DNA from: Falsirhodobacter xinxiangensis
GTDB lineage: Bacteria; Pseudomonadota; Alphaproteobacteria; Rhodobacterales; Rhodobacteraceae
Assembly: GCF_004959935.1 (NCBI RefSeq)
Contig: NZ_SMYN01000023.1
Span: 1 to 36,195, forward strand
Direction of reading: 5' to 3'
Length of the DNA stretch: 36,195 bases
A program made the translations under genes and the position numbers. Each line of letters starts with the position of its first letter. Positions within the stretch are counted from its first letter, which is position 1. The notes under the pieces were generated by a model. That model was not told the DNA's origin and did no database searches. It worked only from the letters and a program-made list of their open reading frames with translations. Shown here one piece after another: positions 1 through 36,195 of this stretch.

Positions 1-1
1 C

Positions 2-427
2 GTCATCGCGCCCGTCGGCACCGGAACGCGCGACACCAGCCTTTCGGACAACGAAAGCATTCCCGTTGTTGAGGAGCGTCTGCGCGTCGGCAAGCGCGAT
101 GCCAGCCATGGCCGCGTGCGCGTGCACGCTTACACGGTCGAGGAGCCCATCACCGAGAGCATCGATCTGCGGGAAGACCGCGTGGAGATTGAGCGCCGTC
201 CGGTGGACCGCGCGGTAACGGGCACGGAAGCGGCCTTTCAGGATCGCACGCTGGAGGCGGAAGAATACCGCGAAGAGGCCGTGGTTTCCAAGGAAGCACG
301 GGTGGTCGAGGAGGTGGGGCTGCGCAAGACCAGCGACACCCATCGCGAGACGATCTCCGACACCGTGCGCCATACGGAAGTCGAGATCGAGGACGACCGC
401 AACGATCTGGACAAGACGCGGAAGTGA
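2..427 (+). CDS. DUF2382 (YsnF/AvaK-like) domain protein, 3' part
   Basis: The reading frame is open from the first complete codon of the window, so the true start lies upstream. The visible 141 residues begin in a linker and enter the DUF2382 signature: IPVVEERLRVGKRDA, then EEPITESIDLREDRVEIERR, and a highly charged Glu/Arg-rich tail. DUF2382 proteins often pair this domain with an N-terminal PRC-barrel and are linked to stress responses; their biochemical role is unknown. The domain is complete or nearly so here, and any N-terminal partner is outside the window. A strong hairpin follows the stop codon. The family assignment is confident; the function is not. Confidence 0.85.
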   Translation, partial: VIAPVGTGTRDTSLSDNESIPVVEERLRVGKRDASHGRVRVHAYTVEEPITESIDLREDRVEIERRPVDRAVTGTEAAFQDRTLEAEEYREEAVVSKEARVVEEVGLRKTSDTHRETISDTVRHTEVEIEDDRNDLDKTRK

Positions 428-728
428 CGAGGTCCGGGGCGGGATCACTCCCGCCCCACCACCTTTACCGATAAGTGCCCGTCTGCAGGATGAGCGCTTT
501 TGATAGTGTGAACGAAATCCGCCGGTCGAGCCGGGTCATGGAGATGATCTGCCGCAGGAAGCGTTCATCTTGAGGGGCGCTTAGGCACCATCTGGGCAGA
601 TCGTAAACGTGATTGCAAATCAGGGCATGATCATGCCTGCCCGTCAGCTTGCGTGGCTTCCCATCGTTGACAAAGGTCAGTGTATCTGAAGCGGCCGCCC
701 ATCCTGCGGGTGGTGATACGATCTGACT
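428..728. other. Intergenic stretch with no recognised gene
   Basis: Apart from the hairpin at 436-457 I see no coding frame with plausible start, ribosome binding site and codon use, and no RNA gene. It separates the plus-strand DUF2382 gene from the minus-strand small membrane peptide gene, so the two are convergent. Confidence 0.5.
436..457 (+). terminator. Hairpin after the DUF2382 gene
   Basis: A perfect 9-bp G+C stem (GGGGCGGGA / TCCCGCCCC) with a 4-nt TCAC loop lies 8 nt after the stop codon. No T-run follows, so this is either a weak intrinsic terminator or an mRNA 3'-end stabilising hairpin. Confidence 0.6.
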
Positions 729-893
729 CTATCCATTCTGGCTGGGCACCTGATCGGCAGGCAGTGCGTCGATCGTATCGTCATCCGATCGACCGCTGAC
801 AATCGTGAAAATGACGATCAATGCGAGAATTGCGACCACGATTTTGACGATCGTAGCAATTCGTGATTTTGACGCTTCTGGATGATTTGACAT
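729..893 (-). CDS. Small single-pass membrane protein
   Basis: This encodes 54 residues starting MSNHPEASKSRIATIVKI. A short polar N-terminus leads into one strongly hydrophobic segment at about residues 14-33 (VKIVVAILALIVIFTIVSG), followed by an acidic tail (RSDDDTIDALPADQVPSQNG). I chose the ATG at 893 rather than one 96 bases upstream because a GGGGGG purine run lies about 7 nt before it and the longer N-terminus is proline/glycine-rich and unlike coding sequence. I do not recognise a family. It is probably a small inner-membrane peptide with its tail outside or inside the cell; orientation cannot be fixed. It has no obvious operon partner. Confidence 0.5.
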   Translation of the reverse strand: MSNHPEASKSRIATIVKIVVAILALIVIFTIVSGRSDDDTIDALPADQVPSQNG

Positions 894-1217
894 AGCAATG
901 CCCCCCGGCATGGTAAACGTGCCAGAAGGGAATTGGTTCTCAGTGGACAGCTTTTGAGGGCGGAGAAACCCCGCCCCCCCTGTAGGCACCAGATGCGATA
1001 CCGCGAATCTGCTAAGCGCTTACGGTAATGGGGGCTCGAGGACAGACCTAGCCGCAGGTATCATGGACAATTCGAACTCCGGGGAGTGTGCTCAACGGGA
1101 AAGTTACTCGGTTCAAAGGGCACGACTATCTGGCACCTCGCGAACGTGTTGAACGTGAAGTTAAGAGCCTACGGTGCATATAAACGCCCGGAACCGAAGT
1201 GGGCAGGAGCGGCTGCA

Positions 1218-2582
1218 TTAGCTAAGTGGCATGAACTCGAAGTCATGCGGGGAAAGCTGATCCATCGTCACCCCAACAAGATAGATGGCATCGGAGGACT
1301 GTTTGCCATCGAGGCAAAGCTTCAGTGCCCACCCTTCGTCCTTCACGTCAGCAACGGCTTTCTCATAAGTCAGCGGATGGCCAAAGATTGCGATGGTGTC
1401 CAAATCCGGTTCGAAATCATGGATGTAATCGGTCCCACAGCCTTTGATGAACACAAAGGTATCCGCCGCCTTGTCAGCTTTGTAGCTGCCTCCCCATAGG
1501 TGATCCGTCCCGGCGCCGCCCTCAAGAATATCGCTTCCCATTCCGCCAATCAGCTTGTCGCGCCCAGCGCCGCCATAGAGTTGGTCGTGCCCCGCGTGTC
1601 CGAAAATCTGATCGTCGCCGACCTCTCCAAAAAGAAGATCATCGCCGCCGTCCCCATAAAGGGTGTCGTTTCCGGCGCCGGCAGTCACGAAATCTGCCCA
1701 CCTTGTGCCATCGACGATCTCGCTGGCGCTTGTTCCGATGGGGCGCTCGCGGGCGGTGGTTTCGTGTGTCACAGCGGGATTTCGGGTAGAGCTTGCTTCC
1801 AGCTCGAACGCCCTCACATAGTCAATCCTCAGAGGATCGGCAAAATCTGTCGTGGCGTCGGGGTCGGCTGCCCAGCCACCGATGGCAAGATTGAGGATGA
1901 GATACATCTCTTCCGACAGGGCCGTCGCTTCTTCGCGAACCAGCATGCCGTCGTAATACCAAGCAAGGCTGTCCGCTTCCCAGAGAAGCCCATAGGTGTG
2001 AAATCCTTCGCCTGCGCCATTCACTGAAATTGCCGCGCTGTCTGGCGCTCCGTCTTTCCATACATTGGTATGCATGAGAGCAGTATCTTCGCCCAGAAAC
2101 TCGAAGACATCGATTTCGGCAGACCATCCACCTTCGCTGGGCAGAAGCCAAAATGCGCTCCAGAAGCCGACTTGGTCAGGAACGTCCGCTCTGACCTCGA
2201 CATAGCCATGGGTCAGCGAGAAGGTCATTTCTGTCGAAATGAGGCCGGAGGCAAACCCTAAACCGCCAGCCTCGACTTGCGCGGCTGCTGATAAGGGGGT
2301 GGCGTTTATGGCCAGCGATCCGCCCGTAGCCGTGAAGGCTGCGGGCAGCGTGGTCATATCCGGGTCTGCATAGAACTGGAGTTCATGGTTTTCTCGGATG
2401 TAGCGCTTGTCTTCCAAATGGGGAGAGAAGGATGTCGCCCACGTCCCGCCGCTCCCATATCCCTGCCAGAATGGTGAAAGCGTCGAGAACTCATCTCGAA
2501 ACGTTAAAACATAAGCTTCATCCTCGATGAAGATCCGCGTCGCATCGCCCGCCGACATGGGAATGGCAGAGGGTGCAGGCAT
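1218..2582 (-). CDS. Secreted GH16 beta-glucanase with C-terminal RTX calcium-binding repeats
   Basis: This is a 454-residue protein. Residues ~25-262 are a glycoside hydrolase family 16 domain with the diagnostic active site EIDVFE at 156-161: Glu156 is the expected nucleophile, Asp158 the helper and Glu161 the acid/base. Residues ~300-365 carry about six GGxGxD nonapeptides (GAGNDTLYG, GGDDLLFG, GGAGRDKLIGG and others). The architecture matches type I-secreted glucanases such as rhizobial ExsH that trim exopolysaccharide, so the substrate is probably a beta-1,3/1,4-linked glucan or EPS outside the cell. There is no N-terminal signal peptide, as expected when the secretion signal is at the C-terminus; no ABC/MFP exporter genes are nearby. 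A GAGG ribosome binding site precedes the ATG. It stands alone and is not in an operon. Confidence 0.92.
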   Translation of the reverse strand: MPAPSAIPMSAGDATRIFIEDEAYVLTFRDEFSTLSPFWQGYGSGGTWATSFSPHLEDKRYIRENHELQFYADPDMTTLPAAFTATGGSLAINATPLSAAAQVEAGGLGFASGLISTEMTFSLTHGYVEVRADVPDQVGFWSAFWLLPSEGGWSAEIDVFEFLGEDTALMHTNVWKDGAPDSAAISVNGAGEGFHTYGLLWEADSLAWYYDGMLVREEATALSEEMYLILNLAIGGWAADPDATTDFADPLRIDYVRAFELEASSTRNPAVTHETTARERPIGTSASEIVDGTRWADFVTAGAGNDTLYGDGGDDLLFGEVGDDQIFGHAGHDQLYGGAGRDKLIGGMGSDILEGGAGTDHLWGGSYKADKAADTFVFIKGCGTDYIHDFEPDLDTIAIFGHPLTYEKAVADVKDEGWALKLCLDGKQSSDAIYLVGVTMDQLSPHDFEFMPLS

Positions 2583-3327
2583 GGCTATAACCTCGCAAGC
2601 GCGGAAAGACCCCTAAAAGAGGTCCATCGGTGGGTTCAGACAAGGGATAAGGCGGTGATCTGAATGTAATCACAGGTTGTATGCTGAACAAGTAGGGGCG
2701 CACCCATCATTTTGTAAGTGTGTTTGCAGAGTGCTCGGCGAAAGCCCTACTTTTGGTCCCCTGCAGAGCTCAGCGATGTGCGCCGACCCAGATTGCGGCC
2801 CCGCGGTAGAACACGGAACCCTTTTTGGTGGACTGTGCCCTTAACTGCCCACCGACAGCTTCATCTTGGCCCTATGGAAAGCGCTGCGCGACGCAGGCTC
2901 ACCTCCACGGTTTGTCGCCATAGTCAAACTTGCCTATTTGCCAAGCACACAACGGCGCTCGGGTAACGTATAGTCACTGCGAAAATTACGGCAAATAACG
3001 TTTTACGTGTTTCTTGCAACCTCCATTTCCAACGACGCTTAAGGGAGCTGAAAGCCAGAGAATTCATACCTTTGGCTTCTTTCACCTGCAGCACGCGAGC
3101 AAGCAACACCCTTTTCATGAAATTTATTTCCAGCTTTTGGAGTAGACTCAACTACCACAAGGTCCTGTTATGCCGAAGGAATCCTATTCCAACCTTTCCC
3201 ATTTAGCAATTTGCGACTTTCGCTGCGGATGCACAACTTCCTGTTGTCGGTAACGGTTTCGGAACCTACCGAAAGGAAGCCGGCACTACCGCCGGTTGAT
3301 TCGGCTCTTTTAGCCCGGGAGGCACAA
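2583..3327. other. Long intergenic region between divergent GH16 and VPLPA-CTERM genes
   Basis: These 745 bases hold the upstream regions of two divergent genes for exported proteins. I find no convincing ORF. A 6-bp inverted repeat TTTCGG-N6-CCGAAA at 3257-3274 lies 54 nt before the VPLPA-CTERM start and could be an operator or leader hairpin. The length suggests extensive regulation or a degraded gene. Confidence 0.4.
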
Positions 3328-3837
3328 ATGAAAGCATTTGCGACCGCACTCGCCGTCTTGATTGCCCCGACCTTCGCCAACGCGTCGACGATCTCCGTTG
3401 GCGATAATTATGGAAACGCCTTTACGCTGACCACTGGCGGCTATGTCAGCTACGCCTTTACCGCTTCCGAAGCCCTCACGGTCAGCGAAATCGTTGTGGC
3501 CGGGACCGGCTTTTCAAATGCCGGTCTGGACAGCGTCCAATTCGGCCGGGTGGGATATGGCGTTATCCATTCCTTTGACATGATCGAGTCCGGAAGCGAT
3601 CCGGATACTTGGGCCGCAATCGGCTTTATCGAAGGCTTTACGCTGGATGTGGGTGAGACCTTCTCCCTGTTCTTCGAAAAGAACTGGGGCTTCTTCGACG
3701 CCAACATGGCCATCTCTTTCGCGACCAGCGAAGTCGAGGCCCCTGCGCCGGTGCCGCTGCCCGCTGCCGGCGGTCTGCTGGTAATCGCCCTTGCCGGGCT
3801 TGGTGCCGCCGCTGCGCGCAGGAAGCGCGCTGCATAA
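3328..3837 (+). CDS. VPLPA-CTERM sorting domain protein
   Basis: The protein has 169 residues, with a signal peptide MKAFATALAVLIAPTFANAS at the N-terminus and a mature beta-rich, aromatic and Gly-rich region. The C-terminal tripartite sorting signal is APVPLPAAGGLLVIALAGLG followed by AAAARRKRAA: VPLPA motif, hydrophobic helix, Arg-rich tail. This is the Rhodobacterales form of PEP-CTERM, processed by an exosortase (XrtD type in this group) and linked to surface or exopolysaccharide-associated proteins. No exosortase gene is in the window. The start at 3328 is supported by GGGAGG 7 nt upstream and by the signal peptide; an earlier in-frame ATG at 3211 would add 39 residues ahead of the signal peptide. 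The mature part is not recognised. Confidence 0.85.
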   Translation: MKAFATALAVLIAPTFANASTISVGDNYGNAFTLTTGGYVSYAFTASEALTVSEIVVAGTGFSNAGLDSVQFGRVGYGVIHSFDMIESGSDPDTWAAIGFIEGFTLDVGETFSLFFEKNWGFFDANMAISFATSEVEAPAPVPLPAAGGLLVIALAGLGAAAARRKRAA

Positions 3838-3881
3838 GACCTGATCCCAAAGCAGTTCAGATCATTTTTGTCCCAAACTTG

Positions 3882-3904
3882 CCGCTCGCCAGAGCGGTTT
3901 TTTT
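3882..3904 (+). terminator. Intrinsic terminator of the VPLPA-CTERM gene
   Basis: A stem CCGCTC / GAGCGG with a GCCA loop is directly followed by seven T residues. This is a classic rho-independent terminator 44 nt after the stop codon. Confidence 0.9.
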
Positions 3905-3910
3905 ATGCAG

Positions 3911-3950
3911 GCTGATCCAGCATACCGCATCTGCGGTATGCTGGATCAGC
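3911..3950. repeat. Perfect 19-bp inverted repeat with 2-nt spacer
   Basis: The arms GCTGATCCAGCATACCGCA (3911-3929) and TGCGGTATGCTGGATCAGC (3932-3950) are exactly complementary with only TC between them. It lies 6 nt after the terminator T-run and about 80 nt before the first DUF982 gene. It could form a long cruciform or hairpin, serve as a second, bidirectional terminator stem, be an operator, or be a small dispersed palindromic element. It contains ATACC and GGTAT, but spaced 8 nt apart rather than 3, so it is not one of the catabolic-island operators. Confidence 0.85.
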
Positions 3951-4029
3951 TCGGATTTGCCAGTAATTCTCTTTCAGAACGGGTTTGGTGTTGGCTGGCA
4001 ATCGGGCGTGATTTCCCAAGGGGATAACC

Positions 4030-4272
4030 GTGGCAGAGAGATGGACAAGAGATCTTGTCTTCGCACATCCGGAAACCGGAGTGACCACCGTTATTCAGAA
4101 CTACGAGGCCGCCAACATTTTCTTCACGTCCTATTGGGCCTGGGCTTTGACCCCGGAGTTTTACGAGGCAGTCTGGGCCTGCGAGGCCGCGCCGTTCGAT
4201 CCCCTGATTGTGGGGGACGTGCGCACGAAGGTCAGGAATGCGCTTCGCTCCGTCGGCATTGATGTCGAGTGA
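4030..4272 (+). CDS. DUF982 domain protein
   Basis: This is an 80-residue protein. It shows the DUF982 pattern of a Trp near the start, an Ala-x2-Phe-Phe stretch (AANIFFTSYWAW), a central cluster ending WACEAAPFD, and a C-terminal helix (VRTKVRNALRSVGIDVE). DUF982 proteins are small, usually multicopy in Rhizobiales and Rhodobacterales, and of unknown function. Translation starts at GTG, with AAGGGGA 6-7 nt upstream. A second member follows 93 nt downstream. Confidence 0.8.
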   Translation: MAERWTRDLVFAHPETGVTTVIQNYEAANIFFTSYWAWALTPEFYEAVWACEAAPFDPLIVGDVRTKVRNALRSVGIDVE

Positions 4273-4365
4273 GCTTTGAGCAGGATCATGCCTATGATTG
4301 CTTGCAGGCACTGCTGCTTCAGCTTCGAGGTTCCGAAACCCTGCGACGGCATATAACGCCACGCG

Positions 4366-4608
4366 ATGCATCGCGCCTTTTCGAAGCCTATCCAATTCCG
4401 TAACCCCGCCACCGGCGGATCTGTTGTGCTGACGGATACCAGCAGTGCGGTCATGTTTTTATCAACAAGATGGAAATGGGATCGCGGTGTCGGCTTTTTC
4501 GCCGCTGCACGGGCCTGCCTGATGGTCATGGACGAGTTCGATGACCCTGAAAATGCACGCGCTGCCGTCGTCTTCGCATTGAAGCAGGTAGGCATCCCGG
4601 TCGACTAG
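4366..4608 (+). CDS. DUF982 domain protein, paralogue of the preceding gene
   Basis: This encodes 80 residues, the same length as its upstream neighbour and aligning along its whole length: a basic N-terminus, AVMFLSTRWKWDRGVGFF in place of AANIFFTSYWAWALTPEF, then ACLMVMDEFDDP and the closing helix FALKQVGIPVD. This is a tandem duplication that has diverged strongly. The ribosome binding site in front of the ATG is poor, so the second gene may be weakly translated or rely on coupling to transcription from upstream. Function unknown. Confidence 0.75.
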   Translation: MHRAFSKPIQFRNPATGGSVVLTDTSSAVMFLSTRWKWDRGVGFFAAARACLMVMDEFDDPENARAAVVFALKQVGIPVD

Positions 4609-5079
4609 ATGGCATTCGTGTATGGCTCAGTTTGCCTCTTCCAAAGGTGCGTGGGGCAATATCGCCGGGTATATTCGTATCCGCAGCGAACGGCGCTTCG
4701 TCCCACAAACAGACGACTTCGGGTTGCGTTGGGTCAGAAATGCTTGGCGTTTGGGTCGGATATGCTTGGCGCGGCGTGCTGATGAGATTAATAATCCGGC
4801 GCACTGAGTCAGAACCGCATGACATTCGACAGTGCTATCAGATGCACAGAAAAAGCGATTTTTGGGTCAGGTGTTTGACCTAGCTCGCGCATGTGACCGC
4901 GCGGCTACTACGGCCTGAAGATCGTCACGCCGGTAGATAGGGCAGGGGTGCCGACACAGGAAAGTCATGCTTCCGGCACTGGACGGCGTTCATGCGCGTG
5001 ACATTTCCCCCTCCGCATTATGCTACCAAGTCATTGTCGGAGTTTGTTCGTGAGCTTTCGTCTCTCATACCGGATCAAC
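4609..5079. other. Intergenic stretch without a convincing gene
   Basis: Frames here are short and use codons unlike the neighbouring genes. The only structure noted is an imperfect direct repeat at 4731-4771. There is no RNA gene that I can recognise. Confidence 0.4.
4731..4771. repeat. Imperfect tandem 19-mer (22-bp period)
   Basis: GGGTCAGAAATGCTTGGCG (4731-4749) and GGGTCGGATATGCTTGGCG (4753-4771) differ at two positions and start 22 bp apart, two turns of the helix. There are only two copies, which is too few to call an iteron array. A related GGGTCAGGTGTTTGACC sequence lies at about 4864-4880. Confidence 0.5.
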
Positions 5080-5352
5080 ATGCTGGAAGGGTCACTGGAA
5101 GGCGATTTGCCAACGGTTCTTGCGGACTTCACGGCACTGATCGGTCATCGGCTCTGCCTCGATCCCGACTGGCGTAACTACATGCCGCCCTCGGTGGTCG
5201 AACTGCGCGAGTTGATCCGCAAAGCAGGCAAGGACATCGTTTTCGATCTGGATTATGCGCCCCGAATGCCCGCGATGGTGGACCCTGCGCAGCCAGCGTT
5301 GAAACCTGTTCCGCCCGCGGTAAGGGCGACAACACGTCCTTTTGGGGCGTGA
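5080..5352 (+). CDS. Hypothetical protein
   Basis: A possible 90-residue protein starting MLEGSLEGDLPTVLADFTAL. The middle (WRNYMPPSVVELRELIRKAG) looks like a real alpha-helical protein. The tail is Pro/Ala-rich. The start could also be the ATG at 5020, and no good ribosome binding site distinguishes them. I recognise no family. Codon use is acceptable for this genome, which is the main support. Confidence 0.35.
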   Translation: MLEGSLEGDLPTVLADFTALIGHRLCLDPDWRNYMPPSVVELRELIRKAGKDIVFDLDYAPRMPAMVDPAQPALKPVPPAVRATTRPFGA

Positions 5353-5603
5353 TCGCGCAAGCAGCTTTAACCCGAAGGGCGGAGATCGCTGCCATCCAGC
5401 GACTTGCGGGCGCGGCGCGGGCTGGCGCCGCTCTTTGCCCGCAGGGAGAGGGCTGGGGGAAGCTCGGGGCGCGGGCCGGAACGGACTTCGCCTTTGCTGC
5501 GGCCCTCGGAGCGGATCTTACGACACGAGGGATGCGCCCGTGGACATAGTGCGGAACTTAAGGTGCCTGCCCGTCTTCATAGCTGGTTCGAGCGGGAAAA
5601 GTT

Positions 5604-5681
5604 ATGGGCAAAACCTTACTGATCATCGTCGTCACGGGGGCGATGCTGATCATCATGACCGGCGTGGCTGCAACCTATTAG
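5604..5681 (+). CDS. Possible 25-residue hydrophobic peptide
   Basis: The reading frame MGKTLLIIVVTGAMLIIMTG then VAATY and stop would make a one-pass membrane peptide: a single positive residue at the N-terminus followed by about 20 hydrophobic residues. A GAGCGGGAAAA purine stretch precedes the ATG. It resembles small single-span proteins of bacteria or a truncated signal anchor. No homologue is recognised; the case rests on composition and start context. Confidence 0.35.
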   Translation: MGKTLLIIVVTGAMLIIMTGVAATY

Positions 5682-5793
5682 GGCGTTGACCCACCTCGAT
5701 TCTCTATTTTTGGAGTCTGCGGCCGCATGTGCTAAGCTTGAAGCCTAGCCCGATAAAGGATGATCGGGATACTCTGTGGGAGAGGGGCACTGC

Positions 5794-5911
5794 CATGTCC
5801 TCATCGCTGCTAGTTATGGCCGAGACGTTACGGCGCGGGCATTGCCGCGCGGTCTACCTTCGTCAGCGCTATGAGCCCCCTAACCGGACGTTCGTCCGGC
5901 GCGCACTCGCG
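5794..5911 (+). pseudogene. Possible 5' end of a gene cut by the IS6-family element
   Basis: An ATG with a good GAGAGGGG ribosome binding site opens a frame MSSSLLVMAETLRRGHCRAV and continues Arg-rich until it runs into the terminal repeat of the IS at 5912. It then reads on only within IS sequence. An inverted repeat CCGGAC-GTTC-GTCCGG (5884-5899) lies just inside the boundary. I do not recognise the protein. It may instead be a chance frame. Confidence 0.25.
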
Positions 5912-6721
5912 GGTTCTGTCGCAAACTTTCAGGCTGGCGAAGACCGCCTTCGTGTCGCTGCAGCGTTCATGCGGCGAGTTGGCGGAACTGCTCACTCGGA
6001 CGGAGTCCGGCTGCGAACTGCCCCTTGCGGATCACCACCTCGATCCCCGCGATGGTTGATGCTGCAGATTTGAAGCTCTTGAAGCCGAGCATGTGCCGCA
6101 CCCTTCGCTTGATGAAGCGATGGTCTTGCTCGACCATGTTATTGAGATACTTGGTCCGCGTCATCTCGATCAGGACCGGGCACCCGAAGCGTTTCAGCAT
6201 GCGGTTGATGTCTTTGAGTGCAAAGGTATTAGCAGCACTCTTGTCGATGACGATCTTACGCGCAGGCCGTTCGCTTCCATCGCATGAGCGAAGAATTTGA
6301 TGGCAGCCGGCTTGTTTCGATGCGTTGAAAGGTTGAAGTCCAGCGTCTTCCCGAATTTATCCACGGCTCGGTAAAGATAAACCCACTGCCCCCTGACCCT
6401 GATATAGGTCTCGTCCATTCGCCAGGAGCGGTCTGTTGTGCGCTTCTTACAGTGAGCAGTCTCGGCGACCAGAGCTGCATAGGGTACCACCCATCTGTTG
6501 AGCGTGGCATGATCAACAAAGCCCCCGCGCTCTGCCATGATCTCCTCAAGATCGCGGTACGAAACATTGTAGCGCAGATAGAAAGAAGACTGCATGGAGG
6601 ATGATGTCTTTCGGGAAATGGGCGCCCTTGAACGATAAGGTCATGGCTCGTGCTTCCAAACGCATCTTATGCGTTCAATATACCACGTCGTCACGCCTCT
6701 GTCAGAGTTTGCGACAGATCC
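5912..6721 (-). mobile_element. IS6-family insertion sequence, 810 bp
   Basis: The ends are GGTTCTGTCGCAAACTTTC at 5912-5930 and, reading inward on the other strand from 6721, GGATCTGTCGCAAACTCTG, matching at 16 of 19 positions. This is the typical IS6-family GGxTCTGTxGCAAA terminus, and the length is normal for the family. The 8 bases outside each end (CACTCGCG and CCCGACCC) are different, so there is no target duplication and the flanks probably come from different events, as after IS6-type deletion or co-integrate formation. The right end cuts the HTH gene at 6722. The internal transposase is inactivated. Confidence 0.88.
5967..6644 (-). pseudogene. IS6-family transposase, two frameshifts
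   Basis: The ancestral frame starts at 6644 (MTLSFKGAHFPKDIILHAVF). One extra T near 6575-6582 shifts it; the middle part then reads LRYNVSYRDLEEIMAERGG to the DDE-domain Asp in RSWRMDETYIRVRG. A missing C near 6258-6264 shifts it again; the final part reads KIVIDKSAANTFALKDINRM, then NNMVEQDHRFIKRR with the catalytic Glu, to the stop at 5967. All three DDE acidic residues survive, but in different frames, so no full-length enzyme can be made without two frame changes. Confidence 0.88.
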
Positions 6722-7645
6722 CCCGACCCGGACAACGGAGCGTGCAATTGCGAAGAGGCGGCGACCGCTGCGTGGGATCTGCCTTTTCCGTGCGCGGATT
6801 ACCGCGATCTGCTCGATCCGAAACCCTGGCGCGCTGCGGAAGCAGCCCTCGCCTCTGAACTTGCGCGGGCGGCACAGGCGGTCGGACGTCTCGATGAAGC
6901 TGTGCACCGGCTGGGGCCGGGGGCGATCCAGCGGCTGGCCTATCGCTAAGTGGAAGCGATGAGCCGCGCCGAAGGGGTCTGGCTCGACCGCGACCGGATC
7001 GGCCGGTCGGTGTTCGAGGCTGGCAGCGATCCCGAACGCGCCCGCGCGCTGGGCCGCGCCCGCTGGGCCCTGCGTCGGCTCTGTGTCTCGCCCGGCGGAC
7101 CCGGCGATCTGCGCCGCTTCCTGGGTCTGCACGAAATCGATGGGGCCGGGCGGAGGGTCGAGTCCGCGCTGCCGGAGGTGCGCCCGACCGGTCCGGCATT
7201 TGATGCCGGTCTCTCGGCACCCGAGGACGTGATCGAGGCGGCCACCGCTGCAGGCCGCGCTGCGGCTGCGGAAAACCGTGCCCTGCCCTTTGTGCCGCTT
7301 GCGCCGCACGGGCTCTCCTGGGGCCGGGGCGGGGCGGTCGAGGAGATGCTGGCGCTCTGGCTGGCGGAACTCCGCGACGGGGCGTTCGGGGCTCCTGGCG
7401 AATTGGAGCGTGTTGCTCAGTGGCAGCAACGGGCGGTGGCCGATGTGGCCGATCTCGGTGGCGCCAATCCGGGGCGATTGATCTCGGCGCTGGCAGATCG
7501 ACCCTATGCCACAGCCGAAGATCTGGCGCATGCGGCAGGTGTCAGTCGCGACACCGCCGAGCGCCTATTGCCGAAGCTGCGGGCGCGCAGCCTGGTGCGC
7601 GAGATCACTGGACGCGGTCGGTTCCGGCTGTGGGCGGCGGGGTGA
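6722..7645 (+). pseudogene. HTH-domain (DUF1612/RHE_PE00001-like) protein, 5'-truncated with in-frame stop
   Basis: From the IS end at 6721 one frame runs to 7645 and is broken only by TAA at 6947-6949. The part before reads AWDLPFPCADYRDLLDPKPW...AIQRLAYR; the part after reads VEAMSRAEGVWLDRDRIG and continues to the C-terminus, in the same frame and without any gap. The end of the protein holds a helix-turn-helix (AEDLAHAAGVSRDTAERLLP) and the family-typical closing REITGRGRFRLW. Proteins like this are often found on rhizobial and rhodobacterial plasmids; function unknown. The 3' part could still be translated from GTG at 6950 (231 residues). The island's M24 gene is convergent, 85 nt away. 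Confidence 0.75.
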
Positions 7646-7730
7646 ATTCGCGTCAGGAAGACAGTAGTTTGCCTCTTCGCAATCAGGTTGAACCCCGGAA
7701 TAAAGAGCGGCTGCATATAAATGATCTCCC

Positions 7731-8894
7731 TCAGCAGATATGTAGATCTTGCCGGATTGAAGAGAGCACTTCACAAGGCCCGTCGGGGCTTATGATGACC
7801 GTCTCGGACGCGCCAACCGTGAAATTTCCGTAGTCGCGAAGCGTTGCCGGAAGGTGGAAGACCATTCCAGGCTCGATCTCGCGTTCGACGCCCTCGAAAA
7901 GGCTCAGGATGCCACCTTCGCCCCAGTCCGGGGCAAAGGCGACGCCCATTGAATATCCGATCCGTTTGCGGAAGGCCGCCGTATAGCCAGCCTTGTCGAT
8001 GACCCTTTGCGCGGCGCGGTGCGGAGCAGCGCAGATTTGTCCCGGACGGCAAACGTCCAATGCCGCGGCAAGCGCATCGGAGGCGCATGAATGCATGGAA
8101 AGTGCTTGGGAAGGGGGCTTGCCGATCCAGACCGAACGCATCAGTGCCGAATGATAGCGGGCGTGGCTTCCGGCGATTTCCAGGAACACGCAGTCCCCGT
8201 CGCCCAGCCCCTTTCGCCGCCACGTCATGTGGGGCAGTCCGCTGCGGGGACCGGAGGAAACCAGCGGCTCCATTGCCATCGTCTCGGACCCGCTTGTGAT
8301 CGCGGCCGACATCATCGCGGCGGCCACTGCATTTTCATCCGCCCCCACGCGGCAGGTCGCTATTCCTGCCGCGATGCCCGCCTCTGCATACCGCGCGGCA
8401 TGGCGGATCGCGTCGAGTTCAGCGCTGGATTTGACGGCGCGCAGGGGCGTGATAAGGCCCGATCCGTCGTGCAGCGAACCGCCAAAGGCCATATCGAGCG
8501 CGGCCATGACGCGCGGCGAAACAAACCAGCCGTCACGTTCGATGGCGATATCGGACAGGTCCATCCCGTGGATCATGGCGACCAGTGCGGCAACCGGGTC
8601 TTCGCCGTCTTGATAGGGAACGACCGTATCGAGCCATGTATTGGCTCTGGTGCCCGCCATCTCAAGCTGGCGAACGAGCAAAACGGGCGCACCTTCGACG
8701 GGTAAGACCAATGCTTGGAATGCGAAGTATCCGGCCGTTTGGCGACCCGTCAGCCAATAGATCGCCTCCGGCCCGGTCAGTATCAAAGCGCCGAAACCAG
8801 CGGCGGCAATCGCGGCTTGTGCGCGAGCCTGGCGGCCCGCAAATTCGGCAGAAGAGAAGGCGGCTTCGGTGCCGCGCAACCAGTCGAATGTCAT
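7731..8894 (-). CDS. M24-fold hydrolase, ectoine hydrolase (DoeA/EutD)-like
   Basis: This 387-residue protein has a creatinase N-terminal domain (about 15-140) followed by a pita-bread M24 domain. In the M24 domain the usual metal ligands are lost: the two Asp positions read Glu and Ala in FLEIAGSHARYHSALMRS, the His motif reads IGYSMGVAFAPDWGEGG, and the first Glu is absent from VFHLPATL. The FLE...RYH...RS and IGYSxGxAFxPDWGE patterns are those I know from ectoine hydrolases, which open a cyclic amidine, rather than from prolidases. It is expected to be cytosolic and to hydrolyse a C-N bond in a ring or amidine-type substrate. It is the second gene of a two-gene operon, 7 nt after the first. 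The exact substrate is unknown, because the deacetylase partner of ectoine breakdown is not next to it. Confidence 0.8.
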   Translation of the reverse strand: MTFDWLRGTEAAFSSAEFAGRQARAQAAIAAAGFGALILTGPEAIYWLTGRQTAGYFAFQALVLPVEGAPVLLVRQLEMAGTRANTWLDTVVPYQDGEDPVAALVAMIHGMDLSDIAIERDGWFVSPRVMAALDMAFGGSLHDGSGLITPLRAVKSSAELDAIRHAARYAEAGIAAGIATCRVGADENAVAAAMMSAAITSGSETMAMEPLVSSGPRSGLPHMTWRRKGLGDGDCVFLEIAGSHARYHSALMRSVWIGKPPSQALSMHSCASDALAAALDVCRPGQICAAPHRAAQRVIDKAGYTAAFRKRIGYSMGVAFAPDWGEGGILSLFEGVEREIEPGMVFHLPATLRDYGNFTVGASETVIISPDGPCEVLSSIRQDLHIC

Positions 8895-8901
8895 GACAGG
8901 G

Positions 8902-10080
8902 TCACCAGAAATAATGAGGCGTGTGGGTCAGAAGCTCCAGCCCATCGGCGTTTACGATGAAGATGTCTTCGAAAAACGCGGAGCCGACGCCCTCCAGCGC
9001 CAAAAACGCTTCGACGCCGAAGACCATGTTCTGCTCTACGCGATCCTCGGGCAGGGACATCACCGTGGAAATCCGGGGCTGTTCGAAGGAAAGCCCGATT
9101 CCGTGGCCGAAGAAGGGAAAGTTCTTCATCAGCGGCGACACCTCGCCGCCGAAGGCCTGCGTCAGGCGGTCCCCTTCAACGGCCACATCCAGAAGGCGGG
9201 TGCCTGGGCGCATCATCGTGGCGAGGCGGGTTACGATATCGTTGGTTGCCTCGATCAGACGCCGCTGGTCGGCATTCGCAGGCCCTCGGACCGCCGTTCG
9301 GCCGGGGTCGAGGTAGTAACCTTGATGAAAGGCCGCATGGACAGTGCCGCGCACCATATCGCCGATGGCAGGGATGTCGGCGCTCGATCCCGTCAGCGGG
9401 TTGCGATAGTCGTACTGCATCGTCGCGCCATGATTTGTGCCGATGGCTTGAACGCGCCCGCCGCGCGCCACTGCGACACGGGCGGCGTCTCCTGCCGCCT
9501 CATGTTCGCTTTTACCGGCCAGAAGCCCGTGCATGAGCACGGTGGTGGCTTCAGTCGCGGCCTCGCCCGCGATGCGATAGCAGTCCAGTTCCGCCGGGCT
9601 TTTGATGCGGCGCAGCTGGCGGATCAAATCGTCGTATTCCACCCATTCGATCTGCGGGGTCCGTTCCACAAGTTGATTGTAATATTTGACCGGGATGAAC
9701 TGCGTGCCACACAGCGCGACACGGCCCGTGATGCCTTTTGCCACCAAGGCTTCGGCGATCCCTATGAAGGGATGATTGTGGCAGTGCACATTGTCCACCG
9801 CCAATAGATCGTCGCGGCCTTCGGGCTCGTCGATATGCAGTTCTGGCATCTTGCCGCGCTGAAGGATCACGCCCGAAAAGGACCGGGCGGACCAGATCAG
9901 GGAATCGGTGCCGCCGCTGACCGAGTAGTGGTTGGTCAGATAGAGAATGTCGCCGCAGTTGTCTGTCGTTCCGCCGCCCCGACCGAAGACGACCGCCGTC
10001 TCGAACCCGTGCGTCGCCATGAGGCTCTCGGCGCGGGCCCAGCGCCCTTCATATTCTGCGGCAGAAAAGAAGCGTTCCAT
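8902..10080 (-). CDS. M24-family peptidase/creatinase-like hydrolase
   Basis: The protein has 392 residues, close to creatinase (about 400). The N-terminal creatinase-like domain spans about 1-165 and the M24 domain about 170-390. The His motif FGHGIGLSFEQP, the Glu in VFGVEAFL and the last Glu in AFFEDIFIV are present, and the second Asp is in YYLDPGRT. The first metal Asp is replaced by a hydrophobic residue (GTVHAAFHQGYY), so a normal dinuclear metal site is unlikely. The family includes Xaa-Pro peptidases, creatinase (creatine to sarcosine and urea) and dipeptidase-like enzymes; the context favours a small nitrogen compound. It is the first gene of the minus operon and is divergent from the DUF1989-ABC operon across a region with two copies of the shared operator. 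Confidence 0.82.
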   Translation of the reverse strand: MERFFSAAEYEGRWARAESLMATHGFETAVVFGRGGGTTDNCGDILYLTNHYSVSGGTDSLIWSARSFSGVILQRGKMPELHIDEPEGRDDLLAVDNVHCHNHPFIGIAEALVAKGITGRVALCGTQFIPVKYYNQLVERTPQIEWVEYDDLIRQLRRIKSPAELDCYRIAGEAATEATTVLMHGLLAGKSEHEAAGDAARVAVARGGRVQAIGTNHGATMQYDYRNPLTGSSADIPAIGDMVRGTVHAAFHQGYYLDPGRTAVRGPANADQRRLIEATNDIVTRLATMMRPGTRLLDVAVEGDRLTQAFGGEVSPLMKNFPFFGHGIGLSFEQPRISTVMSLPEDRVEQNMVFGVEAFLALEGVGSAFFEDIFIVNADGLELLTHTPHYFW

Positions 10081-10134
10081 TCAGGGGTCCTTGATAGCAT
10101 CCGATATCTGCGGCCATAGTCTCCACATTTGGGT

Positions 10135-10147
10135 ATACCGATAGTAT
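10135..10147. promoter_or_regulatory. Candidate GntR operator, site 1
   Basis: ATACCGATAGTAT matches the island-wide palindrome ATACC-N3-GGTAT at 9 of 10 defined positions. It lies 54 nt before the M24 operon start codon (10080) and suits control of that promoter. Confidence 0.55.
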
Positions 10148-10269
10148 TCATCGATCAATCGTAAAAGCGGTGAATTTTTTAAGCGTCAGATGCGTTTGGC
10201 CGCTAAAATAAGCACACCGGCGAGAAAAATGCCCATTAGGAGGGCAAAATGGACAATTCGCATCAAGGA

Positions 10270-10282
10270 ATGCCAGTGGTAT
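10270..10282. promoter_or_regulatory. Candidate GntR operator, site 2
   Basis: ATGCCAGTGGTAT matches ATACC-N3-GGTAT at 9 of 10 defined positions and lies about 78 nt before the DUF1989 gene start. With site 1 it gives one operator per divergent promoter. Confidence 0.5.
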
Positions 10283-10360
10283 ACTTAAATCGTTTCCACA
10301 TTGCCGTTCGGAGAGTCACCAAGCCCCCATGACCAGAACGTTCTTTATCGGAGCAGCACC

Positions 10361-10960
10361 ATGACCTCTCGCCGCCATATCCTTCCTGCCGGGCAGGGTG
10401 CGGCCTTTGTGCTCAAGGCGCAGGAAACCGCGACACTGCGCAATCCGTACGGCACTCAGGTCGTTGATACATGGGCGCTGAGCCTGTCCGACCCACTGGA
10501 ATATTCGGCAATGGAACACACGCGCTCGGTCAACAGCAACTTGTTCCTTGAGCGCGGTATGTGCGTCATGTCGATCCAACGCCGCACGATGATGACGATG
10601 ACTGAAGATACGACGCCGGGTCGCCACGATACGCTTTTGTGCCCCTGCAATGCCGCGATCTATCGCGAGCTGGGTTGCAAAGGCCATCACCGCAGCTGCA
10701 CCGACAATTTCCACGAGGCGATTGCCGAGCATGGCATCTCGCTGCTCTTCACCCCCGCCTCGCTGAACGTGTTCATGAATGTGCCGGTTGCGGACGACGG
10801 CGCGCTGGACCGCCTTCCCCCCGTCAGCAAGCCCGGCGACCATGTCGCCTTCCGCGCAGAGATGGACCTGCTTCTTGTGCTGTCCGCCTGTCCGCAGGAC
10901 GTGACGCCGATCAACGGTTCCGACCACACCCCGCGCGACATCGAAGTGGACATTGCATGA
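10361..10960 (+). CDS. DUF1989 (urea carboxylase-associated) protein
   Basis: This 199-residue protein has the DUF1989 hallmarks. NPYGTQVVDTWAL lies near the N-terminus, then SVNSNLFLERGMCVMS, and then HDTLLCPCNAA followed by CKGHHRSCTDNFHEAI, where Cys and His residues are likely metal ligands. DUF1989 proteins occur beside urea/guanidine carboxylase and allophanate hydrolase genes and are needed for urea- or guanidine-type nitrogen use; their reaction is unclear. No urea carboxylase gene is here, but an arginase-fold enzyme and allophanate-hydrolase relatives (PxpB/C) are close by. The start at 10361 has GGAG about 10 nt upstream; an earlier ATG at 10301 lacks a site. The stop overlaps the ATPase start (ATGA). 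Confidence 0.85.
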   Translation: MTSRRHILPAGQGAAFVLKAQETATLRNPYGTQVVDTWALSLSDPLEYSAMEHTRSVNSNLFLERGMCVMSIQRRTMMTMTEDTTPGRHDTLLCPCNAAIYRELGCKGHHRSCTDNFHEAIAEHGISLLFTPASLNVFMNVPVADDGALDRLPPVSKPGDHVAFRAEMDLLLVLSACPQDVTPINGSDHTPRDIEVDIA

Positions 10961-11745
10961 CCGCCCCCTTTCTTGAACTTCGCGAGATCCGCAAAAGCTT
11001 CGGCGACAACGAGGTGCTCAAGGGCGTTTCGCTTGACGTCGCGCAGGGCGAGGTCGTGTCGATCATCGGCGCCTCCGGCTCGGGCAAATCGACTTTCCTG
11101 CGGTCGATCAACGCGATGGAGATGCCGCAGTCCGGCTTCATGAAATTCGAGGGGTATTCCTTCGACTACCGCGCTGAATCGCGCTTCCATCCCACGCTGG
11201 CCCAGCTTCAGAACCTGCGCGCCGAAATCGGTATGGTGTTCCAAAGCTATAACCTGTGGCCGCATATGACGGTGCTGCAGAACGTCATCCACGCCCCGAT
11301 GATGCTGCGCGGCCAAAGCAAGGCGGACGCCACCGCCGAGGGCGAGGCGCTGCTGTCACGCATCGGCCTCTACGAAAAACGCCACAGCTATCCCGGCCGT
11401 CTTTCGGGCGGGCAGCAGCAGCGCGTCGCCATAGCCCGCGCGTTGGCGATGAAGCCCAAGCTGATGCTGTTCGACGAGGTGACGTCGGCGCTCGATCCCG
11501 AACTGGTGCACGAGGTCCTGACGCTCATGGCCTCGCTGGCCGCCGACGGGATGACGATGCTGCTGGTCACGCACGAGATCGCCTTTGCCCGCGACGTGTC
11601 TAACCGCGTGCTGTTCTTCGATCAGGGGGTAATGGCCGAGCAGGGGCCGCCCGATATCGTGTTGAAAAATCCCGAGAGCCCGCGCCTGCGGCAATTCCTT
11701 CACCGCATCCTCCACGATGCCCCGTCATCGGAGGTCCGGGCATGA
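10957..11745 (+). CDS. Polar amino acid-type ABC transporter ATPase (first system)
   Basis: The 262-residue ATPase has Walker [10 protein letters not shown] (38-46), Q-loop [11 protein letters not shown], signature [14 protein letters not shown] (149 on), Walker B LMLFDE (169-174) and H-loop His206 in LLVTHE. The sequence type, including [15 protein letters not shown], is that of the HisP/GlnQ group that energises uptake of amino acids and related small nitrogen compounds. It overlaps the gene before it and the permease after it by 4 nt (ATGA), so all are translated together. With the permease at 11742 and the binding protein at 13383 it forms a transporter that has a single permease gene. 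Confidence 0.95.
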
Positions 11746-12398
11746 GCCAGCTGTTCGTAGATATCGCGCTTTACGGTCCCGGTTTCATGCGGGCTGCGTG
11801 GCTGGTGCTTTGGCTAACGGTGCTGACCATCATCGTCAGCTGGATCTGCGGGCTTGCCGCCGCGCTGGCACAACGGTCGGATTATCGCATCCTGCGGGGG
11901 ATCGCGGGGTTCTACATCTGGTTCATCCGCGGAACGCCCGCGTTGGTGCAGATCTTCATCATCTATTTCGGCCTGCCGCAGCTTGGCATCCGGCTGTCGC
12001 CCTTTACCGCCGGGGTCATCGCCCTTGGCGTGAACTCTGGCGCCTATGTGGCCGAAATCATCCGCTCGGGCCTGTCGGCGATCCACAAGGGCCAGACGGA
12101 AAGCGCGCTGGCGATCGGGTTCAGCCATGCGCAGACGATGCGCACGATCATCCTGCCGCAGGTGTTCCGCATCATCCTGCCGTCGATCACGAACGAGGCG
12201 ATCTCCACCCTGAAGAACACCTCGCTTCTCTCGGCGATCACGGTCGTGGAGCTGACGCTGTATGCTCAGACGCTCATTTCGGCCACGTTCCGCCCGTTCG
12301 ATTTCTACATCGCGGTCGCGGTCATCTATCTGGCGCTGACCTCGGTCCTGACCCAGCTCGCGAACTGGCTCGAACGCCGCTATGCAAGGCTGAGCTGA
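11742..12398 (+). CDS. Polar amino acid-type ABC transporter permease (first system)
   Basis: The protein has 218 residues with about five hydrophobic spans and belongs to the HisM/GlnP group. The EAA-type cytoplasmic loop is visible as AEIIRSGLSAIHKGQTESA ... LPQVFRIILPS. A further typical stretch is WFIRGTPALVQIFIIYFGLP. Because there is only one permease gene in this operon, the channel is probably a homodimer. The next gene starts within the stop codon (TGATG). Confidence 0.93.
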   Translation: MSQLFVDIALYGPGFMRAAWLVLWLTVLTIIVSWICGLAAALAQRSDYRILRGIAGFYIWFIRGTPALVQIFIIYFGLPQLGIRLSPFTAGVIALGVNSGAYVAEIIRSGLSAIHKGQTESALAIGFSHAQTMRTIILPQVFRIILPSITNEAISTLKNTSLLSAITVVELTLYAQTLISATFRPFDFYIAVAVIYLALTSVLTQLANWLERRYARLS

Positions 12399-13381
12399 TG
12401 AGCGTGCTTCCCACCGACTCGCTCTCCACGCCGCGTTTCGTCGGCCCGCCGACCTTTATGCGTCTGCCCATGGCGACGCGGCTGGAGAATTTGGACGCCG
12501 CGATCATCGGCCTGCCGTCCGATTCCGGGGCGCCGTATCGCACCGGCGCGCGGTTCGGGCCGAATGCCTTGCGCGCGATGTCGGTGATGCTGCGCCCGAT
12601 CAATCCCTATCGCGGCAACATCAGCATCTTCGACGTGCTGCGCGTAGCCGATGCAGGCGATGCGAATGTCGTGCCGGGATACGAGATCGAAAGCCTTGTC
12701 CAGCTTCAGGCCTTGCTGTCGGCTGTCGTATCTGCGGGCGCGGTGCCCTTCGGCATTGGCGGCGATCATTCGGTGTCGCTGGCCGCGTTGCGGGCCGTGG
12801 CGGCGCGGACGGGGCCGCTGGCGCTGATCCATTTCGACGGCCACACCGACACGTGGGACAGCTATTTCGGGGGCCAGCGTTACAGCGCCGGCACCATGTT
12901 CCGGCGCGCTTTGGAGGAGGGGATCGTCGATCCCGCCCGTTCAATCCAGGTCGGCCTGCGTGGCTCCCTTTTCCGCGACACGGATGTCAGCCAGTCGCTC
13001 GACCTCGGGTTCGAGGTCATCACCTGCGACGAGATGTTCGCGATGGGCCTGCCCGAAGTGGCCCGCCGCATTTCCGAACGTGCCGCCGGGCACTCAAGTT
13101 ATCTGAGCTTCGATCTCGATTTCGTCGATCCGGCCTATGCGCCGGGGGTGGAGACGCCCGAATGCGGCGGCCCCTCGGCGCGCGAGGCGCTTGGCCTTCT
13201 GCGCGCGCTGAAAGGCATCGATCTTGCGGGCTGCGACGTGGTCGAGCTCAATCCCCTCTATGACGGTCCGGGCCAGATCACCGCCCTGCTCGGGGCCACC
13301 GTCATGGCCGAACTTCTGGCGATCCTGGCCGAAGCAAGGCTTGAAGGCGCGGCAATGAAAAACCCGACAGCGAGTGTATGA
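12398..13381 (+). CDS. Ureohydrolase (arginase/agmatinase family)
   Basis: The 327-residue enzyme has all dinuclear manganese ligands in place: GGDHSV (His124), HFDGHTDTWD (Asp147, His149, Asp151) and SFDLDFVDP (Asp239, Asp241). Members remove urea from guanidino compounds such as agmatine, guanidinobutyrate, guanidinopropionate or arginine. The substrate cannot be fixed from the motifs, but the agmatinase-like layout and the transporter context suggest an imported guanidino acid or amine. Being inside an ABC operon, between the permease and binding-protein genes, argues that it acts on the transported compound or its first product. The urea released would fit the DUF1989 partner. Confidence 0.93.
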   Translation: MSVLPTDSLSTPRFVGPPTFMRLPMATRLENLDAAIIGLPSDSGAPYRTGARFGPNALRAMSVMLRPINPYRGNISIFDVLRVADAGDANVVPGYEIESLVQLQALLSAVVSAGAVPFGIGGDHSVSLAALRAVAARTGPLALIHFDGHTDTWDSYFGGQRYSAGTMFRRALEEGIVDPARSIQVGLRGSLFRDTDVSQSLDLGFEVITCDEMFAMGLPEVARRISERAAGHSSYLSFDLDFVDPAYAPGVETPECGGPSAREALGLLRALKGIDLAGCDVVELNPLYDGPGQITALLGATVMAELLAILAEARLEGAAMKNPTASV

Positions 13382-13382
13382 G

Positions 13383-14177
13383 ATGAAATTGAAATTCTTG
13401 GCGCTTGGCGCCGTGACTGCCCTTTCGATGGCCTTTGCGACCGGTGCCATGGCGCAGGGAGAGCTGGAGCTGCTGGTCCCCGGCAAGCTGAGCGCGGCGA
13501 CGGAAGGGACCTATCCTCCCTTCTCCATGCGCGCGCCCAGCGGCGAGCTGGACGGGCTGGAAATCCGCATCATGTCCGAGGTGGCAAAGCGTCTTGGCCT
13601 CGAATACGACCCCGTGCTGGTGAAATGGGAAAGCGTGCTGATCGGGCTCGAAGCCGACCAGTATGACATCATCAGTGTCGCCATGGACATCACCGAGGAA
13701 CGCCAGAAGGCCGTGACCTTCGCCGATGGCTGGCTTGAATCGGGCGGCCGCGTGATCGTGCGCGAGGGCAGCGAGATCACCACCCCGGCGGGCATCGCGG
13801 CACATCCGGTCGGCGGGCTGGTCGCTTCCAACTGGACCAAGATCGCCGAGGATCTTGGCGGCGAGGTCAAAGCCTACAAGGCGGAATCCGATGCGGTGCA
13901 GGATCTGGTCAACGGCAACGTCGATGCGATCGTGACCGACGCGGTCGCCGCGGGCTACACCATCAAGGCGTCGAACCTTCCGCTGGTGATGCTGGAAGAG
14001 CCGGTCAGCAGCATCCAGAAGGGCTTCGCGATCAAGAAGGGCAAGCCCAACCTGACCGCTGCCGTGAACAAGGCGCTGGCCGACATGATTGCGGATGGAA
14101 CCTATGCGCGGCTGACGACGGAACTCGTCGGCTACTCGCCCGCGCCGGCAAATCCGATCCGCAGCCTGGCCGAATAA
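13383..14177 (+). CDS. Periplasmic amino acid-type binding protein (first ABC system)
   Basis: A 264-residue SBP_bac_3-type protein. The signal peptide is MKLKFLALGAVTALSMAFAT followed by GAMAQ, with cleavage expected after AMA. The mature start GTYPPFSMRAPSGELDGLEI, the ESVLIGLEADQYDII segment and FAIKKGKPNLTAAVNKAL are family hallmarks. The start at ATG 13383 fits a signal peptide; it follows the ureohydrolase stop by one base. Being last in the operon is unusual, since binding proteins are commonly first. It is convergent with pxpB, with 15 nt between stops. Confidence 0.93.
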   Translation: MKLKFLALGAVTALSMAFATGAMAQGELELLVPGKLSAATEGTYPPFSMRAPSGELDGLEIRIMSEVAKRLGLEYDPVLVKWESVLIGLEADQYDIISVAMDITEERQKAVTFADGWLESGGRVIVREGSEITTPAGIAAHPVGGLVASNWTKIAEDLGGEVKAYKAESDAVQDLVNGNVDAIVTDAVAAGYTIKASNLPLVMLEEPVSSIQKGFAIKKGKPNLTAAVNKALADMIADGTYARLTTELVGYSPAPANPIRSLAE

Positions 14178-14192
14178 GACGGGGGCGGGCGC

Positions 14193-14933
14193 TTAACCCG
14201 CAACCTCGTAATCGGCGCAGATTTCGCCCTTGGCCGACCGCGCGTCCAGCGCGGTCGCTTCGTTTTCGGTGACGGGGTGGAAGCGGATCATGTCGCCGGG
14301 GCGGAAGGCGAAGACCTCCTCGCGGGCCGGATCGAAGCTGCGCAGGGGCGTGCGTCCCAGAAACCGCCATCCGCTGGGGGAGGGCAGCGCCCCGATACAT
14401 GCCTGCGCCCCGCCAATGGCGATCCCGCCTGCGGAGGTCAATTGGCGGGGCGTGGTCAGACGCGGGGTATGAAGCGTCTCGGGCAATCCACCCAGATAGG
14501 TGAAGCCCGGTGCAAAGCCGATCATGTAGACGCGGTAATCGACCGACCCGTGCAGCGCGATCAGCGCTTCCGTCGTCATGCCATTCATCTCGGCCATTTC
14601 GTCCAGATCCAGTCCGGCATCGTGGCCGTAGAGCACCGGAACATGCCACAGTCGGGTGCCCTGCATGCGCCCGCCTGCCTTTTGCGCCATGATCGCCAAC
14701 GTCTCGGCCAGTACCGCGCCGCGGATTACGCCGGGATCGTAAAGGACCAGAAGCGATCGGTACGTCGGCACCGTCTCTGTCACGCCCAACACACCTTCGG
14801 CCTGCAGAGCCTGATCCAGCGCGATGACCCTGTCGTGCAGTTCTACGGAAATCGCGTCCCCGAATTCCACGACCAGTGCTGCGTCACCCGCAGGAAGGAT
14901 GCGTGGCGCCGTGCTTGTGCTAGGGTGGGTCAT
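14193..14933 (-). CDS. pxpB: 5-oxoprolinase/allophanate hydrolase-like subunit PxpB
   Basis: This 246-residue protein of the PxpB/KipI (allophanate hydrolase subunit 1) family has AGDAALVVEFGD at the start, VPTYRSLLVLYDP, and the core IGFAPGFTYLGGLP. PxpB works with PxpA and PxpC to open 5-oxoproline with ATP. Here it is separated from pxpA and pxpC by about 4.5 kb and is read from its own promoter, with the shared operator at 14978. I chose ATG 14933 (MTHPSTSTAPRILPAGD) because the ATG at 15020 would place the operator inside the gene and adds a non-family N-terminus. The true ring substrate may be something other than 5-oxoproline. Confidence 0.9.
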   Translation of the reverse strand: MTHPSTSTAPRILPAGDAALVVEFGDAISVELHDRVIALDQALQAEGVLGVTETVPTYRSLLVLYDPGVIRGAVLAETLAIMAQKAGGRMQGTRLWHVPVLYGHDAGLDLDEMAEMNGMTTEALIALHGSVDYRVYMIGFAPGFTYLGGLPETLHTPRLTTPRQLTSAGGIAIGGAQACIGALPSPSGWRFLGRTPLRSFDPAREEVFAFRPGDMIRFHPVTENEATALDARSAKGEICADYEVAG

Positions 14934-14977
14934 CCAGCCATCTCCGAAGTGTTTCCGCAGCGGGTTGCCTGATGCGT

Positions 14978-14990
14978 ATACCGCTGGTAT
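14978..14990. promoter_or_regulatory. Candidate GntR operator, site 3 (perfect)
   Basis: ATACCGCTGGTAT is a perfect ATACC-N3-GGTAT palindrome, in the 92-bp gap between divergent pxpB (14933) and the hydroxyacid reductase (15026). It lies 36-45 nt from each start and could control both. Confidence 0.65.
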
Positions 14991-15025
14991 GTCATTAATA
15001 TGCTCAATGGTTGCTGACAATCCCC

Positions 15026-15979
15026 ATGCCTGAATCTTCGAAAATCATTGCTCTGGTCACCCGCATCGCCGCGGCGCAAGAGGCGCAGTGGCTCGAACGG
15101 CTGCGCTTGGCGATGCCGTATGAGGTTATCGTTCCGTTTCGTGACCTTACCTCTGCGCAGCGCAGGCTTGTCGATATCGCCATCGTCGCAAATCCAGACC
15201 CTGCCGAGATAGCGCAGCTGCCCGCGCTGGTCTGGGTCCAAAGTCTTTGGGCAGGGGTGGAACGGTTGGTGGCCGAACTGCCGGGGTTCCGGCCGCCGAT
15301 CGTGCGACTGGTCGACCCCGAGCTTGCCCGCACCATGGGAGAGGCGGGGCTGGCATGGACCTATTATCTGTTCCGCAACATGGCGGACTATGCCCGCCAA
15401 CAACGCGCGCGGAATTGGAGCCAGCTTCCCTATCGTCCGCCATCGGCGGTCACGGTCGGGATCCTTGGCCTTGGCGCCTTGGGTGCCGATACTGCGCGGC
15501 GGATCCTCGGCGCCGGATTTCCGGTCGTCGGCTGGAGCCGCAGCCCTAAGAAAATCGACGGCGTCCGGTGCTACGACGGCGATGCGGGTCTGGCCGAGGT
15601 TCTGCGCCAGAGCGACATTCTTCTTGTGCTTCTTCCCCTGACCGAAAATACGCGCAAGCTGCTGGATGCAGAGCGTTTGGCGACGCTGCCGGAGGGCGCG
15701 AAGATCATCAATTTCGCGCGCGGAGCAATCATCGACACGGGGGCGCTGGTCGCCGCGCTGGATGCGGGCGCGATCGCCCATGCGGTGCTGGACGTGTTCG
15801 AGGTGGAACCCCTGCCGAAAGACGATGCGCTGTGGGATCATCCATCCGTCACCGTGCTGCCCCATATCTCTGCCCCCACCGATGCAGGGACGGCGGCTGG
15901 GATCGTGACCGGCAACATCGCACTCTATCGAAGCAATGGGATCATCCCGCCTGCGATCGATCAGGCCCGGGGCTATTGA
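15026..15979 (+). CDS. Glyoxylate/hydroxypyruvate reductase (GhrA-like)
   Basis: A 317-residue D-isomer 2-hydroxyacid dehydrogenase of the GhrA type. The nucleotide-binding motif is GILGLGALGADTARRI, followed by WSRSPK, where Arg suggests NADP(H). Catalytic residues are in place: Arg232 (NFARGAIID), Glu261 (DVFEVEPLP) and His280 (VLPHISAPT). Expected reaction: reduction of a 2-oxo acid such as glyoxylate or hydroxypyruvate to the D-2-hydroxy acid in the cytosol. It may process the oxo acid left by the D-amino acid aminotransferase. The start is ATG 15026, and the operator is 36 nt upstream. Its stop is immediately followed by the stop of the convergent GntR gene. Confidence 0.9.
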   Translation: MPESSKIIALVTRIAAAQEAQWLERLRLAMPYEVIVPFRDLTSAQRRLVDIAIVANPDPAEIAQLPALVWVQSLWAGVERLVAELPGFRPPIVRLVDPELARTMGEAGLAWTYYLFRNMADYARQQRARNWSQLPYRPPSAVTVGILGLGALGADTARRILGAGFPVVGWSRSPKKIDGVRCYDGDAGLAEVLRQSDILLVLLPLTENTRKLLDAERLATLPEGAKIINFARGAIIDTGALVAALDAGAIAHAVLDVFEVEPLPKDDALWDHPSVTVLPHISAPTDAGTAAGIVTGNIALYRSNGIIPPAIDQARGY

Positions 15980-16627
15980 TTAGCGCCGTGTCAGCCAGTC
16001 TAGGAAACGCTTCCGCACGCTGATAAAATGCGCCTCCATCGCCGCGCGGGCGGCGGCGGGATCGGCAGCCTCGATGGCGTCGATGACGGAGATGTGTTCG
16101 ATGGCCTGCTGGGCGAACCCGTCGTGCCGGCGGCTGATGGTGCAGCGCCGCGCCGTCTCACGCATGTCGGCAAGCATGCCGGGCAGGATCGCAAAGCCGG
16201 CCGCTTCGGCCACGGCGCGGTGGAACTGGTCGTCCTCGATCCAGAAGGCGTCGAAGGCGGTCTCGGACCCATCGGCGTGGCGCTGCATGACCGCGCGCAT
16301 TTCGGCCAGTACCGGGGGAAGGCCAGTGATGGCCGCGCGCTCTGCGGCGCGGGCCGCGGCGGTCCCTTCCAGAAGGCGGCGGACCTCGGAAATCTCCAGA
16401 AGCTGCTCCAGCGTCACCTCCCGAATCATCAGCGTGCCGTTCTGAAGGCGGGAGATCACGCCCTCCGCCTCCAGCCGTGAGATGGCGCCCCGCAGCGGCG
16501 TACGCGAAATGCCGGACTGTTCGGCCAGCGACCGTTCCGTCAGGTTGTCCACCGCGCTCAACTCGCCGACGAGGATGCGCTGCTTCAGGCTGCGATAGGC
16601 GTGTTCGGTCAGGGTGTCGTCGTTCAT
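15980..16627 (-). CDS. GntR-family regulator with FCD domain (first)
   Basis: The 215-residue protein has a winged helix-turn-helix at about 5-68, with ERSLAEQSGISRTPLRGAIS as the recognition region, and an FCD ligand domain at about 75-205. The FCD metal ligands are present: Asp132 and His136 (DDQFH), His178 and His200. FCD regulators sense small carboxylates through this metal. It is the last gene of the pxpA operon, and its ATG overlaps the carboxy end of the M20 gene (ATGA), which is why I start at 16627 rather than 16654. It is a candidate for the protein that binds ATACC-N3-GGTAT. Confidence 0.93.
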   Translation of the reverse strand: MNDDTLTEHAYRSLKQRILVGELSAVDNLTERSLAEQSGISRTPLRGAISRLEAEGVISRLQNGTLMIREVTLEQLLEISEVRRLLEGTAAARAAERAAITGLPPVLAEMRAVMQRHADGSETAFDAFWIEDDQFHRAVAEAAGFAILPGMLADMRETARRCTISRRHDGFAQQAIEHISVIDAIEAADPAAARAAMEAHFISVRKRFLDWLTRR

Positions 16628-17868
16628 TCCGGTGCCCTTTGCGTGTCGCCCCAAGTGGATTTCAGGGCGCGGACGGCGGCGATCAGATCTTCAAGATCCA
16701 TGGCCTCGTCGGGATTGTGGCTGCCGTTCCCGTTGCGAAGGAAGACCATCACGGCATCCCAGCCGGCCTGCGCAAAGGCTGCGGCGTCATGACCGCCGCC
16801 CGACAACATCCGGCGGGGCGCATCGCCCAGCCGCGCGGCGCCGTCAGCGATGCGATCGGCAAGGCCATGCGACAAGGCGGAGGGCTTGCTGCGGGACTGC
16901 GCGCCCAGATCGAACGCGACCCCGCGTGAAGCTTCGATCCTTGTGATTTCCTTGCGCAGCAGGGCGTCCATTTGGTCCAGAACCGCGTCATTCTCGCTGC
17001 GGATGTCGATGCAGAAGCCAAGCTGGCCGGGAACCTTTGCAAAGGCATGTTCGGCGCTGGCCGCATCGACCCAGCCAAAGGTTACGGCCAGATCGGCACT
17101 CGTCTCGCCCCAGTGTCGATCCATGGCAGTGACCAGATCGGCAAAGGCGAAAACGGCATCGTTGCGCGCACTGCGCGGTGCGCCGCCCGAATGCGCCCAA
17201 GTGCCCCGAATTTCGGCATTGCGGTAACGCACCCCGCCACGAACGCCGCGCACAAGCGCATAAGGCTCGCCCGCATCCATCAGAACCGGACCCTGTTCGA
17301 TATGCAGTTCGACAAAGCAGGCGGGTGTAAGGCCGGGGCCGCGCAGCACGGCATCGGGATCGCCGCCTTCGTCGCGGATATGTTCGGCCAGCGTGCGGCC
17401 CGTATCGGTGCGGCGGGCCAGCATGTCGTCGGCGGTCAGCCGCCCCATCGCCGCGCGCGATCCGATATAGGAAACCGGGAACCAGACGCTTTCCTCGGCC
17501 CGTGTGACGGTGACCACCAGATCGACCGGTGGTGTCTCACCCGCCTCGACGAAGGCGGCGGCAAGGGCCATCGCGCCCGCAACGCCGGCGGTTCCGTCAT
17601 AGGCGCCGCCCATCGCCACCGTGTCCAGATGCGAGCCGACATACAGCGCGGGCGCGGCAGGGTCGCGGCCCGGAAGCCGCGCGAACAGGTTCCGCCCGGC
17701 ATCGCGCGCGACCTCAAGCCCAAGGGCTAGCGCATGGCGTTCGATGACGCGGTGCGCTTCGGATTCCTGCGGGCTGTATGAGGGGCGGGTAAAGCCGGGG
17801 CCCGGCGCCGAAATCGCGTTCACTTCGGACAAGATGTCATGGACCATCCGTTCTACTGCATCGCTCAT
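16624..17868 (-). CDS. M20-family Zn hydrolase, N-carbamoyl-L-amino acid amidohydrolase/allantoate amidohydrolase type
   Basis: This 414-residue M20 hydantoinase/carbamoylase has the metal ligands in place: GSHLDTV (His80), GGAYDGTAGV (Asp91), AEES (catalytic Glu125, metal Glu126), ELHIEQGPVL (His189) and SGGGHDAAAF near the C-terminus. The family hydrolyses N-carbamoyl amino acids or ureido acids, such as N-carbamoyl-L-amino acids, 3-ureidopropionate and allantoate. The usual EEGSRF reads EESVWF, a change at the substrate pocket. I take ATG 17868 because it overlaps the preceding stop (ATGA) as in the rest of the operon; ATG 17874 adds two residues. It gives this island an L-type carbamoylase besides the D-carbamoylase at 26429. 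Confidence 0.9.
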   Translation of the reverse strand: MSDAVERMVHDILSEVNAISAPGPGFTRPSYSPQESEAHRVIERHALALGLEVARDAGRNLFARLPGRDPAAPALYVGSHLDTVAMGGAYDGTAGVAGAMALAAAFVEAGETPPVDLVVTVTRAEESVWFPVSYIGSRAAMGRLTADDMLARRTDTGRTLAEHIRDEGGDPDAVLRGPGLTPACFVELHIEQGPVLMDAGEPYALVRGVRGGVRYRNAEIRGTWAHSGGAPRSARNDAVFAFADLVTAMDRHWGETSADLAVTFGWVDAASAEHAFAKVPGQLGFCIDIRSENDAVLDQMDALLRKEITRIEASRGVAFDLGAQSRSKPSALSHGLADRIADGAARLGDAPRRMLSGGGHDAAAFAQAGWDAVMVFLRNGNGSHNPDEAMDLEDLIAAVRALKSTWGDTQRAPE

Positions 17869-18809
17869 GACCATGCCTCCGGTGCGTTCAATGCGGTTTC
17901 TGGGCGGATGCCTTGCAGTGCCGCCAGCGTGTTGCGCGCGCTGCCCTTTGCGACGCGTGCCAGCGCCTCCTGGGTGGCGCCGCCCAGATGCGGGGTGAAG
18001 ATCACCTGCGGGAAGCGCCCCAGCGAACCTTGCGGCGCGGCGGGGCTGTAGACGTCCAAGCCCGCCGCAGCGATCTGCCCCGAGGACAGCGCAGCGGCCA
18101 GTGCGACCTCGTCCACCAGCCCGGCCCGCGCGGTGTTCACAAGGATGGCGCCCCGCTTGCAGGCTGCCAATGCCGCGGTTCCGATCAATCCCCGCGTCTG
18201 GTCCCGCAATGGCGTATGAAGCGAAATCAGGTCGGCCCGTGCGAGGCCCGCATGCAGGTCCGCGACGGTCTCGAACCCCTGCACATCCCTTGCGCGGGGC
18301 GAGTAAACCAGAACCGTCATTCCGAACGCGTCGCGCAGCATCTGCCCCAGACCGGCGCCGATGCTGCCCCAGCCGACGATCAGCGCAACCTTGCCCGACA
18401 ATTCGGTCGTGGCGACCCGTTCACGAAAACCCGCTTCGGCGCGGCGCTGGGCGGCGTCGGCAGCCGGTATGGCCCGCGCCGCCGCGATGGCCAGACCAAG
18501 GGCGAGTTCCGAAACCGAACGGGCATTCGCGCCGGGCGTGTTGCAGACCAGCACCCCTTCGCGAGTCGCGGTTTCCATATCCACGGCATCATGTCCCGCG
18601 CCGTGGATCACGATCACGCGCAGCTTGCGTCCCGCCATGATCGCACGTCCCGACAGACCGGCATCGCGGGTGATGACCGCATCGCAATCGTCGATCAGCG
18701 GCAGGATGTGGTCATCCGTCGGCGCGGGACACGGCACCGGCGTCACCTCGTTGGTCCGCAGCAGGTCCAGCCCGTCACCATGTATCGGCTGGACGATCAG
18801 GCATTTCAT
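17865..18809 (-). CDS. D-isomer 2-hydroxyacid dehydrogenase family protein lacking the catalytic Glu
   Basis: The protein has 314 residues with the two-domain 2-hydroxyacid dehydrogenase layout: NCTPG-like CNTPGANARSVSELALGL, the nucleotide site GWGSIGAGLG (146-155), Arg228 (NTARAGLVDE) and His274 (TPHLGGAT). The usual DVFExEP is DVYSPAAPQG, two residues shorter and without any acid, so the Glu that normally pairs with the catalytic His is missing. The enzyme may have an altered mechanism or pH range, or bind rather than reduce its ligand. Its start at 18809 overlaps the stop of the second GntR gene; longer in-frame starts up to 18989 would overlap that gene. It would act on the 2-oxo acid made by the aminotransferase. 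Confidence 0.87.
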   Translation of the reverse strand: MKCLIVQPIHGDGLDLLRTNEVTPVPCPAPTDDHILPLIDDCDAVITRDAGLSGRAIMAGRKLRVIVIHGAGHDAVDMETATREGVLVCNTPGANARSVSELALGLAIAAARAIPAADAAQRRAEAGFRERVATTELSGKVALIVGWGSIGAGLGQMLRDAFGMTVLVYSPRARDVQGFETVADLHAGLARADLISLHTPLRDQTRGLIGTAALAACKRGAILVNTARAGLVDEVALAAALSSGQIAAAGLDVYSPAAPQGSLGRFPQVIFTPHLGGATQEALARVAKGSARNTLAALQGIRPETALNAPEAWS

Positions 18810-19444
18810 GCGTCCGCCTCCAGCCGGTCGAGCCGTACCAGGATCGCGCGGGCGGCATTGCCCACATGTGCGATCATCCGCGCCTCGGCGGTAGCACCGT
18901 CGCGGGCGACAAGGGCTTCGATGATGCCCAGATGCTCTTCGCACCCTTGCAAGAAGCGGTTTGGCACCTGATGCACGTCGAACATGCATGTGCGTAGCCG
19001 CAGGTCGGCGACGGTGCGAACCAGTGTGCGATTTTCGCTGGCTTGGGCGATCATCGCGTGAAAATCGCTATCGACGCGGCTCTGCACGTCGCTGTCGCCG
19101 GGGCCGCCCGCCATCAAATCGCGCACGCGACTGGCCATGTCATCCAGCGTAGAAAGAGAGAGCGTGACCGCTTGTCGCGCGGCAAAGCCTTCCAACGCGG
19201 CGCGCAAGGCAAAGACCTCTTCTATTTCGGTATGGGTCAATTGGCGGACGCGCAGAAAGCGCCCGTCGCGATGCGCAAGGCCCTCGGCTTCAATCCGCTT
19301 CATCGCCTCGCGGACGGGGGTGCGGGACATATCGAGCTCGCCCGCCAGTTCGCCTTCCTTCAGCGCCGCGCCGGGGGCAAGTTTGCGTGACAGGATAAGT
19401 TCGATGATCTGCCGATAGGCGCGACTGGAAAGAGGTTCGGTCAT
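18806..19444 (-). CDS. GntR-family regulator with FCD domain (second)
   Basis: A 212-residue protein with a winged HTH (about 6-66; GELAGELDMSRTPVREAMKR) and an FCD domain (about 72-200). The metal ligands are visible: Asp125 and His129 (DSDFH), His171 and His193. It differs clearly from the other FCD regulator in the same operon, so the two probably sense different ligands or bind as separate dimers to related sites. Both its ends overlap neighbours by ATGA (pxpC before, dehydrogenase after). Confidence 0.93.
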   Translation of the reverse strand: MTEPLSSRAYRQIIELILSRKLAPGAALKEGELAGELDMSRTPVREAMKRIEAEGLAHRDGRFLRVRQLTHTEIEEVFALRAALEGFAARQAVTLSLSTLDDMASRVRDLMAGGPGDSDVQSRVDSDFHAMIAQASENRTLVRTVADLRLRTCMFDVHQVPNRFLQGCEEHLGIIEALVARDGATAEARMIAHVGNAARAILVRLDRLEADA

Positions 19445-20379
19445 CGGGCGGTCTCGACTTCGGCAAGGGCGCGAGAGAAGGCGTCGCGATGGGCGATCAG
19501 CATGTCCTCGGCGCGGGACTGGGATATGGCGGTGAAACGAAAGGGGCGGCCCGAGACCATCTGCGCAAGGCGCGACAGGTCCACGCTGGCGATGGTGGCT
19601 ATCTTGGGGTAGCCGCCCGTCGTCTGGCGGTCGGACAGAAGAACCAATGGCTGGCCGGAACCCGGCACCTGGATTGATCCGGGCAGCGTGCCGTCCGACA
19701 CGATGTCATGGCCCATTTCCGCATGGATGCGCGGGCCGTCCAGCACCATCGCCATCCGGTCGCGTTTCTGCGTCACGGTGAAGGGGCCGCGCAGGAAATC
19801 TGTCACCGCAGCCGCGCCGAAACGGTCATCCTGCGGGCCCGGAACGACGTGGATTGCGCCGCTCCGGACCCGCCACGGCGCGCCCAGCTTCCGCATCGGC
19901 ACGGGTTCGGCGCCGCCCAGCGGCAGCGCGTCGCCCGCTTGCAGGGTACGCCCCTCGATGCCTCCGATGCCGGTGCGCAGGTGGGTGCTGCGCGCACCCA
20001 GCACGGGCTGGGTGCCGATCCCCCCGCCTATGGCGACATAGCCCCAGACGGTTTCCGCCATCGCCCCGATCGTCAACTCTTGTCCCGCACGGACAAGATG
20101 GGACTGCCATGGCGCGACGGGATTGCCCCCGATCCGCAGATCGCGCACCGCGCCGCAGACCGCCACCATGCGGTCATCCCCGAACCGGATGGCTCCGCCG
20201 AAAAAAGCGAATTCCAGTGTCGCGGCATCTGCCGGGTTGCCGACCAGCGCATTGGCCATCCGCATTGCATCGGGGTCCATCGGCCCTGCGCCGGACACGC
20301 CGAAACGCAGCATCCCCCGGCGGCCCGAATCCTGCACGGTCATCATCATTCCCGGACGAAGGATCTCGGCCTGTCTCAT
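19441..20379 (-). CDS. pxpC: 5-oxoprolinase/carboxyltransferase-like subunit PxpC
   Basis: The 312-residue protein is of the PxpC/KipA (allophanate hydrolase subunit 2, biotin-dependent carboxyltransferase-like) family: VQDSGRRGMLRFGVSGAGPM near the start, AIGGGIGTQPVLGARSTHLR and PLVLLSDRQTTGGYPKIATI. With PxpB it forms the ATP-dependent part of 5-oxoprolinase. It starts 3 nt after the D-amino acid aminotransferase gene and ends overlapping the GntR gene, so it belongs to the operon that starts with pxpA. The KipI/KipA pair and urea amidolyase subunits share this fold, so a ureide-type substrate is possible. Confidence 0.92.
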   Translation of the reverse strand: MRQAEILRPGMMMTVQDSGRRGMLRFGVSGAGPMDPDAMRMANALVGNPADAATLEFAFFGGAIRFGDDRMVAVCGAVRDLRIGGNPVAPWQSHLVRAGQELTIGAMAETVWGYVAIGGGIGTQPVLGARSTHLRTGIGGIEGRTLQAGDALPLGGAEPVPMRKLGAPWRVRSGAIHVVPGPQDDRFGAAAVTDFLRGPFTVTQKRDRMAMVLDGPRIHAEMGHDIVSDGTLPGSIQVPGSGQPLVLLSDRQTTGGYPKIATIASVDLSRLAQMVSGRPFRFTAISQSRAEDMLIAHRDAFSRALAEVETAR

Positions 20380-20382
20380 GGG

Positions 20383-21240
20383 TCAGATCGCGCCCGCGCG
20401 GCGCGTGTCGATATAGATCCGGCGCAGTTCGCGAGCGACCGGGCCGGGGATGCCGTCGCCGATATCCGCCCCATCCACCCGCACTACCGGCAGGACGAAA
20501 TTCGAGGCCGAGGTAATGAACGCCTCGCGTGCCGCCGTCGCCTCGGCCACGGTGAAGGCGCGCTCCTCGACCCGCAAGCCGTGGTCCTGTGCAAGCGCGA
20601 TGACCGCCGCGCGGGTCACGCCCGGAAGCAGCGCCCGTGAAAGATCGCGGGTAACCAGAACTCCGTCCGCCGTGACGATATGCGCGGTGGCCGAGCTTGC
20701 CTCGGTCACGAACCCGTCCTCGACCAGCCATGCGTCCTGCGCCCCGGCTGCCATCGCCTCCATCTTCGCCATCGACGGCCAGAGCAGCTGGACGGTCTTG
20801 ATGTCGCGCCGTCCCCAGCGAAGGTCGGGCAGGGTGATGACCGCGATGCCGGTTTCGGCCTGCGGATTGTCGATGGCCTTTTTCGGCTGCGTATACATCA
20901 CCAGCGTCATCGGCGCGCCATCGCGGGGATAGGTGAAGTCGCGGTCTGACGCCCCGCGCGAAAGCTGGAGGTAAACCAGCCCTTCGGTCAGCCCGTTCAC
21001 CTCGACCAGTTTGCGGTGCGCGGCCAGAAGGGCGTCGTCGTCCAGCGGGATCTGCATCCCAAGCTCGTGCGCAGATCGTTTCAGCCGTGCGGCATGGGCT
21101 GAGTAATCGGCAAGCTTGCCATCCAGAACGCAGGTCACCTCATAGATGGCGTCGCCCATCGTATATCCGCGATCGAAGACCGAGATCTTGGCCTCGGTCT
21201 CGGGCAGCCAGTCGCCATTCAGGTAAACCGTCCTCGTCAT
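20383..21240 (-). CDS. dat: D-amino acid aminotransferase (class IV, PLP)
   Basis: A 285-residue fold-type IV aminotransferase. Lys148 in RRDIKTVQLLWPSMAK is the PLP Lys, matching the DIKS-LN motif of D-alanine transaminase. LSRGASDRDF replaces the RGxxxRxH carboxylate-binding motif of classical Dat. The phosphate-binding stretch is VTEASSATAHI. The expected reaction is D-amino acid + 2-oxo acid to 2-oxo acid + D-amino acid. Its start overlaps pxpA by ATGA, and it sits between pxpA and pxpC, which are normally adjacent. This suggests that the amino acid freed by ring opening has D configuration. Branched-chain aminotransferase and aminodeoxychorismate lyase are less likely alternatives. Confidence 0.88.
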   Translation of the reverse strand: MTRTVYLNGDWLPETEAKISVFDRGYTMGDAIYEVTCVLDGKLADYSAHAARLKRSAHELGMQIPLDDDALLAAHRKLVEVNGLTEGLVYLQLSRGASDRDFTYPRDGAPMTLVMYTQPKKAIDNPQAETGIAVITLPDLRWGRRDIKTVQLLWPSMAKMEAMAAGAQDAWLVEDGFVTEASSATAHIVTADGVLVTRDLSRALLPGVTRAAVIALAQDHGLRVEERAFTVAEATAAREAFITSASNFVLPVVRVDGADIGDGIPGPVARELRRIYIDTRRAGAI

Positions 21241-22010
21241 TGTGTCTTTCCTATGAATGATGCGATCCCGATGCCTTCGGCGGCAAGCGCCGCACGCAGG
21301 CCGCGCGCCATCTCGAGCGCGCCGGGGGTATCGCCGTGAACGCAAAGGGTGGCGGCATCGACCGGCAGGCGCTTGCCGCCGGTGGTGGGAATGTGGCCGC
21401 CAACGACCATTTCCAGCACCTGATCAACGCTTTGGCGCGCATCGTGGATGACCGCGCCGGGCTGGCTGCGCGGAGTCAGTTCGCCCTGATCGGTATAGGT
21501 GCGGTCGGCGTAGATCTCGCACGCAACGGGCAGCCCCGCCTTTTCGGCAGCAATATAGGTTTCCGAATAGGGCAGCGAGACATAGATCAACGACGGGTCC
21601 ACCGACTTGACCGCCTGCACGCACAGTGCCGCAAGGTCAGGGTCCACCGCCGCCATGTTGCCCAGCGCCCCGTGGGTCTTCACATGCGTCATCTTATGGC
21701 CCTCGACCTCGGCCATTCCGCGCAGGGCAACGATCTGATAGATAAGCTGCGCTCCTAGATCATCCGGATGTTCGCCCGAAATGCGGCGGCGGCCGAAGCC
21801 GTAAAGGTCGGCGAACGAAGGATGCGCGCCGACCGCCACACCCTTGTCCCGGGCCATCCGAAGCGTGCGGCGCATGACCGAAGGATCGCCGGCATGAAAT
21901 CCGCAGGCAATGTTCGCGGTCGAGACGAGGTCCAGCATTGCGGCATCGTCACCGATGGTCCACGCCCCAAAACTTTCGCCAAGATCGCAGTTCAGGTCGA
22001 TCGTTCTCAT
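21237..22010 (-). CDS. pxpA: 5-oxoprolinase-like subunit PxpA (LamB/YcsF family)
   Basis: The 257-residue protein has the unmistakable DLNCDLGESFGAW start, ANIACGFHAGDP, GAHPSFADLYGFGRR, and HVKTHGALGNMA. PxpA supplies the hydrolytic half of the PxpABC 5-oxoprolinase, which opens 5-oxoproline to glutamate with ATP. It is the first gene of a seven-gene, translationally coupled minus operon ending at 15980. The shared operator lies 35 nt before the ATG. The product may be a related lactam or cyclic ureide instead of 5-oxoproline, given the neighbours. Confidence 0.94.
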   Translation of the reverse strand: MRTIDLNCDLGESFGAWTIGDDAAMLDLVSTANIACGFHAGDPSVMRRTLRMARDKGVAVGAHPSFADLYGFGRRRISGEHPDDLGAQLIYQIVALRGMAEVEGHKMTHVKTHGALGNMAAVDPDLAALCVQAVKSVDPSLIYVSLPYSETYIAAEKAGLPVACEIYADRTYTDQGELTPRSQPGAVIHDARQSVDQVLEMVVGGHIPTTGGKRLPVDAATLCVHGDTPGALEMARGLRAALAAEGIGIASFIGKTQ

Positions 22011-22044
22011 GCTATCCTCGACACGTTCAGGCTGGAATTATCGA

Positions 22045-22057
22045 ATACCGACGGTAT
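22045..22057. promoter_or_regulatory. Candidate GntR operator, site 4 (perfect)
   Basis: ATACCGACGGTAT is a perfect ATACC-N3-GGTAT palindrome in the 67-bp gap between the LysR stop (22078) and the pxpA start (22010). Both GntR genes are in the operon it precedes, so it would give autoregulation. Confidence 0.65.
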
Positions 22058-22077
22058 ACCGAGGCTGCAAGGGTTTT

Positions 22078-22926
22078 CTACGACTCTTTCAGACTTTGCA
22101 TCAACGCTGCCTGATTTGCAGGCTGTGCGGGCCGCGCCGGACTTGCCAGAACGATCCGGCGGGCATAGGCAGCCGCATCCGGCAACGGTGCGCCCCCCTG
22201 CAATCCCAGCCAGCGCGGCACGATGGATGCCCCGATCCCGCTGGCGACAAGGCTGGAAATCGCCTCCAATCCGTCCAGCGTGCAAAAGCGCGCGGGGTGG
22301 ATGTCGCGGTCTTGCAGGTATCTTTCCGCAAGGCGCCCGCCCCATGACCGGGGATCATAGGCGATCAGCGGCATCTGGCGGAACAGATCGGCCAAGGGCA
22401 GGTGGGACGCGCCTTGAGGGGCGAGAAGGCATAACGGCTCCTCGTGCAACGGTTGGAGGGTGATGCCCGGCGACGGGCCGTCCGGCGGTGCAACGATCAG
22501 CGCCGCATCCAGCCGCCCCTCGCGCAGCGCCTCGTAAAGCGCGGCGGAACTGCCCGGTTCGATCCGCACCTCGATCTGCGGCGCGATGCCGCGCAGCGCA
22601 GGCAAAAGCCGAGGCACAAGCCCGCTGAGCATGGTAGAGATCGCGCCTAACCGCAGGATGCCCGCAGCCGTCCCCGGATCGGCCGCCTGCCGCAGGCCCG
22701 CGCGCAGATCTACCATCTGCTCCATCATCGGCAACAGATCGAGGCAAAGCTGCGTCGGGCTGGCCGTATTGGCCCGCCGCAGCAAAAGGGGGGCGCCGAT
22801 CTCCTGTTCCAGCACCTGGATGCGCTGGCTGATGGCGGCGGGCGTCAGGCCCTGCACCCGTGCCGCCCCGACGATGGAGCCAAGCCGCGCCACCGTCATC
22901 AGGCTTTCAAGAAAGCGGGTATCCAT
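22078..22926 (-). CDS. LysR-family regulator (first)
   Basis: A 282-residue LysR protein. The N-terminal winged HTH (about 3-60) contains LGSIVGAARVQGLTPAAISQ and RIQVLEQEIGAPLLLRR; the effector domain follows, from about residue 90. It points toward pxpA on the same strand but is set apart by an operator. It is divergent from the VOC gene at 23015 with an 88-bp gap, the classic position for a LysR protein controlling a divergent target. Its ligand is unknown. Confidence 0.92.
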   Translation of the reverse strand: MDTRFLESLMTVARLGSIVGAARVQGLTPAAISQRIQVLEQEIGAPLLLRRANTASPTQLCLDLLPMMEQMVDLRAGLRQAADPGTAAGILRLGAISTMLSGLVPRLLPALRGIAPQIEVRIEPGSSAALYEALREGRLDAALIVAPPDGPSPGITLQPLHEEPLCLLAPQGASHLPLADLFRQMPLIAYDPRSWGGRLAERYLQDRDIHPARFCTLDGLEAISSLVASGIGASIVPRWLGLQGGAPLPDAAAYARRIVLASPARPAQPANQAALMQSLKES

Positions 22927-23014
22927 AGTTTTTTCGATGCTCAGGAAAGAAATAATACGCTTTTCCCTTCTCTAGGGCGGCGTTAGCAAAGGCGCAACAT
23001 TACAGGAGCCTTGC

Positions 23015-23428
23015 ATGCAGTCCGTCTTCCACCTTGCCATCCACGTCACCGATCTGGACGAAGCGCGCCGCTTCTACGGCGATATTCTTGGTTGCGAGGA
23101 AGGCCGTTCGACCGACACCTGGGTCGATTTCGATTTCTTCGGCCATCAGCTCTCGCTCCACCTTGGCAAACCGTTCGAGACGACCCGCACTGGCAAGGTC
23201 GGGGATCACATGGTGATGATGCCGCATATGGGTGCGGTGCTGCGCTTGGACGACTGGAAGGCGCTGGCGGACCGGCTGGCGGCGAACGGCGTCGCCTTTG
23301 ACATCCCCCCCGTCGTGCGGTTCGAAGGCGAGCCGGGCGAGCAGCGCACGATGTTCTTCTTCGACCCTGCCGGCAACCCCGTCGAAATCAAGGGCTTTGC
23401 CGATTTCGACGGCGTCTTCGCAAAATAG
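23015..23428 (+). CDS. VOC (glyoxalase/dioxygenase fold) family protein
   Basis: The 137-residue protein has two beta-alpha-beta-beta-beta modules. Likely metal ligands are His6 or His10 (FHLAIHV), His49 (QLSLHLG) and Glu124 (NPVEIKG). The VTDLDEARRFYGDILGCEEG segment is typical. VOC members include glyoxalase I, epimerases and extradiol dioxygenases; the reaction cannot be assigned. A good AGGAG ribosome binding site lies 6-7 nt ahead. It is the only plus-strand gene in the 21-33 kb stretch, divergent from the first LysR gene and convergent with the second. Confidence 0.87.
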   Translation: MQSVFHLAIHVTDLDEARRFYGDILGCEEGRSTDTWVDFDFFGHQLSLHLGKPFETTRTGKVGDHMVMMPHMGAVLRLDDWKALADRLAANGVAFDIPPVVRFEGEPGEQRTMFFFDPAGNPVEIKGFADFDGVFAK

Positions 23429-23429
23429 C

Positions 23430-24356
23430 TCATCGAAGGGCGGAAAATTCCGCAAGACAGGTCCGCAGCTGGGCGATGAAACTGTGCATCAGCCCGGTAT
23501 GTGGCACCCCTTTACGGGTGAAAAGGACCGCCCGCACCTCGCACGACGGAAGGAATGGGCGTTCCACCAGCAGGGGTGACGACTGCGCCCGCGCCGAGAA
23601 TGGATCGACGACGGTCGCGCCAAGTTCGTGCGCGGCCAGAATCGCCGCCGTCTGGCAGTATCGCACCTCGACCTCGGGGGCATAGGGTGCGCCTGCCTGC
23701 TCGAATGCGGAACGGACGAGCTGGCCAAGGTTGGATTCCTGCTCCAGCCCGACCATCGAACAGGGCGAAAGGTCGGCGGGGGTCACATGGGGCAACGCCG
23801 CCAGCGGCCCGTCTGCGGGAACCAGCGCGACCATGTGCGAGCGGTGCAGCACGTCCATGTTTACATGTTCCATCCGATCCTGCGACAGCGCGAGGCCGAC
23901 ATCGGCAAGTCCGGAATGCACGGCATCGACCACATGTTCCAGCCGGCGGACGTCGAAGCTGATCGACACGCCCGGCCCGTTCCGAAGCAGACGGCGCAAC
24001 GCCTGCGGGGCTATGGAATGGCCGAGTGGCGGGGTGGAGATGATGCGGAGCCGCCCGGCCAACCCCAGCTTCATGTCGCGCGCCCGCTGGGAAAAGCCGC
24101 GCATCAGGCTGAAGATCGGGCGGATCTCCTCATACAGTTCGCGTGCCTCGGCGGTGGGGGTCAGGCGGCGCGCGGCCCGTTCGAACAACGTCATGCCAAG
24201 CTGCGCCTCAAGCTGGCGCAGACCGGACGACACGGCAGGCTGCGAGATCTTCAGCACATCCGCCGTTTCCACCGTGGTGGAACAGCGCATCATCGCGGCA
24301 AAAATCTCCAGAAGCCGCAGCGAGACGTCGGGCAGGTTGCCGGACCGGGGCGGCAT
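23430..24356 (-). CDS. LysR-family regulator (second)
   Basis: A 308-residue LysR protein: HTH at about 10-70 (TVETADVLKISQPAVSSGLR), then an effector domain (about 95-300). It is the last gene of the hydantoinase operon, its ATG overlapping the racemase stop (ATGA). It is therefore the best candidate to regulate that operon in response to a hydantoin, N-carbamoyl amino acid or product. The stop is 1 nt from the convergent VOC stop. Confidence 0.92.
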   Translation of the reverse strand: MPPRSGNLPDVSLRLLEIFAAMMRCSTTVETADVLKISQPAVSSGLRQLEAQLGMTLFERAARRLTPTAEARELYEEIRPIFSLMRGFSQRARDMKLGLAGRLRIISTPPLGHSIAPQALRRLLRNGPGVSISFDVRRLEHVVDAVHSGLADVGLALSQDRMEHVNMDVLHRSHMVALVPADGPLAALPHVTPADLSPCSMVGLEQESNLGQLVRSAFEQAGAPYAPEVEVRYCQTAAILAAHELGATVVDPFSARAQSSPLLVERPFLPSCEVRAVLFTRKGVPHTGLMHSFIAQLRTCLAEFSALR

Positions 24357-24976
24357 CAGGCCATCACGCCAAGCGCCATGACGGCCGCGGCCTGCACCGG
24401 ATCGATGACGGGAACGCCAAGTTCCTGCTCCAGCAACTGGCGGCGTGGTGCGAAACCCGCGCAGCCAAGCACGATCGCCCCTGCACCCATGTCCACCAAC
24501 CTGCGCCCGGCCTCCTTCGTTTCTTGCAGCACGGCCTCCGAGGTGCCCGCATCCAGCGCCGACACGCCTGACAGGCCGACCTCGCCCGCCAGACGGCCGA
24601 TCACGCCCATCTGCCGCATCTTCGACATATGGCGCGGGATGGATCTGGGCGACAGCGCGATGATCCCGAAACGGTCGGCGCGGGCCATCGCGGTCAGGAT
24701 GCCGCATTCCTGAATGCCGAAGGCGGTCATCCCTTCGGCCCGCATCAGATCGAGGCCGGGGTCCGAGAAACAGGCGGTGATGATGGCCCGTACCTGCCTT
24801 TCGCGCGCGATGTCCAGAACGCGCAGGCCCGCCCGCGCCACATCCTCTGCCGAGGCGATGGTGGCGGGACTGCCCGCCAGCGTCACGCAGTCGAACGAGG
24901 GTCCATAGGGGGCCAGCGCGTCGCGAAGCCCCTGTGTCACGCCTTCGGAGGAATTGGGGTTGATGACCAGAATCAT
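24356..24976 (-). CDS. Asp/Glu/hydantoin racemase family protein
   Basis: The 206-residue protein has two catalytic-type Cys residues in the expected places: Cys69 (ITACFSDPGLD) and Cys172 (LGCAGFAP). It opens with MILVINPNSS, typical of hydantoin racemases and related maleate isomerase/racemase enzymes. With the hydantoinase and D-carbamoylase next to it, racemisation of a 5-substituted hydantoin is the likely role, letting both enantiomers enter the D-specific route. Both ends overlap neighbours by 4 nt. Confidence 0.9.
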   Translation of the reverse strand: MILVINPNSSEGVTQGLRDALAPYGPSFDCVTLAGSPATIASAEDVARAGLRVLDIARERQVRAIITACFSDPGLDLMRAEGMTAFGIQECGILTAMARADRFGIIALSPRSIPRHMSKMRQMGVIGRLAGEVGLSGVSALDAGTSEAVLQETKEAGRRLVDMGAGAIVLGCAGFAPRRQLLEQELGVPVIDPVQAAAVMALGVMA

Positions 24977-26427
24977 GGCGCGATCCTTGCGCCAAAGTTC
25001 TGTGCGGGGTCCAGCTCCTTGGCAAGATACCCGCGCTTGCCGGTCAGATCGACAGTGGCGCGGGGCACGAAACGTCCTTGCCCTTCGGTCGCGCGAAGCT
25101 GGCCATCCTCGACAATCACATGGCCCCGGTTGAGCACGACTTCCGGAACGCCGGTCAACTCCATCCCCTCGAACGGGGTGAAATCCATATTGTCGTGCTG
25201 ATCGGCCAGCGTGACGAGGCGCGTCGTGTCCGGGTTCCAGATCGCGATGTCGGCATCCATGCCCGGCGCGATGGACCCCTTCTGCGTCATCCCGAATGTC
25301 TTGGCTGCATTGGTCGCAGACAGCGCCACGAATTGTTGCAGTGTGATCCGCCCCTTGGCCACGCCTTCCGAGAACAGATAGGGCAGGCGCGCGGCAATCC
25401 CTGGCATCCCGTTCGCGATCTTGGGATAGGGAGCGTCCGGCCCTGCGGTGAACTTGCCGCTGGCGTCGAAACGATAGGGGGCATGGTCGGAGCTGACGCT
25501 TTCGAACGTGCCGCTTTGGATATGCCGCCACAGCGCGTCTTGGGTCGCGCGGTCGCGCACGGGGGGCGAGCACATGAACTTTGCCCCCTCCATCCCCGGT
25601 CGGTCCAGATCTTCGCGGGTCAGCGCCAGATATTGCGGACAGGTTTCCGCGAACAGCTTGGTGCCCGCCAGTTTTTCGCGCTGGACGATGGCGGCGCCAC
25701 CGGCAGTGGAGACATGCACGATGAACAGCGGCGCATCGACCAGTTTGGCAAGGCTGATGGCGCGGTTGATTGCCTCCTCCTCGGCCAGTTCGGGGCGGCT
25801 GATGGCGTGGTATTTCGGCGCGGTCAGGTTTTGCTGCGCCAGACGGCGGTTCATCCATTTGACCATGTCGTTGTTTTCGGCATGGACCATGGTGATCGCG
25901 CCGTGTTCCTTGGCGACCGTCAGGATGTCCAGCATCCCGCCGTCGCCAAGGTTCATCAGATCGTAGGTCATGAAGACCTTGAAGCTGGTGATCCCGCGTT
26001 TGAAAGCGCGGGGAAGCTGGTCGTGCAGCACCGCCTCGGTCGGGTCCGAGATGATGAGGTGATAGCTGTAATCCAGCACCGACCGCTGGGCCCGCGCATC
26101 GTATGTCGCCAGCACATCATCCACCGACTGCCCGCGATGCTGCCCCGCGAATGGGATGAAGCTGGAGTTGCCTCCGAACGCCGCCGACACCGAGCCGCTG
26201 TAATAGTCGTCCGCCGTCATCACTCCGGCAGAGCTTTCCTGCGCGATATGGGCATGCGCCTCGATCCCGCCGGGCAGCACCAGCCGTCCGCCCGCATCGA
26301 TGCGGCGGGTGCCGCCCTCGATCCGTTCGGCAACGGCGGCGATGCGTCCGTCCTTGATGCCGATATCGCCGCGGAACGTATCCGACGCCGTGACGACCGT
26401 GCCGGAGTGGATGACGGTGTCGAACAT
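24973..26427 (-). CDS. D-hydantoinase/dihydropyrimidinase family amidohydrolase
   Basis: The 484-residue enzyme has the full binuclear site: EAHAHIAQ (His58, His60), SFKVFMTY (carboxylated Lys150), VHAEN (His182), IVHVST (His238) and SSDHAPY (Asp314). The family opens cyclic ureides (hydantoins, dihydropyrimidines) to N-carbamoyl acids. HAHIAQ replaces the common HxHL[ED], a small difference. It begins one base after the D-carbamoylase stop, a gene pairing that marks the hydantoin pathway. Dihydropyrimidinase itself is the main alternative, but dihydropyrimidine dehydrogenase genes are not present. Confidence 0.93.
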   Translation of the reverse strand: MFDTVIHSGTVVTASDTFRGDIGIKDGRIAAVAERIEGGTRRIDAGGRLVLPGGIEAHAHIAQESSAGVMTADDYYSGSVSAAFGGNSSFIPFAGQHRGQSVDDVLATYDARAQRSVLDYSYHLIISDPTEAVLHDQLPRAFKRGITSFKVFMTYDLMNLGDGGMLDILTVAKEHGAITMVHAENNDMVKWMNRRLAQQNLTAPKYHAISRPELAEEEAINRAISLAKLVDAPLFIVHVSTAGGAAIVQREKLAGTKLFAETCPQYLALTREDLDRPGMEGAKFMCSPPVRDRATQDALWRHIQSGTFESVSSDHAPYRFDASGKFTAGPDAPYPKIANGMPGIAARLPYLFSEGVAKGRITLQQFVALSATNAAKTFGMTQKGSIAPGMDADIAIWNPDTTRLVTLADQHDNMDFTPFEGMELTGVPEVVLNRGHVIVEDGQLRATEGQGRFVPRATVDLTGKRGYLAKELDPAQNFGARIAP

Positions 26428-26428
26428 C

Positions 26429-27352
26429 TCAGACCTCGATCTTCATGCCGGTTTGCGCGGTGATGCGCCCGTAATGTTCCGTGCGGCGATGGGCAGCGAA
26501 GTTGAACACGGTCTGCTTTCCGAAGGCGCATTTGTCGAAATCGCATTCCGCAACGATGACCTCGTCTCCCTCGCCGGTCGTGCGGGCGATCACGTAACCG
26601 TCGGGATCGACGATGATCGATCCGGCGAACATGTGGTTTCCATCTTCCATCCCGCATTTCGCGACGGCAACGGCATAGGTGGAGTTTTGATACGCCCCCG
26701 CGCAGACGGAAAGTTCATGGTGATAGACGCGCCGCTCGATCCCCTCTTCCGCCGAAAGGTTGTTCTGGCTAGGGGTGTTATAACCGATCGTCACCAGTTC
26801 GACCCCTTGCAGACCCAGCACGCGCCACGCCTCGGGCCAGCGCCGGTCATTGCAGATCGCCATGCCCATAACGACCCCCTGGTTCCGCACCACGTTGAAC
26901 CCCGTGTCGCCGGGCAGGAAATAGCGTTTCTCCAGATGCTGGTGGCTGCGTTCGGCCTCGTATTCGGTGTGGCCGGGCAGGTGGGTTTTGCGATATTTCA
27001 GCACGATCTCGCCCTCGGGCGATACGGTGATCGACGTGTTGTAATGCAGCCCCTCTGGCGTCAGTTCGCAATACCCGAAAGTAAATCCGATCTCCAGGCG
27101 ACGGGCCAGATCGAATAGCGGCTGCGTCGCGGCGTTCGGCATCTGGGTTTCGAACCAATGGTCGAATGCGGCGCGATCCTCGACATAGAAGCGCGGAAAG
27201 AACGTCGTCAGGGTCATTTCGGGATAAATGACGAATTCGGCTCCCTTTTGATGCGCCTGTTCCATCAACGCCATCATGCGCGACACGACTGCCTCGCGCG
27301 GCTCGTCCTTTTGGATACCGCCGATCTGGGCGCCGGCAACGATCATCTTCAT
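26429..27352 (-). CDS. N-carbamoyl-D-amino acid hydrolase (nitrilase superfamily)
   Basis: The 307-residue protein has the Glu-Lys-Cys triad: Glu45 (VIYPEMTLTTF), Lys122 (KYRKTHLPGH) and Cys167 (GMAICNDRRWPE). HLEKRYFLPGDTGFNV and the length match the Agrobacterium D-carbamoylase. The reaction is N-carbamoyl-D-amino acid + water to D-amino acid + ammonia + CO2. The start at 27352 follows the permease gene by 8 nt. The D-amino acid made here is a natural substrate for the aminotransferase at 20383. Confidence 0.93.
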   Translation of the reverse strand: MKMIVAGAQIGGIQKDEPREAVVSRMMALMEQAHQKGAEFVIYPEMTLTTFFPRFYVEDRAAFDHWFETQMPNAATQPLFDLARRLEIGFTFGYCELTPEGLHYNTSITVSPEGEIVLKYRKTHLPGHTEYEAERSHQHLEKRYFLPGDTGFNVVRNQGVVMGMAICNDRRWPEAWRVLGLQGVELVTIGYNTPSQNNLSAEEGIERRVYHHELSVCAGAYQNSTYAVAVAKCGMEDGNHMFAGSIIVDPDGYVIARTTGEGDEVIVAECDFDKCAFGKQTVFNFAAHRRTEHYGRITAQTGMKIEV

Positions 27353-27360
27353 GTCTTCTC

Positions 27361-28026
27361 CTAGAGTGCGAGTTTGCGCTGATACCGGCTGACAAGGCGC
27401 ACCATCGGCCACAGCAGGACCAGATAGATCGCCGCGGCCAGAACCAGCGGGGATGAGTTGTAGGTGACGGACCGGGCCATGTTGGCCTGATACAAAAGCT
27501 CGGACAGCGACACGACCGAGGCGAGCGAGGTCAGCTTCACCACTTCGATCGTGTTCGACAGAAGGTCGGGCAAAACGTTGCGGACGGCCTGCGGGATGAC
27601 GACGTGGCCCAGCATCTGCGCCTTGCTCAGGCCCGTAGCGCGTGCGGCTTCCGATTGTCCGGCGGGCACGCTTTGCAGCCCGGCGCGATACACCTCGGCA
27701 TAATACGCCGAGTTGTTCAGCAGAAAGGCGACCGCGACGGCCACGAAGGGCGACATCTCGACCCCCGCGAAGGGAATGCCGGAATAGACGAAGATCAGCA
27801 GCACCAGGGGCGGCAGGGCGCGCATCAGGTCGATCAGCGCCATCACCGGCCATGACAGCCAGCGGCGCGGACTGGTGGCGGCCAGCGCCAGAAGCAATCC
27901 CCCGACCAGCCCCAGCCCGATTACCACCGAGCAAAGGCGCAGGGTCATCCACAGCCCTTGCAGCAACAGCGGCCAAGCCTGCGCCATGATGTCGAGGTTG
28001 AAGAACATCTCCATGATACCGGGCAT
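27361..28026 (-). CDS. Polar amino acid-type ABC transporter permease (second system, B)
   Basis: The 221-residue HisM-type permease has about five hydrophobic segments. The EAA loop region reads AEVYRAGLQSVPAGQSEAAR and VIPQAVRNVLPDLLS. It follows the other permease by 2 nt. With two different permeases this transporter should be a heterodimer, unlike the first ABC system. Confidence 0.93.
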   Translation of the reverse strand: MPGIMEMFFNLDIMAQAWPLLLQGLWMTLRLCSVVIGLGLVGGLLLALAATSPRRWLSWPVMALIDLMRALPPLVLLIFVYSGIPFAGVEMSPFVAVAVAFLLNNSAYYAEVYRAGLQSVPAGQSEAARATGLSKAQMLGHVVIPQAVRNVLPDLLSNTIEVVKLTSLASVVSLSELLYQANMARSVTYNSSPLVLAAAIYLVLLWPMVRLVSRYQRKLAL

Positions 28027-28028
28027 CG

Positions 28029-28718
28029 TTACACCTTCCAGCTGAAGCGGCGTTCAAGCCAGCGGGCAAGAATGACCGCGGGCAGGAAGATCGCGAGGTA
28101 GGCGGCGGCGGCCATGGTCAGCGGCGTTGCCGACCCGGACATCGCCTGCGCCGATGACGACACCGCAAGAACCTCTTTGACCCCGATGACCGATCCAAGC
28201 GCCGTCATCTTGGTGATGGCCAGCGATCGGTTGACCAGCGACGGCACGCCCATCCGGACCGCCTGCGGCAGCGCGACCCAAATCAGCGTCTGCGCGAAGG
28301 ACATGCCGGTGGCGCGCCCCGCTTCCCACTGGCCGCGGGGCAGGGCGGTCAGGCCGGCCCAGAATATCTCCTCGCAGAACGCAGCCAGAACGGCGGCCAG
28401 CACGATGAACAGGACCAGTGGCCCCGACATCATCACACCAAGCCCGGGCAGCCCGAAATAGAAGATCAGGATCAGAACCAGCGGCGGCAGCGCGCGAAGG
28501 ATGTCCGCGAACATCACGATGGGAACTGTAAGCCACCAGACCTGCAGGCTGCGAAGACAGGCCAGCACGAGCCCGACCGCGACGCCTGTCACGATGATGA
28601 TTGCCCCCAGCCAAAGCGTCGTGACCATCGCCGACAAAAGGTCCGGCAGGTAACGGTCGATGATCGCGCCGTCAAAGAACACTTCGACAAAACGTTGGAA
28701 TCCGGCAGGTGCGTTCAT
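28029..28718 (-). CDS. Polar amino acid-type ABC transporter permease (second system, A)
   Basis: The 229-residue protein has about five membrane spans and an EAA loop ([20 protein letters not shown], then [14 protein letters not shown]). The conserved [20 protein letters not shown] stretch has a close match in its partner ([20 protein letters not shown]), indicating that the two permeases arose by duplication. The start overlaps the ATPase stop by 4 nt. Confidence 0.93.
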
Positions 28719-29473
28719 TCCGCCCCCGCATGGTGCGAGACGCGCGACAGGAAGGCGCGGGTGCGGTCATGTTGCGGGTTGCCGAAGATCGCCTCGGGCG
28801 GGCCCTGTTCGACCACGACGCCGCCATCCATGAAGACGACGCGGTCGGCGGCTTCGCGCGCAAAGGCCATCTCGTGACTGACGACCAACATGGTCATCCC
28901 TTCGGCGCGCAGGTCTTTCATCACCTTCAGGACCGACCCGACGAGTTCGGGATCCAGCGCCGAGGTCGGCTCGTCGAACAGCATCACCTTCGGGTTCAGC
29001 GCAAGGGCGCGGGCGATGGCGACGCGCTGTTGCTGGCCGCCCGAAAGCTCGCTCGGCATGGCGTCCGCCTTGTGGGCAAGGCCGACACGATCCAGCATGT
29101 CCATCGCGCGGGTGCGGGCGGTAACCTTGTCTCGCTTCAGCGCTTTGATCTGCGCCAGCATGACGTTCCTTACCACGCTCATATGCGGGTAGAGATGAAA
29201 GCCTTGGAACACCATTCCCGTTTGAAGCCGCAGGCGGTTCAACTCGGCGGCGGGGCAGTTCACGATGTTGCGCCCGTCGATGAAGATGGAGCCCGAGGTC
29301 GGCTCCTCCAGCCGATTGCAGCAGCGCAGCATGGTGGATTTGCCCGAACCGGACGGACCGATGACGAAGACCAGTTCGCCCCGTCCGACCTTCAGGTCAA
29401 TGCTCCGCAGAACCTCGACAGTTCCGAAGCGCTTTTCCAGCGCGGTGATTTCCAGCATCGGCGTCTGTGCCAT
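28715..29473 (-). CDS. Polar amino acid-type ABC transporter ATPase (second system)
   Basis: The 252-residue ATPase has Walker [10 protein letters not shown] (39-47), signature [15 protein letters not shown] (from 143), Walker B VMLFDE (163-168) and H-loop His200. It is of the GlnQ/HisP type. I start at ATG 29473 ([17 protein letters not shown]), since the family's N-terminus begins a few residues before the first strand; an upstream start at 29518 adds 15 atypical residues. The binding-protein gene ends 55 nt before it. Confidence 0.94.
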
Positions 29474-29528
29474 GGTGCCTCGCAGATTTGTCGGGTTACG
29501 GTGCCGAGGGGCTGGCACCGCCGAGGGA

Positions 29529-30371
29529 TCAGAAGGAACAGCTCACCTCGTGGGGGGTGTCGTCGTATCCATCGGAGCCGGGGGTGCCGTAGCCCGGGGT
29601 CGGGGTGACGATGGTCGTGCCAGCGGCGGGCGTGACGCCCAGCCATTTTTCGGAGAGGGCGGCAAGCGATCCGTCGGATTTCAGGCATTCAATCACCGCA
29701 TCGATGCGGTTGCGGTTTTCCACGTCGTCCTTGCGGAAGGGGAATGCCCAGACCAATCCGGTCGCGATCTCGGCGCCCAGCATCATGCGCGGGTTGCGCT
29801 TTACCGCCCATGCCGCGCTTGTATGGCCTGCAAGTGCCGCAAAGGCGCGGCCCGTCATCACGGCCTCGACCGCGTCCGAGGTGGTGCCGTAGGACATGAC
29901 GGTCAGCTCCAGCTCCGCCGCCTTCTCGTTCAGATAGGCTTCGTAATTCGAGCCCTTGTTCACCGCCAGCGTCTTGCCGCGATAATCTTCGATGGTCGTC
30001 CCCGCTCCGCTGCCCGCGAGCTGTACGAAGGCATAGTTGGTATCCATGAAGCCTTCGGTGAACAGCATATTGGCCGACCGTTCCTCGCTCACCGTGACGG
30101 GGGCGACGAGGAAATCGTAGGTGCCTGCCTGGAGCGCGGGAACGAGGCCCGCGAATTGCGCGGCGTCGATCTGGATCGTCGTTCCCAGCCGTTCAGCAAC
30201 GAGGTTCGCAAGATCGACGTTGAACCCTTCGATCCCTCCCGAAAGGCTGGGCATGGCATGGGGCGCGAAGGTGCCGTCCAATGCGACCTTCAGCCCGTCC
30301 TGCGCGATTGCGGCATTCGTCATCAGGCCGGCCGCGCAGCCAAGCGCGGTGGCAAGAACCCGGAATTTCAT
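29529..30371 (-). CDS. Periplasmic amino acid-type binding protein (second ABC system)
   Basis: The 280-residue SBP_bac_3-type protein has the signal peptide [20 protein letters not shown] then AIAQ, followed by [20 protein letters not shown] and [14 protein letters not shown]. The usual fold ends near SEKWLGV, but this protein continues for about 34 residues in a Thr/Pro/Gly-rich tail ([17 protein letters not shown]) that ends ...VSCSF with a Cys two residues before the C-terminus. A GGAGAG ribosome binding site supports ATG 30371. It is the first gene of the eight-gene hydantoinase operon. Confidence 0.92.
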
Positions 30372-30462
30372 GATCTCTCCTGTCGGTTGGGCCGAGGTTC
30401 GTTGACCTCTTGCCGTCAATTCTGCACGCCAAGGCAGGGGTGCGGCAATATAAAGACAGGCT

Positions 30463-30484
30463 ATAATACGATTAGATATATTAT
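30463..30484 (-). promoter_or_regulatory. AT-rich inverted repeat before the hydantoinase operon, possible LysR site
   Basis: ATAATA-N10-TATTAT (22 bp, within a longer A+T-rich run) lies 92 nt ahead of the binding-protein start. The half-site spacing is compatible with a LysR box (T-N11-A type), and the A+T-rich run may also hold the promoter. The shared ATACC-N3-GGTAT operator is not present in this gap. Confidence 0.4.
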
Positions 30485-30635
30485 CCTGCTTTATACATTA
30501 GCGCCTATTTTGTGGGCTGGATCAAAGCTTGGGCAGGTTTAAAAATCGGCTAACGCTTTGATTCGGCTTCGTAAGCAAAAGTTCGTCAGATCGACGGTTC
30601 AGGCCCGTCTTTGGCAAACCGCGCAAATCATGGGC

Positions 30636-30657
30636 GTGCCGCCCGACGGGACGGCAC
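30636..30657 (-). terminator. Hairpin after the TRAP operon
   Basis: GTGCCG at 30636-30641 pairs with CGGCAC at 30652-30657, 8 nt beyond the DctM stop. There is no T-run on the minus strand after it, so termination is uncertain. Confidence 0.35.
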
Positions 30658-30664
30658 ACCCCTG

Positions 30665-31963
30665 TCACCGTGCCATCAGGTTCGGGACGATATCGACGAT
30701 TCCCGGAAACAGCCCGATCAGCACCACGAAAGCGGCAAGGATCATGAAGAACGGGAAGGTCGACCGCGTGATGCGCCCGATGCTGTCCCCCGTCAGGCGC
30801 TGGATGACGTTGAGGTTGAACCCCACGGGCGGCGATATCTGGGCCATTTCGATCACGATGACCATGAAGATGCCGAACCAGACCTTGCTGTAGCCCGCCG
30901 CCTCGACCAGCGGCAGGGTGATGGGCAATGTCATGACGATGCAGCCCAGACCCTCCATCACCGTTCCAAGCAGGATATAGAACGCCAGCAGCACAAGGAT
31001 GAGCGCAAAGGGCGACAGACCCCAACCGTCGATGGTCGATGCGATGAAACGCGGCAGTCCAAGATAGCCGATGGCCGTGGACAGGAACATCGCGCCGACC
31101 ATGATGATGCCGATCATCGCGCAACCGTTCGCGGCGGAACGGGCCGAGGCGATCAGACCGCCGAAATCCAGCGTACGCTGCCAGAAGCCGATGCCGATGG
31201 CCCCCGCAACCCCCACCGCCGCCGCCTCGGTCGGCGAGGCGATGCCGCCATACATCGACCCGATCACGACAAGGATCAGTATCAGCAGCGGCCCCAGATC
31301 CTTCAGCGCGATCAGCTTTTCCAGAAACGTCGATTTCGGCGGCGCGGCCCCCACCAGCGCGGGGTTCAGCAGGGCACGGATGGCGATATAGCCCGAGTAG
31401 CTGCCCGCGATCATCAATCCGGGCAGAATGCCAGCGATGAACAGCCGCAGGATCGATTCTTCGGCCATCACGCCATAAATGATCATGATGGTCGAGGGCG
31501 GGATCAGGAACCCCAACGTTCCCGCCCCTGCAAGCGAGCCGGTGACCAGCGCGCGGTCATAGCCGCGATCCAGAAGCTCTTTGGCGGTGATCCGCCCCAC
31601 CGTCGCCGTGGTCGCGGCCGAAGATCCGCAAACCGAGGCGAAGAGCGTGCAGCCCAGCACGGTCAGGTGTCCGAGCCGTCCGGGCACCCGACGCAGCCAC
31701 GGCGCAAGGCCGGAAAACAGCGCTTCGGAGATGCGGGTGCGGAACAACAGCTCTGCCATCAGAATGAACAGCGGCAGTGCCAGCAATTCGGGCGAGGTAA
31801 GCGTGTTGAAGGCCTGTTGCGCCAGAAGCTTGTCGAAGGGCATGGCCGGGCGGAACACCGCCAGAAGGCCGATGCCGGTCCCAACAAGGCCGATGCCTAT
31901 CCAGACGCCGGCGCCCAGGATCAGCGTCATCATCCCAAGCAACGAAAAGGTGACCATACCCAT
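30665..31963 (-). CDS. dctM: TRAP transporter large permease, DctM type
   Basis: The 432-residue membrane protein has about 11-12 hydrophobic segments. The family motifs are visible: ALPLFILMAELLFRT, GTLGFLIPPSTIMIIYGV, ASPTEAAAVGV, and the C-terminal EMAQISPPVGFNLNVI. It moves substrate using the sodium or proton gradient together with DctQ and the binding protein DctP. The ATG at 31963 overlaps the DctQ stop (ATGA). TRAP systems usually carry carboxylates, including some cyclic and N-containing acids such as ectoine and pyroglutamate. Confidence 0.95.
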   Translation of the reverse strand: MGMVTFSLLGMMTLILGAGVWIGIGLVGTGIGLLAVFRPAMPFDKLLAQQAFNTLTSPELLALPLFILMAELLFRTRISEALFSGLAPWLRRVPGRLGHLTVLGCTLFASVCGSSAATTATVGRITAKELLDRGYDRALVTGSLAGAGTLGFLIPPSTIMIIYGVMAEESILRLFIAGILPGLMIAGSYSGYIAIRALLNPALVGAAPPKSTFLEKLIALKDLGPLLILILVVIGSMYGGIASPTEAAAVGVAGAIGIGFWQRTLDFGGLIASARSAANGCAMIGIIMVGAMFLSTAIGYLGLPRFIASTIDGWGLSPFALILVLLAFYILLGTVMEGLGCIVMTLPITLPLVEAAGYSKVWFGIFMVIVIEMAQISPPVGFNLNVIQRLTGDSIGRITRSTFPFFMILAAFVVLIGLFPGIVDIVPNLMAR

Positions 31964-32517
31964 CACTCGATCCCCTCGCCACGCGCGAGCCTTGCCCCGC
32001 CGATCACGCGCAACAACTGCGCCACGATCTGAAGCGTCAGCAGCAGCGATCCCGCGGCCAGCACCGCCTGCGGCACGGCAAGCGGGATGCGCACGACAGA
32101 GGCCGAGGTCGAACCCCGTTGGAAGGACAGCCACGCCATCTCGGTCAAAGCGGCGGTCAGGACGGCAGTGATGCCAAGGCCAACGACCGCCGCCACTCCG
32201 TCCAGTATTCGCGACCCGCGAGGCGACATCGCATCGGCAACGCCGCTGACACGGACATGGCTGCCCTCCTTCAACGCACTGGCCGCAGCCAGCATGAAAC
32301 AGGCCCCCATCAGAAACGCCGAAACGTCCCATGAGAAGGGAATGGATCGGTTCAGAACGTTGCGCGACACGATCTCGGCCCCGACGAGGACGAAGATCGC
32401 CAGAAGGCACAGCGCGGAGAGGAGGTTGGCGGCCTCGGTCGCGCGGTCGATGGGGCGCAGGAGGCGCGCAAAGGGTTCGTCCCTTTGGACGCCCGCGGGC
32501 AAAGCAAGATCTCGCAT
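31963..32517 (-). CDS. dctQ: TRAP transporter small permease, DctQ type
   Basis: The 184-residue protein has four hydrophobic segments, with the family feature VGAEIVSRNVLNRSIPFSWD after the first span. It links the DctM permease to the periplasmic binding protein. It begins 5 nt after the DctP stop and overlaps the DctM start. Confidence 0.93.
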   Translation of the reverse strand: MRDLALPAGVQRDEPFARLLRPIDRATEAANLLSALCLLAIFVLVGAEIVSRNVLNRSIPFSWDVSAFLMGACFMLAAASALKEGSHVRVSGVADAMSPRGSRILDGVAAVVGLGITAVLTAALTEMAWLSFQRGSTSASVVRIPLAVPQAVLAAGSLLLTLQIVAQLLRVIGGARLARGEGIE

Positions 32518-32522
32518 GACGA

Positions 32523-33497
32523 TCAGTCGCGCGCGGCCAGATAGGCGTCGATCACCGGCGCGGCATCCGGAACCCGCGTCTTGAATGCGTCCCAGAGCGG
32601 GGTCGCAACCGCCATGAGTTCGGCCTTCAGCTCTTCGGAGGGAGGGGTGACGATGACGCCGTGCTCTTCCAGCATGGCGATCTTCTGGGCATCCTCGGCG
32701 CGGGAATTCAGCCAGAACTGCCCTTCGATACCCGCCGCGACGGCCTCGATGGCAGCTTGGGTTTCAGGCTCCAGGTCATTCCACGCATCGAGGTTGACGG
32801 TCACGATGTTGGACGAAGCCTGCCAGTTGAAGGTGTTCATGTTCTGCATGAATTCCCAGAACGCCCCGTCCACCCCCGACGAAGACGAGGTGGTCACGGA
32901 ATTGATCGTTCCCGCGGCCAATGACGGGACCACTTCGCCCCACGGCATCTGGACAGGCGCCGCGCCGAGCGCCTCAAAAAAGCTGTGCCCATTGGCATCG
33001 ACGACCCGGATCTTCATACCCGCCAGATCGGCTGTACTTTTGATGGGATTGTCCGAGAACACGGCCTGACCGGGCCACGGGGTCATGTAGAGCACCTTCT
33101 GGTTCATCTCGGCCGCGATCTCTTCGATTTTGGGACGATAGAATTTATGAAGCAGCGCAAGATCCTGCGATGTCGGGGCAAGATAGGGAAGCGTTTCGAT
33201 CCCGAGCGCCGGATTCTCGCCGACCTGCTGACTCATCAGGATGTCGGCGATGGGAACGATGCCGTCACGGACGGCGGCCATTCCCTCGGGGCCTTTGATG
33301 CCCAACGCGCCGCCGGAATGGACGGTCACGGTCACGGCACTGTCGGTCGCTTCGGCAATGCCTTCGGCAAAGGCCTGGGCGTTGCGTGTGTGAAAGTTCC
33401 CCTCGGGCCAGACGACCGACATATCCCAATGAGTTTCGGCCAGCGCGGGGGATGCTGTCATGAATGCGGCGAAAAAGGCAATGGGGTGATGTTTCAT
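32523..33497 (-). CDS. dctP: TRAP transporter substrate-binding protein, DctP type
   Basis: The 324-residue protein has signal peptide MKHHPIAFFAAFMTASPALA, then a DctP-family fold. DLAGMKIRVVDANGHSFFEA provides the conserved Arg that binds the substrate carboxylate; MPWGEVVPSLAAGTINSVTT is the other family hallmark. An AGGGAAA ribosome binding site precedes ATG 33497. It is the first gene of the minus TRAP operon, divergent from the DapA-fold gene across a region with two operator sites. The ligand is unknown. Confidence 0.94.
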   Translation of the reverse strand: MKHHPIAFFAAFMTASPALAETHWDMSVVWPEGNFHTRNAQAFAEGIAEATDSAVTVTVHSGGALGIKGPEGMAAVRDGIVPIADILMSQQVGENPALGIETLPYLAPTSQDLALLHKFYRPKIEEIAAEMNQKVLYMTPWPGQAVFSDNPIKSTADLAGMKIRVVDANGHSFFEALGAAPVQMPWGEVVPSLAAGTINSVTTSSSSGVDGAFWEFMQNMNTFNWQASSNIVTVNLDAWNDLEPETQAAIEAVAAGIEGQFWLNSRAEDAQKIAMLEEHGVIVTPPSEELKAELMAVATPLWDAFKTRVPDAAPVIDAYLAARD

Positions 33498-33586
33498 GTC
33501 GTTTCCCTGTCGTTGCTTGTCTTTGTTGGTCCTGTCGACCCGGAAGCATCTGACAACACGGACGCGGCGGGGACAGGTTTTTAAGG

Positions 33587-33599
33587 ATACCATACGTAT
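33587..33599. promoter_or_regulatory. Candidate GntR operator, site 5
   Basis: ATACCATACGTAT matches ATACC-N3-GGTAT at 9 of 10 defined positions, 90 nt upstream of dctP. A second TATACC half-site follows at 33597-33602, giving two GGTAT-type half-sites in the same direction on the minus strand. Confidence 0.5.
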
Positions 33600-33695
33600 A
33601 CCTAAAATCATGCGCAAAATATTTATGCAGTCCTTCTCCCGATGCATAGCAATTGGGCGGTGGAGATACGTCTCGCGAATCCATGGGAGCGCCGA

Positions 33696-33733
33696 TTGAC
33701 ATACATCGCGACGCTCCGGCATACCAATGGTAC
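33696..33733 (+). promoter_or_regulatory. Promoter and GntR operator (site 6) of the dapA-like operon
   Basis: A perfect -35 box TTGACA (33696-33701) is followed about 17-18 nt later by the -10 area, which the operator ATACCAATGGTAC (33721-33733; 9 of 10 positions) overlaps. A regulator bound there would block RNA polymerase, so repression by a GntR protein is the natural reading. The start codon is 34 nt beyond. Confidence 0.5.
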
Positions 33734-33767
33734 ACAATAGCGACACAGTTCTAAAAGGCCCTTCCGG

Positions 33768-34697
33768 ATGAGCTTCGACACATTGAACAAGGCGACCGGC
33801 GTCTATGTCATCTCGGTCACCCCTTTCCTGCCCGACGGCGCGATCGACTTCGAAAGTCTTGATAGACTTGTGGATTTCTATGCGTCGGCGGGGGCGACGG
33901 GGCTGACCATCCTTGGGATGATGGGCGAGGCACAAAAGCTGACGCAGGCGGAATCCGTGCAGGTGACGGAGCGCGTTCTGGCGCGTGCCGGTGCGCTGCC
34001 AGTGGTGGTGGGTGTTTCGGCCCCCGGCCTTGCCGCCGTGCGCGAACTTGGCCTTCAGGCGATGAATCTGGGTGCGGCGGGGGTGATGATCACGCCGCCC
34101 ATGACACTCAGAACGGATGACCAGATCATCAACTATTACCATCAGGCGGACGAAGCGCTAGGCAGCGACGTGCCCATAGTGCTTCAGGATTTCCCGCTTG
34201 CGACCGGGGTGCAGATCTCGAACGCGGCATTGGGCCGAATCATCGAAGGCGTGCCTTCGATCGCAATGCTCAAACACGAGGATTGGCCGGGCCTCGCCAA
34301 GATTTCGGCGCTGCGCGAGGCCGAGGCCGGGGGCCGCCGCCGCATCTCTATCCTGACGGGCAACGGCGGGATCTTCCTGCCCGAGGAGATGGTGCGTGGT
34401 GCGGATGGCGCAATGACCGGCTTTTCCTATCCAGAAATGATGGTTGGCGTGTGCCGACTGATGGCCGAGGGTCGCACGGATGCGGCGCAGGACCTTTTCG
34501 ATGCTTACCTGCCCTTCGCCCGCTATGAACAGCAGCCCGGCCTCGGTCTGGCGATCCGCAAGCACATTCTCGCCCGCCGCGGCGTCATCGCACATGATGC
34601 GCTGCGAAAGCCGGGACAGAGACTGAGCGCCGAGGACATCAAGGACATCGACCTGCTTATCGCACGTCAGGAACAACACCTGCGCCGGATCGGCTGA
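33768..34697 (+). CDS. DapA/NAL-superfamily protein with altered active site
   Basis: This 309-residue DHDPS-like TIM-barrel protein keeps the Schiff-base Lys (IAMLKHED) but has lost the usual proton-relay residues: the GTTGE motif reads GMMGE, the YNxP motif reads QDFP, and the PyY motif reads TPPMTL. It is therefore unlikely to make dihydrodipicolinate and may be an aldolase, lyase or dehydratase for another 2-oxo acid. It is the first gene of a plus-strand pair with the SDR and is divergent from the TRAP operon, so it probably acts on the imported acid or a product of it. Confidence 0.85.
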   Translation: MSFDTLNKATGVYVISVTPFLPDGAIDFESLDRLVDFYASAGATGLTILGMMGEAQKLTQAESVQVTERVLARAGALPVVVGVSAPGLAAVRELGLQAMNLGAAGVMITPPMTLRTDDQIINYYHQADEALGSDVPIVLQDFPLATGVQISNAALGRIIEGVPSIAMLKHEDWPGLAKISALREAEAGGRRRISILTGNGGIFLPEEMVRGADGAMTGFSYPEMMVGVCRLMAEGRTDAAQDLFDAYLPFARYEQQPGLGLAIRKHILARRGVIAHDALRKPGQRLSAEDIKDIDLLIARQEQHLRRIG

Positions 34698-34710
34698 GAA
34701 GGAGACGACT

Positions 34711-35499
34711 ATGGATCTTCAACTGAAAAACCGCCGCGCCCTCGTGTTGGCATCGTCGCGCGGCCTTGGCTTGGGCGTGGCCAGCGCGCTGGTCGCCGAA
34801 GGTGCGCATGTGCTTTTAACCGGACGGGACGCAGCGCGGTTGCAGTCCGCCGCCGAGGCGCTTTCGAGCTCAGGGCCGGGCAGGGCCGATTGGGTCACCT
34901 GCGATCTGTCGGAGCAAGGCGCCGTCGACACTCTGGTGGATGCCGTGGCGGACAAGATGGGCGGGATCGATATCCTTGTGAACAATTCGGGCGGTCCGGC
35001 GCCGGGTCCCGTTGCCGCCAGCCAGCCCGACCAATGGCAGGCGGGCTTCGGAATGATGGTCGAGCCGCTCATTGTTTTGACCCATGCTCTGCTTCCGCAG
35101 ATGCGAGCACAAAAATGGGGCCGCATCCTTACGCTTGGATCGTCGGGCGTGGAGCAGCCGATCCCAAACCTTGGCATATCGAATACCCTGCGCGGGGCGC
35201 TTGCCGGCTGGTCCAAGACACTTGCTGCCGAGGTGGCGGGCGAAGGAGTAACGGCGAACATGCTGGTTCCTGGCCGTATCCATACCGATCGCGTGGACGA
35301 ACTCGACGCCGCCGCCGGCGCTCGAAGCGGAATGACACAGGCCGAAGTTGCAGCGGCCTCGCGCGCAACGATCCCCGCCGGGCGTTACGGCCTGATCGAG
35401 GAATTCGCCGCCGTGGCCGCCTTCCTCGTAAGCGGCGCCGCCAGTTACGTGACAGGATCTATCGTCCGCTGCGATGGTGGGATGATCCGCGGGATATAA
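34711..35499 (+). CDS. Atypical short-chain dehydrogenase/reductase
   Basis: The 262-residue SDR has a Rossmann fold: ALVLASSRGLGLGVA replaces TGxxxGIG, and VNNSGG is in the NNAG position. The catalytic Tyr-x3-Lys is absent, since the place reads ISNTLRGAL (Ser-x3-Arg). The closing VTGSIVRCDGGMI is typical. The SNxxR variant is a known atypical SDR subgroup whose members may have a different mechanism or be poor catalysts. AGGAG lies 8 nt before the ATG. It follows the DapA-like gene by 13 nt and is the last gene of the island. Confidence 0.87.
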   Translation: MDLQLKNRRALVLASSRGLGLGVASALVAEGAHVLLTGRDAARLQSAAEALSSSGPGRADWVTCDLSEQGAVDTLVDAVADKMGGIDILVNNSGGPAPGPVAASQPDQWQAGFGMMVEPLIVLTHALLPQMRAQKWGRILTLGSSGVEQPIPNLGISNTLRGALAGWSKTLAAEVAGEGVTANMLVPGRIHTDRVDELDAAAGARSGMTQAEVAAASRATIPAGRYGLIEEFAAVAAFLVSGAASYVTGSIVRCDGGMIRGI

Positions 35500-35629
35500 T
35501 TGGGTAAGCACAATAATCGCGCAGATGAAGCCGTCACCCGAGCCGGCGCTTCGGGATCGTCAGACATCGAGAACGGAGGGATTGAAGTCACGGCGTACGG
35601 CGGCACTAGCGGACAGGCACAGCGGGCGA

Positions 35630-35811
35630 TGTTCTGTCGCAAACTTTCCGATGGAGTTTGCCAGCCCTTCGCCGCTTCAGCGTTCAACTGGCGAGTTGGG
35701 AAAATTGCTCACTCGGACAGAGTCCGACTGCAAACTGCCCCTTGAGGATCATGTTCATCAGTTCGATCCCCGCGATGGTTGACGCTGCAGACTTGAAGCT
35801 CTTGAAGCCTA
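35630..35811 (-). mobile_element. IS6-family element, terminal fragment
   Basis: The terminus TGTTCTGTCGCAAACTTTC at 35630 matches the left end of the element at 5912 (one difference in 19), in the same orientation. The coding part reads the transposase C-terminus on the minus strand, including FKSFKSAASTIAGIEL and KGQFAVGLCPSEQFSQLA. The nucleotide sequence differs from the first element at many positions, so it is another IS6-family member and not an identical copy. At CTAG (35809-35812) the IS5-family element begins, removing the rest. Confidence 0.82.
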
Positions 35812-36195
35812 GGGTCAGGATTCATAACCAATAGATGACGGTTGCGGCGAGGGCGATGGCTGAGAGGAATACCTCTGGACAGCGGTCATAGCGGGTTGCC
35901 ACGCGCCTCCAGTCTTTGAGCCTGCCGAACATGCTCTCGATGCGGTTGCGGCGTTTGTATCGGCGCTTGTCGTATCTGAGGGGAGCCTTGCGTTGTTTCC
36001 GCCCCGGGTATGCAGGCGCGTATGCCTTTGTCCTGCAACGCTTCGCGGAACCAATCGGCGTCATAGCCGCGGTCCCCAAGCAGCCAGTCGACCTTCGGCA
36101 GGCCGCCGAGGAGCGCCCGCGCACCGATGTATTCGCTCACCTGGCCCGCGGTGACGAACAGATCGACTGGCGGCCCTTGGCTGTCGCAGATGGCA
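35812..36195 (-). mobile_element. IS5-family (IS427-like) insertion sequence, partial
   Basis: The element begins within CTAGGGTCAGGATTCATAACC, a CTAG target of the type used by this family, and runs past the window end. It carries the transposase C-terminal half. It was inserted into the IS6-family fragment. Confidence 0.75.
35822..36195 (-). pseudogene. IS5-family transposase, partial and frameshifted
   Basis: The minus strand reads VDWLLGDRGYDADWFREALQ with the second catalytic Asp, then GIRACIPG. A run of four G residues (plus-strand C run near 36002-36005) then shifts the frame by one. The other frame continues RKQRKAPLRYDKRRYKRRNR, the catalytic Glu in RIESMFGRLKDWRRVATRYD and the usual end TVIYWL. 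Losing one G would restore a single reading frame, so this is either a frameshift mutation, a site of programmed slippage, or a sequencing error in the run. The N-terminus is beyond the window. Confidence 0.8.

Follow-up and report, generated by a model that had tools for sequence, protein, structure and literature searches.

Four reports describe systems that resemble parts of the locus studied here. The pxpTABC operon of C. glutamicum, under the GntR repressor PxpR, joins PxpABC to a transporter (PMC13274462). In the hyu cluster of Aminobacter DSM24754, which the authors compare with that of Rhodobacter sphaeroides 2.4.1, the carbamoylase gene is reported to lie upstream of the hydantoinase gene (PMC3546935). 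The DoeA/EutD system opens a ring and then removes an acyl group (PMC5924519). Two DctP receptors of Bordetella pertussis are reported to bind pyroglutamate (PMC12344293). Our literature searches found no paper describing the whole gene set of the island analyzed here, which lies in a 36,195-bp window (the entire stretch of DNA examined).

The island resembles the C. glutamicum operon in having PxpABC, a transporter and a GntR-type regulator, but it has TRAP and ABC transporters, two GntR proteins, and an additional ectoine-hydrolase-like M24 enzyme (M24a), M20 amidase, 2-hydroxyacid dehydrogenase (HADH2) and D-amino-acid transaminase (DAAT). The operators also differ, being TGGTATACTGAAA in the island and agattgttcaacaatct in C. 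glutamicum (PMC13274462). The island PxpC falls below the curated PxpC_5OPro equivalog cutoff (239.7 bits versus 500), as does that of a second Pxp set in the same genome (186.2 bits). The carbamoylase and hydantoinase genes are arranged as in the hyu clusters, to which the island adds a racemase, a LysR regulator and an ABC transporter of four genes, all within a single run that adjoins the pxp-containing module A described below. M24a carries the active-site motifs of DoeA, and most relatives have its gene in the same run as one for a deacylase-type M20. By analogy, this pairing may parallel the two steps of the DoeA/EutD system, although the M20 partner in the island belongs to the carbamoylase family and PxpABC is present.

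Another variant, the M24a-MLE-M20 clusters of Agrobacterium fabrum pAt, Pantoea and Shinella, has in common with the island a GntR regulator, an ABC transporter and M24a (52-55%). These clusters hold varying subsets of a DHDPS-superfamily enzyme, a short-chain dehydrogenase (SDR), DAAT, a VOC (glyoxalase-fold) protein and an HADH1-like reductase. PxpABC and the carbamoylase are replaced by a mandelate-racemase-family enzyme, a CTP-synthase-like amidotransferase and an ArgE/DapE-like M20, which is the partner of M24a in this variant. A literature search for these clusters by guessed locus tags alone gave no match. The best PDB sequence matches of the island DctP are 2pfz (134 bits) and 2pfy (131 bits), both distant, which we take to be the pyroglutamate-binding B. 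pertussis receptors. By this likeness, pyroglutamate is a putative DctP ligand.

Gene content and enzyme families

Family scans of the window mapped the gene runs, with named parts spanning 7731-35499. Every enzyme named in a preliminary description of this DNA was found. Not listed there, but also present, are genes for a VOC protein, an SDR and a DHDPS-family enzyme, and two regulators each of the GntR and LysR families. IS6-family sequence flanks the island. The co-transcription proposed for the island holds within individual runs but not across the whole, as orientation and gaps divide the island into about ten transcription units. The central run, on the - strand from 22010 to 15980, comprises pxpA (21237-22010), DAAT (20383-21240), pxpC (19441-20379), GntR2 (18806-19444), HADH2 (PGDH-like, 17865-18809), M20 (16624-17868) and GntR1 (15980-16627), and with the starts we chose, five of its six junctions are 4-bp start/stop codon overlaps. 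On its left are PxpB (14193-14933, -) and HADH1, a GhrA-like 2-hydroxyacid dehydrogenase (15026-15979, +). The ABC transporter 1 operon (10957-14177, +) encodes an ATPase (10957-11745), a permease (11742-12398), an arginase-fold ureohydrolase that sits within the operon (12398-13381) and the amino-acid-type solute-binding protein SBP1 (13383-14177). It is preceded by a DUF1989 gene (10361-10960, +), M24b (8902-10080, -) and M24a (7731-8894, -). To the right of pxpA are LysR1 (22078-22926, -), VOC (23015-23428, +; PF00903), the hydantoinase run (30371 to 23430, -), a TRAP transporter on the - strand (30665-33497; DctM 30665-31966, DctQ 31963-32517, DctP 32523-33497), the DHDPS-superfamily enzyme (33768-34697, +) and the SDR (34711-35499, +).

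All three PxpABC subunits are present and above cutoffs: PxpA (PRK05406.1-3, 357.3 bits, cutoff 226), PxpB (TIGR00370, 162.8, cutoff 145.55) and PxpC (TIGR00724, 277.7, cutoff 230.2). The M20 enzyme exceeds the hydantoinase/carbamoylase subfamily cutoff (TIGR01879, 230.6 versus 204 bits), and DAAT scores above the cutoff of PRK06680 (354.3 versus 320) and below that of TIGR01121 (221.9 versus 277.45). The same genome encodes a second DAAT, 56% identical to that of the island, and a second PxpA/PxpB set, 48% and 34% identical to the island pair. M24a falls under both curated ectoine hydrolase cutoffs (176 versus 613 bits, and 260 versus 575 for DoeA_2), and in alignment with 6twj/6twk its PHMTW, LEIAG, RYH, GYSMG..PDWGE and EPGMVFH regions match DoeA. 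This DoeA-type active site replaces the M24 metal site, and its motifs are conserved across 45 aligned sequences. The divergent M24b keeps four of five prolidase metal ligands, the first Asp being Thr, and a Foldseek search with its predicted model returned EutD/DoeA first, followed by prolidases and creatinases. The DUF1989 protein (PF09347, 174.7 bits; 3oru, 160 bits) is below the UAAP2 (111.1 versus 284.7) and UAAP1 (73.7 versus 205.95) cutoffs. The ureohydrolase (PF00491) misses the agmatinase cutoffs (TIGR01230, 164.6 versus 174.3; PRK02190, 263.1 versus 302) and resembles guanidino-acid hydrolases, its nearest solved relative being 3-guanidinopropionase 3nip (267 bits), followed by guanidinobutyrase (236) and proclavaminate amidinohydrolase (234). 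HADH1 (PF02826) scores 171 bits against a GhrA cutoff of 403, and the DHDPS-superfamily enzyme matches 3dz1 at 320 bits and L-2-keto-3-deoxyarabonate dehydratase at 103 bits.

The catalytic triad of D-2-hydroxyacid dehydrogenases is Arg-Glu-His. HADH2 retains the Arg and His. In the window, Ala stands where the Glu would be; of 64 aligned sequences, only 12 have Glu at this position, and 32 have Gly. The reaction of HADH2 is therefore uncertain. Both ABC1 and ABC2 score below the Ehu cutoffs. The alpha-amino-acid pocket of SBP1 retains both its Arg and its Asp, whereas SBP2 keeps only the Arg, its pocket Asp being Gly, presumably the pattern expected for an N-substituted acid ligand.

A recurrent core and its operator

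On comparative sequence evidence, the core (module A) is made up of PxpABC, DAAT, the M20 carbamoylase-family amidase, HADH2, both GntR proteins and M24a, with M24b, DUF1989, the amino-acid ABC transporter, the ureohydrolase, the TRAP transporter and the DHDPS enzyme as variable companions. HADH2 was the only protein used to collect the 56 related loci, and related strains of Rhizobium and Agrobacterium contribute many of them; the counts are therefore not independent. HADH2 and pxpC occur together in 43 of the 56 fetched loci, from more than 20 alphaproteobacterial genera, and the other core genes mostly adjoin them. In these 43 loci we found pxpA, pxpB, GntR1 and GntR2 in 42 each, M20 and M24a in 37 each, DAAT in 31, VOC in 29, SBP1 and M24b in 24 each, DUF1989 in 20, dctP in 19 and DHDPS in 15. 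The remaining 12 loci have no DAAT within the fetched flanks. Three loci (L003, L014 and L041) lack M20, and there the interval from HADH2 to GntR1 is too short to accommodate it. Within flanks of up to 10 kb, the ureohydrolase (9 loci), HADH1 (6), SDR (9) and hydantoinase (2) are seldom present.

The co-occurrence sought in other genomes was thus found, as pxpABC, DAAT, M20, HADH2, M24a, M24b, DUF1989, ABC1 and TRAP recur together in many of them; conserved gene order was not, since the order of the core varies among relatives. The preliminary description placed DAAT inside the pxp operon, which is true of the window and, among the 56 related loci, only of L001, from a near-identical genome. 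In most of the others, pxpA-DAAT is divergent from pxpB-pxpC. Copies of the core occur in plant-associated and marine bacteria, and several are plasmid-borne.

A palindrome with the center GTATAC serves as the candidate operator. Five of its six occurrences in the window lie in promoter gaps: two between M24b and DUF1989 (10133 and 10279, within 10120-10300), one between PxpB and HADH1 (14976, within 14970-14990), one upstream of pxpA (22054, within 22048-22064) and one, accompanied by a near-match pair, between dctP and DHDPS (33596, within 33590-33740). The sixth is inside the DAAT gene (20891). The window scan found no such site ahead of SBP2, with which the hydantoinase run begins; the shared operators link only part of the island. 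Across 47 loci, GTATAC is present in 74 of 104 module A promoter regions, which hold 78 of all 96 sites in those loci; the next-best hexamer palindrome reaches 31 of 104. By comparison, it occurs in 0 of 14 SBP2 promoters. Other promoters seldom carry it directly (DHDPS 2/18, SDR 2/15, HADH1 1/6, VOC 0/34), and these genes may therefore be tied to the regulon through neighboring operons only, or not at all. These patterns support joint regulation for the core and not for the hydantoinase module. Module A is probably a regulon common to Rhizobiales and Rhodobacterales and run by its own GntR proteins. The joint recurrence of its blocks contradicts the possibility that they are never found together elsewhere. 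With a conserved operator also linking the promoters of these blocks, the set is more than a chance neighborhood.

The hydantoinase module

Judged by its genes and their order, module B is a self-contained operon that usually lies far from the core. It encodes ABC2 (SBP2 29529-30371, ATPase 28715-29473, permeases 28029-28718 and 27361-28026), an N-carbamoyl-D-amino-acid hydrolase (DCase, 26429-27346), a D-hydantoinase/dihydropyrimidinase (HYD, 24973-26427), the hydantoin racemase HyuE (24356-24976; PF01177, 168.5 bits) and LysR2 (23430-24356), all on the - strand. HYD exceeds the curated D-hydantoinase cutoffs (TIGR02033, 513.7 versus 393.25 bits; PRK13404, 748 versus 647), and DCase is assigned from a CN_hydrolase match and the annotation at the same place in an Alloyangia operon. 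The order from SBP2 to HYD is kept in 13 of 16 fetched regions (L101, L103-L111 and L113-L115), in 12 of which HyuE-LysR2 follows, and it is identical in an annotated plasmid (L117).

In the genomes searched, most copies of module B lie at a distance from the core, and a complete copy lies within 25 kb of module A only in the window, the near-identical L001 and one other lineage (L026). A carbamoylase-LysR2 pair that lacks a hydantoinase adjoins the core in L044; on the contig of L047, such a pair, with VOC, is separated from the core by about 20 kb. Among core-distant copies, a DAAT homolog is a neighbor in L114, a 40%-identical HADH1 homolog in L111, and VOC and/or SDR in L107, L109, L110 and L117. 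VOC is weak evidence of linkage, since VOC and LysR1 also occur without the core. With its own LysR, no operator and a location mostly distant from the core, the hydantoinase-carbamoylase-racemase-ABC2 set is a module of its own, which has come to lie beside the core here and, in complete form, in one other lineage.

Competing explanations and a proposed role

The preliminary description envisaged one linear pathway for one compound, in which all listed enzymes act in uptake, ring opening, carbamoyl or guanidino loss, transamination and reduction. This proposal is partly supported. All the parts are present, and module A has a recurrent gene set and a common operator, whereas the hydantoinase operon stands apart under its own LysR. 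The ureohydrolase, HADH1 and SDR are optional in the fetched flanks, and a single linear pathway is therefore unlikely to require them at every step; the rarity of hydantoinase and the loci that lack M20 also count against such a pathway, which we consider improbable. An ectoine or hydroxyectoine utilization cluster, suggested by M24a with its DoeA motifs, M24b and the Ehu-like ABC proteins, is very improbable indeed. M24a and both ABC transporters miss the relevant cutoffs by the scores given above, family scans of the island found no EutE/DoeB-type deacetylase, and on a Rhizobium jaguaris plasmid (L069) where ehuB is about 8 kb away, the M24 relative is just 37% identical.

Chance stacking on an accessory replicon is possible, if on the doubtful side. 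Module A would then be a system for 5-oxoproline (pyroglutamate) or a similar compound with extra genes, and module B a mutually dispensable hydantoin or dihydropyrimidine system. The distance of module B from the core at most places, its lack of the operator, the IS6-family sequence at the island border and the occurrence of a complete module B beside the core in a single lineage besides this species fit such stacking, as does the case of C. glutamicum, where a transporter and a GntR regulator are all that 5-oxoproline use needs besides PxpABC (PMC13274462). However, plain 5-oxoproline use needs neither M24a nor M20, yet each accompanies PxpABC in 37 of 43 loci. Three loci (L026, L044 and L047) also have carbamoylase genes no more than 25 kb from the core, against about 0.3 expected by hand arithmetic (30 places outside L001, a 50-kb target, genomes of about 5 Mb, uncorrected for relatedness).

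On balance, we lean towards two catabolic modules side by side, with module B recruited beside module A because both would supply D-amino acids to the same transaminase. Gene content, recurrence, the operator and the division into modules come directly from the sequences. The second DAAT and PxpA/PxpB set of the genome, the loci whose fetched flanks lack DAAT and the single further lineage with a complete module B beside module A speak against this reading. In module A, TRAP and ABC1 would take up the substrate, PxpABC would open a cyclic amide, and M24a with the M20 amidase would cleave an amidine or ureide. M24b, DUF1989 and the ureohydrolase could provide optional guanidino chemistry, and D-amino-acid transamination would be followed by reductase or aldolase steps (HADH2, HADH1, DHDPS and SDR); we infer this order. 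In module B, uptake by ABC2 and the action of the racemase, D-hydantoinase and D-carbamoylase would yield a D-amino acid, so that the modules would converge on DAAT. The substrates are most likely cyclized or N-blocked alpha-amino acids of glutamate-like size.

More speculatively, and at present rather unlikely, the island may represent a hitherto undescribed class of bacterial nutrient pathways with exchangeable sets of entry enzymes. Each set would open a cyclic form (lactam, amidine or hydantoin) of a single glutamate-like D-amino acid, and all would deliver their products to a common transaminase and to an aldolase or dehydratase of the DHDPS type. One set would combine PxpABC, M24a and carbamoylase, a second would join M24a to a mandelate-racemase-family enzyme and an amidotransferase-like hydrolase, and the third would pair hydantoinase with D-carbamoylase. 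Candidate compounds are ADPC (the cyclic amidine of glutamine), 4-substituted pyroglutamates and hydantoin-5-propionate. If true, this class would give the D-hydantoinase/D-carbamoylase pair a natural role.

With its conserved operator and recurrent gene set, what was a vague neighborhood becomes a defined regulon, amenable to testing on a few candidate nitrogen sources, and this regulon might reveal the natural role of the industrially used D-hydantoinase and D-carbamoylase. Because copies are found in both plant-associated and marine bacteria, several of them on plasmids, the nutrient may be widely available but overlooked.

Gene content and organization of the island

Family scans of the window confirmed every gene named in the preliminary description. 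They also identified a VOC protein, a DHDPS-family enzyme, an SDR, two GntR regulators and two LysR regulators. We refer to the core of the island as module A. It comprises PxpABC, a D-amino-acid transaminase (DAAT), a carbamoylase-family amidase (M20), a 2-hydroxyacid dehydrogenase (HADH2), GntR1, GntR2 and an ectoine-hydrolase-like M24 protein (M24a). Module B is the hydantoinase operon, which encodes an ABC transporter (ABC2) with its binding protein SBP2, a D-carbamoylase (DCase), a D-hydantoinase (HYD), a hydantoin racemase (HyuE) and LysR2.

Orientation, gaps and start-codon analysis predict about ten transcription units in the island. Four lie on the forward strand: DUF1989-ABC1 ATPase-permease-ureohydrolase-SBP1, HADH1 (the other 2-hydroxyacid dehydrogenase), VOC, and DHDPS-SDR. 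On the reverse strand are M24b-M24a (M24b is a divergent M24 protein), PxpB, pxpA-DAAT-pxpC-GntR2-HADH2-M20-GntR1, LysR1, SBP2-ATPase-permease-permease-DCase-HYD-HyuE-LysR2, and the TRAP transporter unit dctP-dctQ-dctM. The genome is 3.97 Mb in size, and the window lies on its contig C16. A second PxpA/PxpB set and a second DAAT are present elsewhere in the same genome, so the island copies are not the sole ones. At one such locus (L149; G000:C67:58500-67500), a second PxpA lies beside a PRK05463 hydro-lyase, a biotin carboxylase and an ORF with matches to PxpB as well as PxpC. This locus is a different PxpABC-type system.

IS6-family (IS240-type DDE) sequence is present on both flanks of the island (5907-6726 and 35631-35812), suggesting that the island was mobilised in the past. 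The left element has 21-nt terminal inverted repeats that are 90% complementary. The right remnant is truncated, lies in the same orientation and is 79% identical to the left element; a further transposase fragment follows it (35886-36194). Upstream of the left element, the window encodes a beta-glucanase-like protein with EglC and ExoK-type matches and RTX-type calcium-binding repeats (1218-2582, reverse strand) and a small, probably secreted protein (3328-3837, forward strand) whose C-terminus we take to be a VPLPA-type sorting signal. Directly after the latter gene is a 40-nt self-complementary sequence (3911-3950, 95%), perhaps a transcription terminator.

Recurrence and modularity of the cluster

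We used HADH2, which is encoded near the middle of the island, as bait in one scan of named genomes and compared 31 island proteins with the resulting 56 loci (flanks of up to 10 kb) by tblastn. The same gene set appeared repeatedly, in varying orders and orientations. In 43 of the 56 loci HADH2 was accompanied by pxpC. Within these, genes were called present when at least half of the query aligned at an identity of at least 45%, raised to 60% for DctM, the ABC1 permease and ABC ATPases. In counts that are not independent (HADH2 was the bait, flanks stop at 10 kb or where the contig does, and related Rhizobium and Agrobacterium strains supply many of the loci), these 43 loci contained pxpA, pxpB, GntR1 and GntR2 (42 each), M20 and M24a (37 each), DAAT (31), VOC (29), the ABC1 ATPase and permease (25), SBP1 and M24b (24 each), DUF1989 (20), dctP (19), DHDPS (15), ureohydrolase and SDR (9 each), HADH1 (6), DCase (3), and HYD, LysR1 and LysR2 (2 each). 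Record titles spread the 43 loci over more than 20 genera, which we take to belong to Rhizobiales and Rhodobacterales. Of the named relatives whose loci were fetched, Cereibacter flavus (L001) is the closest, with 95.7% DNA identity over window positions 7867-28806. Annotated plasmids carry copies of the cluster in Agrobacterium tumefaciens, Salipiger, Shinella and Rhizobium tumorigenes. A further carrier of the core is Paracoccus denitrificans (L064). Thirteen loci lacked pxpC. Four of these were from Bordetella, three with M20 adjoining HADH2; the remainder paired HADH2 with few or zero island genes, and two of them (L017 and L021) have HADH1 and LysR1.

Counting the island's own genome, a sample of 337 genomes of the class contained M24b in 4 and M24a in 6 (E≤1e-90); among 149 genomes of the family, 3 encoded M20 (E≤1e-100). 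The M24 counts mark the cluster as a patchy accessory, and both proteins are too rare for unbiased co-occurrence statistics.

Relatives of DCase (E≤1e-60) occupied 31 places in 19 of the 47 genomes holding HADH2 loci, and for 16 of these places we fetched up to 20 kb of surrounding sequence. The order SBP2-ATPase-permB-permA-DCase-HYD was present in 13 of the 16 regions, followed in 12 of the 13 by HyuE-LysR2, and it recurs on an annotated Alloyangia plasmid (L117). A carbamoylase gene preceding a hydantoinase gene has already been described for Aminobacter, in comparison with R. sphaeroides (PMC3546935). Module B is complete and no more than 25 kb from module A in L001, which is nearly identical to the window, and in L026. 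Only LysR2-DCase adjoins the core in L044, and on the L047 contig just DCase-LysR2-VOC is present, at a distance of about 20 kb from module A. Outside L001, three carbamoylases near the core, one in a complete module, compare with about 0.3 expected by chance in a hand calculation that ignores relatedness and uses 30 places, a target of 50 kb and a genome size of about 5 Mb. At sites distant from module A, module B adjoins a DAAT homolog (58% identical) in L114, and a HADH1 homolog (40%) with LysR1, VOC and SDR in L111. At L107, L109, L110 and L117 it adjoins VOC, in some cases together with SDR or a fumarylacetoacetate-hydrolase-family gene; the remaining regions have none of these neighbours. 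We place weight mainly on L114 and L026, because VOC also occurs without the core.

We considered VOC as a marker of the pathway and dropped it, since it is also annotated on plasmids that lack the core, usually next to a divergent LysR. VOC relatives that are 63-88% identical occur on 52 plasmid records, often with a divergent LysR alongside as at window positions 22078-23428. No core cluster is annotated around the relatives in L119-L122. Where the core is missing, the annotated neighbours do not go beyond a LysR, a GhrA-type reductase or a TRAP transporter. On plasmid pMET1 of Aminobacter sp. NyZ550 (L118), LysR-VOC adjoins an oligopeptide ABC transporter, an aminopeptidase P-family gene and an hpa cluster.

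Related M24a clusters (M24a 52-55% identical) are present in Agrobacterium fabrum C58 (pAt), Pantoea At-9b and Shinella PSBB067. They combine M24a with an ArgE/DapE-like M20, a mandelate-racemase-family enzyme and a CTP-synthase-like amidotransferase, and differ in which of DHDPS, SDR, VOC, a HADH1-like reductase and DAAT they also contain; PxpABC is absent from the stretches read around them. Weak matches of the mandelate-racemase-family enzyme include the N-acetyl-D-Glu racemase DgcA (112.9 of 400 bits). M24a with a mandelate-racemase-family enzyme and an ArgE/DapE-like M20 forms a second recurrent cluster type at L065, L067, L068 and L136-L140, joined in several of them by the amidotransferase, and we know of no function assigned to it. 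A second M24a (50-53% identical) is present in 5 of 47 genomes, so both cluster kinds may coexist. Methylobacterium radiotolerans has M20-pxpA-pxpB-pxpC-VOC and ABC1-GntR-M24a. Close to them are genes for a second M20 of the carbamoylase family, an amidohydrolase of the dihydroorotase family and a hydantoin-racemase-like protein. In one Bordetella locus (L054), creatininase-family and Asp/Glu/hydantoin-racemase-family genes precede M20-HADH2, an arrangement compatible with a cyclic-amide theme. The variant arrangements are suggestive of a coupling between cyclic amide, amidine or ureide hydrolysis and deacylation.

A shared GTATAC operator

The window contains six GTATAC palindromes. Five lie in gaps (two between M24b and DUF1989, and one each at PxpB/HADH1, pxpA and dctP/DHDPS) and one lies within DAAT. 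Across 47 relatives, L001 excluded, we collected 104 promoter regions of pxpA, pxpB, M24b, DUF1989, the ABC1 ATPase and dctP, some of them near-duplicates from sister strains or common to two divergent genes. GTATAC was present in 74 of the 104, and the 104 regions together account for 78 of the 96 GTATAC sites across these loci. The runner-up hexamer palindrome, GCGCGC, reached 31 regions and is common in the GC-rich DNA of these loci (1938 sites); ATCGAT reached 20. When the flanking positions are taken in, the matching sequence grows to about TGGTATACTGAAA, and a half site ATAC is often present upstream. Counting L001 as well (48 loci), the palindrome preceded pxpA in 35/48 cases, pxpB in 28/48, M24b in 23/27, DUF1989 in 20/22, dctP in 19/22 and the ABC1 ATPase in 8/36. 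It was scarce in the promoters of DHDPS (2/18), SDR (2/15) and HADH1 (1/6), and absent from those of VOC (0/34).

Module B begins with SBP2, and none of the 14 regions preceding this gene contains GTATAC (two of the 14 are the same place); the window and L117 also lack it there. The shared operators named in the preliminary description thus appear real for the pxpA, pxpB-pxpC, M24b, DUF1989-ABC1 and TRAP operons and do not extend to the hydantoinase operon. The predicted regulon is made up of those five operons with the downstream genes DAAT, HADH2, M20 and often M24a; the hydantoinase operon is outside it.

Enzymes, binding proteins and a candidate substrate

M24a retains the active-site stretches of the ectoine hydrolase DoeA and lacks the prolidase metal ligands. 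It scores far under the cutoffs of ectoine hydrolase models. We rejected an ectoine cluster because M24a misses these cutoffs and the partner genes are missing. M24b keeps four of five metal ligands. Its predicted model (mean pLDDT 75.6, with poor loops) was used for fold alone; it is nearest to EutD, then to prolidases and creatinases, and matches DoeA, prolidases and creatinases about equally well. Use of creatine or creatinine was set aside, since scans of the island returned no sarcosine-handling gene and the M24b fold does not discriminate. Distant M24b neighbours did not yield a substrate either: links were scattered in L133 and L135 (a DUF1989 domain opposite one M24b, and a ureohydrolase and a 2-hydroxyacid dehydrogenase near another), and L134 had none.

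The nearest relative of the ureohydrolase is 3-guanidinopropionase. The catalytic triad of 2-hydroxyacid dehydrogenases includes Glu besides Arg and His. HADH2 (18809-17865), which is PGDH-like, keeps Arg and His and has Ala at the Glu position; among 64 aligned sequences this position is Glu in 12 and Gly in 32. In the family of SBP1 and SBP2, a pocket Arg and Asp hold the alpha-carboxylate and alpha-amine of the ligand. SBP1 keeps both residues (27 aligned sequences), and SBP2 keeps Arg and has Gly at the Asp position (15 aligned sequences). We predict that SBP1 would bind free alpha-amino acids and SBP2 N-substituted acids. For DctP the closest relatives are the Bordetella receptors 2pfz and 2pfy, which we take to be BP1887 and BP1891. 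According to a 2025 paper (PMC12344293), BP1887 and BP1891 are B. pertussis DctP receptors that bind pyroglutamate. The predicted ligand of the island's DctP is likewise a pyroglutamate-like acid.

The content, recurrence, operator and modularity of the island are sequence-level results. A search of the open-licence PMC literature found no title or abstract describing the gene set or its main pairs. The parts belong to known families, and the regulon and the combination appear to be undescribed.

We propose that module A is under GntR control and that PxpABC acts on a lactam. By analogy with DoeA and its deacetylase, as presented in PMC5924519, M24a and M20 would form a ring-opening and deacylating pair. 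Modules A and B may both deliver D-amino acids to DAAT, with HADH1, HADH2, DHDPS and SDR probably acting in later steps. ADPC, the cyclic amidine of glutamine, is described in PMC5924519 and PMC4795551 as a synthetic solute from a side reaction. Its existence, the presence of PxpABC and the pyroglutamate-type DctP are consistent with glutamate-sized cyclic compounds as candidate substrates of the island.
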